Source: Flavobacterium sp. I-STPP5a (GTDB lineage: Bacteria > Bacteroidota > Bacteroidia > Flavobacteriales > Flavobacteriaceae). From it: a DNA stretch of 64,000 bases. Both the position numbers and the translations under genes were made by a program. The stretch covers positions 1 through 64,000 of the forward strand of contig NZ_VHLM01000014.1 in NCBI RefSeq assembly GCF_009764685.1. The letters are read 5' to 3'. The notes beneath the pieces were generated by a model. The model worked only from the letters and a program-made list of their open reading frames with translations, made no database searches and was not told the DNA's origin. Below are positions 1-64,000 of the stretch, one piece after another (position 1 is the stretch's first letter; each line of letters begins with the position of its first letter).

Positions 1-1203
1 TTACCCCAGCTTCACAAACCAATGTATCTTGTTTTGGTGGATCTAACGGTGCAGCTTCTGTTAATACGCCTACTGGAGGAACTGCTGGATATACGTACAA
101 CTGGACTCCTGGAACTCCTACTGGAGACGGAACAACTAGCATTACTGGATTAACTGCTGGAACATGGACTTGTACTGTAACCGATGCCAACAGTTGTACT
201 ACTACTCAATCATTCAATGTTACTGGACCTGCAGCAGCTTTAGCTGTTACCCCAGCTTCACAAACCAATGTATCTTGTTTTGGTGGATCTAACGGTGCAG
301 CTTCTGTTAATACGCCTACTGGAGGAACTGCTGGATATACGTACAACTGGACTCCTGGAACTCCTACTGGAGATGGAACAACTAGCATTACTGGATTAAC
401 TGCTGGAACATGGACTTGTATTGTAACCGATGCCAACAGTTGTACTACTACTCAATCATTCAATGTTACTGGACCTGCAGCAGCTTTAGCTGTTACCCCA
501 GCATCACAAACCAATGTATCTTGTTTTGGTGGATCTAACGGTGCAGCTTCTGTTAATACGCCTACTGGAGGAACAGCTGGTTATACGTACAACTGGACAC
601 CTGGAACACCAACTGGTGACGGAACTACTTCTGTGACTGGATTAACTGCTGGAACATGGACTTGTACTGTAACCGATGCCAACAGTTGTACTACTACTCA
701 ATCATTCAATGTTACCGGACCTGCGGCGGTTTTAGCTGTTACAGCCGCTTCACAAACCAACGTATCTTGCTTTGGCGGATCTAACGGTGCGGCTTCTGTT
801 AATACGCCTACTGGTGGAGCTGGTGGATATACCTACAATTGGACTCCAGGCAACCCAACAGGTGATGGAACCACGTCTGTTACAGGCTTAACATCTGGAA
901 CTTGGACCTGTGCTGTGACGGATGCTAATGGTTGTACCACAGAGCAAAGTTTTACTATTACACAGCCAACTGCTCTTGTGGCAACTGCTGCTGCACAAAC
1001 GAACGTATCTTGCAATGGAGGTTCTAACGGATCTGCAACTGTAAACGTATCAGGAGGAACAAGTGGATACTCGTATGCATGGGCTCCGTCTGGAGGGACA
1101 GCTGCTACTGCAACTGGATTAAGTGCTGGCACATATACAGTAACAGTTACAGATGCTAATGGTTGTTCAACGACTCAAGGTTTTACCATTACACAGCCAA
1201 CAA
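1..1203 (+). repeat. Tandem 246-bp SprB-repeat units inside the adhesin gene
   Basis: Units start at 1, 247, 493 and 739 with an exact 246-bp period. A 243-bp step (one codon shorter, GGAGG instead of GGTAGG) leads to a more diverged unit of about 75 codons from 984. Comparing the first two units by eye I count two base differences, one silent and one Thr-to-Ile. The array continues upstream of the window, so its copy number is unknown. Such identity points to recent duplication or gene conversion, and to possible collapse in short-read assemblies. Confidence 0.93.
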
Positions 1204-3347
1204 CAATTGATTTCACAACAACTGTTTTATCTGGGTATGATTACAATACTGGATATAGTCAGAGTATTGTAGCTTCAGGAGGAACAGGTACTAAAACGTA
1301 TGCAGTTATAGCGGGAAGTTTGCCTTCTGGTTTTTCACTATCAACAGCTGGACAGGTAACAGGTATTTCAACTCAAATTGCTGATAGTAATTTTACCGTT
1401 AGTACTACTGATGCTAATAATTGTACTGCTACATTTAATTATGTATTGAAATTAAACCAAATCCCAGTTACTGTAACTGCAACACCTTCTCAAACTAAAG
1501 TATATGGTGAAAGTGATCCTGTTTTAACATATACAGTGTCACCAAGTTTGCTTTCTGGAGATTCTTTTACAGGATCTTTAACAAGAGTTAATGGTGAAAA
1601 TATTGATAATTATGCCATTAATCTAGGTTCGCTTTCAGCTGGGTCTAAATATTTAATTACTTATGCTGGTGCTAACTTTACTATTACCGCAAAACCAATT
1701 ACAGTAACGGCAACTGCATCACAAACAAAAGTTTATGGGGAAATAGATCCTGTTATTGCTTATACCGTTTCACCAAATTTAGTTGGTAGTGATTCTTTTA
1801 CAGGAGCTTTAACAAGAGTTGCTGGAGAAAATACAGGAACTTATGGCATTAACCAAGGAAGTTTGAGTGCGGGATCTAATTATACCATTAGTTATGCAGG
1901 TACTAATTTTACTATTACTGCAAAACCAATTACCGTAACAGCAACTACATCACAAACGAAAGTTTACGGAACAACAGATCCTTCTTTTGCGTACACACTT
2001 TCACCAAGTCTAGTAGGTAGTGATGCCTTTACAGGAACTTTAACAAGAACCGCAGGAGAGAACATTGGGAACTATGCTATTACACAAGGAAATTTAAGTG
2101 CAGGTTCCAATTATGATATTTCGTATGTAAGTAAAGATTTTAGTATCACAGCCAAACCTATTACAGTTACGGCAGATGCTTCACAAACTAAAGTATATGG
2201 AACTGCAAACCCAGTTTACTCTTATACTGTTTCGCCAAGTTTAGTAAGTGGCAATTCTTTCACGGGAGCTTTAACGAGAGCCGCTGGAGAAAATATTGGA
2301 AACTATGCTATCACACAAGGTAACTTAAGTGCAGGAGCTAATTATAACATTACTTATGTAAGCAAAGACTTTACTATTACGGCAAAACCGATCACAGTAA
2401 CTGCAAATGCTTCACAAACCAAAGTATATGGTACAACGAATCCGGTTTACTCTTACACTGTTTCACCAAATTTAGTTAGTGGCGACTCTTTCACTGGAGC
2501 GTTAACAAGAACTGCTGGAGAGAATGTGGGAACGTACACCATTGCACAAGGTACCTTAAGCGCCGGTGGAAATTACACCATTACGTATAACGGTTCTAAT
2601 TTCACTATTACGAAAGCAGATCAGGTAATTACATGGAATCAGACTTTAGGATTTGGTTGTAATGGAGAAACTAGTATCGTTTTGACTGCTGTTTCAAATA
2701 GTGGTTTAGCAGTAAATTATGCTTCTTCTAACGCAAACATTGCTTCTGTTTCTAATAATTCATTATTTTTCCAAAATTATGGTTCTGCAACTATTACAGC
2801 ATCGCAAGCAGGAAACATGAATTACAACGCAGCTCCGGCAGTTATTTTACCAGTAGTAGCTAGTCAGCCCAACCTAATCAGAAAACAATTTGAAAATATT
2901 ATATTCTTTGACAACAGTTCGAAGAATTTCAAATCGTACAGCTGGTATAAAAATGGGATTTTAGTTCCAGGACAAACTTCACAGTATTTTAAAGAAAATA
3001 GTGCTTTGAATGGAACTTATTACGCAGTAGCAACAAAACTGGACGGAACATTAATTACAAGCTGTCCGTTAACTCTCTCTCCAACAATAGAAGAAGAATA
3101 CATGAGAATTGTTCCAAACCCTGTTAGAAGCAATACGACTTTCCAATTAATGACTAATATTAGTGCAAGTAGAATACAGAATGCACGTGTTGAGGTTTTT
3201 AACTTAACAGGGAACTTGTTAACTACTTTAAATACAAGTCAAAACAATATTGACATGATAGCTCCGATTGTTGAGGGAATTTATATTGTAAAAATAACCT
3301 TAGCAAATGGTACCTATTTTACTAAAAATCTTTTAGTAAGAAAATAA
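1..3347 (+). CDS. SprB-like repetitive T9SS adhesin, 5' end outside window
   Basis: The reading frame is open from codon 3 of the window, so the ATG at 633 is internal and the N-terminus lies upstream. Visible order: SprB-type repeats of about 82 residues (motifs SCFGGSNGAASV, NWTPG, TVTDANSC) to about 1203; a putative-Ig-like linker (1204-1466); five 77-residue MBG repeats (SQTKVYG, SLTR/ALTR, ITYAG) at 1467-2621; a Big-like segment; and a C-terminal type A T9SS sorting domain from about 3105 (VPNPVRS, ending TKNLLVRK). SprB repeats are known from the gliding-motility adhesin SprB of Flavobacterium johnsoniae and from related surface proteins. Cell-surface adhesion or gliding is inferred. 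An outer-membrane barrel follows, but not a recognisable SprF/PorP. Confidence 0.88.
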   Translation, partial: TPASQTNVSCFGGSNGAASVNTPTGGTAGYTYNWTPGTPTGDGTTSITGLTAGTWTCTVTDANSCTTTQSFNVTGPAAALAVTPASQTNVSCFGGSNGAASVNTPTGGTAGYTYNWTPGTPTGDGTTSITGLTAGTWTCIVTDANSCTTTQSFNVTGPAAALAVTPASQTNVSCFGGSNGAASVNTPTGGTAGYTYNWTPGTPTGDGTTSVTGLTAGTWTCTVTDANSCTTTQSFNVTGPAAVLAVTAASQTNVSCFGGSNGAASVNTPTGGAGGYTYNWTPGNPTGDGTTSVTGLTSGTWTCAVTDANGCTTEQSFTITQPTALVATAAAQTNVSCNGGSNGSATVNVSGGTSGYSYAWAPSGGTAATATGLSAGTYTVTVTDANGCSTTQGFTITQPTTIDFTTTVLSGYDYNTGYSQSIVASGGTGTKTYAVIAGSLPSGFSLSTAGQVTGISTQIADSNFTVSTTDANNCTATFNYVLKLNQIPVTVTATPSQTKVYGESDPVLTYTVSPSLLSGDSFTGSLTRVNGENIDNYAINLGSLSAGSKYLITYAGANFTITAKPITVTATASQTKVYGEIDPVIAYTVSPNLVGSDSFTGALTRVAGENTGTYGINQGSLSAGSNYTISYAGTNFTITAKPITVTATTSQTKVYGTTDPSFAYTLSPSLVGSDAFTGTLTRTAGENIGNYAITQGNLSAGSNYDISYVSKDFSITAKPITVTADASQTKVYGTANPVYSYTVSPSLVSGNSFTGALTRAAGENIGNYAITQGNLSAGANYNITYVSKDFTITAKPITVTANASQTKVYGTTNPVYSYTVSPNLVSGDSFTGALTRTAGENVGTYTIAQGTLSAGGNYTITYNGSNFTITKADQVITWNQTLGFGCNGETSIVLTAVSNSGLAVNYASSNANIASVSNNSLFFQNYGSATITASQAGNMNYNAAPAVILPVVASQPNLIRKQFENIIFFDNSSKNFKSYSWYKNGILVPGQTSQYFKENSALNGTYYAVATKLDGTLITSCPLTLSPTIEEEYMRIVPNPVRSNTTFQLMTNISASRIQNARVEVFNLTGNLLTTLNTSQNNIDMIAPIVEGIYIVKITLANGTYFTKNLLVRK
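1467..2621 (+). repeat. Five 231-bp MBG-domain repeats
   Basis: Starts at 1467, 1698, 1929, 2160 and 2391 are spaced exactly 231 bp, or 77 residues. Each unit opens ITVTA (VTVTA in the first), then SQTKVYG, and ends near FTITAKP. They resemble the MBG family of beta-rich domains found in large secreted bacterial proteins. Nucleotide divergence is higher than in the upstream SprB units, so these look older. Confidence 0.9.
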
Positions 3348-3512
3348 AATAATTTACAGAATATGACATCCTCATTTTTAATGAATGGGGATGGATTATT
3401 CTAATTTAAAAAACAAGTATAAAATCGCCATTATCAACAAGTTTGCGTGAGCAATAACCAATAAATTAAAGGCGATGAAATATAGAAACGCTAAAAAATA
3501 AATTTTATATCT

Positions 3513-4346
3513 ATGAAATTCAATATTAAAAACATAATAGGAACTATAGCTTTCTTAATTTCACAAGGTATAGCTGCACAGTTTTATGTAGGCATACAAT
3601 CGGGAATCGGAAATATTCAGAGTGACATTACTGGTATACAAACCGGTAATCGCCTTGGTGGAGCTATAAAGGCAGGTTATATTTATTCTTTAAATAGTCA
3701 TTTTGGAATTGGTACCGGGTTAGAGTTCTCGCAATACAAGCAAGAAGTTTCTTTTTCTAGGCCTACCGCAACGCTTTCAAATTTTGAAGTTGATGCTTCC
3801 ACCTCGGCATTTGTATATAACATGACTACAAACAATTATAGAGAAAAACAAACTTTACAGGCTGTGCAAATTCCTCTTTTTGTGCAGTATAAAAAAAACA
3901 TAAATACTGGTATTGACTTTAATTTTAGAGCTGGTGCTAAATATTTTTTACCTGTAAACTATGAAATTGATGCAACTGCCGATTATGCAAATGGTACTGC
4001 TTATTATCCTGATGTCAACCTTACTATTGGTGATTTACCAGAATATGGTTTTGGTAAACAAAATAATTATTCCGCATCAGGAGAATATAAAACAAAAGGA
4101 ATTATAATGAGTTCTTTCGAGTTAGGATTTACATTTGATATGGGAAAAAAGAGTTCATTATATGCAGCCATGTTTCTGGAAAATGGATATGGTACAATTT
4201 TAGACCAAAACAAGAATGAATCTTATATTGGTTACAGCCCAACATCTTCAGCTGATAGGAAAGCTAATGGCTTGTATAGTACTAATAAAGATGCTGAAAT
4301 AAAACCGGTAGCTTTTGGTGTAACACTAGGATGGAATTTTAAATAA
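3513..4346 (+). CDS. Outer-membrane beta-barrel protein
   Basis: A 277-residue protein with a signal peptide (cleavage likely after GIAAQ, about residue 22). Alternating hydrophobic strands follow (FYVGIQSGIG, GGAIKAGYIYS, FGIGTGLEFSQYK), and it ends on an aromatic terminal strand (FGVTLGWNFK), as expected for a Bacteroidota outer-membrane barrel of the OMP_b-brl type. It sits 165 bp behind the adhesin and in the same direction. Adhesin genes in this phylum are often followed by SprF/PorP genes, but this sequence lacks the typical PorP/SprF N-terminal motifs. A role in anchoring the adhesin is only inferred from position. Confidence 0.75.
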   Translation: MKFNIKNIIGTIAFLISQGIAAQFYVGIQSGIGNIQSDITGIQTGNRLGGAIKAGYIYSLNSHFGIGTGLEFSQYKQEVSFSRPTATLSNFEVDASTSAFVYNMTTNNYREKQTLQAVQIPLFVQYKKNINTGIDFNFRAGAKYFLPVNYEIDATADYANGTAYYPDVNLTIGDLPEYGFGKQNNYSASGEYKTKGIIMSSFELGFTFDMGKKSSLYAAMFLENGYGTILDQNKNESYIGYSPTSSADRKANGLYSTNKDAEIKPVAFGVTLGWNFK

Positions 4347-4371
4347 TCTCATTTTGAAAATAATACAAAAG

Positions 4372-4401
4372 GTCTTGACTCAAAATCAAGGCTTTTTTTT
4401 T
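4372..4401 (+). terminator. Rho-independent terminator after barrel gene
   Basis: A 7-bp stem GTCTTGA/TCAAGGC (one G-T pair) is followed by nine T residues, 26 bp after the stop codon. Confidence 0.85.
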
Positions 4402-4573
4402 GCAAAAAACATCTTTTCAAAGTGGTTAAAATGTAATTAAAATTTGCAGAGGGTATTACCATCACTTCGGCCTCTATTCATGTGAGATTTCTTAGTATTA
4501 ATAATTTTGAAGAGACCCCTGAAGTGGAAATTACCCAAATCCAAGTCAAAGAATTATTACCTTTATATCGGCT

Positions 4574-4663
4574 ATGAATTCTGAATTTCAAGTAATCAAT
4601 CTTTCTGATCAAGTACTAAAAACTTTTTAAACAGATGCTGGTGTCAACAATATAATTGAATTG
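4574..4663 (+). pseudogene. Possible remnant of a STAS-domain gene in a 600-bp gap
   Basis: The 4347-4944 interval holds no convincing gene. One frame from the ATG at 4574 reads VINLSDQVLKTF, hits a TAA at 4628, then continues AGVNNIIEL. This resembles the C-terminal helix and strand of STAS (anti-sigma-factor antagonist) domains, where LSxxV...F is followed by a G-x-x-x-I-hydrophobic segment. A short open stretch in another frame precedes it. A 63-codon ORF at 4661-4852 looks random. This is a speculative reading; the rest of the gap is AT-rich and featureless. Confidence 0.25.
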
Positions 4664-4891
4664 CAAAACTTGAGTATTACCATTTATTTTATAAAACAAA
4701 TTAGTATTCTTAAAGCAAAAACACACCGAATTATAATTAAAAAAAAACTCTATTTTCAATTTAAGTTGTTTAAGAAAATCTTGAACAGCTTTTTTTATTA
4801 TAAGGAAACCTCACTAATTGAAAAAGATCTGATACTTTTAATAACTTTCTAAATACTCCAAAATTTAATTAAAAACCTGTAACATATAATA

Positions 4892-4920
4892 TTGGCTTAA
4901 CTTTGGGAATTGTAAATTTG
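4892..4920 (+). promoter_or_regulatory. Bacteroidota sigma-A type promoter for the secreted nuclease-like gene
   Basis: TTG at 4892-4894 and TAAATTTG at 4913-4920, spacer 18, match the TTTG-N19-TAnnTTTG consensus of Flavobacterium and Bacteroides. The predicted start of transcription is about 18 nt upstream of the ATG at 4945, which argues against the upstream TTG (4903) as the start. Confidence 0.65.
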
Positions 4921-4944
4921 CAGGCTAATTACAATTGTAACCCA

Positions 4945-7900
4945 ATGAAACACAATTACACATGGAACCATATTATGGTTTTATTTATTTTTTTTATGGG
5001 CTTCACGCCAAATCTTGAAGCACAAGTAACCCAACCTACACCTCAAGACTTACCTTTTACTCAAAACTTCTCTACACTTGATGCCACATCAACTACCTAT
5101 TCAGCAGGATTTCAGGGGTGGAAAACAGCTACAGCTCCATCAGGAAGCAGTTTACCCGGAGGTACAACGGCATACCTTACTACTGGTGTTTTACTTGCAG
5201 ATCAACAGTTAGTATCAAGTAGTAGTGCTAGCAACTCTTCTGGCAGTACTCATAACTATAATGGAAAGATTGGTATATTAAACACTGGTAGTAATGACTT
5301 TGCCATTGGTTTAGCTATCAACACAGCTGGCAAATCAGGCATTGAAGTGCAATACAATGCTATGACAATTCGTAATCCGTATAGTGTTCCCCCATCCACG
5401 ACAAATACAAGGATCAATGAAATGTCCTTACAATATAGAGTAGGCACGACTGCCGATTTTATAACAGTGCCAAATAGTGCTTATCAAAATAACTCCACAA
5501 CACAAATTACTACTGGAGTAACTACACCACAAAATCCGCAACTTATAAAGGTCATTCTCCCTGATGTATGCAATAACCAAGCTTTAGTTCAAATCAGGTG
5601 GATTTCAAGACAAGTTTCAGGAGGAGGTGCCCGTCCATCTTTTGCAATTGATGACATTAGCATTCAATATGACAACATCCCTCCGGTATACACCACTGGA
5701 TTCCCAAAAATAAGTGCTATTCTGGCAACAGGTTTTGATTTTGTAACTAAAATCAATGAACCTGGTAAAACTTTTTATGTAGTTCTTCCTGCTGGTAGTG
5801 CTACACCTAGTATAGCGCAAATAAAAGCTGGAACAGACGCTACCAATACTGCTGCTACAAAAGCTGGATTTATAAATATTATTGATGCAGCGACTGAATA
5901 TACACAAAGTATAACCGGTTTATCTAGTGGTACATCCTATGAGTTATATGCCATTTCAGAAGACAAATATGTCAACGCACAAGCAAATAGTACGATATTA
6001 AATGCAACAACATCTACAGTGGCTGTGCCTTCAATAACAATAACTGAAAGCAATTTGAATTTTGGTTTGTTTGACCAAAACACAAGCAGTACACCATTGC
6101 ATTATGAGCTACAAGCTCAAAATCTTAGTAATGATGTAACTCTTTCGATAACTGGAAATTTCTTAATTTCAAAAACAGAAACCGGTACTTATCAAAATAA
6201 TTTAAGCTATACCGTAACTGAGTTTGATAATGGGGCTGCGCCAAAAGTCTTTGTAAAATTCACACCAACAGCTACAGGAACGCTAACAGGAACCATTACA
6301 CATCAAACAACTGGTGGATCTAATAAAACAGTTTCGTTATCAGGGATTGGAATCAATCCTTATTCCCAAGATTTTAATGATCCAAATGTATTTACCAATA
6401 GCGGATGGACTTCCTATAGCGTAGCCGGCGATAAGGTGAAATGGAGCAGTACAACAACTCGCTTTAACAGTTCTCCTGCAGCAGTAGAAATAAATGGTTT
6501 TACAGAAAATGGAGCAAGTAAAGATTGGTTGATTTCGCCAGCCATGCGTTTAAATACATTTGATAAGTTCCCATTATTATCTTTTTATAGTCGAAAATTC
6601 TTTGCGGGAACCACTTTAAAACTAATGGTATCTACCAATTATGATGGAAAAAGCAATCCTGAAACTGCGACTTGGACTCCATTAAATGGTGATTTTCCAA
6701 CGACAACAGGAACTTTCAAACAGTCGCAATTTATCAATCTAGAGGCCTATAAATCCAACGCAACTTATGTGGCATGGGTTTATGAAACAGCATTTAATGG
6801 CACCGGAGAAAGCGCTGAGTGGACTATTGACGATGTGAAAATTACAAATGAAACTGCGTTTGTTTCTGCACTACCCTCTCTAAATTTTGGCGCAGTATCG
6901 CAAAACACGGTATCAGAAAGTAAATCATTTAACTTTATGGCCGGCGGTTACGGTGCCATTACATTGACCGCTCCAGTATTTTATCAGTTAAGTATAGATA
7001 ACACCAACTTTCAAAGTACAACAGCTCTAACTGCTGAACAAGCACTTGCCGGGACTACAATTTACGCTCGATTTGCACCTACAACAAAAGAATTGAATAG
7101 CGCTGGAGTATTACAAATAAATGGTACAGGATTGAATACCCAATCAGGAATGTTAATTGGATCATCTTATCCTAAAGACGAAACTTTTGATATTGTAACT
7201 TACAATTTGGAATTTTTTGGAACGGATATAAAAGACGATAAAGGAACTGAATTTGGTCCAACAAATGATATCCTTCAAATAGATAATGTTGCAAAAGTAA
7301 TGAACACAATGAACGCTGATGTTTACGCAGTTCAAGAAGTGTCAGATGATGCCGCATTAGAAACTTTGATCCAAAAAATAAGCATCAACGGGAAAACTTT
7401 TGCAAAATCAGTTTCTCCTGTATGGTCTCGTTCCTATCAAGCACCAGATCCTAACTTTCCTCCACAAAAACTGGTAGTACTATATAATACACAAACTACA
7501 ACCGTAAAGAAATCTCGTGTCATGTTTAGCAAACTTTACGACGAAGTACGTGCTGGAACTAAAACGTTACCTAACTACCCAAGTACAGGTGATAGCTTTT
7601 ATTCTTCAGGTCGTTTGCCGTATATGGTTGAAATAGAGACAAACATCAACGGAATTAAAAAAGATCTTACCATTATCAATCTTCATGCTCGTGCAAACAG
7701 CGGTAGCGATATTGCTAGATACAACATGCGTAAGTATGATGTAGAATTGTTAAAAGACAGTCTTGATGTAAATTATCCTGATGCAAATATTATTCTTCTT
7801 GGCGATTACAATGATGATGTTGACCAATCTGTAATTGCAGGAAATCCATCTTCTTATCAAAAATTAGTAGAAGACACCGCAAGATATAATACACTAACAT

Positions 7901-8394
7901 TAGATATTAGTAAAGCTGGTGCATTTAGTTATTTGTCATCTGGAGGATTTTTAGATCATATTTTAGTATCTAATGAACTCAGTGATGAGTATGTTACAAA
8001 TTCTACCGTAGTATATGATCCTAGAAATGATGTTACTAATTATGTTAATACAACTTCAGATCACGGTCCTGTGATAGCTCGTTTTGAATTAAAAGCTGAT
8101 CCTGTATTAAGTCTAAATGATGTTTTACCAACGAATAAAACAATCATAAAAATGTATCCAAACCCAGTATCTGATATATTAAACGTTTCATTAGATTCAT
8201 TTGAAAATGAAAACGTGAAACTTCAACTTTATGATGTTTTAGGAAGAGCCATTGGAATGCCAATACAATTGAGTCCAAAATCAACTAGAGATAATTCCTC
8301 TATTGATGTATCTCAATTACCTACAGGTATTTACATCTACTCGCTTTCGGTTGGGAATAAAATTATTCAAACTGATAAAATCATAAAAAAATAA
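4945..8394 (+). CDS. T9SS-secreted endonuclease/exonuclease/phosphatase-family protein
   Basis: From ATG 4945 this is 1149 residues: a signal peptide ending near NLEAQ; an N-terminal beta-rich binding region; CHU/Ig-like stretches (two SLNFG-type ASPM/choice-of-anchor domains); and an EEP phosphohydrolase domain from about residue 747. The C-terminal type A T9SS sorting domain reads KMYPNPVSDILNV and ends DKIIKK. EEP catalytic positions are all present: YNLEFFG, VQEV (Glu near 799), LHARAN (His 914), GDYND (Asp 954, Asn 956) and SDHGP (Asp 1039, His 1040). The family cleaves phosphodiester bonds, and extracellular nucleases of this architecture occur in Bacteroidota. The substrate (DNA, RNA or another phosphoester) cannot be told from sequence. 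It has its own promoter and terminator. Confidence 0.85.
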   Translation: MKHNYTWNHIMVLFIFFMGFTPNLEAQVTQPTPQDLPFTQNFSTLDATSTTYSAGFQGWKTATAPSGSSLPGGTTAYLTTGVLLADQQLVSSSSASNSSGSTHNYNGKIGILNTGSNDFAIGLAINTAGKSGIEVQYNAMTIRNPYSVPPSTTNTRINEMSLQYRVGTTADFITVPNSAYQNNSTTQITTGVTTPQNPQLIKVILPDVCNNQALVQIRWISRQVSGGGARPSFAIDDISIQYDNIPPVYTTGFPKISAILATGFDFVTKINEPGKTFYVVLPAGSATPSIAQIKAGTDATNTAATKAGFINIIDAATEYTQSITGLSSGTSYELYAISEDKYVNAQANSTILNATTSTVAVPSITITESNLNFGLFDQNTSSTPLHYELQAQNLSNDVTLSITGNFLISKTETGTYQNNLSYTVTEFDNGAAPKVFVKFTPTATGTLTGTITHQTTGGSNKTVSLSGIGINPYSQDFNDPNVFTNSGWTSYSVAGDKVKWSSTTTRFNSSPAAVEINGFTENGASKDWLISPAMRLNTFDKFPLLSFYSRKFFAGTTLKLMVSTNYDGKSNPETATWTPLNGDFPTTTGTFKQSQFINLEAYKSNATYVAWVYETAFNGTGESAEWTIDDVKITNETAFVSALPSLNFGAVSQNTVSESKSFNFMAGGYGAITLTAPVFYQLSIDNTNFQSTTALTAEQALAGTTIYARFAPTTKELNSAGVLQINGTGLNTQSGMLIGSSYPKDETFDIVTYNLEFFGTDIKDDKGTEFGPTNDILQIDNVAKVMNTMNADVYAVQEVSDDAALETLIQKISINGKTFAKSVSPVWSRSYQAPDPNFPPQKLVVLYNTQTTTVKKSRVMFSKLYDEVRAGTKTLPNYPSTGDSFYSSGRLPYMVEIETNINGIKKDLTIINLHARANSGSDIARYNMRKYDVELLKDSLDVNYPDANIILLGDYNDDVDQSVIAGNPSSYQKLVEDTARYNTLTLDISKAGAFSYLSSGGFLDHILVSNELSDEYVTNSTVVYDPRNDVTNYVNTTSDHGPVIARFELKADPVLSLNDVLPTNKTIIKMYPNPVSDILNVSLDSFENENVKLQLYDVLGRAIGMPIQLSPKSTRDNSSIDVSQLPTGIYIYSLSVGNKIIQTDKIIKK

Positions 8395-8416
8395 TCTAAA
8401 GTAGACCCATAGAAAA

Positions 8417-8451
8417 AGCCAGATTTCATGTATTTGAAATCTGGCTTTTTT
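8417..8451 (+). terminator. Rho-independent terminator
   Basis: A perfect 12-bp stem AGCCAGATTTCA/TGAAATCTGGCT with a 6-nt loop is followed by T6, 23 bp after the stop of the secreted EEP-family gene. Confidence 0.95.
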
Positions 8452-8572
8452 GTTACAATGAAACTAAAAACAAGTTAATACAATTGCGAATTATTTTGAA
8501 ACAGTTATTTGATTTTGTATCTAAATAGCTAGAAAGTTTTTCTTAATTTTACAGTCTTACAAAAGAAATTTT

Positions 8573-9943
8573 ATGTCAACTTTACTTCCTTTTTTAATTA
8601 TTTTTTTGGTTGCATTAGGTCTCGGAATTTTTCTGGGAAAACTCATTTTTTCTGCTCGATTTCAGTCTGAAAAAATTGGATTAGAAGAAAAACTAATTAC
8701 ATACACCAGCCAATTCAATCAACTTAAGGAGCAAGTTCAAGTAGACAAAGTAACTTTTGAAAAACAACTGGAGAGCGCCACAATTGCTAAAGAAGCAATT
8801 CGGAATGAAAAAGACAGTTTAGCGATTCAACTTTCAAAAAAAGAAGTAGATTTTGAAAATCTTTGGGAACGAAATAAAGAACAAAAAGACGAAGTAGAAA
8901 AACTACAAGAAAAATTTACCAAGGAATTTGAGAACCTTGCCAATAAAATATTAGACGAAAAATCGAATAAATTTACGGAGCAAAACAAAGAAAACATGAA
9001 AAACATCTTGTCTCCGCTACAAGATAAAATTCAGTTATTCGAAAAGAAAGTAGAAGATACACATAAAGAAAGTATTGATTATCATGCAGCTTTACGCCAA
9101 CAAATTCTGGGCTTACGCGAAATGAATATTCAAATGAGCAAAGAAACCATCAACCTTACCAAAGCATTAAAAGGCGATAGCAAAATGCAAGGAAATTGGG
9201 GCGAATTAGTTTTAGAACGCGTTCTAGAAAAGTCAGGCTTAGAGAAAGGTCGTGAGTATGAAGTACAACAAGCCTTTACCACCGAAGATGGAAACCGCGT
9301 TTTTCCTGATGTTGTAATTAATTTGCCCGACGGTAAAAAAATGATTGTCGACTCTAAAGTGTCCCTTACGGCTTACGAAAAGTACATAAATGAAGAGGAT
9401 GATGCAGTAAAATCTGGATTTTTACGCGAGCATGTCAATTCTATTAAACGTCATGTGGAGCAACTAGGAAACAAAAATTATCATGACCTATACCAAATGG
9501 AAAGTCCTGATTTTGTTCTGCTTTTTATCCCCATAGAGCCAGCCTTTGCAATGGCGCTTAATGAAGATACTACGCTATACAACAAAGCATTCGAAAAAAA
9601 CATAGTCATTGTCACTCCAGCCACTTTATTAGCTACTTTACGAACTATTGATAGTATGTGGACCAACCAAAAACAACAAGAAAATGCACTTGAAATTGCG
9701 AGACAAGCTGGTGCACTTTATGATAAATTTGAAGGTTTTGTTGCCGATTTAATAAAAATTGGTAAAAAAATAGACGAAAGTAAAACTGAATATTCAGGTG
9801 CTATGAACAAGCTAGTTGATGGAAAAGGTAACTTAATTGTCAGCGTCGAAAAATTAAAGAAAATGGGAGCCAAAGCTAAAAAAGCACTTCCAGAAAGCAT
9901 AATAAACAGAGCCGAAAAAAACGATAATCAATTACTAAACTAA
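8573..9943 (+). CDS. rmuC: DNA recombination protein RmuC
   Basis: A 456-residue protein with one N-terminal membrane helix (about 4-24), a long charged coiled coil (about 30-165) and the conserved RmuC domain. The domain has NWGELVLERVLEKSGL, then FPDVVINLPDGKKMIVDSK, whose D...DSK resembles a PD-(D/E)xK nuclease core. RmuC was found in E. coli as limiting inversions at short inverted repeats and is thought to be a nuclease acting on DNA secondary structures. It is followed 5 bp later by a small membrane protein, probably co-transcribed. Confidence 0.93.
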   Translation: MSTLLPFLIIFLVALGLGIFLGKLIFSARFQSEKIGLEEKLITYTSQFNQLKEQVQVDKVTFEKQLESATIAKEAIRNEKDSLAIQLSKKEVDFENLWERNKEQKDEVEKLQEKFTKEFENLANKILDEKSNKFTEQNKENMKNILSPLQDKIQLFEKKVEDTHKESIDYHAALRQQILGLREMNIQMSKETINLTKALKGDSKMQGNWGELVLERVLEKSGLEKGREYEVQQAFTTEDGNRVFPDVVINLPDGKKMIVDSKVSLTAYEKYINEEDDAVKSGFLREHVNSIKRHVEQLGNKNYHDLYQMESPDFVLLFIPIEPAFAMALNEDTTLYNKAFEKNIVIVTPATLLATLRTIDSMWTNQKQQENALEIARQAGALYDKFEGFVADLIKIGKKIDESKTEYSGAMNKLVDGKGNLIVSVEKLKKMGAKAKKALPESIINRAEKNDNQLLN

Positions 9944-9948
9944 ATAAA

Positions 9949-10314
9949 ATGAGAAAATTTTTAATGATAACTTTAGCGGTTATACTACTAGGTCTTGTAT
10001 CCTATTTTACTTTTTTATACACAGCAACATATAGTGAAGGTGTACGATCTGGTGAATTAATTAAAGTTAGTAATAAAGGAGTGGTTTTTAAAACTTGGGA
10101 AGGAGAAATCAGTCAAGGTATTTCTGGAGCGCAAATTTTCACCTTTTCTGTATTAGATAGTAATGACAAGGTTATAACTGACTTACAAGAGTTTGAAGGA
10201 CAATATGTTCAAGTAAATTATGTAGAACGTTACCGTACTTTTCCGTGGTGGGGAGACACGCGCTATTTTATTACTGAGGTTAAAAAAGTCAACTCGCCAT
10301 TTAAAATAAAATAA
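9949..10314 (+). CDS. Small membrane-anchored protein of unknown function
   Basis: A 121-residue protein. An N-terminal hydrophobic helix (about 5-26) is followed by a soluble beta-rich domain (GVVFKTWEGE, FTFSVLD, YVQVNYVERYRTFPWWGDTRYFI). Similar 'FKTWEGE' proteins are common as conserved hypotheticals in Flavobacteriaceae; no function is known to me. It lies 5 bp after rmuC, and its TAA is followed immediately by the ATG of the thioesterase, so the three genes likely form an operon. Confidence 0.7.
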   Translation: MRKFLMITLAVILLGLVSYFTFLYTATYSEGVRSGELIKVSNKGVVFKTWEGEISQGISGAQIFTFSVLDSNDKVITDLQEFEGQYVQVNYVERYRTFPWWGDTRYFITEVKKVNSPFKIK

Positions 10315-10869
10315 ATGGATCAGACTTTTAAAACTGTTGCTTCCTCAAACATAACTATTTCTGAACTCATGTTACCATCGCATACCAATTTTAGTGGTAA
10401 AATACATGGTGGTTATATATTGTCGCTTTTAGATCAAATTGCTTTTGCTTGCGCCTCAAAATTTTCAGGAAATTATTGCGTAACTGCATCAGTTGACACC
10501 GTCAATTTCTTAAAACCCATTGAAGTTGGTGAACTAGTGACCATGAAAGCTAGTGTAAATTACGTGGGTAAAAGTTCTATGATTGTAGGCATCAGAGTAG
10601 AAGCAGAAAACATTCAAACCGGAAAAATAAAACACTGCAATTCTTCTTATTTTACTATGGTTGCTAAAAATAGTACAGGGGAAAGCGTGACCGTTCCAGG
10701 CCTTATTTTGTCAAACCAAAATGATTTGAGACGCTATTTTAATTGCGTCAAGCAAATTGCCTTAAAAAAAGAAAAAGATTTACACGAAGAAGTTTTTGAT
10801 CATAATTCTCCAGCAGCCATTGCTAGCCTTGATGGCCACAATGTAAAACTCAATATAAAACTTCACTGA
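10315..10869 (+). CDS. Acyl-CoA thioesterase, hotdog fold
   Basis: A 184-residue protein. The hotdog signature is visible: SGKIHGGYILSLLDQIAFACA, then the strand VDTVNFLKPIEVGELV and the SMIVGIRVEAEN helix/strand. It resembles YciA/BFIT-like thioesterases, which hydrolyse acyl-CoA thioesters in the cytoplasm. The C-terminal tail of about 50 residues (LRRYFNCVKQ...) is longer than a bare hotdog domain. The ATG directly abuts the stop of the preceding gene. Substrate chain length cannot be predicted. Confidence 0.85.
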   Translation: MDQTFKTVASSNITISELMLPSHTNFSGKIHGGYILSLLDQIAFACASKFSGNYCVTASVDTVNFLKPIEVGELVTMKASVNYVGKSSMIVGIRVEAENIQTGKIKHCNSSYFTMVAKNSTGESVTVPGLILSNQNDLRRYFNCVKQIALKKEKDLHEEVFDHNSPAAIASLDGHNVKLNIKLH

Positions 10870-10967
10870 TAAGCTTCTTAAAAAAAAGATCAATCAGAAT
10901 TTCAACAATGAAACTATCTTAAATAGGGAGTAAAATATTTAAACAAAAAAAATGTTAACTGATTATC

Positions 10968-11882
10968 TTATTTTGTTAAACAATTCCTTAAAGCGCCCTC
11001 AAGATTTTTAAATTGAAATTGAAAACCAGTTTGCTCTATTTTTTCAGATGAAACTCTCCTGCCGGTAAGTACTATTTTAGACATTTCGCCCATAACAAGT
11101 TCAAGAACAAACGTGGGTACATTGGGCAACCAAATAGAATATCCGTAAACACAGGCAAGTGTTTTTGAAAAAACAGTATTTGTAGTATTATCCTGGATAG
11201 CTGCATTGTAGGCTCCGTTCATGGCTTCATTTTGCATGGCATGAAAATACATCTCACACAAATCATCTACATGAATCCAAGGCATATACTGTTTTCCTGT
11301 TCCAAGTGCAGATCCTAACCTCAACTTAAAAACCGTGGCAAGCTTGTTCAAGACACCATCGTTTTTTCCTAATACGAGTCCGGTTCTTATTTTTACCGTT
11401 CTTATATTTCTATTTTCAATAAAATCTATCGCATCTTCCCATTTTTGACAGGTATAACCCAAAAAATCATTTGCAGGATTCATGGTTTCTTTGCAAATCT
11501 CCTCTCCATTAATAGCACCGTAAATACCAACTGCAGAGGCCGATATAAATGCGTCAAGCTTTTTATTGTGTTTCTTGATCGTAGTGTATAATAATAAAGT
11601 AGATTGTTCCCTACTTTCAATTATGGCAGCTTTACGTTTTGCAGTCCATCTTTTCTCAGCGATGTTCTCTCCAGCAAGGTGTATGATAAAATCTGCTCGC
11701 AGTACTGCTTGTTCATCAATGGTTTGATTTTCAACGTCCCACTTATAATAAAAAACCTTTTCAAGGTTAGGTCTTAAAGTCCTCGTCAAAATAGAAACTG
11801 TAAACCCTTTAGATAAAAGCAAACTTGTCAATTGTTTTCCTATAAAACCTGTTCCGCCACTTAATAATACGTTCTTTTTCAT
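10968..11882 (-). CDS. TIGR01777-family NAD(P)-binding epimerase-like SDR
   Basis: A 304-residue extended SDR. The nucleotide-binding motif GGTGFIG is at residues 9-15; HLAGENIAEKRWT and SASAVGIYG follow, and the C-terminal region carries a DUF1731-like segment (GEMSKIVLTGRRVSSEKIEQTGFQF). The family is related to YfcH of E. coli and human SDR39U1; substrates are unknown. The gene is divergent from the TetR gene at 12002 across 119 bp holding a perfect inverted repeat. TIGR01777 proteins often sit with photolyase genes, which fits this neighbourhood. Confidence 0.88.
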   Translation of the reverse strand: MKKNVLLSGGTGFIGKQLTSLLLSKGFTVSILTRTLRPNLEKVFYYKWDVENQTIDEQAVLRADFIIHLAGENIAEKRWTAKRKAAIIESREQSTLLLYTTIKKHNKKLDAFISASAVGIYGAINGEEICKETMNPANDFLGYTCQKWEDAIDFIENRNIRTVKIRTGLVLGKNDGVLNKLATVFKLRLGSALGTGKQYMPWIHVDDLCEMYFHAMQNEAMNGAYNAAIQDNTTNTVFSKTLACVYGYSIWLPNVPTFVLELVMGEMSKIVLTGRRVSSEKIEQTGFQFQFKNLEGALRNCLTK

Positions 11883-11932
11883 AATAGTGTAAAGCTAATG
11901 TTTTTTTGAAGATATAAAATTATAATAAATTT

Positions 11933-11962
11933 TGTTTAACTTTATTAATATATAGTTAAACA
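11933..11962. promoter_or_regulatory. Perfect 8-bp inverted repeat, candidate operator
   Basis: TGTTTAAC (11933-11940) and GTTAAACA (11955-11962) are separated by 14 bp of AT, in the divergent intergenic region between the epimerase and the TetR operon. A near-consensus -7 box (TTAATTTG, 11980-11987) lies just downstream, so a bound protein would cover the -33 region. It may be the site of the adjacent TetR protein or of a MerR-type light regulator. Confidence 0.5.
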
Positions 11963-12001
11963 TTCACTACCTTTATACCTTAATTTGAAATACACACTAA
12001 A

Positions 12002-12661
12002 ATGGCTACTAAGAAAACAGCAATTACAAAAGATAAAATAGTTTCATTGTATATGGATTATGTACTAGAACACAGTGAAAAACCTAAGTCCGTATATACT
12101 TTTAGCAAATCAAATGATTTTACCGAGACTGATTTTTATGCCTACTTTGGGACAATTGAAAGTATCGAAAAAGAAATTTTCAAAATGTTTATAGAAAAAA
12201 CAGTCGAACTTCTGCATAAAAACAAAGAATACGAAATGTATGATATGAAAACTAAAATGCTTAGTTTCTATTTTACTTTTTTTGAGATACTTACTGCTAA
12301 TAGGAGTTATGTAATTTTAGTTTTAAAAGAACATAATGACCAACTTAAAAAAGTAATGCAACTCTCTGGATTGAGAAACAGCTTTAAAAATTTCTTAACA
12401 GAAATTATCGCTGATGATTTTAGAACTCAACAAGAGCGTTTGCAGAACTTTCAAGAAAAAGCTTTTCAAGAAACGTCTTGGATACAACTTTTATTAACCT
12501 TAAAGTTCTGGCTTGATGATGCTAGTCCAGCATTTGAAAAAACAGATATCTATATTGAAAAGTCCGTCAAAGTGACTTTTGAGTTAATGAATATTGCTCC
12601 AATAGACAGTTTAATCGATTTTGGAAAATTTATTTTCAAAGAAAAAATATACAACAAGTAA
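12002..12661 (+). CDS. TetR/AcrR-family transcriptional regulator
   Basis: A 219-residue protein with an N-terminal three-helix DNA-binding region (about 8-60: DKIVSLYMDYVLEH, VYTFSKSNDFTETDFYAYFGTIESIEKEIF) typical of divergent TetR proteins. It has an all-alpha C-terminal ligand or dimer domain. Its TAA overlaps the ATG of the ABC1 gene (TAATG), so translation is coupled. As the first gene of the cryptochrome operon, beside an inverted repeat, it is probably an autoregulator; its ligand is unknown. Confidence 0.8.
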   Translation: MATKKTAITKDKIVSLYMDYVLEHSEKPKSVYTFSKSNDFTETDFYAYFGTIESIEKEIFKMFIEKTVELLHKNKEYEMYDMKTKMLSFYFTFFEILTANRSYVILVLKEHNDQLKKVMQLSGLRNSFKNFLTEIIADDFRTQQERLQNFQEKAFQETSWIQLLLTLKFWLDDASPAFEKTDIYIEKSVKVTFELMNIAPIDSLIDFGKFIFKEKIYNK

Positions 12662-13968
12662 TGAAAACAATAGACTATATCCCCACCTCAAAAATTGAGC
12701 GGGCAACAAAACTGGTACAAACAGGAGCAAAAGTTGGTGTAAACTACCTAAAATATTATGGTGGTAAAATGGTCAACTCTGATATGACTCGTGATCAATT
12801 GAATGAAGATAATGCCGAGGATATTTATGATGGACTTAAAAGCCTAAAAGGAAGTGCACTTAAAGTAGCCCAAATGTTAAGCATGGATAAAAGTTTTTTA
12901 CCACAAGCTTATGTTGAAAAATTCTCATTATCTCAGTTTTCAGTTCCGCCATTATCTGCTCCATTGGTTTTAAAGACATTCAAAACTAATTTTGGTAAAA
13001 CACCTTATGAAATATTTGATGAATTTAATGCTAACTCTGTAAATGCAGCTAGCATAGGACAAGTACACGTTGCGGTTAAAGACGGTAAAAAATTAGCGGT
13101 AAAAATTCAGTATCCTGGTGTGGCCAATAGTATATCATCTGATTTGTCTATGGTAAAACCTATAGCTATACGAATGTTTAACCTGCAAGGGAAAGATTCT
13201 GATAAATATTTCAAAGAAGTAGAAGATAAATTGATTGAGGAAACTAATTATTTATTGGAACTAAAACAAAGCCAAGAAGTAGTTGAGGCCTGTCAAAAAA
13301 TTGAAAATTTAGTTTTCCCTAGCTATTATCCTGAGTTTTCATCAGAGAAAATCATAACCATGGATTGGATGACCGGAAAACACTTATCTGAGTTCACAAA
13401 AATAAACTCAGATCAAGTAGCAGCTGACAAAATAGGTCAAGCTTTATGGGATTTTTACATGTACCAAATTCATATTCTGAAAAAAGTACACGCAGATCCA
13501 CATCCAGGAAACTTCTTGGTAGATGAAAACAACAATCTTGTAGCGCTCGATTTTGGATGCATGAAAAAAATTCCTACGGAATTCTACATCCCTTATTTTG
13601 AGCTTATTGATAAAAAAGTAATCAACGACCCTACGATATTTAATGCTAAATTATTTGAACTTGAGATTCTAAGAACCGATGATACCGCTGAGGAAATCGC
13701 TTATTTTACAACCATGTTTCATGATTTGTTATCCTTATTCACTCAGCCATTTCAAGCATCAACATTTGATTTTTCTGATGTAACATTTTTTGACAATATA
13801 GCTGCATTAGGCGAGCGTTTTTCTAAGGATACTAACTTGAGAAAGATGAATGGAAACAGAGGTTCAAAACATTTTATATACATGAATAGAACTTTTTTCG
13901 GGTTGTACAATTTAATGTTTGACTTAAAGGCTACAGTAGTTGTCAATGAGTTTGAAAAATACAAATAG
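12661..13968 (+). CDS. ABC1/AarF/UbiB-family atypical kinase-like protein
   Basis: A 435-residue protein. It carries the ABC1 hallmarks: a KxGQ-like element written KVAQML (Gly replaced by Ala), [11 protein letters not shown] (the Ala-rich loop replacing the P-loop), AVKIQYPG with the catalytic Lys, HADPHPGNF, and ALDFGCMKK as the DFG equivalent. UbiB/COQ8 proteins act as ATPases supporting isoprenoid quinone or lipid metabolism. This one lies between TetR and DUF2256/cryptochrome genes, so its role may be linked to photoprotection rather than quinone synthesis (inferred). It overlaps both neighbours by one base. Confidence 0.9.
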
Positions 13969-14102
13969 TGAAAAAAGAGCATTTACCCTCAAAGATGTGT
14001 CTAGTTTGTAATAGGCCCTTCAACTGGCGGAAAAAATGGGAAAAGGTTTGGGAAGACGTAAAATATTGTAGTGAAAAATGCAGAAGAAACAAAAAGGTTT
14101 AG
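13968..14102 (+). CDS. DUF2256 zinc-ribbon-like micro-protein
   Basis: A 44-residue protein starting at GTG within the TAGTG overlap with the ABC1 gene; its end overlaps the CRY-DASH start by 25 bp. Visible signature: [19 protein letters not shown], then YCSEKCRR, i.e. C-x2-C and C-x3-C pairs that could hold one zinc ion, with basic termini. This is the DUF2256 family, which is regularly found beside or fused to cryptochrome/photolyase genes. Its function is unknown to me. It is too short for ordinary ORF cut-offs but well supported by motif and by double translational coupling. Confidence 0.9.
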
Positions 14103-15382
14103 TTTGGTTTAGAAATGATTTAAGAGTTCAGGATAATGAATCACTTAAGAATGCCATTGATACTAATGAGACAGTTGTTGCTGTATATTTTTTTGACCCA
14201 AGACAGTTTGAAGAAACGCAATTTGGATTTAAAAAAACAGAAAAATTTAGAGCCAAATTTTTAATTGAATCTGTGGTTGCTTTACGCAAAAATCTAGAAA
14301 AACTAGACATTTCATTATTAGTTTACCAACAAAAACCTGAAGATGTAATTCCAGATTTAGTTCAAAAAAAAGAAATTAATTCCCTTTACTTTCAAGAAGA
14401 ATGGACTAGTGAGGAAAAGCAAGTAGAACTAAATATTAGAGAAAAAACAGAGGCTTCAGTAGAATTTAGAACTTCTTACAACCAATTTTTATTTCATCCT
14501 GATAGCATTCCGTTTGATATTGAATCGATACCCAATGTTTTTACACAATTTAGAAATAAATGCGAAAAATCAGCTCGGATAAAATCTTTATTCGTTCCAA
14601 AAGCAAAATCAAAAGAAAACTTGGTGCCAAATGACACTAAGATTCCTACTCTACAAGACTTGGGATTAGAAGATTTTGAATTAGATTCAAGAACTGCTTT
14701 TCCGTTTTATGGCGGTGAAGATGCAGCTTTGTCTAGATTACAAAGCTATTTTTGGGATAGCGAAAAGTTAAGTGTGTACAAACTCACTCGCAATGGATTG
14801 ATAGGCGCCGATTTTAGTTCGAAATTTTCACCTTGGTTGGCCAATGGTTCTATTTCGGCTAAAACCATTTATTGGGAAATTCAACAATATGAAAAAGAGG
14901 TGGAGAAAAATGAGTCTACATACTGGTTAATTTTTGAGTTGATTTGGAGGGATTATTTCAAATACATTTCATTAAAAAACGGGAATTCTATATTTAAACT
15001 TGGTGGGATTTTAAACCGAGATTATGAATGGAAAAATAATAAATATGCAATTACTAAATGGATAAATGGTACTACCGAAGAGTCATTTGTAAATGCAAAT
15101 ATGATTGAACTAAAAGAAACGGGCTGGATGAGTAATAGAGGCCGACAGAATGTTGGGTCTTATTTTGCCAAGGAACTATGTTTGGATTGGCGTATTGGAG
15201 CTGCCTATTTTGAATCGCTACTACTTGATTACGATGTCCACAGCAATTATGGTAACTGGATGTATGTTTCTGGAGTGGGTAACGATCCTAGAGATCGAAA
15301 GTTCAACATCAAGTTACAAGCATCAAATTATGACGGACAATCCAAGTTTCAAAATTTATGGTTGCAAAACAAACTATTCTAA
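14078..15382 (+). CDS. DASH-family cryptochrome
   Basis: A 434-residue protein. The N-terminal alpha/beta antenna domain ([17 protein letters not shown]) is followed by the FAD domain with CRY-DASH-specific runs: [75 protein letters not shown] proteins bind FAD and often MTHF, repair cyclobutane dimers in single-stranded DNA and may signal in blue light. The start overlaps the DUF2256 gene by 25 bp, placing both in one transcript. The C-terminus is short (no tail beyond NLWLQNKLF). Confidence 0.96.
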
Positions 15383-15387
15383 TATAA

Positions 15388-16875
15388 ATGAATACCAATA
15401 AAAAAAATATCAATGTAGTCTGGTTGAAAAGAGACCTTCGTTTGCAAGATAACGAAGCTATTTTCAATGCAACAAAAACGGAAATACCTACTTTGTTGTT
15501 ATATGTATTTGAAAAATCATTAGAAAATGATACGCATTACAGTACAAGACATTGGAATTTTATTAAACAATCTATAGTAGATTTAAACAAGCAATTAGAA
15601 AAATCTAACACAAAAATATTAGCAGTTTCGTCAGAGGTGATTCAAGTATTCAATTTTCTTGAAGAAAATTATAAAATAATAACTGTCTATTCACACCAAG
15701 AAACAGGAATTAAAATAACCTATGAACGAGATAAAACCTTCAAGAGATATTGTAAAAACAACTTTATTCAATGGGAAGAAAATATCAATAATGGTATTTT
15801 TAGAGCTTTAAAGAATCGTTCCAACTGGGTACAAGACTGGGAACAGTACATGAATTCACCTTTATATCATTTTGATTTTGATCCTGACAAATACATATCT
15901 GCAGAGGAAATTAACGAAATAGAAAAAACATTAGAAAAACAAAATCTAGAAACCGTACCAGATACCATTTTTCAAAAAGGAGGTACCACAATGGGGCGTA
16001 AATATCTAGAAACATTTTTTAATGAAAGGTATTTTAATTACGGTTCACATATTTCCAAACCATTATTGGCAAGAAAAAGCTGTAGTAGGTTATCCCCTTA
16101 TATTGCATGGGGAAATTTATCAACACGTGAAGTATTGCAAAAAGCTGCTACTTTTAGATTACAATGTAGTGAACCTAAACAAATAGACTCGTTTGTATCA
16201 CGATTAACATGGCAAGCTCATTTTATTCAAAAGTTTGAAATGGAGGAAATTATGGAGTTTGAGAGTGTAAATAAAGGTTTTCATTCTTTGCAAAAAAAGG
16301 TGAATTTGAACTATATAGAAGCGTGGAAAACGGGTAACACTGGATTCCCACTTATTGATGCATGTATGAGGTGTTTAAATGAAACTGGTTATTTAAATTT
16401 TAGAATGCGCGCCATGTTGGTTTCGTTTTTTACACATAATTTATGGCAACCTTGGCAAGAAGCTACGCATCATTTATCACAAATGTTTTTAGACTTTGAA
16501 CCGGGGATTCATTTTCCGCAATTGCAAATGCAAGCAGGAGAAACAGGTATCAACATGCTACGCATTTACAACCCAATAAAAAACAGTTATGAACACGATC
16601 CCGAGGGAGAGTTTATAAGAAAATGGGTTCCTGAATTGCAAAACATTCCGCGTAGCTTTATCCATGAGCCATATAAAATGACATATCTTGACCAAAAGTT
16701 TAATGATTTTGAAGTTGGTGTTGATTATCCAAAACCAATCGTAAACATGGAGAGAACTAGAAAATTTGCAAGTGATTTTTTATGGAAGATGAAAAAAAAT
16801 CCGCTTGTAAAAGAAGAAAGTTCTCGCATTCTAAAATTGCATACTATGGCCGATATAGGCGAAAGTGAATCCTAG
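15388..16875 (+). CDS. Atypical cryptochrome/photolyase-family flavoprotein
   Basis: A 495-residue protein that starts 5 bp after CRY-DASH. It has a photolyase-type N-terminal domain ([16 protein letters not shown]) and an FAD domain ([45 protein letters not shown]). The region that reads N-x-G-N-W-x-W in classical photolyases is instead [13 protein letters not shown], followed by INMLRIYNP; the usual IWREF is RLTWQAHF. This marks a separate bacterial subfamily whose activity is not established. It could be a photolyase for another lesion or a photoreceptor. The DUF2805 gene directly downstream is its usual partner. Confidence 0.88.
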
Positions 16876-16905
16876 ACTAAAAGATATTAACAAAAATATT
16901 CTATC

Positions 16906-17190
16906 GTGACTGAAAAAAAAGAACTTACTGATTTAGAAAAAGACCGAGTTATAGAAATGGCTTGGGAAGACCGAACTACGTTTGACGCTATTTTATTGCA
17001 ATTTGGACTCAAAGAACAAGAAGTAATTAACTTGATGCGCACCGAAATGAAACCCTCAAGTTTTAAAATGTGGCGTGAAAGAGTGCAAGGAAGAAAAACG
17101 AAGCATGAAAAACTAAGAGATTTTAGAGAAGGACGATTTAAATGCACCATGCAAAGACAAATCAACAACAATAAGATTTCAAAACGATAA
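16906..17190 (+). CDS. DUF2805/TIGR03643-family protein
   Basis: A 94-residue protein with a GTG start, 30 bp after the atypical cryptochrome. Visible signature: VIEMAWEDRTTFDAILLQFGL, EQEVINLMRTEMKPSSFKMWRERVQGRKTKH. The first part looks like a helix-turn-helix and the end is strongly basic, so nucleic-acid binding is plausible but unproven. The family is small, bacterial and often sits beside photolyase-family genes. It is probably the last tightly linked gene before a 49-bp gap to the SDR. Confidence 0.85.
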   Translation: MTEKKELTDLEKDRVIEMAWEDRTTFDAILLQFGLKEQEVINLMRTEMKPSSFKMWRERVQGRKTKHEKLRDFREGRFKCTMQRQINNNKISKR

Positions 17191-17239
17191 TTTACATACA
17201 ACTACAAAAATATATTTTAATAACTGATTGATATTACAC

Positions 17240-17923
17240 ATGAAAAACATAGTAATCATTGGGGGAAGCAAAGGTATTGGTAGTGCTATACTATTACAAC
17301 AATTAGAAAGCAATATCATATACAACATAAGTAGAAACAAACCTGAAATAACCCACCCCAACTTGAGACACTTTTCAATAAATGTTCTACAAGATACTTT
17401 GCCTGATATAGAAAACGTAGATACTTTAATCTATTGTCCTGGTTCTATAAATTTAAAACCAATAGGAAGTTTAAGTATTGACGATTTTAGAAATGATTTT
17501 GAAATAAACGTAATAGGGGCAGTAAAAGCTATTCAAAAATACTTACCCGCTTTACGAAAAGGAACTAATCCGTCGATTGTTTTATTCAGTACGGTTGCTG
17601 TAAAACTAGGAATGCCGTTCCATGCGAGTATTGCAACGGCCAAAGCAGGTATTGAAGGCCTTGTGAAATCATTAGGAGCTGAATTAGCATCTGTGATTAG
17701 AATCAATGCTATTGCGCCTACAATTACCGAAACGACGTTAGCAGCTGGAATATTAAGAAACGATCGTTTGAAAGAAAATATGGTAGAACGCCACCCCATG
17801 AAAGGATATTTAAAACCTGAAGAAGTTGCGAATATGGCTAACTTCCTGATTTCTGAAAATGCAAAATCCATATCAGGCCAGATATTCGAAATGGATTACG
17901 GCATCGTATCTTTTAAAATCTAA
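17240..17923 (+). CDS. Short-chain dehydrogenase-like protein lacking the catalytic tyrosine
   Basis: A 227-residue protein from ATG 17240 (an upstream TTG at 17228 is less likely). The cofactor motif GGSKGIG is at residues 8-14, Asn of a [13 protein letters not shown] NAG variant follows, and Ser117 is in place. The classical YxxxK, however, is IATAK: position 131 is Ile while Lys135 is kept. The end ([11 protein letters not shown]) matches classical SDR C-termini. It may therefore not be a normal oxidoreductase. Comparable SDRs occur in light-induced photolyase clusters of other bacteria. It ends 41 bp before folE. Confidence 0.85.
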
Positions 17924-17963
17924 AAATAATTCACCCAAAATAAAAATTGAAACCCAGAATAGA

Positions 17964-18575
17964 ATGATCAAAGAAATGAAAAGTTACGAAAAAATTGAAC
18001 AGTACGATACCGAAATAACAAACGCATTGGCGGATAATTATAAAGTAATAATCGAAAATTTAGGTGAGGATGTGACTCGCGAAGGTCTAGAAAAAACACC
18101 TGAACGCGTTGCAAAAGCAATGCAATATTTAACACATGGGTACGGCTTAGATCCTTTAGAAATTCTAAAATCTGCTATGTTTACTGAAGATCACCAGCAA
18201 ATGATTGTTGTAAAAGATATTGAAGTATACTCTATGTGTGAGCACCACATGCTTCCGTTTTTTGGAAAAGCGCATGTTGCTTATATTCCAAACGGTAAAA
18301 TTGTAGGTTTGAGTAAAATACCTAGAGTTGTTGATGCGTTTGCTAGAAGAATGCAAGTACAAGAACGATTGACGGACCAAATTAAAAACTGTATTCAAGA
18401 GGCCTTAAATCCGCTAGGAGTTGCCGTAGTGATTGAAGCACAACATATGTGTATGCAAATGCGTGGAATTCAAAAACAAAATTCTGTAACAACTACTTCT
18501 TCTTTTACAGGTGCTTTTGAAAAAGACAAAACTAGAAAAGAGTTTATCAGTTTGGTATCTAATAAACTAAGTTAA
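17964..18575 (+). CDS. folE: GTP cyclohydrolase I FolE
   Basis: About 203 residues from ATG 17964 (ATG 17976 is also possible; the ORF reaching back to 17859 would overlap the SDR by 65 bp and exceed family length). Zinc and active-site motifs are intact: [43 protein letters not shown]. The enzyme makes 7,8-dihydroneopterin triphosphate, the entry to folate and pterins. Its place in the cryptochrome operon suggests a dedicated supply for the MTHF or pterin antenna of photolyases; it may equally be the only genomic folE. A terminator follows. Confidence 0.95.
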
Positions 18576-18617
18576 TTGTATCTTTATATAAAAATTACAG
18601 TTCTACCATAAATTCAC

Positions 18618-18662
18618 AAAAGGAAATTACAAGATTTAAATATTGCGTAGTTTCCTTTTTTT
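18618..18662 (+). terminator. Terminator after folE
   Basis: AAAGGAAA and TTTCCTTT arms, extended by TAC/GTA with one mismatch, enclose an AT-rich loop and end in T7. It would close the TetR-to-folE transcript and separates it from the SDR-DUF2867 gene. Confidence 0.7.
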
Positions 18663-18683
18663 GTTAACCTAATTTATAAAGCC

Positions 18684-20102
18684 ATGAAAATTCTCTTAAC
18701 TGGTGCCACAGGATACATAGGAAAAAGACTTTTACCCTTATTAGTAGAACAAGGTCATGAAGTAATATGTTGTGTACGAGATAAGAATAGGTTTTATTGC
18801 CCTATTGAATTTCAAAGTAAAATTACAGTAATTGAAGTTGATTTTTTAGACGAACTCTCGGTTCAAAATATTCCTAATGCCATAGATGTAGCGTATTATT
18901 TGATACACTCCATGTCAGGATCTGCAACAAACTATGACGAATTAGAAAGTTTATCAGCAAGAAACTTTGTTTCTAAGTTAAACCAAACTAGCGTGCAGCA
19001 AGTGATTTACTTAAGTGGTATTGTAAACGACCAAGCCTTGTCAAAACACCTTTCTTCCCGAAAAAAAGTAGAAGATATTTTGACCACCGGAACATTTGCT
19101 ACCACTACCCTACGGGCTGGAATTATAGTAGGATCTGGTAGCGCCTCATTTGATATCATCAGGGATTTAGTCAATAAACTACCTGTAATGATCACTCCAA
19201 AATGGCTCAATACAAGATGTCAACCCATAGCTATCACAGATGTGTTGGATATTTTAATGCGATCCTTATTGAATCCAAAAACGTTTGATCAAAGTTTTGA
19301 TATTGGTGGACCAGATATTCTAACGTATAAAGAGATGCTTTTAGGTTTTGCTGCAGCCAAAAATTTAAAAAGATGGATTTTCACAGTACCCGTAATGACT
19401 CCTAAGCTTTCCTCCTATTGGTTATATTTTGTAACTTCTACATCCTACAGATTGGCATCGGCACTGGTGAGTAGTATGAAAGTGGAAGTGGTGTGCAATG
19501 ACAATAGAATTAATGACATCGTGCAAGTAAAACCTATGACGTACCAACAGGCATTAAAACGAGCTTTGATAAAGGTGGACGAAGATAAAGTAGCTTCCAG
19601 CTGGAAAGATTCTATGATTAGCGGGCGTTTCAACACCAATCTTTCTAATTATTTAAAAGTCCCCAAGAAAGACTGCTTTATTGATCGTAGAAAAATGGAA
19701 ATCATTGACCGAGAATTTACCATAAGTAGAATTTGGTCCATAGGAGGCGAAACAGGTTGGTATTATGGAGATTGGCTCTGGGATTTACGAGGTTTTATTG
19801 ATAAACTATATGGTGGTGTAGGTTCCAGACGTGGACGAACCAACAGACATGACATACATGCTGGTGATGCTCTTGATTTTTGGAGGGTTTTGTATGCCAA
19901 TAAAAAAGAGGGAAAACTAATCTTATTTGCCGAAATGAAACTTCCAGGTGAAGCTTGGCTCGAGTTTAAAATAATTGGAAATACCTTATATCAATCGGCA
20001 ACATTTAGACCTGATGGAATATGGGGTAAATTGTATTGGTACAGCGTTGTTCCTTTTCATGGATTTATATTCAAAGGAATGCTTCAAAAATTAATTTACT
20101 AA
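18684..20102 (+). CDS. SDR-family protein with C-terminal DUF2867
   Basis: A 472-residue fusion. The N-terminal NAD(P)-binding extended SDR/NmrA domain (LLTGATGYIGKRLLPLL) spans about residues 1-290. The C-terminal DUF2867 domain (about 330-472) includes IGGETGWYYGDWLWDLRG, GRTNRHDIHAGDALDFWRV and FRPDGIWGKLYWYSVVPFH. The architecture is conserved in bacteria, its substrate is not known, and it recurs beside photolyase and carotenoid genes. It is convergent with the photolyase on the other strand. Confidence 0.88.
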   Translation: MKILLTGATGYIGKRLLPLLVEQGHEVICCVRDKNRFYCPIEFQSKITVIEVDFLDELSVQNIPNAIDVAYYLIHSMSGSATNYDELESLSARNFVSKLNQTSVQQVIYLSGIVNDQALSKHLSSRKKVEDILTTGTFATTTLRAGIIVGSGSASFDIIRDLVNKLPVMITPKWLNTRCQPIAITDVLDILMRSLLNPKTFDQSFDIGGPDILTYKEMLLGFAAAKNLKRWIFTVPVMTPKLSSYWLYFVTSTSYRLASALVSSMKVEVVCNDNRINDIVQVKPMTYQQALKRALIKVDEDKVASSWKDSMISGRFNTNLSNYLKVPKKDCFIDRRKMEIIDREFTISRIWSIGGETGWYYGDWLWDLRGFIDKLYGGVGSRRGRTNRHDIHAGDALDFWRVLYANKKEGKLILFAEMKLPGEAWLEFKIIGNTLYQSATFRPDGIWGKLYWYSVVPFHGFIFKGMLQKLIY

Positions 20103-20165
20103 TTCTGTCAAAAATCAAAAACAATACGCGCTTAAAAACTTCAAACACGTATTGTAAAATGTAAA

Positions 20166-21461
20166 CTATTTTAAAATTCCTGCTTTGTAAGTAGCAATAG
20201 CTCTATCTCTAGCCATAGCGTGCTCTACCATAGATTTTCCGTATCCTAAATCAAATTCTTTAATCCATTTTCTAATGTAAGCTCCTTCCTCATCAAACTT
20301 TTTTTGTTGAATATCTGGATTAAAAACTCTAAAATATGGCGCTGCATCACAACCAGTTCCAGCGGCCCATTGCCAGTTGCCTACATTTGCAGACATGTCG
20401 TAATCTAATAATTTTTGTGCAAAATAGGCTTCGCCCCATTGCCATTCAATTAATAAATGTTTGCATAAAAAACTAGCCACAACCATACGAACTCTATTGT
20501 GCATGTAGCCGGTCTCATTAAGCTGACGCATCCCTGCATCAACCATAGGATAACCTGTTTTTCCTTCGCACCAACGCTTAAAATCGGCTTCGTCATTGCG
20601 CCATTCAATACCGTCATACGCTGACTTGAAATTACGATTGACAACTTTTGGGAAACTGTAAAGAATTTGCATAAAGAATTCTCTCCAAATCAATTCACTT
20701 AAAAAAACATCATTTTTATGAAAAGCCCAATTGACTAATTTGCGCACACTAACAGTCCCAAAACGCAAATGAGGAGACAAATAAGAGGTTTTATCCATAG
20801 CCGGAAAATCTCTTGTATCCTGATAATTTGATATAAACTTGAGATTATGCGGCTTAACAGTGATAGCGCTTTTTTCAAAACCAATTTCGGCCAAAGAAGG
20901 CATTGCATAGGTATTCTTATGAAAATTAGAATACAATGATTCCGTATCATACTCCACAACGGGCGCCATCGTTTTGTATTTTTCTAACCATTTATTTTTA
21001 AACGGTGTATATACGGTATAAGGCAACCCATCAGCTTTTGTGATTTCTTTTTCTTCGAAAATTACTTGGTCTTTAAAAGCTTGTGCTTTTACGTTACTTT
21101 GTTCAAGCAACTCACAAATGGCGGCATCACGCTCTAGTGCATACGGCTCATAATCTTTGTTATAAAAAACATTTTGAATATCGTATTCTTCTAATAGCGA
21201 TTTCCAAACGACATGAGTTTGTCCTTTTTTTACAAGAAGTGAACTCCCTATTTGCGCTAATGCATCCTGAATGGTACTTAATGATTGATGTATAAAGTTG
21301 ACCCTTGCATCATTAACTGGCAGTTTATCCAGAATAGCTTCATCAAAAATAAACAAAGGAATTACAACATCGCTTGACTGTAAGGCCTGAAATAAGCCTG
21401 CGTTATCGTCTAGTCTTAAATCCCGTCTAAACCAAAAGAGAGATACTTGTTGCTTGCTCAT
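20166..21461 (-). CDS. phrB: Class I CPD photolyase-type deoxyribodipyrimidine photolyase
   Basis: A 431-residue protein. The antenna domain (LFWFRRDLRLDDNAGL) is followed by the FAD domain: TSYLSPHLRFGTVSVR, ELIWREFFMQILY, GYPMVDAGMRQLNETGYMHNR, NVGNWQWAAGTGCDAAPYFRVFNP. These are the canonical class I motifs, including the FAD-binding Arg/Asp/Asn region and NWQW. It repairs cyclobutane pyrimidine dimers using blue light. It is translationally coupled to the upstream SRPBCC gene (TAATG overlap). Confidence 0.96.
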   Translation of the reverse strand: MSKQQVSLFWFRRDLRLDDNAGLFQALQSSDVVIPLFIFDEAILDKLPVNDARVNFIHQSLSTIQDALAQIGSSLLVKKGQTHVVWKSLLEEYDIQNVFYNKDYEPYALERDAAICELLEQSNVKAQAFKDQVIFEEKEITKADGLPYTVYTPFKNKWLEKYKTMAPVVEYDTESLYSNFHKNTYAMPSLAEIGFEKSAITVKPHNLKFISNYQDTRDFPAMDKTSYLSPHLRFGTVSVRKLVNWAFHKNDVFLSELIWREFFMQILYSFPKVVNRNFKSAYDGIEWRNDEADFKRWCEGKTGYPMVDAGMRQLNETGYMHNRVRMVVASFLCKHLLIEWQWGEAYFAQKLLDYDMSANVGNWQWAAGTGCDAAPYFRVFNPDIQQKKFDEEGAYIRKWIKEFDLGYGKSMVEHAMARDRAIATYKAGILK

Positions 21462-21922
21462 TATTTTGAATTAAAAATTTCATCAACCTTTGTTACACGG
21501 TATTCAAAAATTGATTTTAATTTATTTTTCACTACTAATGCGTTCATGATGCGACCTAAAATGCCTAATGGCAAGCCATAATGCACCACATCAGTCATTT
21601 TTGTTCCTGTTGGGGTTTCCTCAAAAAAATGTTTGTGGTGCCAAAAGCTGTAAGGTCCAAAACGCTGCTCGTCTATGAAATAGCTATTTTCTTTAACTTG
21701 AGTTATGAGGGTCATCCAAGATAATGTAATACCAAAAAGTGGTGTTACTCTATATTGTATAACTTGTCCGGCATACATTGATTTTTGATCAAAATCAGTG
21801 ATTTGAAAACCCATTCCTTCGGGTGTAATTTTTTGAAGGTTTTTTGGGTTCGAAAAAAAAGTCCAACATTCAGCAACAGATGCATTGACATGCTGAACGG
21901 TTTCTTGTTTGTATATTTTCAT
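21461..21922 (-). CDS. SRPBCC-family ligand-binding protein
   Basis: A 153-residue protein of the START/Bet v 1-like fold: HVNASVAECWTFFSNPKNLQKITP at the N-terminus, central strands FGITLSWMTLITQV and RFGPYSFWHHKHFFEETP, and the amphipathic C-terminal helix. Such proteins bind hydrophobic ligands. Members beside photolyase genes are sometimes annotated as cell-division-inhibitor-like; no enzymatic role can be read. The TAA overlaps the photolyase ATG, so the pair is one operon. A structured repeat lies upstream, between it and crtZ. Confidence 0.85.
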   Translation of the reverse strand: MKIYKQETVQHVNASVAECWTFFSNPKNLQKITPEGMGFQITDFDQKSMYAGQVIQYRVTPLFGITLSWMTLITQVKENSYFIDEQRFGPYSFWHHKHFFEETPTGTKMTDVVHYGLPLGILGRIMNALVVKNKLKSIFEYRVTKVDEIFNSK

Positions 21923-21956
21923 AATGGCTTTGTAAAAGAAATTGGTTTTTTTGTGC

Positions 21957-22074
21957 GCGTGAGGGATAGTAGTGGAGCTCTTTTTTTGGGTTGACTTTTT
22001 TTGTCAAGCCAAAAAAAAGCGGGAACGGATATCCCGACCCCGCTGTAACGCTAGTGGAAGCGAGGTCACGCCCC
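21957..22074. repeat. Structured GC-rich intergenic repeat, copy 1
   Basis: This block is GC-rich against the AT-rich background. Outer arms GCGTGA (21957) and TCACGC (22066) are inverted. Inside are a long hairpin (21980-21995 with 22003-22019, GGGTTGAC/GTCAAGCC flanked by T7/A8) and a second one (AGCGGG 22018 / CCCGCT 22039). Conserved arms GATAGTAGTGGA (21965) and TGTAACGCTAGTGGAAG (22044) recur in copy 2 at 42.1 kb. The small ORF across it is not considered coding. Confidence 0.75.
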
Positions 22075-22085
22075 AACGATTTTTA

Positions 22086-22526
22086 TTAGATTTTGTAGTA
22101 TTTGAAGGGTACAAAAAGCATCCCGAAACACTCTCCGTGTTCTTTACCTAAATGCTTGTGGTGTACTTTGTGTGCTTTGCGCAAACCTATTAAATACTTA
22201 TTGTTTGTGTGTTTGAACCACTTAAAACGCTGATGAATAAGGACATCATGTATTAAAAAATAACACAAACCATAAAACATAATCCCTAGACCTATGAAAA
22301 ATCTATAATTCAATCCGCCTTCAACTCCGTAATAAAAAAGAGCAATGCTTGGCGCTGCAAAAATCACAAAAAAGATGTCGTTTCTCTCAAAGATGTTTGC
22401 GTATTTTGGCTGATGATGATCTGCATGAAAATACCACATGGAACCGTGCATTACATACTTATGGGTACACCAAGTAATCCCCTCCATGGTTAAAAAAGTA
22501 CCAAGAAAAATCAAAAAAAATATCAT
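22086..22526 (-). CDS. crtZ: Beta-carotene hydroxylase CrtZ
   Basis: A 146-residue membrane protein of the fatty-acid hydroxylase/sterol desaturase family. All histidine clusters for the di-iron centre are visible: HKYVMHG, HADHHQPK, HDVLIHQR and HKVHHKHLG, with four hydrophobic segments. CrtZ adds 3-hydroxyls to beta-carotene to make zeaxanthin. It is third in the order crtI-crtB-crtZ, 45 bp after crtB. No crtY lycopene cyclase is in the window, so cyclisation must be encoded elsewhere. Confidence 0.94.
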   Translation of the reverse strand: MIFFLIFLGTFLTMEGITWCTHKYVMHGSMWYFHADHHQPKYANIFERNDIFFVIFAAPSIALFYYGVEGGLNYRFFIGLGIMFYGLCYFLIHDVLIHQRFKWFKHTNNKYLIGLRKAHKVHHKHLGKEHGECFGMLFVPFKYYKI

Positions 22527-22571
22527 TTTATTATGTATTTAAGTGTAACAATTTTTTATTAATGCTGAAAA

Positions 22572-23411
22572 TTATACTAGTTTTAATTTATAAGACACAA
22601 AAGATTTGGCTAGTAAACCTGCTTTGGTGTAGTTAGAAACCCTAATACGAGCGCTACCAATTTCGTGATACGGCGTATTTTCAAGTTTTTTTAATAATTT
22701 TTTGTAGTAAACAAATGCGGTGTAAACACCAAACTTAGCTTCGATTGGCAATTTCACAATCCCTTCGTAAGCCACTCTGAAATCTTCTTCAATTTCAGTA
22801 ATGATGGCTGTTTTTGCCTTTTCGTCAAATGAATTTAGGTCTACTCCTGGAAAATAATTTCGGTTCAATACCAAATTATCATCTTTTAAGTCCCGTAAGA
22901 AATTCACTTTTTGGAAAGCCGATCCTAATCGCATGGCTTCATCCTTGAGTTGATCATAACGCTCGTTATCTCCGGCTACAAACACTTTGAGGCACATGAG
23001 GCCTACTACATCTGCTGATCCGTATATGTAAGCATCATATTCTTCTTTACTATCATAATCAGATTTGATTAAGTCCAATTTCATGCTACGTAAAAAGGCC
23101 TGAATTAAATCGTCAGTAATATTATATTGCTTTACGGTTTGTTGAAATGAATTCAAGATGGGATTCAGACTTATACCCCGATCAAAGGCTTTATAGTATT
23201 CGTCTTCAAACTCTGTGATTAAACTTTCCTTGTCAAAACCATGAAAGGTATCTACAATTTCATCTGCAAAACGCACAAAACCATAAATGCTATAAATGGC
23301 GTCCCTAATGCTTGGTGACAACATGTACACCGCTAGTGAGAACGAGGTGCTATAATTTTTGGTAACTAACTTGCTACATTTGAAAGATACATCGTCAAAT
23401 AATTGCTTCAT
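22572..23411 (-). CDS. crtB: Phytoene synthase CrtB
   Basis: A 279-residue squalene/phytoene synthase-family protein. The aspartate-rich motifs are present: FVRFADEIVDTFHG (DEIVD) and the second motif QKVNFLRDLKDD, with YIYGSADVVGLMCLKVF between. It condenses two geranylgeranyl diphosphates to phytoene. The ATG lies one base after the crtI stop, so it is co-translated with crtI. Confidence 0.96.
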   Translation of the reverse strand: MKQLFDDVSFKCSKLVTKNYSTSFSLAVYMLSPSIRDAIYSIYGFVRFADEIVDTFHGFDKESLITEFEDEYYKAFDRGISLNPILNSFQQTVKQYNITDDLIQAFLRSMKLDLIKSDYDSKEEYDAYIYGSADVVGLMCLKVFVAGDNERYDQLKDEAMRLGSAFQKVNFLRDLKDDNLVLNRNYFPGVDLNSFDEKAKTAIITEIEEDFRVAYEGIVKLPIEAKFGVYTAFVYYKKLLKKLENTPYHEIGSARIRVSNYTKAGLLAKSFVSYKLKLV

Positions 23412-23412
23412 A

Positions 23413-24888
23413 CTATTGATCTGAAAATTGCTTATTAATTAATTCCGACACTAATTTTCCAGAAATTAATGCGGGCGGAACACCTGGTCCAGGAACGGTC
23501 AACTGGCCTGTAAAATATAAATTTTTAACCTTTTTACTTTTTAACTTTGGTCTCAAAAACGCTGTTTGCAAGAGTGTATTTGCCATTCCATAGGCATTAC
23601 CTTTATATGAATTATACTCTGAAACAAAATCATTTTTACAAAAAGACTCTTTAAAAATAATACTTTCTCTAACATTTTGCTGTGTTAAAGTTTCAAAACG
23701 CTTGATAATTATTTCAAAATATTCCTCTCTTAAAGCTTCAGTATCATTTATCCCTGGTGCTAAAGGTACAAGAAAAAATCCAGATTCCATACCTTCAGGC
23801 GCAGCAGTCTGATCTGTTACCGATGGGAAATTTGCATAAAACAAAGGCTCTTTAGGCCATTGAGGTTCATCATAAATATCCTTGGCATGCTGATAAAAAT
23901 CAACATCAAAAAATAAAGCATGATGCGATATGTTATCTAATTTTTTGTTAAAGCCTACATAAAATAATAATGATGATGGGGCAAAAACTCTACTGTCCCA
24001 ATATTTTTCTGAATACCCTCGGTATTTTTGATCTAATAATGTCTCTGTGTGGTGGTAATCAGCACCACTCAAAATTAAATCAGATGCTATGCGCTCTCCG
24101 TTTATTTGAAGTGCAACTGCGGTTCCGTTTTCAACTATTATTTTGTCAACTCCCGCATTGGTTACAAATTGTACTCCTTGTTCTTTTGCAAGATTTACCA
24201 TGGCTCTCACCACATCAAACATTCCAGTTTTTGGGTGCCAAGTTCCCAATCCGAAATCAGCAAAATTCATAAAACTGTAAAAAGAAGGCGTATCTGATGG
24301 TTTTGCACCGAGGAATAAAACAGGAAACTCTAAAATCTGGATTAGCCTTTCGTTTTTAAATTTCTTGCGTACATCTCTACTTATGTTACTAAAAAATTCA
24401 CCTACTTTTAATGCCGTTTCGGTAGTGATTAACTCTAGAGCAGAAACTCCTGGACGATATACTAAATCTTTAATAGCGATATCATAGTTGCTTTTGGCGC
24501 GAGCCATAAATTTCTGCAACTGTTCTCCGCTTCCCTTTTCGATGGAATCAAAAGTGGCAACAATTTCATCTAAATTATCAGCAATAGTAATGAAATCATT
24601 GATTCCGTAGTATACCCTATATGCTGGTGCTAGTTTTATTAACTCATAATAATCAGTAGTTTTTTTGCCAAAATCAGCAAAAAATCGCTCAAATACATCA
24701 GGCATCCAGTACCAACTTGGCCCCATGTCAAATGTAAAACCGTCTATTTTAAGTTGTCTGGCTCTACCCCCTAATGAATCATTTTTTTCATAAACGGTAA
24801 CATTATGACCACTTTGTGCTAAATAGGAAGATGCAGCCAAAGCCGAGAAACCTGATCCTATTATTGTTATTTTTTTTATATCTTTCAT
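23413..24888 (-). CDS. crtI: Phytoene desaturase CrtI
   Basis: A 491-residue FAD-dependent desaturase. The N-terminal dinucleotide fold reads GSGFSALAASSYLAQSGHNV then VYEKNDSLGGRARQ; the C-terminal FAD motif reads TGQLTVPGPGVPPALISGKL. It converts phytoene to lycopene by successive desaturations. It is the first carotenoid gene after the MerR-B12 regulator (36-bp gap), with a possible own promoter in that gap. Confidence 0.96.
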   Translation of the reverse strand: MKDIKKITIIGSGFSALAASSYLAQSGHNVTVYEKNDSLGGRARQLKIDGFTFDMGPSWYWMPDVFERFFADFGKKTTDYYELIKLAPAYRVYYGINDFITIADNLDEIVATFDSIEKGSGEQLQKFMARAKSNYDIAIKDLVYRPGVSALELITTETALKVGEFFSNISRDVRKKFKNERLIQILEFPVLFLGAKPSDTPSFYSFMNFADFGLGTWHPKTGMFDVVRAMVNLAKEQGVQFVTNAGVDKIIVENGTAVALQINGERIASDLILSGADYHHTETLLDQKYRGYSEKYWDSRVFAPSSLLFYVGFNKKLDNISHHALFFDVDFYQHAKDIYDEPQWPKEPLFYANFPSVTDQTAAPEGMESGFFLVPLAPGINDTEALREEYFEIIIKRFETLTQQNVRESIIFKESFCKNDFVSEYNSYKGNAYGMANTLLQTAFLRPKLKSKKVKNLYFTGQLTVPGPGVPPALISGKLVSELINKQFSDQ

Positions 24889-24896
24889 TTGTCTAG

Positions 24897-24904
24897 CAAA
24901 TATA
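24897..24904 (-). promoter_or_regulatory. Possible -7 box of a crtI promoter
   Basis: On the minus strand TATATTTG ends 8 bp before the crtI ATG, matching TAnnTTTG, and would give a nearly leaderless mRNA. Just upstream is TTTTGTTCAA, similar to the sequence overlapping the regulator-gene promoter. No good -33 at the right distance was found, so crtI may simply be read through from the regulator gene. Confidence 0.35.
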
Positions 24905-24924
24905 ATAATTGTTTGAACAAAATA

Positions 24925-25821
24925 TTAAATCCAATCAACTAATTCTGAAATAGAATTAAAAATTGTTATTTGTTCTGGAAGTTCGTCCTTTTTTATAAAC
25001 TCAACCATTCTACCAATATACCATAATTCTGTGGAGTCATCTAACAATTCTTCTGACATTTTCTGGATATAATTATCCAGAATATCTCGTTCCGGCTGCA
25101 CCGTCATGTAAGACACGTATACTATCGAGTTAAAGTGTTTTTTCAAATCTTTAAGGTTTTCAATAGGCATACTTTCGCCAAGATAAATCGTCTTGTACCC
25201 GTGCAATAGTACTTCATAGTTTAAATACATCAAACCTAGCTCATGAATCTCGTTCATAGGCAAAGACAAAACAAAAACTTTATCGTTCTTGGTTTGCTTC
25301 AAAACTTGAAGTTTCTCTGTATTAATTAGCAATTTTTGTTTAATTAAATAACTAATAAAATGCTCGTGAGCAGGTGTAATGGTATCTGATTGCCATAAAA
25401 GTCCTAATTCATTCATCAATGGAATAAAAACCTGATGGAAAATCTCCTTGAACGATTTTTCAGCAATTAACCAATTATATGTATTAAAAAACAACTCTTG
25501 ATCAAAGTTCATCATGGCCATCTTAAACTCGCTGATGGCGTGGCTTTTCGCAGTTTTGCTAGAAATTATTTCACGTACAAGCGACGGGATTTTTTCCTGA
25601 GGATAGGTTGCAATTTTTGATATCTTGTACCCATAATCATGGAGCAAGGTTATATTTAAAAGTTTTTGTAAACTAGCCAAATCATACAAACGAATGTTAG
25701 TATCTGTACGCATGGGCTGAAGAATATCGTAACGTTTCTCCCAAATTCGTATCGTGTGAGCTTTTATCCCCGAAAGGTTTTCAAGATCTTTGATACTGAA
25801 TACATTTTTTACATTGTTCAT
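24925..25821 (-). CDS. CarH/LitR-type MerR regulator with B12-binding photoreceptor domain
   Basis: A 298-residue protein. The MerR winged helix (residues about 8-75: FSIKDLENLSGIKAHTIRIW) is followed by a cobalamin cap helical bundle and a Rossmann B12 domain. The light-sensing CarH signature W-x9-EH is exact: Trp143, then Glu153-His154 (HEH segment). EIHELG (Glu191, His193, Gly196) matches the E/D-x-H-x-x-G cobalamin motif, with His193 as likely lower axial ligand. CarH proteins repress carotenoid genes in the dark as AdoCbl tetramers and fall off DNA in light. Its position directly upstream of crtI-crtB-crtZ supports that role here. Confidence 0.9.
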   Translation of the reverse strand: MNNVKNVFSIKDLENLSGIKAHTIRIWEKRYDILQPMRTDTNIRLYDLASLQKLLNITLLHDYGYKISKIATYPQEKIPSLVREIISSKTAKSHAISEFKMAMMNFDQELFFNTYNWLIAEKSFKEIFHQVFIPLMNELGLLWQSDTITPAHEHFISYLIKQKLLINTEKLQVLKQTKNDKVFVLSLPMNEIHELGLMYLNYEVLLHGYKTIYLGESMPIENLKDLKKHFNSIVYVSYMTVQPERDILDNYIQKMSEELLDDSTELWYIGRMVEFIKKDELPEQITIFNSISELVDWI

Positions 25822-25826
25822 CGTTT

Positions 25827-25850
25827 TTCAATATTTATTGAACAAATGTA
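25827..25850 (-). promoter_or_regulatory. -7 box with adjacent palindrome in front of the MerR-B12 gene
   Basis: The minus strand carries TACATTTG (25850-25843), a TAnnTTTG -7 box, immediately followed by TTCAATA-AA-TATTGAA (25842-25827), a perfect 7-bp inverted repeat covering the expected transcription start. This is a good position for autorepression. The -33 element is not clear. Confidence 0.55.
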
Positions 25851-25908
25851 AAATAAATTTTATTATAAACGGCACTAAATAGATCAAAACAAGCAAAAAC
25901 AGTCGTAT

Positions 25909-26853
25909 TTACTTTAAACTTACGTGCTTTACTGCATTCAAAAGGTCTAAATGAAGAATTGTCTTAGAATTATCTTCATTTCTAGTATACATAGGTTCAA
26001 ATTTAGCCCCATATATTACCTCATCAAAAGTGTACGAGGTTCGAATTGCAACAGTGTTACTAAACATATCATCAAATGCGGTAACCATTACAATAAGTTC
26101 TCCATTAATTTCTTGAAAATCTTCTTTTACATATTGAAATAAGGGGCTGCTCTCCGTGATTGGATGCACAATGGTCCAACTTAAAGTTAGTACATTTATT
26201 TTCTCTAATTCTAAGTCAAGCGCAAAGAATTTATTAGTAAGAACACCATTTTCATGAATACTTATACCAAGTGTCATCTTAGCCTGCGCATCAGTAAGGT
26301 TTGTATTTTTAAAAGGCGTTACCCTAATCATCAAAGCTGTGCCATCGCGATAAGGTGCAATAAGAGCATTGTGCGAAAATTTCAAAAAAGCAGTTGGTTT
26401 ACTAAAACGTCCAAAAAACAAACCTGTAGCAATAGCAAAACTTAGCAAACCAATTAATGCCTCGGCTGCAGCTAATAAACTACTCAAAAAACCCACAGGA
26501 CTAATATGACCATACCCTACAGTGGTAAAGGTTTGAGCACTAAAAAAATAAGCTTGACCAAATTTTCCCCAATCAGATCCTGCAACATCAATACCGTTTA
26601 AGTGTTCGATACCAATTGCATAATATAAAAGTGCAAAAACAAGATTTATTCCAATATAGAATAACAAAAGTATGGAAAGAAACCGCCAACGTGGCATATC
26701 AATCATGGTGTGGTACCAGCTGATTCGGCTCCAGAAAAACATTCCGCTTTTTACCACATTTGCAGTTCCATCTTTATTAATAAAACGACCTCCGTAATTA
26801 TTAGCATTCGTACCAAAACCAGTATTTTGTTGTGCTTCACCCTTTAATTTCAT
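25909..26853 (-). CDS. Inward-rectifier (KirBac-type) potassium channel
   Basis: About 314 residues from ATG 26853 (an upstream TTG at 26877 is less likely). The slide-helix region precedes TM1 (about FLSILLLFYIGINLVFALLY), a pore with selectivity filter TVGYGHISP, TM2 (ALIGLLSFAIATGLFFGRFS) and a cytoplasmic immunoglobulin-like Kir domain. It conducts K+ across the inner membrane. It lies 88 bp upstream of the light-regulator gene on the same strand, with a weak -7 box (TATTTTTG, 26928-26921). Whether it belongs to the light unit is unknown. Confidence 0.92.
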   Translation of the reverse strand: MKLKGEAQQNTGFGTNANNYGGRFINKDGTANVVKSGMFFWSRISWYHTMIDMPRWRFLSILLLFYIGINLVFALLYYAIGIEHLNGIDVAGSDWGKFGQAYFFSAQTFTTVGYGHISPVGFLSSLLAAAEALIGLLSFAIATGLFFGRFSKPTAFLKFSHNALIAPYRDGTALMIRVTPFKNTNLTDAQAKMTLGISIHENGVLTNKFFALDLELEKINVLTLSWTIVHPITESSPLFQYVKEDFQEINGELIVMVTAFDDMFSNTVAIRTSYTFDEVIYGAKFEPMYTRNEDNSKTILHLDLLNAVKHVSLK

Positions 26854-27051
26854 AGCTTGTGGTCTAAAAATAGACAAGAAAACCTCTTGAAGAATTTCCT
26901 TGAATATGTTATTGAAACACCAAAAATAGAAATATTAAAAATAAGTAAGTAGCTGTAGCGTGTAAAAACATTTTTTATCAATTAATCCACTAAGATTTAC
27001 AACGGTAATTCTATACCGCTTTTTTTATACATTAGTGCAAACTAAAAAACT

Positions 27052-27945
27052 ATGACAAAAATAACCAAAGACGATATTAGTCAAGAAATATTTGACTTGG
27101 ATGACGATTACGCACACAACAAAATTGACCGTCGCGGATGTGTAGAAAAACTATCCTTCTTTGCTGTTGGTACCTTAACGCTTCCATCATTATTGAGTTT
27201 CATGTCGCCTAATTATGTGGATTCAATTTTGATACAACCCGAAGACCCCAGAATAAAATCGGGATTTATTACTTACAACTCAGATAAAGGTGGCGGACCA
27301 ATAAAAGGACTTTTATCTCAACCTACAGGAACAAAAAAGAAATTACCCGGAATTATTGTAGTACATGAAAACCGAGGACTTAATCCTTACATTGAAGATG
27401 TAGGCCGTAGAGGAGCAGTTGACGGATTTATTACGCTAGCGCCAGATGCTTTATCTCCATTAGGTGGTTATCCTGGTACTGATGATGCAGGACGCGAACT
27501 TCAAAAGAAACGTACGCGAGAGGAAATGCTTGAAGATTTTATTGCTGCTTACCATTTTTTAAAATCGCACAAAGATTGCAACGGACATATAGGAGTTGTT
27601 GGTTTTTGTTTTGGAGGTTGGATTGCGAATATGATGGCCGTAAAAATACCAGAACTTGGTGCCGCAGTACCTTATTATGGAGGGCAACCCACAGCTGCTG
27701 AAGCCGAAATGATTAAAACTCCTATCCTAGCCCAATACGCTGGCTTAGATACCCGTGTGAACGAAGGTTGGCCTGCTTATGAAACCATCTTAAAAAAGAA
27801 CAATGTACAACATGTAGCCTATTTTTACGATGGTGTTAACCATGGTTTTCACAACAATACTACTCCAAGGTACGATGAAAAAGCTGCTACTTTATCTTGG
27901 ACCAGAACCATTGATTTTTTCAAGCAGGAATTAAAGAAGAAATAA
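27052..27945 (+). CDS. Dienelactone hydrolase-family alpha/beta hydrolase
   Basis: A 297-residue protein. The dienelactone hydrolase core runs from about residue 75: IIVVHENRGLNPYIED, nucleophile Cys in GVVGFCFGGWIA, Asp in YAGLDTRVN, His in VNHGFHNN. The N-terminus (DRRGCVEKLSFFAVGTLTLP) has two arginines before a hydrophobic stretch and resembles a Tat signal, suggesting export of a folded enzyme. It hydrolyses an ester or lactone bond; the substrate is unknown. It is divergent from the channel gene and closed by a terminator. Confidence 0.88.
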   Translation: MTKITKDDISQEIFDLDDDYAHNKIDRRGCVEKLSFFAVGTLTLPSLLSFMSPNYVDSILIQPEDPRIKSGFITYNSDKGGGPIKGLLSQPTGTKKKLPGIIVVHENRGLNPYIEDVGRRGAVDGFITLAPDALSPLGGYPGTDDAGRELQKKRTREEMLEDFIAAYHFLKSHKDCNGHIGVVGFCFGGWIANMMAVKIPELGAAVPYYGGQPTAAEAEMIKTPILAQYAGLDTRVNEGWPAYETILKKNNVQHVAYFYDGVNHGFHNNTTPRYDEKAATLSWTRTIDFFKQELKKK

Positions 27946-27959
27946 TGAAATATGAGATA

Positions 27960-27993
27960 AAATTCCCAAATTATCTTTGGGAATTTTTGTTTT
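27960..27993 (+). terminator. Rho-independent terminator
   Basis: AAATTCCCAAA/TTTGGGAATTT, an 11-bp perfect stem with a 5-nt loop, then a T-rich tail, 15 bp after the hydrolase stop codon. Confidence 0.9.
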
Positions 27994-28078
27994 GGTCTAT
28001 AAAGATAAGTTCTTAAACTATTCAACTGAACGTATCGACAACGTGAATTCCGAACAAATAAAAAGAATTAAATCAAAA

Positions 28079-29368
28079 ATGAAACTAAAAATACTATCCA
28101 TCTTTGCTGTTTTATGGAGTATTAATGGAATGGCGCAAGAATCCAAAGGATTGATCATAAAAGACATTAATATAATAACAATGACCAGTCCAAATGTTAC
28201 TGAAAGAAAAAGCGTTTTAATTGAAAATGGCAAAATTGTAAAGATTGATGATTTCAAAAAACTTTCAAAAAAATCAAACCTTGAAATAATTGAGGGTTAC
28301 AACAAGTTCTTGATGCCAGGATTAGCTGAAATGCACAGCCATGTCCCTGCAGAAAAAGATGTAGAGAATTATCTTTTGGAAAATATTGCCGCAGGAGTAA
28401 CTCACATTAGGATTATGAATACTAAAACACCACAACTCCTGCTAAAAAATAAAATTGAAACCAATTCAAAGATTGTAAATCCTAAAATACATTACAGTCA
28501 TATTATATCCCGTGAGGATAAATATACAGAACCGCAATTTGACAGTTTGATGGTTGCAATAAAAAAGAATAATCTTAATTTTATAAAAGTTTTTAGCATA
28601 GCTAATGAAGAAGTTTTTGACAACTTGATGAAATCGGCCAATAGAAATTCTGTTATCGTTTGTGGACACTATCCTAAGGATGTTGCACTTGAAAAAGTAC
28701 TGCAATCCGGCTACAAAAGCATTGAACATCTTGCTGGCTACGAAAAAATTAATAACCAAAATACTCTTGCAAATGCAATTCTATTAACCAAAAAATATAG
28801 CGTTTACAACTGCCCTACCCTAGATTGGGATATTATGTCAGTAAAACTAAGTTATCCGAATGACTATAAAAATAGACTAGTTTATTTTAATGCTCCTAAA
28901 ACGTATCTCGAAAAATGGGAAAAAGAATTAAACGATTACGTAACTGCAAAAGGGAATGACCAAATCATACAAGCTGCAGAAAAATACAAACCTCAATTTC
29001 AATACAAACAAAAAATTCTAAAACAACTCAATGATAACAAATGTCTTTTGTTACTAGGTAGTGACCCAGCAGGGACCTTTCAAATGAACGGATTTAATAT
29101 GTACGAAGAAATGGTAAACTGGTCAAATGCTGGAATTGATACTTTTACTATTTTAAAATCGGCCACTTCAACGCCTGCATCCTTCTTTGGTGAAACCAAA
29201 AATTGGGGAACAATAGAACTAGGCAAATCTGCTGATTTAATAATTCTAGATAAAAATCCATTACAAGATATTACAAACATAAAAACAGTTGCAATCACAA
29301 TCATTGAAGGTAAAGTTTATGTAAAATCAGACCTACTAAAAAAATTAGAATCAAACTCTAAAAATTAA
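28079..29368 (+). CDS. Secreted amidohydrolase-family protein
   Basis: 429 residues from ATG 28079, which begins a signal peptide (ILSIFAVLWSINGMAQ); the longer TTG ORF from 27977 would run through a terminator hairpin. Metal-dependent hydrolase motifs: LMPGLAEMHSHVP with the HxH pair, GHYPK (His), KSIEHLAG (His), LLLGSDPAG (metal Asp), and the C-terminal LGKSADLIILDKNPL with IEGKVY typical of imidazolonepropionase- and prolidase-like amidohydrolases. It is likely periplasmic; the substrate is unknown. The following 156 bp to the next gene show nothing notable. Confidence 0.88.
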   Translation: MKLKILSIFAVLWSINGMAQESKGLIIKDINIITMTSPNVTERKSVLIENGKIVKIDDFKKLSKKSNLEIIEGYNKFLMPGLAEMHSHVPAEKDVENYLLENIAAGVTHIRIMNTKTPQLLLKNKIETNSKIVNPKIHYSHIISREDKYTEPQFDSLMVAIKKNNLNFIKVFSIANEEVFDNLMKSANRNSVIVCGHYPKDVALEKVLQSGYKSIEHLAGYEKINNQNTLANAILLTKKYSVYNCPTLDWDIMSVKLSYPNDYKNRLVYFNAPKTYLEKWEKELNDYVTAKGNDQIIQAAEKYKPQFQYKQKILKQLNDNKCLLLLGSDPAGTFQMNGFNMYEEMVNWSNAGIDTFTILKSATSTPASFFGETKNWGTIELGKSADLIILDKNPLQDITNIKTVAITIIEGKVYVKSDLLKKLESNSKN

Positions 29369-29524
29369 AAAATGCGCAACCTGTAAAACTTTGCTAGGCT
29401 TACCAAAAAAATAAACAGCAAGCTAAACAAAAATTAGTAAAGCACACCCATTACATCACAACTCACAAGTAAATCCCAATTGTGACTCTACTGGTTTTTA
29501 ATAGCCTACCTTACCAAGAAACTC

Positions 29525-30133
29525 ATGGCTATAGCGCACAAAGTTCAATTGGTAGAAGCATTATTTGACCGTCTTGAAAAGGAAATTGTAGTCTTTCAGG
29601 CTCAATCACAATTAAACTGTTGTAGCGGTTGCGGCGCATGTTGCAGTACTCCTGAAATAGAAGCGTCGCCATTAGAGTTTTTGCCTTGGGCACTGCATTT
29701 ATTTCTGAATGGAGAAGCCGAAAAAACGCTGGAGACTTTACAACATAAATCTAGTACTTTTTGTTACTTGTATCAACCTTTAACATTGGTAGATCGATCT
29801 ATGGGTCGTTGCAACAATTACCGATACCGCGGTTTGATTTGTAGGCTTTTTGGGTATGCAGCCACAAGAGACAAATACGGTCAGCTACGATTAGCGACTT
29901 GCAAAATCATAAAAGAAGGACAAAACGCGCACTACAAAACTACTGAAGAAGCTATAAGTAAAGGGCTTTACATTCCTGTTTTTACAGACTATTACATGCA
30001 ACTTTCCCAGATTGATGCACGCCTAGGAACTACTATGATGCCTATCAATAAAGCATTAAGCACAGCCATTGAAGAGGTCCTACACTATTATGCCTATCGC
30101 CCTTTTCCAAAAGATTTGGGAAATATTGCTTAA
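29525..30133 (+). CDS. YkgJ-family cysteine cluster protein
   Basis: A 202-residue protein. The cysteine-rich cluster CCSGCGACCS (about residues 32-41), later FCYLY, RCNNYRYRGLICRLFG and LATCK are the family pattern, thought to bind zinc or an iron-sulfur cluster. The function of YkgJ proteins is not established. It is convergent with carB, the two genes sharing a bidirectional terminator. Confidence 0.85.
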   Translation: MAIAHKVQLVEALFDRLEKEIVVFQAQSQLNCCSGCGACCSTPEIEASPLEFLPWALHLFLNGEAEKTLETLQHKSSTFCYLYQPLTLVDRSMGRCNNYRYRGLICRLFGYAATRDKYGQLRLATCKIIKEGQNAHYKTTEEAISKGLYIPVFTDYYMQLSQIDARLGTTMMPINKALSTAIEEVLHYYAYRPFPKDLGNIA

Positions 30134-30154
30134 TCCAAAAACACAGTCCCACAA

Positions 30155-30178
30155 AAAAAGCCCCATTTGGGGCTTTTT
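30155..30178. terminator. Bidirectional terminator between ykgJ-like gene and carB
   Basis: AAAAAGCCCC-ATTT-GGGGCTTTTT is a 10-bp perfect stem with T-runs on both strands, in the 65-bp space between convergent genes. Confidence 0.95.
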
Positions 30179-30198
30179 CAATAAAAATATTTAGAGTT

Positions 30199-33051
30199 TT
30201 ATTTACTTAAATACATTTTTCTTCTAGAGTACAATTCATAAAACTGATCGTCTTTCAAGTCATCAATAAATAAAATGCTTTCCCCAGTTGATTTCATTTC
30301 TGGTCCTAAAGCTTTGTTCACATTGTGGAACTTACTAAAAGAAAACACGGGCTGCTTAATGGCAAATCCTTTCAACTGAGGATTAAAATCAAAATCAGTT
30401 ACTTTATTGTGGCCTAACATCACTTTTGTTGCATAGTTCACATACGGTTCTCCATAGGCTTTTGCAATAAACGGCACAGTACGAGAGGCTCTTGGGTTAG
30501 CTTCTATAATGTATACAATATCATTTTTTATCGCAAACTGAATGTTGATTAATCCAACTGTTTTAAGTGCCAATGCAATTTTTTGAGTATGATCTTTTAT
30601 TTGTTGCATCACAAATTCACCTAAGTTGAATGGCGGCAAAGTAGCATTACTGTCGCCTGAGTGTACACCGCAAGGCTCAATATGTTCCATAATTCCTATG
30701 ATGTATACATTTTCACCGTCGCAAATAGCATCAGCTTCAGCTTCAATAGCACCATCTAAGTAATGATCTAAAAGTAATTTATTACCTGGAATGGTTTTCA
30801 ATAAATTAATTACGTGTTCCTCTAGTTCTTGCTTGTTGATCACAATTTTCATTCCTTGCCCTCCTAAAACATAAGAAGGACGAATCAATAATGGAAAATC
30901 CAGTTGGTCTGCCAATGCCGATGCTTCATCAGCAGTTTCTGCAATACCAAACTGTGGGAACGGAATAGCTAATTCTGTTAAAAGTTCAGAAAAACGCCCT
31001 CTATCTTCGGCTAAATCCAGTGCATCAAAACTAGTTCCTATGATTTTGATTCCGTACTTAGATAATTTTTCAGCTAATTTCAAAGCCGTTTGACCCCCTA
31101 GCTGAACAATAACTCCTTCTGGTTTTTCGTGTTGAATGATATCATAAATATGCTCCCAAAAAACAGGTTCAAAATACAATTTATCAGCTGTATCAAAATC
31201 CGTCGAAACCGTTTCGGGATTACAGTTGATCATAATGGTTTCGTAACCACACTCTTTGGCAGCAAGTACTCCGTGCACGCAAGAGTAATCAAATTCTATA
31301 CCTTGCCCAATTCGATTTGGCCCTGAGCCCAAAACAATAATTTTCTTTTTATCGGTAACAATACTTTCATTATCCACATAACGTGTTCCGTCAGCTTTTT
31401 CAATTTCAGCTTCAAAAGTAGAATAGTAATACGGTGTTTTTGCTTTGAACTCAGCAGCACAAGTATCTACCAGTTTAAATACACGGTTGATATTCATCGT
31501 AGTTCGCAGTGAATGCACTTGGCTTTCTAAACAACCCATCATGTGCGCAATTTGTCTATCAGCAAACCCTTTTTGTTTGGCTTCAAGCAATAATTCTCTT
31601 GGCAAAGTTTCAACTTTATAGTTTGAAATTTCTTTTTCTAAAGTATAAAGTTCTTCATATTGCTTTAAGAACCACATGTCTATTTTTGTGATTTCATGAA
31701 TGCGGCTCAAAGGAATCCCCATGGCAATAGCATCATAAATCACAAACACACGATCCCAACTTGCAAAAGTTAGTTTCTCAATAATTTGTTCATAGTTGGT
31801 GTATCCTTTTCCGTCAGCTCCTAAACCATTTCTTTTTATTTCCAATGATTGAGTGGCCTTATGAAGCGCTTCTTGAAACGAACGCCCAATTCCCATCACC
31901 TCACCTACAGATTTCATTTGAAGTCCTAATGTTCTATCAGCTCCTTCAAACTTATCAAAGTTCCAACGTGGTATTTTTACAATTACATAATCCAAAGTTG
32001 GCTCAAACAAAGCCGAAGTAGATTTTGTAATTTGATTTTGCAATTCATCTAGATTGTAACCCAGAGCCAGTTTAGAGGCGATTTTTGCAATAGGATATCC
32101 TGTTGCTTTTGATGCCAAAGCAGAAGAACGAGACACACGAGGATTGATCTCGATAGCTACAATATCCTCTTTTTCATCTGGCGAAACAGCAAATTGTACG
32201 TTACATCCACCCGCAAAGTTCCCTATGCTACGCATCATCAAAATAGCATAATCACGCATTTTTTGAAACGTTGTATCAGATAAAGTCATCGCTGGCGCAA
32301 CTGTAATGGAATCTCCGGTGTGAATCCCCATCGGGTCCATATTTTCGATAGAACAAATGATAACGACATTATCATTTTTGTCTCTCAAAAGTTCCAATTC
32401 ATATTCTTTCCAACCCATCAAAGCTTTGTCAATCAAAACTTCGTGTATAGGAGAAGCTTCTAAACCTCTAGTTAAAAGTTCATCAAAATCTTCTTTTTTG
32501 TATACAATTGCTGCTCCTGTCCCTCCTAATGTAAACGATGGACGAATCACCAATGGAAAACCAAATTCCTGTGCAATTTCTTTTCCTCTTAAGTAAGAAG
32601 TACATATTTCAGCAGGTGCCGATGGTACATTTATTTTTTTAAGCAATTGTTTGAACTGCTCTCTATCCTCAGTAATATTAATGGCATTAACATCTACACC
32701 AATTAATTTCACATCAAAATCTTTCCAAATTCCCTTTTCTTCAGCTTCTAGACATAAATTCAAGGCCGTTTGCCCACCCATCGTTGGTAAAACTGCATCA
32801 ATTTGAGGATGTGCTTTTAAAATTTCAATGATTGACTTTGTGGTCAATGGCTTCAAATAAACATGATCAGCCATTGAGGGATCAGTCATAATGGTAGCCG
32901 GGTTAGAATTGATTAAGATGACCTCAATTCCTTCTTCACGAATAGAACGTGCCGATTGTGAGCCTGCATAATCAAATTCACAAGCTTGACCAATAACAAT
33001 AGGGCCAGAACCTATTATCAAAACGGATTTTATAGATGTATCTTTTGGCAT
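30199..33051 (-). CDS. carB: Carbamoyl-phosphate synthase large subunit CarB
   Basis: 950 residues from ATG 33051 (MPKDTSIKSVLIIGSGPIVIG; a longer ORF to 33099 has no support). The two homologous halves each carry an ATP-grasp fold: first half GQACEFDYAGSQ, GGTGAAIVYK, EINPRVSRSSALASKATGYP; second half GSGPNRIGQGIEFDYSCVH, GGQGMKIV, EANPRASRTVPF. The C-terminus is short for CarB (E. coli is about 1070), so the MGS-like allosteric domain appears to be missing or reduced. It makes carbamoyl phosphate for arginine and pyrimidines with a CarA partner, which is not in the window. A TATTTTTG -7-like box lies at 33104-33097. Confidence 0.96.
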   Translation of the reverse strand: MPKDTSIKSVLIIGSGPIVIGQACEFDYAGSQSARSIREEGIEVILINSNPATIMTDPSMADHVYLKPLTTKSIIEILKAHPQIDAVLPTMGGQTALNLCLEAEEKGIWKDFDVKLIGVDVNAINITEDREQFKQLLKKINVPSAPAEICTSYLRGKEIAQEFGFPLVIRPSFTLGGTGAAIVYKKEDFDELLTRGLEASPIHEVLIDKALMGWKEYELELLRDKNDNVVIICSIENMDPMGIHTGDSITVAPAMTLSDTTFQKMRDYAILMMRSIGNFAGGCNVQFAVSPDEKEDIVAIEINPRVSRSSALASKATGYPIAKIASKLALGYNLDELQNQITKSTSALFEPTLDYVIVKIPRWNFDKFEGADRTLGLQMKSVGEVMGIGRSFQEALHKATQSLEIKRNGLGADGKGYTNYEQIIEKLTFASWDRVFVIYDAIAMGIPLSRIHEITKIDMWFLKQYEELYTLEKEISNYKVETLPRELLLEAKQKGFADRQIAHMMGCLESQVHSLRTTMNINRVFKLVDTCAAEFKAKTPYYYSTFEAEIEKADGTRYVDNESIVTDKKKIIVLGSGPNRIGQGIEFDYSCVHGVLAAKECGYETIMINCNPETVSTDFDTADKLYFEPVFWEHIYDIIQHEKPEGVIVQLGGQTALKLAEKLSKYGIKIIGTSFDALDLAEDRGRFSELLTELAIPFPQFGIAETADEASALADQLDFPLLIRPSYVLGGQGMKIVINKQELEEHVINLLKTIPGNKLLLDHYLDGAIEAEADAICDGENVYIIGIMEHIEPCGVHSGDSNATLPPFNLGEFVMQQIKDHTQKIALALKTVGLINIQFAIKNDIVYIIEANPRASRTVPFIAKAYGEPYVNYATKVMLGHNKVTDFDFNPQLKGFAIKQPVFSFSKFHNVNKALGPEMKSTGESILFIDDLKDDQFYELYSRRKMYLSK

Positions 33052-33149
33052 TTTATGTAGTGTTGAGTAGTTGTTGTTTATAATTATTAAAAGTATCAAA
33101 AATAGACACTTAACCGTAAAATAACCTGTTCTTTTTTAACGAATAGGTA

Positions 33150-33184
33150 TAAAAAAAGGCGATACTAAAAAAAGTAACGCCTTA
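33150..33184 (-). terminator. Terminator of rpmH
   Basis: On the minus strand AAGGCGTTAC/GTATCGCCTT (one mismatch) is followed by T6 or more, about 20 bp after the rpmH stop. Confidence 0.9.
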
Positions 33185-33202
33185 ATTATGTTTATAAAAA
33201 CA

Positions 33203-33364
33203 TTATTTTTTGTGTCTTGGTTCACTAGAAACAGTCAATTTATGTCTTCCTTTAGCTCTTCTACGCGCAAGAACCTTTCTTCCATTAGCAGAAGCCATTC
33301 TGTCCATAAATCCGTGCTTATTTCTTCTTTTTCTTTTCGATGGTTGAAATGTTCTTTTGCTCAT
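33203..33364 (-). CDS. rpmH: 50S ribosomal protein L34
   Basis: A 53-residue, strongly basic protein: [38 protein letters not shown], ending PRHKK. This is the full L34 signature, with seven extra residues at the C-terminus compared with E. coli L34. L34 binds 23S rRNA in the large subunit. It has its own promoter and terminator. The plus-strand ORF of 71 codons over it is a shadow. Confidence 0.97.
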
Positions 33365-33434
33365 TGCTTTGTATCTTTAAAATCTTATTTATATGTCTAC
33401 TAATTTGAATAATTGTTTATTCGAAAACCGAGTG

Positions 33435-33464
33435 CAAATATACAAAGACTTTTTTTCCTCACAA
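33435..33464 (-). promoter_or_regulatory. rpmH promoter
   Basis: On the minus strand TTG (33464-33462), a 19-bp spacer and TATATTTG (33442-33435) match the Bacteroidota consensus exactly. The leader to the rpmH ATG is about 64 nt. Confidence 0.8.
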
Positions 33465-33498
33465 GTAGTTTTGCAAAATTATTTTCAATTCATTTTAC

Positions 33499-33506
33499 TA
33501 TATTTG
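33499..33506 (+). promoter_or_regulatory. -7 box of the DUF2892/TPR-like gene
   Basis: TATATTTG lies 21 bp upstream of the ATG at 33528. TTTG at 33470-33473 is 25 bp away, longer than ideal. It is back to back with the rpmH promoter. Confidence 0.55.
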
Positions 33507-33527
33507 TAATCTTAAATTAAACATACT

Positions 33528-34043
33528 ATGTTTCACAGAAATATCAAACTTATTATTGCCGGACTTATCATAGTTACTGGCATTTGGCAATTTACAGAGA
33601 GTAATATTGGTAACGGAATTTTTCTTTTACTAATCAGTGTTATCCCCGTATTTTTATACTTTAAAAATGAATTTATCCTTTTAGCATTCCTAAAATTAAG
33701 AAAACAAGACTTTGAAGGTGCGAAAAAATGGTTAGCATACATTAAAAATCCAGAAACAGCATTGGTACAAAAACAACAAGGATATTTCAATTACCTACAC
33801 GGAATTATGCTTTCTCAAACCAACATCAATCAAGCTGAGAAATATTTCAAAAAAGCAATTGAACTTGGTTTATCTATGGATATGGATTTGGCTGTAGCCA
33901 AATTGAATCTGGCTGGAGTAGCCATGACGAGACGTCGTAAACTGGAAGCAACCACATTATTGAACGAAGCTAAAAAATTAGACAAACAAAACATGCTGAA
34001 AGAGCAAATTGTAATGATGAAAGAGCAAATGAAAAAGATGTAA
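33528..34043 (+). CDS. Membrane protein with C-terminal TPR-like helices
   Basis: A 171-residue protein. Two N-terminal membrane helices (about 7-23 and 28-50) give a DUF2892-like start. A soluble part follows with tetratricopeptide-like helices (QGYFNYLHGIMLSQTNINQAEKYFKKAIELGL, LAGVAMTRRRKLEATTLLNEAKKLD), shown here from positions about 86-155. It may be an inner-membrane scaffold; the function is unknown. It is a single gene with its own promoter and terminator. Confidence 0.75.
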   Translation: MFHRNIKLIIAGLIIVTGIWQFTESNIGNGIFLLLISVIPVFLYFKNEFILLAFLKLRKQDFEGAKKWLAYIKNPETALVQKQQGYFNYLHGIMLSQTNINQAEKYFKKAIELGLSMDMDLAVAKLNLAGVAMTRRRKLEATTLLNEAKKLDKQNMLKEQIVMMKEQMKKM

Positions 34044-34070
34044 CTCTTTTTTTTTAATAAATTAACTATG

Positions 34071-34099
34071 AACCACTTACAATTGTAAGTGGTTTTTTT
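34071..34099 (+). terminator. Rho-independent terminator, near-perfect palindrome
   Basis: AACCACTTACAA followed directly by TTGTAAGTGGTT and T-run; the centre is self-complementary, so the actual loop takes the innermost bases. Confidence 0.9.
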
Positions 34100-34195
34100 A
34101 TACACATAACAGTTTGTCGATTTTTTTGACAATTGAACGATTTTTTTTAACATTAATAAAATTATTAACATACTTTTAGTTAATAATTAAAATAT

Positions 34196-34888
34196 ATGTG
34201 GAGAAAATCATACTTACTGTTATTTTTCCTCTTTACCACAGGCAACTATGCACAAGATAGTATTGTCTATTTTTCCGATGCCGTAAAACGAAATATTAAA
34301 CCTTATCGACTAGCCAGCGCAATTGCTTTTGAAAATAAAGACTTCAAAGAGGGTAAGCGTTTATTTGACTCTTTAGTCCAGTACAAATTAAATGGCACTC
34401 GATTTGATGATTTTACAATAAAAGGATATAATTCTAAAAAAGTAATACTCCATAAAATAAACAAACCCTTTTTATTAGTCACTTATGCCAGCTGGTGCGT
34501 GCGCAACAAAGGAGATGCTCCAGCATTGAATACACTAGCAAATAAATATGCTAATGATTTACAAATTGTCATTGTCTTTTGGGACAAAAAGAAAAATTTA
34601 AAAACAACGGCAAATCAATTTAATTCTAAAATAAAAATTTGCTACGCTAATGAAGCTTACCAAAATGATTTTAAAATAGTAGCTACTTTAAAACACACCT
34701 TGGGAATACCAACCGTTTACTACATAGACGAAAACAAAAAGGTGGTAGCCATTAACCGCATTAAAAATCAAAATAAAATAAAAATTTCCAAAGACGCAGC
34801 ATTCGCAATGAGTTATTCCCTTTTTGAAGATATGATTCGAACAACAAACACTAAATTAAGCTTCAACACAACTCCAAGAAAACTTTAA
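34196..34888 (+). CDS. Exported thioredoxin-fold protein with a single active-site cysteine
   Basis: A 230-residue protein with signal peptide (LLLFFLFTTGNYAQ). From about residue 75 a TlpA-like fold reads FTIKGYNSKKVIL, then KPFLLVTYASWCVRNKGDAP, and later LGIPTVYYIDENKKVV with the cis-Pro loop. The usual WCxxC is WCVRN, so the resolving Cys is absent. It may act as a binding protein, an isomerase-like or one-cysteine redoxin, or have lost redox activity. The location is periplasmic or outer-membrane facing. Confidence 0.75.
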   Translation: MWRKSYLLLFFLFTTGNYAQDSIVYFSDAVKRNIKPYRLASAIAFENKDFKEGKRLFDSLVQYKLNGTRFDDFTIKGYNSKKVILHKINKPFLLVTYASWCVRNKGDAPALNTLANKYANDLQIVIVFWDKKKNLKTTANQFNSKIKICYANEAYQNDFKIVATLKHTLGIPTVYYIDENKKVVAINRIKNQNKIKISKDAAFAMSYSLFEDMIRTTNTKLSFNTTPRKL

Positions 34889-34913
34889 ACACACTTTTTT
34901 TTACAAAAATGCT

Positions 34914-35582
34914 TTAAAACGCATAACTATCCGTAATTATAAGTGGTAATTTCTCATTTAACCATTTGTATTTGTTTAAAATCATAATGTGAGTACCTCC
35001 TTTTACAACAATACATTTTTTTATATTTTTTATAGGAAAAACATCGTCTTGATCTCCATGGATGTGAATGACACTTTCATCGATTGCGACTCTATCCCAA
35101 AGCACCACTTGCTCTACCGCCCAGGTTAAATAACGAATATCCCTTACCGATAAAAATTTCTCATACAACTTGAGCCTTTGATTCACTTTTTTACCAAAAG
35201 AGAATTTAGCTAAAGTTTCAATATTCAAAATCAAGTTCATCGGGATTAGTTTATAAGCCTTAGTAGATTTTGCTACCTTTAATCGAAGAGGGAATTCAGT
35301 ATTACTCTTGACACTGGAAATAATAATAACTTTGCTAGCCGCAATATGTTTTGCCATCTCCTGAACTAAAATACCTCCAAAAGAAACTCCTATTAAAACA
35401 GGATTTCTATGAACTATTTTATCTGCTATTCTCTTAGCGTATGCTACCAAGGTTTCATTATCAAATGGGATTTCCCACTCCAAGTAATGCATTTCAAAAT
35501 CTGTCTCAGGTAATTTTATACGCTCAAAAATAGTTGTACTAGCTGCCAACCCGGGCATAAAATAGACATGTATTTTACTCAT
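34914..35582 (-). CDS. Alpha/beta hydrolase
   Basis: A 222-residue compact alpha/beta hydrolase: oxyanion region FMPGLAAS near the N-terminus, nucleophile elbow GVSFGG (Ser about 87), Asp in IHIHGDQDDVFP, His in VKGGTHIMI. The triad is complete. No cap domain is obvious and there is no signal peptide, so it is cytoplasmic. The substrate is unknown. It is divergent from the pirin gene; the 115-bp region between holds a small inverted repeat GGGAT-TATT-ATCCC (35614-35627). Confidence 0.82.
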   Translation of the reverse strand: MSKIHVYFMPGLAASTTIFERIKLPETDFEMHYLEWEIPFDNETLVAYAKRIADKIVHRNPVLIGVSFGGILVQEMAKHIAASKVIIISSVKSNTEFPLRLKVAKSTKAYKLIPMNLILNIETLAKFSFGKKVNQRLKLYEKFLSVRDIRYLTWAVEQVVLWDRVAIDESVIHIHGDQDDVFPIKNIKKCIVVKGGTHIMILNKYKWLNEKLPLIITDSYAF

Positions 35583-35697
35583 AATTGCTTTTAACTTATT
35601 TATAACATCTTTAGGGATTATTATCCCGAAATTTGTTTAAAATTAATTTTTTTTTTAGAAAATACACCTACATCCAATCATATATTAATATTAAATT

Positions 35698-36417
35698 ATG
35701 ACTTCGCAACTATATAAAGCAAATACAAGAGGTACTGCCGATTTTGGCTGGCTTCAGGCTAATTTTTCGTTTTCATTTGGAAATTATTTCAATCCAGAGC
35801 GTGTACAATTTGGAATGTTACGTGTACTTAATGACGACACGATAGCAGAGGGTGCTGGTTTTGGCACGCACGGTCACGCCAATATGGAAATCATCACTAT
35901 TCCGCTTGAAGGTGGCTTGATGCACAAAGACAGTATGGGTAACGAAGGTGTTATTCGCTTTGGCGAAGTGCAAGTAATGAGTGCCGGTAGCGGAGTTGAA
36001 CATTCTGAAATGAATGCCAGCAAAACAGAACGCGCTAAAACGTTACAATTATGGGTTTTTCCGGATACAGAAGAAGTAACACCACGCTACGACCAAAAAT
36101 CATTTGATCTAGAAGAACACAAAAACACTTTCGTAAACGTAGTTTCACCAAAGGATCATAACAATGGCAACGCGCTTTGGGTGCACCAAAAAACTTTTTT
36201 TAACTTAGGTATTTTTGACGAAAACACAACGGCAAACTACCCCATTCATATTACAAACAACGGAGTTTACTTGTTTTTAATAGAAGGTGAAATTGAAATA
36301 AACAACCAAATTCTAACTGCAAGAGATGCTATCGGAATAACCGCGACGACTGCGATTGACATTAAAATTAATAGTACTGCTAAAATACTGTTGATTGAAG
36401 TACCAATGCAGCAGTAA
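35698..36417 (+). CDS. Pirin-family bicupin
   Basis: A 239-residue protein. The N-terminal cupin motifs are FGTHGHANMEIITIPLEG (His-x-His plus Glu-like metal positions) and SAGSGVEHSEMN (third His), and a C-terminal cupin follows. It is close to YhhW of E. coli, which has quercetin 2,3-dioxygenase activity in vitro; the physiological role of bacterial pirins is unsettled. It overlaps nothing but lies 13 bp before the GNAT-like gene, probably one transcript. Confidence 0.92.
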   Translation: MTSQLYKANTRGTADFGWLQANFSFSFGNYFNPERVQFGMLRVLNDDTIAEGAGFGTHGHANMEIITIPLEGGLMHKDSMGNEGVIRFGEVQVMSAGSGVEHSEMNASKTERAKTLQLWVFPDTEEVTPRYDQKSFDLEEHKNTFVNVVSPKDHNNGNALWVHQKTFFNLGIFDENTTANYPIHITNNGVYLFLIEGEIEINNQILTARDAIGITATTAIDIKINSTAKILLIEVPMQQ

Positions 36418-36430
36418 CTATCCTATTTTT

Positions 36431-36715
36431 ATGGAAATTAAAGACAATACCTTTTCGAGACAATTTGAAACCAATAGCCCACAAGGCTTACTCGCTGTGG
36501 AGTATTCTTTTCAGGAAAAGAAAATCTTTCTCACCAAAATTCACAAACCAGAAGGATTTAATGATGAAGATTTTTTGAATGATTTTCTAAAAAGTATCTT
36601 AGAAAATGCCATTGAGCAAAAGTGGAAAGTAGTTCCTATTTTACCACGAATTGTACAGTTTTTTAAAAAATTTCCGCAATACAAAGAACTACTTCCTCCG
36701 GGGATTAGATTATAA
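36431..36715 (+). CDS. Small GNAT-related N-acetyltransferase (COG2388/YjdJ type)
   Basis: 94 residues from ATG 36431; the longer ORF from 36395 would overlap pirin. Features: EYSFQEKKIFLTKIHKPEGF, then the helix DEDFLNDFLKSILENAIEQKWKVVP, split here at the strand VVPILPRIVQFFKKFPQY, matching the truncated GNAT fold that binds acetyl-CoA. The acceptor is unknown. It ends at a bidirectional terminator shared with the ABC-F gene. Confidence 0.82.
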   Translation: MEIKDNTFSRQFETNSPQGLLAVEYSFQEKKIFLTKIHKPEGFNDEDFLNDFLKSILENAIEQKWKVVPILPRIVQFFKKFPQYKELLPPGIRL

Positions 36716-36717
36716 AC

Positions 36718-36752
36718 AAAAAGCGACTGCATTATTCCTGCAGTCGCTTTTC
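36718..36752. terminator. Bidirectional terminator
   Basis: GCGACTGCA/TGCAGTCGC, a 9-bp perfect stem extended by A/T runs on both sides, lies between the convergent GNAT-like and ABC-F genes. Confidence 0.93.
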
Positions 36753-36770
36753 TATTTTAGATCGAAAATT

Positions 36771-38405
36771 TTACTTTTCAATTTCACGCATATTTTCCAT
36801 TTTCTTATTGACTAAGAAACCACTAATATCTTCAAAGTGCTCTACAACACGTTTGTTTCCAAATTCAAATACTTTAGTCGCCAATCCGTCAAGGAAATCA
36901 CGATCATGCGAAACCAAAATTAAAGTACCATCAAAATCACGTAAAGCATCTTTGATAATGTCTTTGGTTTTCATGTCTAAGTGATTTGAAGGCTCATCCA
37001 GAATTAATAAATTCACTGGCTCAAGCAACAATTTAATCATCGCCAAACGCGTTTTCTCACCACCAGAAAGTACTTTTACTTTTTTGGTCACATCGTCACC
37101 ATGAAACATGAACGCACCTAAGATATTTTTGATTTGAGTTCGCACATCCCCTACTGCAATGCCGTCAATTGTTTCAAAAATAGTAGCATTTTCATCTAAT
37201 AAAGCCGCTTGGTTTTGGGCAAAATAACCAATTTGTGCGTTGTGCCCAATTTCTACACTTCCAGAATCAATACCAATCTCTTTCATGATAGCTTTAATCA
37301 TGGTCGATTTACCTTCACCATTTTTACCTACAAAGGCTACTTTTTGACCTCTTTCGATCACTAGATTAGCATCTTTAAAAACCACATGATCGCCATACGA
37401 TTTTGACATTTCTTTTACAATCACAGGATATTGTCCGGAACGAGCTGCTGGCGGAAATTTCAAACGCAAAGCAGAAGTATCAACCTCATCTACTTCAACA
37501 ATAACTAATTTTTCTAACATTTTAACTCGCGATTGAACTGCATCTGTCTTAGAGAAAGTACCACGAAATCTATCAATAAAAGCTTGATTGTCTGCAATAA
37601 ATCGTTGTTGCTCATCATACGCTTTTTGCTGGTGAACACGACGATCTTTGCGTAGCTCTAGGTAATGGGTGTACTTTGCTTTATAATCGTAAATACGTCC
37701 CATTGTTACTTCAATAGTACGATTGGTAATATTATCTACAAAAGCTCTATCGTGGGAGATCACCACAACCGCTTTAGCTGAATTAATCAAAAAATCTTCT
37801 AACCATTGAATACTTTCGATATCCATGTGGTTGGTAGGCTCATCTAGTAAAATCAAATCCGGTTTTCTCAAAAGAATTTTAGCCAACTCAATTCGCATTC
37901 TCCATCCTCCTGAAAACTCCGAAGTTTGACGACTGAAATCAGCACGTTCAAAACCCAAACCAGTTAAGATTTTCTCTACTTCGGCTTCGTAATTGACTTC
38001 TTCAATAGCGTAAAACTTCTCGCTTAAGTCTGAAACTCTTTCGATTAATTTCATGTACGCATCACTTTCATAATCCGTTCGAATAGTCAACTGTTCGTTG
38101 ATTTCATCAATCTCGGCTTTCATTGAAAAAATTTCTCCAAAAGCTTTTGATGCTTCCTCCATAACAGTAGCGCCATCAGTTGTTAACAAATGCTGAGGCA
38201 AATAAGCTACTACTGCATCTTTTGGCGCAGAGATATTTCCTGTTGAAGGCTTACTTTGTCCTGCAATAATTTTAAGTAAGGTAGATTTACCCGCGCCATT
38301 TTTACCCATAAGGGCGATTTTGTCATTTTCATTAATGGCAAAAGAAACATCACTAAAAAGCGTTGTACCACCAAATTGCACCGAAATATCGTTTACTGTA
38401 ATCAT
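36771..38405 (-). CDS. ABC-F family ATP-binding protein
   Basis: A 544-residue protein with two ABC domains and no membrane part. Walker A motifs are GKNGAGKST (about 35) and GKNGEGKST (about 355); signatures are FSGGWRMR and LSGGEKTR; Walker B motifs are LILLDEPTNHMD and LLILDEPSNHLD. The inter-domain linker (RKDRRVHQQKAYDEQQRF) is charged. ABC-F proteins act on the ribosome as translation factors (EttA, Uup, YbiT), and some give antibiotic resistance. Without an obvious resistance-type linker this is probably a housekeeping YbiT-like member. Confidence 0.92.
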   Translation of the reverse strand: MITVNDISVQFGGTTLFSDVSFAINENDKIALMGKNGAGKSTLLKIIAGQSKPSTGNISAPKDAVVAYLPQHLLTTDGATVMEEASKAFGEIFSMKAEIDEINEQLTIRTDYESDAYMKLIERVSDLSEKFYAIEEVNYEAEVEKILTGLGFERADFSRQTSEFSGGWRMRIELAKILLRKPDLILLDEPTNHMDIESIQWLEDFLINSAKAVVVISHDRAFVDNITNRTIEVTMGRIYDYKAKYTHYLELRKDRRVHQQKAYDEQQRFIADNQAFIDRFRGTFSKTDAVQSRVKMLEKLVIVEVDEVDTSALRLKFPPAARSGQYPVIVKEMSKSYGDHVVFKDANLVIERGQKVAFVGKNGEGKSTMIKAIMKEIGIDSGSVEIGHNAQIGYFAQNQAALLDENATIFETIDGIAVGDVRTQIKNILGAFMFHGDDVTKKVKVLSGGEKTRLAMIKLLLEPVNLLILDEPSNHLDMKTKDIIKDALRDFDGTLILVSHDRDFLDGLATKVFEFGNKRVVEHFEDISGFLVNKKMENMREIEK

Positions 38406-38479
38406 TATTTGAGTTTAAAGTTTAATATTCAAAAGCATAAAGGAATCAATATTTTATAAAACCTCTTTTTTTGAAGGTG

Positions 38480-38509
38480 CAAAGATAGATTAAATAAGGA
38501 ATTGAGCAA
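38480..38509 (-). promoter_or_regulatory. Promoter of the ABC-F gene
   Basis: On the minus strand TTG (38509-38507), 19-bp spacer, TATCTTTG (38487-38480): an exact fit to the Bacteroidota consensus. The leader is about 70 nt. Confidence 0.75.
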
Positions 38510-38533
38510 TTATTAATTTATTATGCCCGAAAC

Positions 38534-38578
38534 TAAAAACCGCTAATTCACGAATATAAAATTTGTGAATTAGCGGTT
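38534..38578 (-). terminator. Terminator of the GlmU-like gene
   Basis: Perfect 14-bp arms AACCGCTAATTCAC (38538) and GTGAATTAGCGGTT (38565) with a 13-nt loop. On the minus strand the T5 run follows the stem, about 35 bp after the GlmU-like stop codon. Confidence 0.92.
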
Positions 38579-38613
38579 GTTTAATGGCTTTCTATTTTTC
38601 AAACAAAAAGTAT

Positions 38614-39789
38614 TTATTCTTTTCTCCACTTTTTGGTTTCCTCAAAAACATGTTCTAAAATAGCCACTTCACGCTCGTCAAACTCCATATCTCGGCGACT
38701 CATTACCAAGCGCGCTGTTTCAAAAGCTTTTTTAGTGATGTACGTTGTAAATCCAGCGGCGCCACCCCATGAAAAACTTGGTACAAAATTGCGTGGAAAA
38801 CCACTTCCAAAAACATTAGCACTCACACCTATCACTGTTCCTGTATTAAACATCGTATTAATACCACATTTACTATGATCGCCCATCATCAAACCACAAA
38901 ACTGAAGTCCCGTTTTAACAAATCCTTCGGTTTCATAACTCCACAACTTTACTTCCTCATAATTGTTTTTCAAATTTGAGTTATTGCTATCAGCACCAAT
39001 ATTACACCATTCTCCAAGAACTGAATTTCCTAAAAATCCGTCATGACCTTTATTAGAGTAGCCAAATAAAACTGAATTATTAATTTCGCCACCTACTTTA
39101 CAATAAGGACCAATAGTGGTTGCACCATATATTTTGGCTGCTAATTTCACTTTTGCATGATCACATAAGGCAAATGGACCTCTTATTACAGAGCCCTCCA
39201 TAATTTCTGCATCCTTACCTATATATATAGGCCCAGTTGAAGCGTTCAAAGTTACAAACTCTAACTTGGCCCCTTCCTCAATAAATATATTCTCGGGTGC
39301 AATTACATTTACACTCTTTGGAATAGGTTGTGACTGCCTGTCTTCGGTTAAAAATTCAAAATCTTCTCGAATAGCAGCATTATTTTTAGCAAAAATATCC
39401 CAAGGATTGTGAACCGTCAAACAATCTTCAGTGTACTCAAGTATCTCATAAGTATCAAAATCTACTTCTTCTTGCTCCTCTGTTGTGTAAAAAGCGATTA
39501 CTTCATCTCCTTTAAAAATAGCTTGATTAGACTCTAGGTTGCTTACCATCTCTGCTAATACCGCATTAGGAAGATATGATGCGTTAATCATTACATTGAC
39601 TTCAAGTTCCACCATTGGATATTTTTCTGACAAATATTCCTCTGTAAGGGTCGTGGTTGTAGAGCCTAAATATAATTCCCATTTTTGCCTAATAGTCATG
39701 ATCCCAATCAAGATATCAGCAACAGGACGAGTAAACGTAAAAGGCAATAAGGCATTTCTTGAAGGTCCGTCAAAAAGGATGTAATTCAT
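38614..39789 (-). CDS. GlmU-like sugar nucleotidyltransferase/acyltransferase of Bacteroidota
   Basis: A 391-residue protein. The N-terminal region is a reduced nucleotidyltransferase-like domain (NYILFDGPSRNALLPFTFTR, RQKWELYL), and the C-terminal half is a left-handed beta-helix with hexapeptide repeats (GPIYIGKDAEIMEGSVIRGP, GPYCKVGGEINNSV, GEWCNIGADSNNSNL). It fits the alternative GlmU family common in Bacteroidota and probably acts in UDP-sugar metabolism for cell-envelope synthesis. Its exact activity is unconfirmed. A TAACTTTG -7 box sits at 39826-39819. Confidence 0.88.
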   Translation of the reverse strand: MNYILFDGPSRNALLPFTFTRPVADILIGIMTIRQKWELYLGSTTTTLTEEYLSEKYPMVELEVNVMINASYLPNAVLAEMVSNLESNQAIFKGDEVIAFYTTEEQEEVDFDTYEILEYTEDCLTVHNPWDIFAKNNAAIREDFEFLTEDRQSQPIPKSVNVIAPENIFIEEGAKLEFVTLNASTGPIYIGKDAEIMEGSVIRGPFALCDHAKVKLAAKIYGATTIGPYCKVGGEINNSVLFGYSNKGHDGFLGNSVLGEWCNIGADSNNSNLKNNYEEVKLWSYETEGFVKTGLQFCGLMMGDHSKCGINTMFNTGTVIGVSANVFGSGFPRNFVPSFSWGGAAGFTTYITKKAFETARLVMSRRDMEFDEREVAILEHVFEETKKWRKE

Positions 39790-39818
39790 GGTGTAGCGTT
39801 TCAGATGTTAAGAAGGTT

Positions 39819-39826
39819 CAAAGTTA
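39819..39826 (-). promoter_or_regulatory. -7 box upstream of the GlmU-like gene
   Basis: TAACTTTG on the minus strand, 29 bp before the ATG at 39789, fits TAnnTTTG. No clear -33 at the right distance. Confidence 0.45.
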
Positions 39827-39993
39827 CAAAGTTTTAAATAGCTATAAAAATAAAAGGCCAACTAAGGATTTATCAAGTAAATCGTAATATGCATTTTTTA
39901 AAACCATTAAGATGTTAAGGTAATTAAGGTTCTTTCAAAAATAAAAGTATTAGAAACCAATTAGTGCAAATTACCGCTCCAAATTGGTATCAA

Positions 39994-40024
39994 ATAAAAA
40001 ACCCCGCAATTAATTGCGAGGCTT
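39994..40024 (-). terminator. Terminator of rpmE
   Basis: On the minus strand CCTCGCAAT/ATTGCGGGG (one G-T pair) is followed by T6, about 25 bp after the L31 stop. The rest of the 258-bp gap to the GlmU-like gene shows nothing else. Confidence 0.9.
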
Positions 40025-40047
40025 CTGTATGTTGTAAACAGTTAAAA

Positions 40048-40299
40048 TTATTTAACGTGTTTAGCGTATTTAGTTTTAAATTTATCAATACGTCCTGCAG
40101 TATCGATAAGTTTAGATTTACCTGTGTAAAAAGGGTGAGATGTTCTAGAGATCTCCATTTTTACAACTGGGTATTCAACACCATCAACAGTTATTGTTTC
40201 TTTAGTATCTGCAGTAGATTTAGTGATAAAAACTTCTTCATTTGACATGTCTTTGAAGGCTACTAATCTGTAATTTTCTGGGTGAATTCCTTTTTTCAT
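40048..40299 (-). CDS. rpmE: 50S ribosomal protein L31 type B
   Basis: An 83-residue protein: [20 protein letters not shown], then [41 protein letters not shown]. The spacing and the absence of all cysteines identify the type B, zinc-independent (C-minus) L31. L31 bridges the two ribosomal subunits. It is a single gene with a strong promoter, a leader of about 105 nt containing a hairpin, and a terminator. Confidence 0.96.
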
Positions 40300-40441
40300 C
40301 TTGTAAATCTTTTTTATTTGTTAATTATAAGTTGCTTTGAAGCTTTTCTTTTTACAGAAAAGGTATAAACTTCTCATAACTTTTTGTTTTTATACTTTTA
40401 TTTTGAGTCTGCAAATTTACACTATTTTTTCAATAAACAAA
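40300..40441 (-). promoter_or_regulatory. rpmE promoter and structured leader
   Basis: On the minus strand TTTG (40441-40438), 18-bp spacer, TAAATTTG (40419-40412). The leader between the expected start (about 40405) and the ATG holds a hairpin CTTTTCT/AGAAAAG. It may be an autoregulatory ribosomal-protein leader; no known leader motif was recognised. Confidence 0.6.
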
Positions 40442-40488
40442 TCTTTGTTTGACTTTTTTTATATGAACTCAAAAAACGTTTTTTAGCG

Positions 40489-40516
40489 TTGAATATATTG
40501 GGAATTGTTATATTTG
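40489..40516 (+). promoter_or_regulatory. Promoter of the DUF4199 gene
   Basis: TTG (40489-40491), 17-bp spacer, TATATTTG (40509-40516), 25 bp before the ATG at 40542. It is divergent from the rpmE promoter. Confidence 0.7.
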
Positions 40517-40541
40517 TAGATTAATTTAAAAACCAACTAAA

Positions 40542-41072
40542 ATGATCAACGAAATTGTTAAAAAAAACGGATTAACCTACGGTGCGATAATTGGTATTGT
40601 ATTATCACTCATAACTGCCTTAATGTATGCAATTGATATTGAATTATTCATCGCTTGGTGGACTACACTATTAAGTTTTTCAGTCTTTTTAATCATTTCT
40701 ATTATCTTGCTTTCAAAAACAAAAAAAGATTTAAATGGTATATTTCCTTTTAAAGATGCCTTTACTACTTATTTTATTTCATCGCTTGTAGGCTTGCTAA
40801 TTTTTGTAGTTTTTAAAATTATCCTGTTTAATTTTATAGACCCAACTTTGAAAGATACACTTTTAGATTTATCAATAAAATATTTAGTTAGTACCTCTGA
40901 AAAATTTGGTGTCCCAGCATCTTCATTAAACGAAACAATTTCTAATTTAAAAGAGACTGATCCTTATTCAATTGTAGAACAATTAAAAGGCACGGTTTTC
41001 TTGCTGTTTTTTTCTGCTCTACTTGGTTTAATTTTAGCAGCATTTTTTAAAAGCAAATCTACACAAGAATAA
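40542..41072 (+). CDS. DUF4199-family membrane protein
   Basis: A 176-residue protein with four hydrophobic helices: about 12-31, 36-57, 72-97 and 150-168. The conserved FPFKDAFTTYF motif lies between helices 2 and 3. DUF4199 proteins are typical of Bacteroidota and regularly precede a family 2 glycosyltransferase, as here with a 6-bp gap. The function is unknown; it may assist the glycosyltransferase. Confidence 0.88.
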   Translation: MINEIVKKNGLTYGAIIGIVLSLITALMYAIDIELFIAWWTTLLSFSVFLIISIILLSKTKKDLNGIFPFKDAFTTYFISSLVGLLIFVVFKIILFNFIDPTLKDTLLDLSIKYLVSTSEKFGVPASSLNETISNLKETDPYSIVEQLKGTVFLLFFSALLGLILAAFFKSKSTQE

Positions 41073-41078
41073 AAATTA

Positions 41079-42035
41079 ATGAATTTATCTATACTAATTC
41101 CTCTTTTAAACGAAGAGGAATCACTAAATGAGCTTTACACATGGATTATCAAAGTGATGCAATCCAACAATTACACGTATGAAATCATTTTTCTGGATGA
41201 TGGCAGTACAGATAATTCTTGGACACTCATAGAAGGCTTTTCAAAAGAAAATCCTCATGTGAAAGGAGTCCGTTTTATGAAGAACTTTGGAAAATCGCAG
41301 GCATTGCATGCTGGTTTTGCTAAAGCACAAGGAGATGTTATTATTACCATGGATGCTGACTTGCAAGACAGTCCCGAGGAAATTCCGGGATTGTATGACA
41401 TGATTACCAATGGGAAATATGATTTGGTTTCGGGTTGGAAAAAAAAGCGCTACGACTCAGTAATGGCTAAAAACCTCCCGTCAAAACTATTTAATTGGGC
41501 GGCACGAAAAACATCAGGAGTTGAATTAAATGATTTCAATTGCGGCTTGAAAGCATACAAAAATATTGTAGTTAAGAATATCGAAGTTTCGGGTGAAATG
41601 CACCGTTATATCCCGGTATTGGCCAAAAATGCTGGTTTTGGCAAAATTGGCGAAAAAGTTGTACAACATCAAGCCCGAAAATATGGTGAAACTAAATTTG
41701 GGATGGAACGTTTTATTAACGGATTCTTAGATTTGATTACGATTTGGTTCTTGTCTCGCTTTGGAAAAAGACCCATGCACCTTTTTGGTGCCATAGGATC
41801 TTTGATGTTCATTATAGGATTTATGCTTGCTGGTTACATCGGTATTTCAAAGTTATACCACATGTACAACGATATGCGTTATAGCCTAGTGACTAATAAT
41901 CCTTGGTTTTATATTGCCTTAACCACAATGGTCTTGGGAACACAATTATTTCTAGCGGGATTTCTAGGTGAAATCATTTTGAGAACAAAAAACAATGAAG
42001 AGCGCTATAAAATTGCGAGTAGCGTAAACCTGTAA
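41079..42035 (+). CDS. Family 2 glycosyltransferase, membrane-anchored (GtrB/ArnC-like)
   Basis: A 318-residue protein. The GT-A domain begins SILIPLLNEEESLNELY, with FLDDGSTDNSW (nucleotide Asp), MDADLQDSPEEIP (DxD) and NCGLKAYKN. Two C-terminal membrane helices (about 230-255 and 272-300) follow, as in polyprenyl-phosphate hexosyltransferases such as ArnC, GtrB and dolichol-phosphate mannose synthase. It probably transfers a sugar to undecaprenyl phosphate. It is co-directional with DUF4199. Confidence 0.93.
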   Translation: MNLSILIPLLNEEESLNELYTWIIKVMQSNNYTYEIIFLDDGSTDNSWTLIEGFSKENPHVKGVRFMKNFGKSQALHAGFAKAQGDVIITMDADLQDSPEEIPGLYDMITNGKYDLVSGWKKKRYDSVMAKNLPSKLFNWAARKTSGVELNDFNCGLKAYKNIVVKNIEVSGEMHRYIPVLAKNAGFGKIGEKVVQHQARKYGETKFGMERFINGFLDLITIWFLSRFGKRPMHLFGAIGSLMFIIGFMLAGYIGISKLYHMYNDMRYSLVTNNPWFYIALTTMVLGTQLFLAGFLGEIILRTKNNEERYKIASSVNL

Positions 42036-42070
42036 TTTAAGATAAACAACATACAACGCGATGATTATAG

Positions 42071-42144
42071 CCCTGATAGCAGTGAAAATCCTTTTATGCG
42101 CCGCGGCGAATAAAAGATTGTAACGAATAGCAGGAAATAGCTCC
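42071..42144. repeat. Structured GC-rich intergenic repeat, copy 2
   Basis: Left arm GATAGCAGTGAA (42075) and right arm TGTAACGAATAGCAGGAA (42119) match the arms of copy 1 near 22 kb. The centre differs: CTTTTAT/ATAAAAG (42091/42110) around the palindrome CGCCGCGGCG (42099). It lies between the glycosyltransferase and phosphohexomutase genes with no coding potential. Confidence 0.75.
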
Positions 42145-42164
42145 TAAAAAATAAAAAAAATAAG

Positions 42165-43892
42165 ATGGAAATCAAACAAAACATTTTAGACGCTGTAAAC
42201 GAATGGCTAACCCCAACATTTGATAGCGCTACACAAGTGGCTGTAAAAGAATTGATGACTACTTCACCAAAAAATTTAGAGGAAAGTTTTTACAAGAACT
42301 TAGAATTTGGTACTGGAGGAATGCGCGGTGTAATGGGCGTAGGAAACAACCGTATTAATAAATATACACTTGGAAAAAGCACACAAGGATTGTCAAATTA
42401 CTTGCACACTACTTTTCCGAACCAACCATTAAAAGCAGTTATTGCTTACGATTGTAGAAAAAACAGTGATACGCTTGCAAAGGTGGTTGCTGATGTTTTT
42501 TCGGCAAACGGGATTGAAGTATATTTATTTTCGGAATTGAGACCTACACCAGAATTGTCTTTTGCAGTAAAACATTTGGGATGCCAATGCGGAATTGTAC
42601 TTACGGCATCTCACAACCCACCTGAATACAACGGATACAAAGTATACTGGCAAGATGGTGGTCAAATTGTTCCGCCACAAGACAAAGGTATTATTGATGT
42701 TATTGAAAAATTGACCTACGATCAAATTCAGTTTACAGCAAATGAAGATTTAATTCATTATGTTGACACCGCTATTGATGCCGCATTTATAGCCTCATCT
42801 ATTGCAAATGCAAGTTTTAACACTTTGCAAACAGCAAAAGACGATTTAAATATTGTGTTTACCTCATTACATGGTACCTCAATAACTATCATCCCTGAAA
42901 CTTTAGCTCAAGCTGGTTATAATAATGTACATATTGTTGAGGAACAACGCGTGCCAAATGGAGATTTCCCAACAGTAAAATCGCCAAATCCTGAAGAGCC
43001 AGAAGCATTGACGATGGCACTTGAATTGGCAGATAAAACCCAAGCAGATATTGTTGTGGGTACTGATCCAGATTGTGACAGATTAGGAGTTGCTGTGCGA
43101 AATAACGAGGGTAAAATGGTATTGTTGAACGGAAATCAAACTATGGTTTTGATGACCGCATTCTTGCTAGAGCAATGGAAAAAAGCTGGAAAAATTAACG
43201 GAAAACAATTTATTGGTTCTACGATTGTATCGACTCCTATGATGATGGAACTTGGCACCAATTATGGCGTAGAATGCAAAGTAGGTTTGACCGGTTTTAA
43301 ATGGATTGCCAAAATGATCAAAGATTTCCCAGAACTAGAGTTCATAGGTGGTGGCGAAGAGAGTTTTGGATATATGGTGGGAGATGCTGTACGCGATAAA
43401 GATGCTGTTGCAGCAACACTTTTGGTTTGCGAAATGGCGGCTCAAGCCAAAGCCAATGGAAGTACTGTATACCAAGAACTAGTTAAATTGTATGTAGACA
43501 ACGGTTTTTACAAAGAACACTTGGTATCAATCACTAAAAAAGGAATGGAAGGTTTGCAGGAAATCACACAAATGATGATTGACTTACGTGAAAATCCTTT
43601 GAAAGAAATCAACGGCGAAAGAGTGATCATGGTAGAAGATTACCAATCAAGTATTGCTAAAAACTTATTGGATGGTACTGAATCAACCATGACGATTCCA
43701 AAATCTAATGTATTGATTTACTATACCGAAGACGGTTCTAAAATATGTGCTCGACCAAGTGGTACCGAACCAAAAATTAAATTTTATATCAGTGTAAATA
43801 CTACACTAAATGCTGTTGAAGATTTTGAAGAAGTAGAAGCAATTCTGGACCAAAAAATCGCCAACATTATTACTGCAATGCAATTAAACTAA
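42165..43892 (+). CDS. Phospho-sugar mutase (alpha-D-phosphohexomutase)
   Basis: A 575-residue protein of the phosphoglucomutase/phosphomannomutase superfamily. Visible: [13 protein letters not shown], catalytic phosphoserine loop [14 protein letters not shown], metal loop [13 protein letters not shown], sugar-binding [13 protein letters not shown], and phosphate-binding [13 protein letters not shown]. The length fits the PgcA-like bacterial phosphoglucomutases. It interconverts hexose 1- and 6-phosphates, feeding UDP-sugar synthesis. The stop overlaps the start of the ABC exporter (TAATG). Confidence 0.95.
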
Positions 43893-45727
43893 TGGATCCA
43901 AACATAAAAAAATTAATACCTTTTACAAAACCCTATCAATCACATATTATTTGGAATGTGATTTATAATATTTTGTATGCTTTGTTTAGTACAATATCTT
44001 TATTGACCTTATTTCCAGTTTTGCAGGTGCTTTTTAGGAAAACAGAAGATGAAGAAGAATTTACTCAACCTGTATACAAAGGACTAGCTTATCTTAAGGA
44101 ATATGTAATAGAATATATAAACTTTAAAGTTTCATCTTTACAAGAAAATGAAAGCACTGAGGTTGTTTTATTGCTTGTGGTAGCCATGGTCATCACTACG
44201 TTTTTCATTAAAAACTTATTCAACTATTTGGCTTCCTATCACATCATGCACTTAAAAAACGGTGTATTGAAGGATTTGAGAAGATCTATGTATGCCAAAA
44301 TTATTGAATTGCCTATCTCCTACTATTCTGAAAAAAGAAAAGGTGATATGATGGCGCGCATGCTAGGCGATGTCAACGAGGTTCAAAACTCATTTTTCTC
44401 CATTTTAGAATTGGTAGTAAAAGAACCTTTAACTATTATTTTTGCATTGGGAACGATGTTTGCCATAAGTGCCAAATTAACATTATTCGTACTGATTTTC
44501 ATGCCTATTTCGGGTTACATCATTTCTAAATTAGCTAAAAATTTAAGAAGCCAATCCAGAGAAGCACAAAAAGAAAGTGGCTCTTTAATTTCTGTAGTTG
44601 AAGAAACTTTAGGTGGTTTAAAAGTTATAAAAAGCTATAATGCCGAACCTTCTTTTAAAGGTCGCTTTAATGAATCTGTCACTCGTTTGTTAAATTTAAA
44701 CAACAGTATCGGAAGCCGAAATAACTTAGCCACACCATTAAGCGAATTTCTGGGAGTAACTACGATTGCAATTTTGCTTTTTTACGGAGGAATTTTAGTT
44801 TTAAATGATAAAACAATTGATGGCGCTTCGTTTATTGTGTATTTAACAATGGCATTCAATATTTTAACTCCAGCCAAAGCCATTTCAAAAGCATCTTATT
44901 CTGTGAAAAACGGTTTGGCTGCTGCTGAACGTGTTTTTGAGGTTTTAGATGTGGAAAACGAAATCACATCTAAAGAAAATGCTGTTCAAAAAGATGCATT
45001 TGAATCGGATATCACTATTTCAAACATCAACTTTAAATACGAAGACGAAAAAGTGCTAAAAAACTTTTCGTTGCAAGTAAAAAAAGGACAAACGGTGGCG
45101 CTTGTTGGACAATCTGGTAGCGGAAAAAGTACCATTGCTAATTTACTAACTCGTTTTTATGATGTAAATGAAGGTACGATTTCAATTGACGGAACAGACA
45201 TTAAGGATCTTGATTTGCAATCGTTACGTGGTTTAATGGGATTGGTAACACAAGACAGTATTTTATTTAATGATACCATCAAAGCCAATATAGCATTGGG
45301 AAAACCAAATGCTACCGATGAGGAAATTATTGAAGCTTTGAAAATTGCGAACGCCTTTGAGTTTGTACAAGATCTACCAAAAGGAATTCACTCGAACATT
45401 GGCGACAGTGGAAATAAATTATCTGGAGGACAAAAACAACGTTTGTCTATCGCTCGTGCAGTTTTGAAAAATCCACCGATTATGATTTTGGATGAAGCAA
45501 CCTCAGCATTGGATACCGAAAGCGAAAAATTTGTTCAAGTTGCACTTGAGAACATGATGCAAAACAGAACTTCAATTGTTATTGCTCATAGATTATCCAC
45601 AATTCAAAAAGCAGATGTCATTGTCGTGATGCAAAAAGGAAAAATTGTAGAGCAAGGAAACCACGAAGAATTGATTGCGCTGCAAGGTGTTTACAATAAA
45701 CTAGTGAGTTTGCAATCGCTTGAGTAG
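43892..45727 (+). CDS. ABC exporter, fused permease and ATPase (MsbA-like)
   Basis: A 611-residue half-transporter. An N-terminal six-helix exporter domain (about 15-335) precedes the nucleotide-binding domain with Walker A VGQSGSGKST, Q-loop GLVTQDSILFNDT, signature LSGGQKQR, Walker B IMILDEATSALDTES and H-loop IAHRLSTI. It works as a homodimer in the inner membrane and resembles lipid A flippase MsbA. Coupling to a sugar mutase and the glycosyltransferase nearby suggests envelope lipid or glycolipid export (inferred). A strong terminator follows. Confidence 0.93.
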   Translation: MDPNIKKLIPFTKPYQSHIIWNVIYNILYALFSTISLLTLFPVLQVLFRKTEDEEEFTQPVYKGLAYLKEYVIEYINFKVSSLQENESTEVVLLLVVAMVITTFFIKNLFNYLASYHIMHLKNGVLKDLRRSMYAKIIELPISYYSEKRKGDMMARMLGDVNEVQNSFFSILELVVKEPLTIIFALGTMFAISAKLTLFVLIFMPISGYIISKLAKNLRSQSREAQKESGSLISVVEETLGGLKVIKSYNAEPSFKGRFNESVTRLLNLNNSIGSRNNLATPLSEFLGVTTIAILLFYGGILVLNDKTIDGASFIVYLTMAFNILTPAKAISKASYSVKNGLAAAERVFEVLDVENEITSKENAVQKDAFESDITISNINFKYEDEKVLKNFSLQVKKGQTVALVGQSGSGKSTIANLLTRFYDVNEGTISIDGTDIKDLDLQSLRGLMGLVTQDSILFNDTIKANIALGKPNATDEEIIEALKIANAFEFVQDLPKGIHSNIGDSGNKLSGGQKQRLSIARAVLKNPPIMILDEATSALDTESEKFVQVALENMMQNRTSIVIAHRLSTIQKADVIVVMQKGKIVEQGNHEELIALQGVYNKLVSLQSLE

Positions 45728-45778
45728 TTAAAATCGACAACTCAGCATTGAGGTAAGACATTTCAGTATATATTTTTT

Positions 45779-45822
45779 AAAGGTTACGTAAGATAGCAAT
45801 ATATTTACGTAACCTTTTTCAT
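45779..45822 (+). terminator. Rho-independent terminator
   Basis: AAAGGTTACGTAA (45779) and TTACGTAACCTTT (45805), 13-bp perfect arms with a 13-nt loop and a short T-run. It lies 51 bp after the exporter stop and just before the DUF2306-like gene. Confidence 0.92.
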
Positions 45823-45837
45823 TTAAAACAATCTGTT

Positions 45838-46485
45838 ATGCTATTCAAAATTATCTTAGTGCTGCACATTCTTTCTGGTTTTACCGGTTTACTATTGGGT
45901 ACCGTTGTTTTAATTCGTAAAAAAGGGGACCGAATTCATAAAAGAATTGGTTTGATTTTTACCGTAGCAATGGTCAGCACCGGATTGTGTGCTTTTTACT
46001 TATCTTACGTACATCCTAATTTATTTCTTTTTATCGTGGGTGTTTTTACAATTTACTTGGCGGTTTCGGGGTACAGAATGATACAATTAAAAAAAGCCCA
46101 TTTGGGTCAGAAACCGCAACTTGGCGATGCATTGTTAACGATTGCCATGTTGATTTGTTCAGCGATTTTTTATTACATTGGCATTCGTTATGTATTAGCC
46201 AAACAAGTTTTTGGTATCGTATTTCTACTATTTGGAACTGCTAGTTTACGATTGTGCTACATAGAGTATAAAGCCTACATAGGCAAAGTTACCGATTCTT
46301 TATACAGTTTAAAAAATCATATTGGCCGCATGACAGGTGCCTATATTGCTGCGTTTACGGCTTTTATTGTAGTCAACAATACTTTTTTACCAGATGTGGT
46401 TGCTTGGAGTTTACCTGGCATTTTAGGCGGTATTTTTATTTCACGATCGATTAAAAAACTAAAATCAAATCCAAAAAATATTTAG
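45838..46485 (+). CDS. DUF2306-like multi-helix membrane protein
   Basis: A 215-residue protein with about six or seven membrane helices. The conserved start LHILSGFTGLLLGTVVLIRKKG, then DRIHKRIG, and the late HIGRMTGAYIAAFTAF carry the spaced histidines typical of DUF2306-like proteins. The function is unknown; histidines in helices could bind heme or metal, but this is not shown. It lies 2 bp before the aspartyl protease gene, so likely co-transcribed. Confidence 0.72.
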   Translation: MLFKIILVLHILSGFTGLLLGTVVLIRKKGDRIHKRIGLIFTVAMVSTGLCAFYLSYVHPNLFLFIVGVFTIYLAVSGYRMIQLKKAHLGQKPQLGDALLTIAMLICSAIFYYIGIRYVLAKQVFGIVFLLFGTASLRLCYIEYKAYIGKVTDSLYSLKNHIGRMTGAYIAAFTAFIVVNNTFLPDVVAWSLPGILGGIFISRSIKKLKSNPKNI

Positions 46486-46487
46486 TT

Positions 46488-47624
46488 ATGAAAAGAATTT
46501 TTGCAGCAATATTATTCTTGAGTTTTTCAGTTGTCAATTACGCTCAAAACACAAAAATAGATTCGATTCCGTTTAGCTTAAAATCAAGTTTACTGATTTT
46601 TAAAGGAAAACTAAACGGAGTACCAACCGACTTTATGTTAGACACTGGTGCTGCATTGGGTGTGGTTCCAACAAGCAAAGCGAGCGCGGCTAATATTAAG
46701 ATTTCTGGAATAAAAAATATCACTGATAGTAACGAAAATCAAAACAGCATGCAATCAGCAGTTATAGAAACGGTTACTATTGGTACATTTAATATACATA
46801 ACGTAAAAAGCATCGTACATGACATGCCTTTTCTATCTTGCACAGAAACCTATTTGCTTGGCGCCAATGCCATTAATAAACTAAATTGGAAAATTGATTT
46901 TGACAAAAAACTGTTATACGTTTCTGACGCTGTGTTTGAACCCTCTATCGAAATGCTAGGAGTACCAATTGTTTATAAAAGCAACAGGCATTTTACTGCC
47001 ATTACGATTCAAGGTACTACATTAAAAAATTGTTTGATCGATACTGGTTACAACGATTTTCTTGAAGTTCCAACTAATGAACCTGTACTTAAAAAGCTGA
47101 AAAAAGACCTTAAAAATGATATTATTAGTAGTTCAAGAATAAGCATGAGCCTTTCTGAGATGAAAATAAATACTTTTGAAACGCTTTCCTTTGACAACTT
47201 AGTACTTGGAAATAAACGCTTTGACAATGTAAAAACAGATAGTAGACCCGATATTGAAAAAAAGATAGGAATTAAATTTTTCTCCCAATTGACTTCTGTT
47301 ACAGTAATGAATAACAGTACGTCAACCTATCATTTGCAATTGTCTAAAAAACCTATTTCCTTGCAATTGAGTTTTGATGCTGATGTGTTTCTGAAAAATG
47401 GCAAATTGGTAATCACCGGAAAAAGCAATCTAGCAGAAAGCACAGCAAAAGACTTAACAATTGGAGAAGAAATTCTATCAGTTAACGGACGCAAAGCAGC
47501 CGACTTTAAAAATGAATGCGATTTTATTTCTTGGCGTATAGAAGCTAATACAAATGACACAATGGAACTAATACTGGCAAATGGCAAAAAAATAACGCTA
47601 AAAAAACAAATTCTTAAATCGTAA
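46488..47624 (+). CDS. Exported retropepsin-like aspartyl protease with PDZ domain
   Basis: A 378-residue protein with signal peptide (ILFLSFSVVNYAQ). Two retropepsin-like half-domains, each with a catalytic motif: FMLDTGAALG (about 56) and CLIDTGYNDF (about 186). A C-terminal PDZ-like segment reads LTIGEEILSVNGRKAADF. Such aspartyl protease-PDZ proteins are common in Bacteroidota; targets are unknown. DTG motifs in both halves suggest a single-chain pseudo-dimeric enzyme. Confidence 0.85.
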   Translation: MKRIFAAILFLSFSVVNYAQNTKIDSIPFSLKSSLLIFKGKLNGVPTDFMLDTGAALGVVPTSKASAANIKISGIKNITDSNENQNSMQSAVIETVTIGTFNIHNVKSIVHDMPFLSCTETYLLGANAINKLNWKIDFDKKLLYVSDAVFEPSIEMLGVPIVYKSNRHFTAITIQGTTLKNCLIDTGYNDFLEVPTNEPVLKKLKKDLKNDIISSSRISMSLSEMKINTFETLSFDNLVLGNKRFDNVKTDSRPDIEKKIGIKFFSQLTSVTVMNNSTSTYHLQLSKKPISLQLSFDADVFLKNGKLVITGKSNLAESTAKDLTIGEEILSVNGRKAADFKNECDFISWRIEANTNDTMELILANGKKITLKKQILKS

Positions 47625-47676
47625 GTAAAAAAAATTGATGAACTTTACATAAAAGCATTTCCTATAAATTAAAGCT

Positions 47677-48378
47677 ATGTATGTTAACAACGCATCGATT
47701 AAACTTCCAGATGACCCAAACACAGTAGTTTGGAAATACCTAGACTTATCTAAATTTCTAGATTTATTGCTTTCGCAAAAGCTATTCATGTCGCGCTCTG
47801 ATAAGTTTGAAGATCAATACGAAGGTACTTTTAGTGAGCCCACTTTTGAAGAAATCAAAAAATTATCTCAAGACAATCCTGATTTTTTAAATTATTACAA
47901 AAAACATCGGGAAAAAGTAGCTATTAGCAGCTGGCACATTAATGAATACGAATCGTTTGCTATGTGGCAAATATTTACACAAAATACAGAAGGGCTAGCC
48001 ATTCAATCTACAATTGGACGTTTGCAACAGTCCCTTCAAATAGAAAAAGAGTATCAGCAATACATAGGAGAGGTCAACTATATCGATTATAAAAAAGAAC
48101 ACATTCCATTTGACGACTTGTTTTTTCCTTTTTTATTTAAAAGAAAAAGTTTTCAATATGAAGGTGAAGTACGCATCATAACTGATATTGGCGAAACCGA
48201 AGTTAAGATTAATGAAGGTTTGAAAATTAACATTGATATCAATACCTTAATTGAAAAAATATACATTCACCCAAAATCCGAAAACTGGTATAAAAACTTG
48301 GTAATCCAATTAGTAAAACAACTCGGATTTGATTTCACTATTGAAAAATCCGATTTAGAAAGTGATATTTTGATTTAG
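47677..48378 (+). CDS. DUF2971-family protein
   Basis: A 233-residue soluble protein: VWKYLDLSKFLDLLLSQKLF, SDKFEDQYEG, ISSWHINEYESFAMWQIF, EGLAIQSTIGRL, FQYEGEVRII. These blocks are characteristic of DUF2971, whose function is unknown; members are often accessory and patchily distributed. There is no signal peptide. It converges on the lipoprotein gene with 9 bp between stops and no terminator. Confidence 0.88.
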   Translation: MYVNNASIKLPDDPNTVVWKYLDLSKFLDLLLSQKLFMSRSDKFEDQYEGTFSEPTFEEIKKLSQDNPDFLNYYKKHREKVAISSWHINEYESFAMWQIFTQNTEGLAIQSTIGRLQQSLQIEKEYQQYIGEVNYIDYKKEHIPFDDLFFPFLFKRKSFQYEGEVRIITDIGETEVKINEGLKINIDINTLIEKIYIHPKSENWYKNLVIQLVKQLGFDFTIEKSDLESDILI

Positions 48379-48387
48379 AAAAACCAA

Positions 48388-49110
48388 TTAAACTGGCTCG
48401 TAAGCATTAATTTTCCACTCGTTACTAGTTAAATCTGCATAATAATAATGAACCAAATCATTTTTATCAAACTGACCGTTTTTATTGGTATCCTCTACCG
48501 TTCTAAAATACAAACGATTGCGAGAGGCTAGAAGTTTCCAATCTATTAATTCCTGAAAGTCAGGCGAAATTTTAGTGAGTCGCTCCCCGCTTATGGTGCT
48601 CAAATGCAAGGATTTTATATCACTGGTATCTAATTTACCATCTTTATTGGTATCCATATCAACCATAGTATACACCATGATTTGGTTTTTAGTTTTATCG
48701 GCAACTGTTTTTAAATAAGTAGCCGTTTGAATCAAAATAGGCTTTTCAGTCAATTTCCGAATAGAATCTGAATTTACTTTTTGGAATTTTAAATTTTGCA
48801 AATAACCTGTAATTTCATATTCTCCATAATTTGAAATCGTAAAACTCAAATCATTCACACTAGAGGAGCCGTAGCGTGATTTAACTCCACGATCACGAAT
48901 ACTCAAATCAGCAACAGGGTGAATTAAATAATCCGTACCTTCCATTTGCCAAGGCAAATCAGCAATTTGTATTTGGGTTGAGTCTGCCTTTACAATCGAC
49001 TTTGCTTTATTAGTTGCATCGTAAGTTACTTTTGGCGTTGCTGCATCCTCTTTACAACTTGCTAAAAATAGCAATGCAATTCCTAAACAAGTGAAATGTA
49101 TTTTTTTCAT
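48388..49110 (-). CDS. Lipoprotein with two EF-hand-like calcium loops
   Basis: A 240-residue protein. The lipobox is LASC (Cys at residue 19) after a short signal peptide; no further acidic +2 sorting signal was analysed. Two loops fit the D-x-D-x-D-G pattern: DMDTNKDGKLDTSDI and EDTNKNGQFDKNDL, as in dockerin or EF-hand calcium sites, within a beta-rich domain. The function is unknown. A -7 box TACATTTG sits at 49138-49131. Confidence 0.8.
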   Translation of the reverse strand: MKKIHFTCLGIALLFLASCKEDAATPKVTYDATNKAKSIVKADSTQIQIADLPWQMEGTDYLIHPVADLSIRDRGVKSRYGSSSVNDLSFTISNYGEYEITGYLQNLKFQKVNSDSIRKLTEKPILIQTATYLKTVADKTKNQIMVYTMVDMDTNKDGKLDTSDIKSLHLSTISGERLTKISPDFQELIDWKLLASRNRLYFRTVEDTNKNGQFDKNDLVHYYYADLTSNEWKINAYEPV

Positions 49111-49130
49111 GTGCTGATAGTATTAAAACT

Positions 49131-49138
49131 CAAATGTA
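49131..49138 (-). promoter_or_regulatory. -7 box upstream of the lipoprotein gene
   Basis: TACATTTG on the minus strand, 20 bp before the ATG at 49110, fits TAnnTTTG; no clear -33. Confidence 0.45.
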
Positions 49139-49216
49139 ATCATTTTTAAAAATAGCTTCCTTATTCTAAGTACAATTTAACGAATAAATAGAATGAATTC
49201 GACTGTTGAAAGCACC

Positions 49217-51685
49217 TTACAACTTAGCAGTCAATTTCACATTAAAAACTCGTATGGTCATGTAGTTTGGTATTGCATATTGATTTTTAGAGTATACATC
49301 CCTAACCCAGGTATTTGTAATGGCATTTTGATTGTTAAAAAGATTAAAAATTTCTAATCCTAGAGCTAATTCTTTACAATTTTTAAATAAACCCGAGCTT
49401 CTTTTCCTTGTGGTGTTATCAATAAACACTTTAGAAAAGCCTACATCAACCCTGCGGTAGTCATTCAATCTGTTTTGATACAAATAAGGATTTGCATAAG
49501 ATGGTGATCCTCCTGGTAATCCTGTATTGTAGACTAAATTTAAATATAACTTTAAACTTGGAATATTTGGCATATAATCCTGAAACAAAATACCAAATTT
49601 CAATCTTTGATCTGTGGGTCTGGCAATAAATCCTTTATCATTGCTGTTTTCCTCTGTTTTTAAATACCCAAAACTAATCCACGATTCGGTTCCAGGTACA
49701 AACTCACCATTCAAACGCACATCTACACCTTGGGCGTAAGCCACTGCACTGTTATTAGCTGCATACCGTATGCGTACATTATCAATCGTGTAAATATTAG
49801 CATCCGTTATAGATTTGTAATATACTTCAGAAAGCAACTTAAAAGGACGATCCCACAATTTAAAACTATAGTCATTCCCTAAGACAATATGAAAAGATTG
49901 TTGCGCTTTAGTATTGGGCTGTACAATGCCGTCTCCATCCCTAAGCTCTCTATAGAAAGGCGGTTGATGATAAAGACCTCCAGAAATACGAAAAACAACA
50001 TCTTGTTTCCAATTTGGTTTAATGGCAAACTGAGCTCTTGGACTTATCGTAAATTGAGACTTCCCCAATGTACTAGCACCAGAAACTTCCCAATTGTGCA
50101 TTCGGATTCCTGCATTATACCAAACTTCATTCGTTCCTAAATTTGATTTTAAACTCCATTGTCCGTAACCTGAAAACCGATTTATAGAATTGAAATTTGT
50201 AGCTCGTATGTCTTGATAAGGAACCAACGGTCCCGTGTAAGGAGTATAAGGCTGATCGTTTTTTGGCAAATTTAAAATAGGTGGATTCAATGCAAAACCA
50301 GCAGAATCAATGACCTCCCACTCTATTATTCTATCTCTAATAGATTCACGAGTATACTTAACACCCCATTCTATTTGGCTGTTTTTCCAGTCCTGAAATC
50401 CTTTTATTTCAGTATTTACAATTAAGGCATCAAGATCATTCCTCGCGTGACTTAGCTGTGATCCAATACCTCTTGTGAATGAAACGTCACCTAGAGTTTC
50501 TGAACCAATATTAGTATCTACTTCACCTAGTCTATATTGCGCCAATATATCAAAATATTCTTGTTCTAACGTATGGAAGATGGAACCTATAAATTTTAAC
50601 GTAAAATTATCCGAAACATTAAAGACTGATTTTATTGCTCCAAAATAAGTATCGTATTTGTCTTTCTCTTGTCCATCATAAAAAACCGTAAGTGCCATAG
50701 GGCTGTCAAGTGTTCCAAAATTTGAAACGCGTGATAAAGGACGATATTGGTATTTATTTTGAGAAATGTTTCCTAAAAAACTCCACTGCCATTTAGCCGA
50801 AGCCTGATAATTAATATTGGTTTGAATATCAGCAAACGTTGGTGTAAAATTAGTTTGCGTTTCCTGACTGTTCACAAGTAGTGAATTATTTCTATAGCGT
50901 AATCCTGTTACAGCTGACCATTTTTTATCTTTAGAAACCGCATCAACAGCTATGCTTCCGCCAAGAAAACTAGCTTCAAGGCTTGCGCCAAAAGTGGTTG
51001 GCTTTCTATAAGTAATATCTAATACCGAAGACAGTTTGTCTCCGTACTTTGCTTGAAAACCTCCAGCAGAGAAATCGACATTATGAACCAAATCAGTATT
51101 GGTAAAACTCAAACCTTCTTGCTGACCTGAGCGAATCAAAAATGGACGATAGACTTCAATCTCGTTTACATAGACTAAATTTTCATCATAATTCCCACCA
51201 CGCACAGCATATTGGGTGCTTAACTCATTATTGGAATTCACACCTGGCAAGGATTTTAAAATATTTTCAACTCCTGCATTGGCACCCGGAATTTTTCGAA
51301 TCATTTCGGGTTCTAGATTTACTATTCCCTGAACCACACTCCTATTCCCAGTCACTACAACAACCTCTCCCATTTGCTCTGCCTGACTGTTCATTATAGG
51401 GTTAAATTCCTTTTGTTCATTAGCCTGAAGTATAAAAACAACAGTGATTTTTTTAAGAGAAACGTGTGTAAAAACAACTGTTACTTTTTGATTTGCCGGG
51501 ACTTTAACATCATAGAAACCATTCTCATTAGACTGGGTATTAAAACCGTCAAATGTAATATTGACATTCTCTAAAGGTTGTTTGCTTTCATCCAAAACAA
51601 TACCTCGTATTCTTGCCGTTTGTGCAGTTGCAGAAAAACCAAGACAAATAATCGATAAAAAAAGAAAGAATTTAGTAGTACTCAA
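49217..51685 (-). CDS. TonB-dependent outer-membrane receptor
   Basis: An 822-residue protein with a TTG start (no in-frame ATG upstream before the M23 gene). A signal peptide (SIICLGFSATAQ) is followed by a carboxypeptidase-regulatory-like domain (IRGIVLDESKQPLENVNITF), a plug (MGEVVVVTGNRS, NILKSLPGVNSNNELSTQYAVRGGNYDE begins the region at about 140) and a 22-strand barrel. No SusD gene is adjacent, so it is not a typical SusCD pair. The ligand is unknown. It lies 11 bp behind the M23 peptidase gene, so the two are co-transcribed. Confidence 0.9.
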   Translation of the reverse strand: MSTTKFFLFLSIICLGFSATAQTARIRGIVLDESKQPLENVNITFDGFNTQSNENGFYDVKVPANQKVTVVFTHVSLKKITVVFILQANEQKEFNPIMNSQAEQMGEVVVVTGNRSVVQGIVNLEPEMIRKIPGANAGVENILKSLPGVNSNNELSTQYAVRGGNYDENLVYVNEIEVYRPFLIRSGQQEGLSFTNTDLVHNVDFSAGGFQAKYGDKLSSVLDITYRKPTTFGASLEASFLGGSIAVDAVSKDKKWSAVTGLRYRNNSLLVNSQETQTNFTPTFADIQTNINYQASAKWQWSFLGNISQNKYQYRPLSRVSNFGTLDSPMALTVFYDGQEKDKYDTYFGAIKSVFNVSDNFTLKFIGSIFHTLEQEYFDILAQYRLGEVDTNIGSETLGDVSFTRGIGSQLSHARNDLDALIVNTEIKGFQDWKNSQIEWGVKYTRESIRDRIIEWEVIDSAGFALNPPILNLPKNDQPYTPYTGPLVPYQDIRATNFNSINRFSGYGQWSLKSNLGTNEVWYNAGIRMHNWEVSGASTLGKSQFTISPRAQFAIKPNWKQDVVFRISGGLYHQPPFYRELRDGDGIVQPNTKAQQSFHIVLGNDYSFKLWDRPFKLLSEVYYKSITDANIYTIDNVRIRYAANNSAVAYAQGVDVRLNGEFVPGTESWISFGYLKTEENSNDKGFIARPTDQRLKFGILFQDYMPNIPSLKLYLNLVYNTGLPGGSPSYANPYLYQNRLNDYRRVDVGFSKVFIDNTTRKRSSGLFKNCKELALGLEIFNLFNNQNAITNTWVRDVYSKNQYAIPNYMTIRVFNVKLTAKL

Positions 51686-51696
51686 TTGATTTTGAT

Positions 51697-53394
51697 TTAT
51701 TTTTTCTGACCTCTATAAAAACGCGTTTCAAAAGTAGTTGAATTCCCCATATTATCAACTACATCAACTTTTAAAACATTAGAACCATCTTGCAAATATT
51801 CATCTCTTAAAAAATGCGTGATTTTGCGGGTTTTATTATCATATTCAAAAAGCACCCATTTTCCATTCAAGTATCCGTTGTAGGTTTTAATTCCAGATAA
51901 AGCATCACTTATAGTAAGCTGCAAAGACTTTTGCTCATTAATCCATTTGCCTTCAATAGGATTAGCCATCGTTACTATAGGCGCCACCGTGTCTGATACC
52001 AACTTGTAATTTCCTAAAACCTTTACTTTCGTAGAAAAAACACTATCCTTTCTGTAAGTAGAATTGTAACTTACTTTACCGCCTTGCACTTTGCCAATAA
52101 ACATTTTTTGACGTTGCTCTTCAGTACTTTTTGTATCTTCAATTGTAATTGTAAAATTGGAATGAACTGGAACAGAATCATCATGCAAAAATAAAGTATC
52201 ATTAACCACATTAAAATTCATATTGAAATCTTCATAAAAAGTGCCTGCAGGAAAAAACACCGACATGTTTCCAAGTTCAAAATTACTGTCATTTACCGCT
52301 TTTACAAAATATTTCGACTGCGGCTGATCAGTGCCAATAATTGTAGGTAACAAATCATAATGTATGGGTATAGAAATGGTTCTCATGTTACCAAAATAAT
52401 CTGAAACTTCAATTCGATATAATGAGGCTAAGTTAGGAGAGACCTGCAAAACTCCTTTATTTTCATCGGCTTGTATAAAACGTAAATCATAAGGAGCTTT
52501 CATAAAAAGTTTTTGCACCCTTTGCTGCATTTTTTTATAACGAGAATAATCAATTAAAGCATTGATATACCTCATATCAGTAAAAGAATAGGTGTTAAAT
52601 TCATAACCAAAATTTGGTTTACCGTTCAAAAAAGTCTGAACCCTATAAATACCATTATTATTAAAAGATACATCATCAACGTCATGAGCCGTTATACCGA
52701 AACCTATAACACCATTAGAAACAACTTTATCAGACAAGTAAGTACCATCTTTTTGTAAAGAAACATTTAATAACACAGGACGCTTAGCATTATTTACAGT
52801 GGTTTTACTATCTAATGGATAAACATAAACACCCGTAACAACAGGCTTTTTAGTGTCTTTTAAAAAAGTATCAAAACCAAAAAGTAGTGGGTTAATAACA
52901 AATTCTGTTTTTGTATTTCGAAATTCAAAATGCAAATGTGGACCTTCAGAAGCTCCTGTATTACCAGACAAAGCAATCACATCTCCTTTTTTTACCGGCA
53001 ACTCTTCTGGTTTTAAAAACATTTCAATCTCAAAAGACTGTTCTTTATAGTGGGTGTTTTTAATATACGATTCAATTGCGCCATCCGCCGTTTTTAAATG
53101 CCCATAAACAGAAGTATACCCATTAGGATGATTAATATATATTGTTTTTCCATTACCAAAAGTAGAAATTTTAATCCTAGACACATATCCATCGGCCACG
53201 GCATAAACCTTTAAACCCTCCTTTTGTTGGGTTTTCAAATCAAAACCCGCATGAAAATGATTGGGCCTCAACTCACCAAAATTCCCAGACAATTGCATTG
53301 GAATATCAAGAGGTGAACGAAAATAATCTTTTGGATAGTCATTTTGAGCTTGAATAGAGCAGCAAAACAACACAAAAAGGACAAGAAATCTCAT
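51697..53394 (-). CDS. Exported M23-family metallopeptidase
   Basis: A 565-residue protein with signal peptide (LFVLFCCSIQAQ). The LytM/M23 domain lies near the N-terminus: HxGxD as HAGFD (His48, Asp52), then VYAVADGYVSRIKI, GYTSVYGHL and GPHLHFEFRN (the second His-x-His). A long C-terminal beta-rich part (about 190-565) ends NSTTFETRFYRGQKK. Metal ligands are all present, so active peptidoglycan or peptide cleavage is likely. It forms an operon with the TonB receptor. Confidence 0.92.
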   Translation of the reverse strand: MRFLVLFVLFCCSIQAQNDYPKDYFRSPLDIPMQLSGNFGELRPNHFHAGFDLKTQQKEGLKVYAVADGYVSRIKISTFGNGKTIYINHPNGYTSVYGHLKTADGAIESYIKNTHYKEQSFEIEMFLKPEELPVKKGDVIALSGNTGASEGPHLHFEFRNTKTEFVINPLLFGFDTFLKDTKKPVVTGVYVYPLDSKTTVNNAKRPVLLNVSLQKDGTYLSDKVVSNGVIGFGITAHDVDDVSFNNNGIYRVQTFLNGKPNFGYEFNTYSFTDMRYINALIDYSRYKKMQQRVQKLFMKAPYDLRFIQADENKGVLQVSPNLASLYRIEVSDYFGNMRTISIPIHYDLLPTIIGTDQPQSKYFVKAVNDSNFELGNMSVFFPAGTFYEDFNMNFNVVNDTLFLHDDSVPVHSNFTITIEDTKSTEEQRQKMFIGKVQGGKVSYNSTYRKDSVFSTKVKVLGNYKLVSDTVAPIVTMANPIEGKWINEQKSLQLTISDALSGIKTYNGYLNGKWVLFEYDNKTRKITHFLRDEYLQDGSNVLKVDVVDNMGNSTTFETRFYRGQKK

Positions 53395-53511
53395 AATTTA
53401 CATTTTGGCTAAGATAAAAAAAAACAACAGAAACTAAATGCGAAAAACAAAAACGTACTGCCTTGAAAATTAGTATTTTAATTTATTTAATGCAAAAAAA
53501 ATAATAAATTA

Positions 53512-53541
53512 TTGCAAAATTAAAAAGGAATAGTAACTTTG
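53512..53541 (+). promoter_or_regulatory. Promoter of the coiled-coil/zapA operon
   Basis: TTG (53512-53514), exactly 19-bp spacer, TAACTTTG (53534-53541): a textbook Bacteroidota promoter. An AAGGAG Shine-Dalgarno-like run precedes the ATG at 53569, unusual for this phylum. Confidence 0.82.
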
Positions 53542-53568
53542 TAAGATATGTAATGAAAAGGAGAAATA

Positions 53569-53859
53569 ATGAGTACAATTGCAGAAATTATTGATACTCT
53601 TGAAAATAAGGTTCTAAAAATTTTCGGTAAAATGAAAATTTTAAAAGAGGAAAATCAAGATTTAAAAAACAAATTAATAAGGTCTGCAAACATAATACAA
53701 ACTCAATCAAGAGAGATTGAGGCACTAAAAATGCAGTATGAAGCACTCAAGATGGCAAACTCATTACTGGGCAGTGACGAAAACAAAAGAGATACAAAGC
53801 TAAAAATAAATTCATTAATTCGGGAAATTGACTACTGTATAGCTCAGCTATCAGATTAA
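53569..53859 (+). CDS. Small coiled-coil protein, ZapB-like by position
   Basis: A 96-residue protein, almost wholly coiled coil from about residue 22 to 70 (KILKEENQDLKNKL, IIQTQSREIEALKMQYEAL). It lies 5 bp before zapA. ZapB of E. coli is a small coiled-coil protein that binds ZapA and stabilises the Z-ring. Sequence similarity is not recognisable by eye, so a ZapB-like role is inferred from fold and position alone. Confidence 0.7.
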   Translation: MSTIAEIIDTLENKVLKIFGKMKILKEENQDLKNKLIRSANIIQTQSREIEALKMQYEALKMANSLLGSDENKRDTKLKINSLIREIDYCIAQLSD

Positions 53860-53864
53860 GAAAT

Positions 53865-54158
53865 ATGGACGAAAAGCTAAAAATTAAAATATCAATTGCA
53901 GATAGAATCTATCCTTTAACGGTAGATCTTTCACAAGAAGAAGGACTAAGAAGCGCTTCAAAAAAAATTGATATAATGATTAAGCAATTTGAAGAAAACT
54001 ATGCTGTACGTGATAAACAAGATGTTTTAGCCATGTGTGCGTTACAATTTGCATCGCAAACAGAACAAAAACAAATTGACAATCAAAAAAATGGCGAAGA
54101 AACCATGGAGCGCATTAAAAAAATTAACGCGCTTTTAGACCAATATCTCGACAAATAA
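53865..54158 (+). CDS. zapA: Cell division protein ZapA
   Basis: A 97-residue protein. The ZapA pattern is clear: N-terminal strand pair KIKISIADRIYPLTVD, EEGLRSASKKIDIMIKQFEE, then the long helix with DVLAMCALQFASQTEQKQ. ZapA binds FtsZ and promotes filament bundling in the early division ring. It is followed by the 6S-like RNA and rny, a conserved neighbourhood. Confidence 0.92.
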   Translation: MDEKLKIKISIADRIYPLTVDLSQEEGLRSASKKIDIMIKQFEENYAVRDKQDVLAMCALQFASQTEQKQIDNQKNGEETMERIKKINALLDQYLDK

Positions 54159-54184
54159 ACGTTCTTTACAAAAACTAAGATACT

Positions 54185-54345
54185 GCCTACATTAGTTCAT
54201 ATTTGGTAAACTCAACACTAACAATTTAGAATGAGCAAATCATCGTTACTATAGCAAGCCAATTCAGTTTGGAAGCTTGAACAACGAGTTAGCTCAAAAC
54301 TTGTCTTTTCGAGTTTATACAATCAATCTAATGTAGGCTTTTTTT
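54185..54345 (+). ncRNA. ssrS: 6S-like RNA (6S-Flavo type) between zapA and rny
   Basis: The terminal arms GCCTACATTAG (54185-54195) and CTAATGTAGGC (54328-54338) pair over 11 bp and are followed by T7. An inner pair TAAACTC/GAGTTTA (54207/54311) and an apical hairpin CAAGC/GCTTG near 54256-54280 make a rod with internal bubbles, about 155 nt, as in 6S RNA. It lies downstream of zapA, as ssrS does in E. coli. 6S RNA mimics an open promoter and binds RNA polymerase holoenzyme. No covariance model was run. Confidence 0.8.
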
Positions 54346-54365
54346 ATACATAAATTTTAACAAAC

Positions 54366-55931
54366 ATGGACAACATATTAACGATCGTTATTACAGGAAT
54401 TATAGGTATCGCAGCTGGTTTTGGGATAGCAAAACTAATTGAGAAAAGCAATATTTCTAACCTTATAAAAAATTCAAAAAAAGAAGCTGCATCTATACTA
54501 AAAGATGCAAATCTTGAAGCAGAAAACATCAAAAAAGATAAAATTCTTCAAGCAAAAGAAAAATTTATTGAGTTAAAATCTGAGCACGAACAAGTAATCT
54601 TGGCAAGAGATAAAAAAGTAGCTGACATCGAAAAAAGAATACGCGACAAAGAGTCTCAAGTATCAAATGAACTATCAAAAGCTAAAAAGGTAAATGATGA
54701 TTTTGAAGCTAAAACCCAAGAATACAGTTCGAAAATTGAAAATTTAGAGAAAAAACAAACAGAGATTGATCGTTTACACAAAAGTCAACTACAACAACTT
54801 GAGGTAATTTCAGGTCTATCTGCAGAGGAAGCAAAAAACCAACTCGTAGAAGGACTAAAGGCTGAAGCCAAAAGTAAAGCCATGTCTCACATACAAGACA
54901 CTATTGAAGAAGCTAAACTTACGGCACAACAAGAAGCCAAGAAAATCATCATTAACACGATACAAAGAGTAGGTACTGAGGAGGCTGTTGAAAACTGCGT
55001 ATCGGTATTTAATATTGAATCTGATGATGTAAAAGGTAGAATTATTGGCCGTGAAGGTAGAAACATACGTGCTCTTGAAGCCGCAACCGGTGTTGAAATT
55101 ATTGTAGACGATACTCCTGAAGCTATTATTCTTTCTTGTTTTGACCCTGTACGTAGAGAAATTGCTCGTCTAGCCTTACATAAACTGGTTACCGACGGAC
55201 GAATTCACCCAGCACGAATTGAAGAGGTGGTTGCTAAAACAGCCAAGCAAATTGACGATGAAATTATTGAGGTTGGAAAACGTACTGTAATTGATCTTGG
55301 TATTCATGGTTTACATCCTGAATTAATCAAAGTTGTGGGTAGAATGAAATACCGTTCTTCTTATGGACAAAATTTACTACAACACTCGAGAGAAGTATCT
55401 AAACTATGTGGAATCATGGCAGCGGAACTAGGATTGAATGTAAAACTAGCTAAAAGAGCCGGATTATTGCACGATATAGGTAAAGTACCTGATACTGAAA
55501 GTGATTTGCCACACGCTTTATTAGGAATGCAATGGGCGGAGAAGTACGGGGAGAAAGAAGAAGTTTGCAACGCAATTGGTGCTCACCATGACGAGATCGA
55601 AATGAAATCTTTACTTTCACCTATAATCCAGGTTTGTGACGCTATTTCAGGAGCACGACCAGGAGCACGTAGACAAGTACTAGACTCATACATACAACGT
55701 TTAAAAGACCTTGAAGAAGTTGCCTACGGATTTAATGGTGTAAAAAATGCTTATGCTATTCAAGCCGGTAGAGAGCTTCGTGTAATTGTTGAAAGCGAAA
55801 AAGTTTCTGATGAAAATGCTGCTAGTTTATCTTTTGATATTTCACAAAAAATTCAAACCGAGATGACCTATCCAGGACAAGTAAAAGTTACTGTAATTCG
55901 TGAAACAAGAGCTGTAAATATTGCCAAGTAA
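54366..55931 (+). CDS. rny: Ribonuclease Y
   Basis: A 521-residue protein. N-terminal membrane helix (about 4-24), long charged coiled coil (about 30-160), KH domain with [19 protein letters not shown], and HD domain with [10 protein letters not shown] and GAHHDEIE. It is a membrane-anchored endoribonuclease that starts mRNA decay. The length and domain order are standard for the family. Confidence 0.97.
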
Positions 55932-55947
55932 AATATTTAATTCTATT

Positions 55948-55998
55948 AAAAAATTCCAAATGCCAATACTAATTTATTGGAATTTGGAATTTTTTTTT
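55948..55998 (+). terminator. Terminator after rny
   Basis: AAAATTCCAAAT/ATTTGGAATTTT, with an inner CCAATA/TATTGG pair, then T8; it lies between convergent rny and xerD. Confidence 0.88.
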
Positions 55999-56010
55999 GA
56001 AGTTCAATTT

Positions 56011-56907
56011 CTACTTCCTAGGGTGAAAACTATTAATTACTTCAGTCAAAAATGTTCGATCAAGATGCACGTATATTTCAGTGGTTGTAATAGACTCGTG
56101 TCCTAACATGAGTTGTATAGCACGTAAATCGGCACCATTTTCTAGTAAATGAGTTGCAAATGAATGCCTAAGTGTATGAGGACTTATGGTTTTATTGAGA
56201 TCAATAGAAACGGCTAAATTTTTTATAATAGTAAAAATCATAGCCCGTGTAAGTTGTTTTCCTCTTCTATTTAAAAAAAGAGTATCCTCAAAACCTTTTT
56301 GAATAGTGATATGGGTTCTTACGGTATTTTTATAAAGGAGAATGTATTTTTGAGTAACATTACTAATTGGGACTAAACGTTGTTTATTTCCTTTACCCGT
56401 GATTTTGATAAAGCCTTCCTCAAAAAACAAATCCGATATCTTTAATGTTACCAGCTCCGAAACCCTTAAACCGCAACCATACAATGTTTCTAGCATAGCA
56501 CGATTGCGTTCTCCCTCATTAGTAGAAAGGTCAATTGCCTGTATCAAACTATCAATTTCTTCTACTGTAAGCGTGTCAGGAAGTTTCCGTCCCGTTTTGG
56601 GTGTTTCAATTAGCTCCATAGGATCATCGTTGCGATAATCTTCAAAAACTAAATATTTAAAAAAGCTTTTTAAACCCGAAATAATTCGAGCCTGCGATCT
56701 CGGATTTACCTCTTTGGCAACACTGTAAATAAATTGCTGGATGATTTCGTCAGTTATTTTTAGAGGAGAAACAACAATTTCATTTTGGGATAAAAAAAGC
56801 AATAAACGCTCTAAATCAAACGAGTAATTTTCTACCGTATTCTTTGACAATCCACGCTCAATCTTTAAGTACGATTGATAACTTTTTATAATACTGTCCC
56901 AATTCAT
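56011..56907 (-). CDS. xerD: Tyrosine recombinase XerD-like
   Basis: A 298-residue protein. N-terminal core-binding domain (about 1-95), and a catalytic domain with Arg148 (GCGLRVSEL), Lys172, His244 and Arg247 (HTLRHSF), His270 (MLGHESI) and Tyr279. All six catalytic positions are present. XerCD resolves chromosome dimers at dif. The standard length and placement near rny and aroQ argue for a housekeeping recombinase, not a mobile integrase. Confidence 0.93.
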   Translation of the reverse strand: MNWDSIIKSYQSYLKIERGLSKNTVENYSFDLERLLLFLSQNEIVVSPLKITDEIIQQFIYSVAKEVNPRSQARIISGLKSFFKYLVFEDYRNDDPMELIETPKTGRKLPDTLTVEEIDSLIQAIDLSTNEGERNRAMLETLYGCGLRVSELVTLKISDLFFEEGFIKITGKGNKQRLVPISNVTQKYILLYKNTVRTHITIQKGFEDTLFLNRRGKQLTRAMIFTIIKNLAVSIDLNKTISPHTLRHSFATHLLENGADLRAIQLMLGHESITTTEIYVHLDRTFLTEVINSFHPRK

Positions 56908-56934
56908 ACTTACAAAGAAACGTATTTTTTAAGC

Positions 56935-56967
56935 ATAAAAAAACCTCCATTTTTAAGAGGAGGTTTC
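56935..56967 (-). terminator. Terminator of the 57-kb barrel gene
   Basis: On the minus strand AAACCTCC/GGAGGTTT, 8-bp stem with a 10-nt loop, then T-run, about 22 bp past the stop of the gene at 56989. Confidence 0.9.
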
Positions 56968-56988
56968 TATACATTAGTCTCAATTTAC

Positions 56989-57519
56989 TTAAAAAGCATA
57001 GCCTAAACCAAATCCAAAATTTGGTAAAACACCACTAGCTTTCAAAGAAGAAGTTGAAGAATTTGAATCTTTATAATTAAAATTGTTATAAGCTACACCT
57101 AAATTTAAGTCAAGTGAAAAACCACTATCCCAAATCCATTGGTATCCTCCTTTTGCTCCAACTTTAAATGATCCAAATTTTGTTTCTTCTGTTGTTGTAC
57201 TCGAATTACTATTTCCTAACTCTACTTTACCTGAAGAATACCCAGCTTGACCACCAGCATAAAACCCCTTTAATGCTTCATTAAAATAATAACGATATTG
57301 AACTTCACCTCCCAAGTTTGAATACTTAGCATCTCCAATTTTAAATCCACCAATTCCAGCTCCCACTAAAAAAGATGTTTTCTCACCTAGTTTAAGTTCG
57401 TAACTTACTAAATCAGTACCACCTAAAACAGATAAAGGATTAACTTTAATGACATTTTCTTGTGCATTAGCAAATCCGAAAGCAAATACAGCCGCAACTG
57501 TTAAAATAATTCTTTTCAT
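56989..57519 (-). CDS. Small outer-membrane beta-barrel protein
   Basis: A 176-residue protein with signal peptide (AVFAFGFANAQ). Glycine and aromatic-rich strands include YELKLGEKTSFLVGAGIGG, EVQYRYYFNEALKGFYAGG, KVGAKGGYQWIWDSGFSLDL, ending GFGLGYAF. The DUF3575-like lipid-facing pattern suggests an eight-stranded barrel. The function is unknown. Confidence 0.78.
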   Translation of the reverse strand: MKRIILTVAAVFAFGFANAQENVIKVNPLSVLGGTDLVSYELKLGEKTSFLVGAGIGGFKIGDAKYSNLGGEVQYRYYFNEALKGFYAGGQAGYSSGKVELGNSNSSTTTEETKFGSFKVGAKGGYQWIWDSGFSLDLNLGVAYNNFNYKDSNSSTSSLKASGVLPNFGFGLGYAF

Positions 57520-58010
57520 TTTGTTGTTTTTTTGTTTAATTATGTATCATATATATATAAACCGTTATTTTTAAAAAAATTTTTAATAAGATTTTTATAG
57601 AATAAGAAGATAAAAAACTGTAATATTTCAGACACACATTAACCATAAAAACCTATCCATTAACAACTTAACAAACTACCATATAACGGAAATTAGTGAG
57701 ATAAAAAAAATTAGAAAACAATATAAAAAAAATAAGATAAATATTAATAATTTATTTATTTAAATATTAATTTTAAACACAAAAAGGTCTCGTTTTCATC
57801 AAAAATATAGCGCATTATTACACTTTAAAACAAACCTTTTGCTTGTAAGTTTAAAAACAAATTTTTCACTAAAGAAAAGAACAATTAAACACTTCTTGGA
57901 ACAGTTATTGAAACGTTAAAAATTGAGAGTAGCAGCAATAATTTTGAAACAAAATAGTTTTCAAGTAATGTGCTTTGACACTAACAACAATAATTATAAA
58001 AATGTAAATT
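57520..58010. other. 491-bp AT-rich intergenic region
   Basis: It lies between divergent barrel genes. It is very AT-rich with A/T tracts and short ORF-less stretches. No convincing TAnnTTTG box, RNA structure or gene was found. The upstream regions of both genes must lie here. Confidence 0.6.
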
Positions 58011-58574
58011 ATGAAAAGAATACTTTTAGCAACAATCGTATTGTTTGCAGCTACTGCTAACATACAAGCGCAAGCCATTAAGTTTGGATTGAAAGCCGGT
58101 TTAAATTACGCAAATCAGTCAGGTAGTGATATTGGAACTAGCCTTATTGATTATAAAAAAGAGGCTATTACTAGTTATCATGCTGGTTTAATTGCAGAAA
58201 TAAAATTAACCGATGGATTTGCTGTTCAACCCGAACTATTATATTCCACCCAAGGTGCTTCCTATGAAAATGCAGGAGAAGAATTTAAAAATGAATTAGG
58301 ATATATTTCTATTCCTGTAATGGCAAAATTCAGCCTTAACAACAGCATTAGTTTAGACCTTGGTCCTCAGGCTTCTTTTTTATTGAGTGAAAGAAAAAAT
58401 GTTAATTTTAAAGAAGCCGAAACATTTGAATTTGGCGCTGCTGCAGGTTTGACCTTAAATATCACTAAAGGTTTATTCATACAAGGTAGATATGTACTAG
58501 GATTAACCGAAGCTACTAAAGATGCTGAAGTCAAAAATTCAGTAGTCCAGTTATCAGCTGGTTTTAAATTCTAA
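58011..58574 (+). CDS. Outer-membrane barrel, PorT-like family
   Basis: A 187-residue protein with signal peptide (ILLATIVLFAATANIQAQ). Typical strands are FGLKAGLNYANQSG, SYHAGLIAEIKL, FAVQPELLYSTQGASYE and ISIPVMAKFSLNNSISLDLG, ending VVQLSAGFKF. The 'KAGLN..QPELLYS..IPVMAK' pattern is that of the PorT/OMP_b-brl_2 family. It is probably a small structural barrel; a T9SS PorT role is not implied without synteny. Confidence 0.82.
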   Translation: MKRILLATIVLFAATANIQAQAIKFGLKAGLNYANQSGSDIGTSLIDYKKEAITSYHAGLIAEIKLTDGFAVQPELLYSTQGASYENAGEEFKNELGYISIPVMAKFSLNNSISLDLGPQASFLLSERKNVNFKEAETFEFGAAAGLTLNITKGLFIQGRYVLGLTEATKDAEVKNSVVQLSAGFKF

Positions 58575-58596
58575 AAATATTTATAATTAAATTGTA

Positions 58597-58628
58597 AAAC
58601 CGTTCTAATTTATAGAACGGTTTTTTTA
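58597..58628 (+). terminator. Rho-independent terminator
   Basis: AAACCGTTCTA/TAGAACGGTTT, 11-bp stem with a 5-nt loop, then T-run. Confidence 0.93.
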
Positions 58629-58648
58629 TTTTTACCAAAATCAATATT

Positions 58649-59068
58649 ATGAAAATAGGTATTATCAATGGTCCAAACCTAAATTTATTAGGAAAACGCG
58701 AACCTGAGGTTTATGGAAACCAAACATTTGAAGACTACTTCACTATTTTAGAAAAAAAATACATGAACGTTGAGTTCCGTTATTTTCAGAGTAATATTGA
58801 AGGTGAATTGATTGATAAAATACAAGAATTTGGTTTTTCATTTGATGGTATCATTCTCAATGCTGGTGCATACACACATACCTCTATAGGAATAGGAGAT
58901 GCTGTAAAAGCAATAACAACTCCCGTAATTGAAGTTCATATTTCGAATACGTTTTCAAGAGAAAGCTTTAGACATCAATCCTATATTTCTGGAAATGCCA
59001 AAGGTGTTATTCTAGGTTTTGGTTTGCAAAGTTATGATTTAGCTGTACTTTCTTTTGAACAAAAATAA
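58649..59068 (+). CDS. aroQ: Type II 3-dehydroquinate dehydratase AroQ
   Basis: A 139-residue protein: IINGPNLNLLGKREPEVYG (Arg and Tyr of the active site lid), FRYFQSNIEGELID, ILNAGAYTHTSIGIGDA, EVHISNTFSRESFRHQS (catalytic His and serine region). It dehydrates 3-dehydroquinate to 3-dehydroshikimate in the shikimate pathway. It is a single gene. Confidence 0.96.
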   Translation: MKIGIINGPNLNLLGKREPEVYGNQTFEDYFTILEKKYMNVEFRYFQSNIEGELIDKIQEFGFSFDGIILNAGAYTHTSIGIGDAVKAITTPVIEVHISNTFSRESFRHQSYISGNAKGVILGFGLQSYDLAVLSFEQK

Positions 59069-59128
59069 TTAACAATTCACTAAGATATTGTTTAACAAAT
59101 AATTAAGAGGCTATTTTAAATGTACTAC

Positions 59129-59136
59129 TATTTTTG
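59129..59136 (+). promoter_or_regulatory. -7 box before the DUF5686 gene
   Basis: TATTTTTG fits TAnnTTTG and sits 17 bp before ATG 59154, supporting that start over the GTG at 59136, which overlaps the box. No clear -33. Confidence 0.5.
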
Positions 59137-59153
59137 TGGAAGAAAAAACTTTC

Positions 59154-61640
59154 ATGAAAAAATACTACCTCTTACTCTTATTAGTTTCTACATTTGTTTG
59201 CCAAGCGCAAATAAAAGGAAATGTCACTGACGAAAAAGGCAATCCGTTAGCATTTGTAAACATCTTTCAAGAAGATACTTATAATGGAACTACCTCAAAC
59301 GAATTAGGGAATTACGAATTTAATGTACTCTCAAAGGGAAAACAAACCTTAGTTTTTCAATTTTTAGGATTCAAAACTCAAAAAATTGCTATTGAAACTG
59401 CAAAGCTACCTTATACTTTGAATGTTAAACTAGTTGAGGAAAGTTTTTCACTAAATGAAGTAATCATAAATACTAAAAGCAATCCAGCCATTGCCATTAT
59501 AAAAAATGCTATTGCAAATAGGGATTCTAATACTAAAAACACCAATAAATACCGTGCAGATTTCTATTCCCGTGGTATATTTAAGCTGAAAAATGCTCCT
59601 AAAAAAATCTTTGGCCAAAAAATAGGCGATTTAAATGGCGCATTAGACTCAACAGGGACAGGAATTATATCTTTATCTGAAACATTTTCTAAAATTATTT
59701 ATGAAAAACCCAATAAACTGAGTGAAGTAGTAATGGCATCAAAAGTAAGCGGTAACAATAACGGATACAGTTACAACACCGCACGATCCTCTTTTTATGA
59801 TTTTTATGATAATACAATTGACTTTGGCATAGCAATGATTTCGCCAATAGCCAGCAACGCATTGAATTACTACAATTACAAACTAGAAAGCACTTTTTTT
59901 GATGACAAGAATAAGATGGTCAATAAAATTAAGGTTAGTGCAAAACGAGATAGCGAACCGGTTTTTGAAGGATATATCTACATTGTTGAGGATTCTTGGG
60001 CTATTTATGCCGTAGAACTTGACATTAAAGGATATAGAATAAAAGAAGATTTTCTTGATGTAATGACTTTAAAACAAAATTTTAGTTACAATAATAATTC
60101 GAAAATTTGGACAAAAAACACGCAGAGTCTCGAGATTACGGCAGGAGCGTTTGGAATAAAATTTAACGGAAAATACAACTATGTGTATAATAATTATGAA
60201 TTTGTAACTTCTTTTGCTCCCAAAACGTTTACTAATGAAATTACAAAAATTGAACTAAATGCTAACAAAAAAGACAGCACGTTCTGGAATAGTAACAGAC
60301 CAATTCCCTTAACAAGTGAAGAAAATTTAGATTATTATAGAAAGGATAGTATTTACACCGTTCGAAATTCAAAAAAATATTTAGATTCCATTGATAAGAA
60401 AAACAATAAATTTAATCCACTCAAACTGCTAACTGGATATACATTTAAAAATAGTTCCCAAAAATATAGTTTTAGTTATGCTGGGTTGGTCAATATAGGT
60501 TCTCTTAGTTTTAATACTGTTCAGGGGTACAATCTTGATTCGGGTTTTAAATATACAAACTGGAAAAATCAAGAAAAAAAAGGCATTTACACCTCATTGA
60601 GTACCACGTTTAACTATGGTTTTTCAGAGGATAGATTGCGTGTAATGGGACAATTCCTTCATAGATTTAACAATCAAAATTATGCAACTTTTTATGTAAT
60701 GGGTGGAAGTTCTGTAAAACAATTCAATCCAAGTGAACCCATTAGCAAAATAGTTAACAGCATCAGTTCTCTTTACTTTAAGAATAATTTCATGAAACTA
60801 TACAACCTAGAGTCTATGACTATTGGTTTTACACAAGACATTGCAAATGGCGTTAACCTAAATAGTAGAATAGATTATCAACAACGCAAACCTTTATTCA
60901 ATTCAACTAATTATTCGTTGTTTAATAAATCTGATTTTTATACATCAAATAACCCCTTGGACCCTACTAATTATAGTACAACTGCTTTTGAACAACATCA
61001 TTTAACTAAATTAAATTTACTTTTTAAAATCAATTTTGGCAATAAATATTCCTCCAGACCTGATGGTAAATTCAATATTAGAAACGAAAAATATCCAACG
61101 CTTTATGTAGCCTATGAGAAAGCCATTGGCGCAAGCGAAAAAAAATATGAATATGACTATTTCAACCTGCGCGCTACTTATGATTTAAAATTAGGAAACA
61201 AAGGAGTTCTTGGCGTGAATGCAAAAGCAGGTGTATTTTTAAATGCTCAAAATATTGCTTTTATGGATTACAAACATTTTAATGGAAACCAAACAAGTAT
61301 TGGGCAAACTGAACGTTATTTGAATGTTTTTAACTTGCTGCCTTACTATTCCAGCAGTACTAATGACCGTTTTGCAGAAGCCCACGCTGAATATAATGAC
61401 AAAGGGTATATTATGAATAAAATTCCATTATTAAATAAATTAAAAGCTACTTTAAATATAGGAGCTCATGCGCTATCCTTACCTGATAAAAAACCGTATT
61501 CTGAAATGAGTATTGGTCTAGATAATATAGGAATTGGGAAATTTAAAATGTTTAGAATAGATTATGTCCGCTCCTATCAAAATGGTTTTAAAGGTGACGG
61601 AGTGGTTTTTGGACTTAAATTTTTAAACATAATTGATTAA
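59154..61640 (+). CDS. DUF5686 and carboxypeptidase-regulatory-like domain protein
   Basis: 828 residues from ATG 59154 with a signal peptide (LLLLLVSTFVCQAQ). A carboxypeptidase-regulatory-like domain (IKGNVTDEKGNPLAFVNIF) is followed by the DUF5686 region (about 110 onward: NPAIAIIKNAIANRDSN, KYRADFYSRGIFKL, FYDNTIDFG) and a C-terminal barrel-like part ending VVFGLKFLNIID. It is probably an outer-membrane protein typical of Bacteroidota. The function is unknown; it is not a TonB receptor, as no plug is seen. Confidence 0.88.
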   Translation: MKKYYLLLLLVSTFVCQAQIKGNVTDEKGNPLAFVNIFQEDTYNGTTSNELGNYEFNVLSKGKQTLVFQFLGFKTQKIAIETAKLPYTLNVKLVEESFSLNEVIINTKSNPAIAIIKNAIANRDSNTKNTNKYRADFYSRGIFKLKNAPKKIFGQKIGDLNGALDSTGTGIISLSETFSKIIYEKPNKLSEVVMASKVSGNNNGYSYNTARSSFYDFYDNTIDFGIAMISPIASNALNYYNYKLESTFFDDKNKMVNKIKVSAKRDSEPVFEGYIYIVEDSWAIYAVELDIKGYRIKEDFLDVMTLKQNFSYNNNSKIWTKNTQSLEITAGAFGIKFNGKYNYVYNNYEFVTSFAPKTFTNEITKIELNANKKDSTFWNSNRPIPLTSEENLDYYRKDSIYTVRNSKKYLDSIDKKNNKFNPLKLLTGYTFKNSSQKYSFSYAGLVNIGSLSFNTVQGYNLDSGFKYTNWKNQEKKGIYTSLSTTFNYGFSEDRLRVMGQFLHRFNNQNYATFYVMGGSSVKQFNPSEPISKIVNSISSLYFKNNFMKLYNLESMTIGFTQDIANGVNLNSRIDYQQRKPLFNSTNYSLFNKSDFYTSNNPLDPTNYSTTAFEQHHLTKLNLLFKINFGNKYSSRPDGKFNIRNEKYPTLYVAYEKAIGASEKKYEYDYFNLRATYDLKLGNKGVLGVNAKAGVFLNAQNIAFMDYKHFNGNQTSIGQTERYLNVFNLLPYYSSSTNDRFAEAHAEYNDKGYIMNKIPLLNKLKATLNIGAHALSLPDKKPYSEMSIGLDNIGIGKFKMFRIDYVRSYQNGFKGDGVVFGLKFLNIID

Positions 61641-61685
61641 AACACTACGTAGTTTTATCACAACAAACAACAACTCACAATACAT

Positions 61686-61722
61686 AAAAAAGGCACCTGA
61701 AAATAATCTCGGTGCCTTTTTT
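61686..61722. terminator. Bidirectional terminator
   Basis: AAAAAAGGCACC/GGTGCCTTTTTT, 12-bp stem with a 13-nt loop, T-runs on both strands, between the convergent DUF5686 and cation transporter genes. Confidence 0.93.
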
Positions 61723-61734
61723 ATTTGTGTAAAT

Positions 61735-62559
61735 TTACTCATGAGGTTCTACATGAATCAATACATGTCCTAATTCTGGGATTTGTTCTCTTAAGGTATC
61801 TTTGAGTTTGTGAGCAAGGTCATGACCTTCCTTTACGGTTATATTTGAGTTCACTGTTGCATGTAAATCAACATGGTATTGCATGCCTGCCTTTCGGATA
61901 AAACATTTTTCGGTATCTAAAATTCCGTCAACTTGAACAGATACTTCTCTAATATGTTCAATCAAATCATCGTATAAATGTTCATCCATGATTTCGCCAA
62001 GAGCAGGTCGGAAAATTAAATAACTATTATACAATATAAATCCAGATGCAAAAAGTGCCGCCCAATCATCGGCAGCTTCGTAACCATTACCTAAAATTAA
62101 AGCAATAGAAATCCCCAAAAAAGCAGCTACCGAAGTGATGGCATCACTCCTATGGTGCCAAGCATCGGCTTTTAATGAAGAACTATTAGTCTCTATACTG
62201 CGTTTCATAACTACTCGAAAGGAATACTCTTTCCAAATAATTATGGCGCCAAGAACAATTAGTGTCCAAGGCTTTGGCAATTGATGCGGTGTACCAATAT
62301 TAATGATGCTTTCATAAGCAATTATTGTTGCCGAAGTTATCAAAAACCCCACTACCAAGAACGTAATCAATGGCTCAGCCCTACCGTGTCCGTACGGATG
62401 ATTCTCATCAGCAGGTTTATTGGAATATTTAATTCCGAACAAGACTAAAAATGATGCAAAAATGTCTGTTGTAGACTCGATAGCATCAGCAATCAAAGCG
62501 TATGAATTGCCAAAAAAACCTGCAAATCCTTTTATAATGGCCAAAGTTGTGTTGCCCAC
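61735..62559 (-). CDS. Cation diffusion facilitator transporter, N-terminus possibly damaged
   Basis: A 274-residue ORF from GTG 62559. CDF motifs: NSYALIADAIESTTDIF (first metal Asp pair region), DENHPYGHGRAEPL, DAWHHRSDAITS (second HxxxD site), and the cytoplasmic domain QYHVDLHATV...HDLAHKLKD. It exports divalent metals such as Zn2+ in exchange for protons. The frame stays coding-like upstream of the GTG (QTAIRATYFSI, 62592-62560) back to a TAA (62595-62593), three codons after an ATG at 62604. The native start is therefore uncertain and helix 1 may be shortened. Confidence 0.8.
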   Translation of the reverse strand: MGNTTLAIIKGFAGFFGNSYALIADAIESTTDIFASFLVLFGIKYSNKPADENHPYGHGRAEPLITFLVVGFLITSATIIAYESIINIGTPHQLPKPWTLIVLGAIIIWKEYSFRVVMKRSIETNSSSLKADAWHHRSDAITSVAAFLGISIALILGNGYEAADDWAALFASGFILYNSYLIFRPALGEIMDEHLYDDLIEHIREVSVQVDGILDTEKCFIRKAGMQYHVDLHATVNSNITVKEGHDLAHKLKDTLREQIPELGHVLIHVEPHE

Positions 62560-62623
62560 AATACTAAAATAAGTAGCCCTAATTGCTGTTTGTTATCTTG
62601 ACATTTGTTTCGTTTAAAAAAGA

Positions 62624-62679
62624 ATCGTTTAAATAAACCACTTGCTTTTTTGTATTGCTAGATGGTTTATTTAAACGAT
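62624..62679 (-). terminator. Large perfect hairpin after murA
   Basis: A 17-bp perfect inverted repeat (ATCGTTTAAATAAACCA at 62624, its complement at 62663) with a 22-nt loop. On the minus strand, T6 follows the stem (TTCTTTTTT), so it can terminate murA. A partial third copy TCGTTTAAA starts at 62610. The stem length is unusual for a plain terminator in this window. Confidence 0.75.
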
Positions 62680-62699
62680 GTATTAAGAATTGAGTAGGT

Positions 62700-64000
62700 T
62701 TACGCTCTAACGATTTGAGCGCCAATAGCTCTCAAACGTTCATCAATACGCTCATACCCTCTATCTATTTGTTCAATATTTTGTATGGTACTTGTTCCTT
62801 TTGCAGAAAGCGCAGCAATTAACAATGATATACCAGCACGAATATCTGGTGATGACATGGTTGTAGCCTTCAGTTGTGACTTAAAATCATGTCCCATAAC
62901 TACAGCACGGTGTGGATCACATAACATGATTTTAGCACCCATGTCAATTAGTTTATCAACAAAAAACAAACGACTTTCAAACATTTTTTGGTGAATCAAA
63001 ACATCACCTCTTGCTTGTGTAGCCACTACAAGTACAATACTCAATAAATCTGGTGTAAATCCAGGCCATGGTGCATCAGCAATGGTAAGAATAGAACCAT
63101 CAATATCTGTTTTTACTTCATACCCATTTACATGAGCAGGAATGTAAATATCATCTCCACGGCGCTCTAGGGTAATTCCTAACTTTCTAAATGTATTTGG
63201 GATTACTCCAAGGTTGTCCCAACTAACATTTTTTATAGTAATTTCAGATTTTGTCATGGCAGCAAGACCAATCCAACTTCCTATTTCAATCATATCTGGA
63301 AGAATTCTGTGCTCACAACCACCTAAGCTTTCTACCCCTTCAATAGTCAATAAATTTGATCCTACTCCGGTGATATTTGCGCCCATTGAGTTCAGCATTT
63401 TACACAATTGCTGTAAATAAGGTTCACAAGCAGCATTGTATACCGTTGTTCTTCCTTTTGCTAAAACGGCTGCCATTACAATATTTGCAGTTCCCGTAAC
63501 TGATGCTTCATCTAATAACATATCAGCTCCAACTAATCCGTCAGCAGCTTCAACACCATAAAAGTGATCTTCTCTATTGTATCTAAACTTAGCTCCAAGG
63601 TTAATGAAACCTTCAAAATGAGTATCTAATCTTCGTCTTCCGATTTTGTCGCCACCCGGTTTTGGAATATATCCTTTTCCAAATCTTGCTAACAAAGGTC
63701 CAACAATCATGATAGATCCTCTAAGTGATCCACCTTCTTTCTTAAAAGCTTCAGTCTCCAGGTATTGAATATTTACCTCATCTGCCTGAAAAGTGTAAGA
63801 ACCTGAACCTGTTTTTTGAATTTTAACACCCAAATTACCTAATAAAGTGATCAATTTATTAATGTCAATAATATCTGGAATATTATTAATAATAACTTTT
63901 TCAGGTGTTAATAAAACAGCACACAATATTTGTAATGCTTCATTTTTTGCGCCCTGTGGAGTGATTTCTCCTTGAAGACTAATGCCTCCCTCTATTTTGA
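62700..64000 (-). CDS. murA: UDP-N-acetylglucosamine 1-carboxyvinyltransferase MurA, 5' end outside window
   Basis: The frame is open to the window edge, giving about 433 visible residues starting KIEGGISLQG; only a few N-terminal residues are missing. Substrate residues KNE (Lys22-Asn23 region) and the loop PLLARFGKGYIPKPGGDKIG are visible. The active-site cysteine (Cys115 of E. coli, in GGCAIG) is Asp here (GGDKIG). The Asp variant is catalytically competent but not alkylated by fosfomycin. MurA commits UDP-GlcNAc to peptidoglycan synthesis. Confidence 0.95.
   Translation of the reverse strand, partial: KIEGGISLQGEITPQGAKNEALQILCAVLLTPEKVIINNIPDIIDINKLITLLGNLGVKIQKTGSGSYTFQADEVNIQYLETEAFKKEGGSLRGSIMIVGPLLARFGKGYIPKPGGDKIGRRRLDTHFEGFINLGAKFRYNREDHFYGVEAADGLVGADMLLDEASVTGTANIVMAAVLAKGRTTVYNAACEPYLQQLCKMLNSMGANITGVGSNLLTIEGVESLGGCEHRILPDMIEIGSWIGLAAMTKSEITIKNVSWDNLGVIPNTFRKLGITLERRGDDIYIPAHVNGYEVKTDIDGSILTIADAPWPGFTPDLLSIVLVVATQARGDVLIHQKMFESRLFFVDKLIDMGAKIMLCDPHRAVVMGHDFKSQLKATTMSSPDIRAGISLLIAALSAKGTSTIQNIEQIDRGYERIDERLRAIGAQIVRA

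What the first reader, a model, noticed from the sequence alone, without database searches (positions are those of the whole stretch)
10968..26853. A light-response island: B12 photoreceptor, carotenoid genes and three photolyase/cryptochrome proteins with companions
Within 16 kb lie a CarH-type regulator, crtI-crtB-crtZ, a class I photolyase with SRPBCC protein, CRY-DASH, an atypical cryptochrome, DUF2256, DUF2805, FolE, an SDR without catalytic Tyr, an SDR-DUF2867 protein, a TIGR01777 epimerase, a TetR regulator and an ABC1 protein. CarH/LitR systems are known to control carotenoid and photolyase genes in Myxococcus, Thermus, Vibrio and Pseudomonas. The extent of this set, with several functionally unknown families, suggests an extended photoprotection regulon in Flavobacteria. 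Co-regulation is inferred.
Basis: partly seen in the sequence, partly recalled or inferred. Interest (0 to 1): 0.78.

Follow-up and report, generated by a model that had tools for sequence, protein, structure and literature searches.

The report
B12 light-switch regulon including proteorhodopsin
A 15-kb stretch of a Flavobacterium genome holds the gene for a likely vitamin-B12 light sensor next to pigment and DNA-repair genes, and the same DNA sign recurs in front of these gene sets and of the distant light-driven pump (proteorhodopsin) gene, so one sensor is predicted to switch on the whole sunlight response.

Summary
The inventory is confirmed: CarH-type MerR regulator, crt genes, photolyase, CRY-DASH, atypical cryptochrome, DUF2256, DUF2805, FolE, Tyr-less SDR, SDR-DUF2867, TIGR01777, TetR and ABC1 lie at 10968-25821. 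The order recurs in most of 59 named Flavobacterium loci. New here is an inverted repeat, TTTGTTTAAC-N14-GTTAAACAAA, whose half-site fits the TnnACA bound by characterised CarH proteins. Across these loci it stands at the lead promoters (carH, crtI, tetR/TIGR01777) and hardly ever at inner genes. In the window only the tetR/TIGR01777 copy is perfect; the crtI and carH copies are degenerate (12 of 16). In the own genome the repeat leads to the divergent proteorhodopsin/blh pair, a flavin reductase-DPRP photolyase pair, FAS1, DUF2452 and (weaker) glutathione peroxidase. In nearly complete genomes of the genus, sites average 3.05 with CarH (reversed-pattern background 0.27) and 0.50 without (background 0.21). 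That CarH binds, and that B12 and light are the cue, is inferred. The atypical cryptochrome lacks photolyase catalytic residues in 135 of 135 relatives examined. Verdict: new variant of the CarH/LitR light regulon.

The parts
24925..25821 (-). CarH-type regulator: MerR DNA-binding domain plus B12-binding_2 domain, Wx9EH (from residue 143) and EIHELG (from residue 191)
   Evidence: Pfam hits PF13411 and PF02607; aligned to Thermus CarH 5c8d/3whp, E about 3e-14; motif positions
25815..25844 (-). predicted carH operator, degenerate (12 of 16 arm bases); overlaps the start codon
   Evidence: position conserved in relatives, 53 of 81 at 13 or more of 16
24890..24919 (-). predicted crtI operator, degenerate (12 of 16 arm bases)
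   Evidence: position conserved in relatives, 55 of 75 at 13 or more of 16
11931..11964 (.). predicted operator between TIGR01777 and tetR; arms 11933-11962 perfect
   Evidence: only match without mismatch in the window; 13 of 15 tetR and 14 of 15 TIGR01777 starts in named loci
23413..24888 (-). CrtI phytoene desaturase-like
   Evidence: PF01593; family name from reader and context
22572..23411 (-). CrtB phytoene synthase
   Evidence: PF00494
22086..22526 (-). CrtZ-like hydroxylase
   Evidence: no Pfam hit at 1e-3; name from reader and recall; next to crtB in 59 of 59 named loci
21461..21922 (-). SRPBCC-like protein
   Evidence: no Pfam hit at 1e-3; name from reader; beside the photolyase in the island, and at the head of unlinked photolyase/Cry2 sets in relatives
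20166..21461 (-). class I photolyase with canonical catalytic residues
   Evidence: PF00875, PF03441; residues
18684..20102 (+). SDR-DUF2867 protein
   Evidence: PF13460, PF11066
17964..18575 (+). FolE GTP cyclohydrolase I
   Evidence: TIGR00063 over cut-off
17240..17923 (+). SDR without catalytic Tyr
   Evidence: PF13561; I/V/T in 74 of 74
16906..17190 (+). DUF2805 / TIGR03643 protein
   Evidence: PF10985, TIGR03643
15388..16875 (+). cryptochrome-like protein without photolyase catalytic residues (R272, F338, A342, H375, L379, M381)
   Evidence: PF00875, PF03441; residues
14078..15382 (+). CRY-DASH
   Evidence: TIGR02765 over cut-off
13968..14102 (+). DUF2256-like zinc ribbon, GTG start
   Evidence: sequence pattern
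12661..13968 (+). ABC1 / UbiB-like atypical kinase
   Evidence: PF03109
12002..12661 (+). TetR-type regulator (TetR_C_23)
   Evidence: PF17931
10968..11882 (-). TIGR01777 epimerase
   Evidence: TIGR01777 over cut-off

Best explanation
The CarH-type protein at 24925-25821 is predicted to sit in the dark, likely loaded with adenosyl-B12, on the inverted repeat TTTGTTTAAC-N14-GTTAAACAAA, and light would release it, so that the promoters bearing the repeat would come on together. Shown: across related loci the repeat stands at the lead promoters of the island (carH; crtI-crtB-crtZ-SRPBCC-phr; tetR-ABC1-DUF2256-DASH-Cry2-DUF2805-SDR-FolE-SDR2867; TIGR01777), and elsewhere in the own genome at proteorhodopsin/blh, flavin reductase-DPRP, FAS1 and DUF2452; the number of such sites in a genome follows the presence of CarH. 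Inferred: the operons, that CarH is the binder, that the chromophore is adenosylcobalamin, that the effect is repression, and that light is the cue.
For: Operator at lead genes: 55 of 75 crtI, 53 of 81 carH, 13 of 15 tetR, 14 of 15 TIGR01777 starts reach 13 of 16 arm bases, against 13 of 1180 random windows; inner and neighbour genes 0 to 3 each (DASH not scored). Spacing N14 in 131 of 137 and -7 box at fixed offset at crtI (53 of 55), carH (48 of 53), tetR (13 of 14). Own genome: 7 sites with up to 3 mismatches, reversed pattern 2; five with up to 2 mismatches stand at DUF2452, proteorhodopsin/blh, flavin reductase-DPRP, tetR/TIGR01777, FAS1. Relatives: of 74 annotated sites, 12 CrtI, 13 FAS1, 9 TetR (8 with TIGR01777), 8 flavin reductase, 5 SRPBCC, 4 DUF2452, 4 proteorhodopsin/Blh, 3 DUF2805, 3 MsrA, 2 CarH, 2 CHRD, 2 FolE, 1 each Cry2, SDR, ECF sigma, periplasmic binding protein, DUF4397, and 2 without a sensible neighbour. 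CarH+ genomes (at least 90% complete) 562 sites in 184 (control 50); CarH- 14 in 28 (control 6). Half-site fits TnnACA (passages). Wx9EH and ExHxxG kept. Adenosyltransferase present, two copies.
Against: The window's own crtI and carH copies reach only 12 of 16, and about a quarter to a third of relatives' crtI and carH starts miss the threshold. Arms are inverted, not the tandem 11-bp direct repeats of characterised CarH. No Pfam hit to the C-terminal B12-binding domain PF02310. Eleven of 34 CarH- genomes still have sites (G170 six, G003 and G219 three, G066 and G123 two), some from fragmented assemblies; 12 CarH+ genomes have none. Proteorhodopsin lacks the repeat in 4 of 14 Flavobacterium loci and 4 of 5 outside the genus, G049 with a CarH-type gene among them. 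Kinship was not corrected for. No expression or binding data.
Confidence: 0.68

Rival explanations
1. The repeat is a real operator bound by the CarH-type protein, but that protein does not sense light through B12; it works without B12, like Myxococcus CarA or Pseudomonas class II LitR, with another sensor or a redox cue upstream.
For: Many predicted targets are oxidative-stress genes (glutathione peroxidase, MsrA). B12-independent members of the family exist (passages). No PF02310 hit.
Against: Wx9EH and ExHxxG are kept; adenosyltransferase present in the own genome and 56 of 60 relatives, though that also serves other enzymes.
Confidence: 0.17
2. The TetR protein (12002-12661) or another shared regulator, not CarH, binds the repeat; CarH would then act on other sequences at crt.
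For: tetR has the best-kept copy in the window, and a TetR homologue (34%) has a perfect copy in G016. TetR distribution across the genus was not searched.
Against: At tetR of G022 and G053, which have TetR but no CarH-type hit, no repeat was found (but these TetRs are only 39-41% identical). Repeats stand at carH and crtI in loci without TetR nearby. Site number follows CarH. TnnACA half-site.
Confidence: 0.1
3. The cluster is a convenience of related functions and the repeat a chance feature of AT-rich promoters; no common control.
For: AT-rich genomes; the reversed pattern has 69 hits in 249 genomes.
Against: 651 sites against 69; lead genes only, fixed register; the same unlinked families recur in different species.
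Confidence: 0.05

Closest known systems
CarH of Thermus thermophilus, Bacillus megaterium and Myxococcus xanthus
   Same: MerR domain plus B12-binding region with Wx9EH; beside crt genes; TnnACA half-site (passages of PMC9304148 and PMC8156234)
   Different: Operator arms inverted about 30 bp across instead of tandem 11-bp direct repeats; predicted targets include proteorhodopsin, photolyases, FAS1; B12 and light untested here
Class II LitR regulon of Pseudomonas putida and P. mendocina
   Same: Light-inducible set with photolyase, FolE, CryB and a photolyase-linked regulator; two half-sites per operator (passages of PMC9758184)
   Different: Class II LitR is reported to keep only the 4-helix bundle and to use a LOV partner; site TGTACA-N12-TGTACA; no proteorhodopsin in the passages read
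Light-induced carotenoids of Chryseobacterium lacus
   Same: Flavobacteriaceae in that paper; crtI, crtB, crtZ up in light by RNA-seq (passages of PMC7064467)
   Different: Authors report no car or lit genes and leave the regulator open; I did not examine that genome
CRY-DASH and class I CPD photolyase
   Same: DASH and the class I photolyase of the island
   Different: The third protein, Cry2, has the fold but none of six catalytic or FAD-near residues checked

Membership tests
CarH-type regulator | MerR DNA-binding domain | tested here: met
   PF13411, 50.0 bits over cut-off
CarH-type regulator | 4-helix B12-binding domain with Wx9EH | tested here: met
   PF02607 over cut-off; motif in sequence; aligned to Thermus CarH
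CarH-type regulator | C-terminal cobalamin-binding Rossmann domain with the lower-ligand His | tested here: inconclusive
   No PF02310 hit, but EIHELG aligns with the Thermus CarH His motif
CarH-type regulator | Adenosyl-B12 binding and light-driven release of DNA | not testable with these tools
   Needs protein
CarH-type regulator | Operator with TnnACA half-sites (common to characterised CarH; the paper calls operator design plastic, so the layout is not family-defining) | tested here: inconclusive
   Half-site fits; layout inverted, not direct repeats
Pseudomonas class II LitR regulon | Regulator reported to keep only the 4-helix bundle | tested here: not met
   The window protein keeps the His motif behind it; so it works like, but is not filed as, class II LitR
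CRY-DASH (14078-15382) | TIGR02765 above cut-off | tested here: met
   502.9 against 317.05 bits
Photolyase/cryptochrome superfamily (15388-16875) | PF00875 and PF03441 above cut-off | tested here: met
   61.3 and 212.8 bits; fold hits with a model of mean pLDDT 71.7
CPD photolyase (15388-16875) | Catalytic Glu, Asn, Met, FAD-facing Asn and proximal Trp (roles recalled) | tested here: not met
   R272, F338, A342, H375, L/I379 in 135 of 135 (the 120 database sequences are the best 120 of 7998 hits)

The most novel reading that the evidence does not exclude
In Flavobacterium one B12 photoreceptor, CarH, is the master switch of a sunlight programme that joins energy capture (proteorhodopsin and retinal synthesis) with pigment, photolyases/cryptochromes and oxidative repair through a single inverted operator; proteorhodopsin use would then depend on vitamin B12 supply.
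Probability: 0.55. Interest if true: 0.85.

Novelty: new variant of a known kind. Interest (0 to 1): 0.74.

Why it matters
How flavobacteria tie proteorhodopsin expression to light is, as far as I recall, unsettled; the operator gives a named, testable answer and a list of predicted targets. Families of unknown function (DUF2805, DUF2452, DUF2256, the stripped Cry2, the Tyr-less SDR) get a predicted context. It would link light use to vitamin B12, which these bacteria probably import (recalled). Chryseobacterium lacus, where light induction of crt is measured and the regulator left open (passages), is a natural test case.

Tried and rejected
Kir channel, dienelactone hydrolase and thioesterase as members: rejected, no operator (0 of 28, 0 of 30, 0 of 6). 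A single operon for everything: rejected, the repeat marks three lead promoters. The AlphaFold2 model of Cry2 (mean pLDDT 71.7) gave no class beyond the superfamily. For DUF2805 the homologue search showed only its own family among the best 120, and no structure was predicted. PHROGs gave only a family of unknown function for Cry2. Paper searches: DUF2256 gave 2 papers, judged irrelevant from title and abstract start; one search listed 15 of 989 papers, none of the listed holding TIGR03643 or DUF2805. Searches on CarH or LitR with proteorhodopsin or Flavobacteria listed no paper that by title or abstract joins CarH to proteorhodopsin control; of the 7 papers I read passages of 2. Subscription journals are not held, and two light-transcriptome papers that I recalled were not held, so published light data could not be checked.
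Full report
What is there. The region 10968-25821 of this Flavobacterium contig encodes two convergent gene sets. Set A runs leftwards: CarH-type regulator, CrtI, CrtB, CrtZ-like, SRPBCC-like protein, class I photolyase. Set B runs rightwards: TetR, ABC1, a DUF2256-like zinc ribbon, CRY-DASH, an atypical cryptochrome (Cry2), DUF2805, a Tyr-less SDR, FolE, SDR-DUF2867. TIGR01777 is divergent from tetR. The nearest named relative of the CarH protein is that of Flavobacterium tiangeerense (99%).

The cluster is conserved. Gene maps of 60 loci from relatives and of 59 named loci of 20 kb or more around carH (best of 303 relatives, so leaning to close kin) keep the order: carH-crtI-crtB-crtZ in 59 of 59, SRPBCC and photolyase in 50, and the opposing SDR2867, FolE, SDR, DUF2805 in 42, 41, 45 and 47. 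CRY-DASH, Cry2 and DUF2256 are optional (18, 27 and 4 of 59). In other genomes the sets lie apart; in G012, on one contig, carH-crt is near 863 kb, SRPBCC-SDR-Phr-Cry2 near 254 kb and DUF2805 near 219 kb, and each of the three has the repeat described below. In G022 and G053 a TetR-ABC1-DASH-DUF2805-SDR set stands without a CarH-type hit in the genome, and no repeat with 13 of 16 arm bases was found in those loci.

A shared operator. Upstream regions from many species show an inverted repeat, TTTGTTTAAC-N14-GTTAAACAAA, at tetR/TIGR01777, crtI and carH. In the 80 named loci, 13 or more of 16 arm bases match at 55 of 75 crtI, 53 of 81 carH, 13 of 15 tetR and 14 of 15 TIGR01777 starts, against 13 of 1180 random windows of the same loci. 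Inner genes have PhrI 3 of 62, FolE 2 of 44 and 0 for CrtB, CrtZ, SRPBCC, SDR2867, SDR, DUF2805, Cry2, DUF2256 and ABC1; the neighbours Kir, dienelactone hydrolase and thioesterase have 0 (DASH was not scored). Spacing is N14 in 131 of 137, and the -7 box TAnnTTT[G/A] (Bacteroidetes consensus, recalled) keeps a fixed offset: inside the repeat at crtI (53 of 55), overlapping the left arm at carH (48 of 53), just past the right arm at tetR (13 of 14); TIGR01777 shows none. Such places fit repression (inference). In the window the tetR/TIGR01777 copy is perfect in its arms and the only such match, while the crtI (24890-24919) and carH (25815-25844) copies reach 12 of 16 and keep TnnACA in both arms. 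At carH the right arm overlaps the start codon, so its conservation there is partly coding.

The operator points to distant genes. A search of the own genome by the pattern alone, up to 3 mismatches, gave 7 sites, the reversed pattern 2. Five with up to 2 mismatches stand in front of a DUF2452 protein; the divergent pair proteorhodopsin (PF01036) and beta-carotene dioxygenase (PF15461); a flavin reductase followed by a DPRP (PF04244); tetR/TIGR01777; and a fasciclin-domain protein. The two with 3 mismatches precede a glutathione peroxidase and nothing obvious. In 60 relatives and the own genome the 37 Flavobacterium genomes hold 95 sites with up to 2 mismatches, the reversed pattern 10. The call listed only part of them; I annotated 74 rows, five of the own genome and one of G049 from another family. 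Of 74, 72 have an identified gene downstream; 35 belong to island families (12 CrtI, 9 TetR, 5 SRPBCC, 3 DUF2805, 2 CarH, 2 FolE, 1 Cry2, 1 SDR), 13 are FAS1, 8 flavin reductase, 4 DUF2452, 4 proteorhodopsin/Blh, 3 MsrA, 2 CHRD and one each ECF sigma, periplasmic binding protein and DUF4397; two have no sensible neighbour, one of them in CarH-less G022. The reference names for proteorhodopsin, flavin reductase, FAS1 and DUF2452 came from the own genome's sites, so what counts is that they recur in other species. Proteorhodopsin was also searched by itself: 10 of 14 Flavobacterium loci with a whole gene carry the repeat upstream (13 or more of 16), 9 of these with a second copy of 12 or more of 16 about 44 bp away; outside the genus 1 of 5 does. 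G001, G002, G026 and one of two G014 copies lack it, as does G049, which has a CarH-type gene.

Who binds. Of 249 genomes of the genus, 215 have a CarH match (E 1.2e-58 or better) and 34 do not (no match, or E no better than 3.3e-5). Sites with up to 2 mismatches: 651, reversed pattern 69. Among genomes at least 90% complete, 184 with CarH hold 562 sites (175 genomes with one or more; control 50) and 28 without hold 14 (8 genomes; control 6), six of the 14 in G170 (contamination 5%) (Mann-Whitney p 5e-13, kinship not corrected). Against this, 11 of all 34 CarH- genomes have a site; in G003 (3 sites) the contig breaks inside crtI next to where carH would lie. Twelve CarH+ genomes have none. The protein keeps the MerR domain, Wx9EH and an ExHxxG aligned to Thermus CarH. 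The half-site fits the TnnACA of reported CarH operators, whose known layouts are tandem direct repeats and are called plastic (PMC9304148 and PMC8156234, passages). A cobalamin adenosyltransferase is present, twice in the own genome and in 56 of 60 relatives, so adenosylcobalamin could be made.

The atypical cryptochrome. It belongs to the photolyase/cryptochrome fold (model of moderate confidence), but where the window's photolyase has E, N, M, N, W and W it has R272, F338, A342, H375, L379 and M381; 120 database homologues (the best 120 of 7998) and 15 relatives from loci, down to about 47% identity, agree, with I for L379 in 7. It is not filed as a photolyase; its role is open.

Known or new. 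Light regulons with photolyase, FolE and CryB under LitR-type repressors are known in Pseudomonas (PMC9758184, passages), and CarH control of carotenoids is established. I saw no paper joining CarH to proteorhodopsin control in my searches, which cover open papers only and were judged mostly from listings. I rate the finding a new variant of a known kind, with a cheap and decisive test.

Noticed in passing
G000:C41:28618-28842 and G000:C55:7058-7282: Two further, weaker DUF2805 copies in the own genome, outside the island; most Flavobacterium relatives also have such a second copy.
   Followed up: no
L095 4925-5431; likely also before crtI in L072 and L074: In other families of the order an ECF sigma factor gene (named by eye) lies between carH and crtI, with the repeat in front of it in L095.
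   Followed up: partly
L180 1570-2712 (G006): A periplasmic binding protein (PF01497) carries the repeat; if it serves B12 uptake, the sensor would control its own chromophore supply. Speculation.
   Followed up: partly
Fasciclin-domain genes, e.g. L101 861-1445: FAS1 genes are the most frequent neighbours of the repeat (13 of 74), without a known light role that I can name.
   Followed up: partly
L099 2-700 (start of G000:C14): A transposase-like frame lies just upstream of the flavin reductase-DPRP pair and its repeat.
   Followed up: no
window 25909-26877: A Kir-type potassium channel gene neighbours carH in 31 of 59 named loci but has no repeat (0 of 28).
   Followed up: yes
proteorhodopsin/blh spacer, e.g. 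L117 and L114: Two repeats about 44 bp apart stand between the divergent genes in most Flavobacterium loci that have one, perhaps one per promoter.
   Followed up: partly
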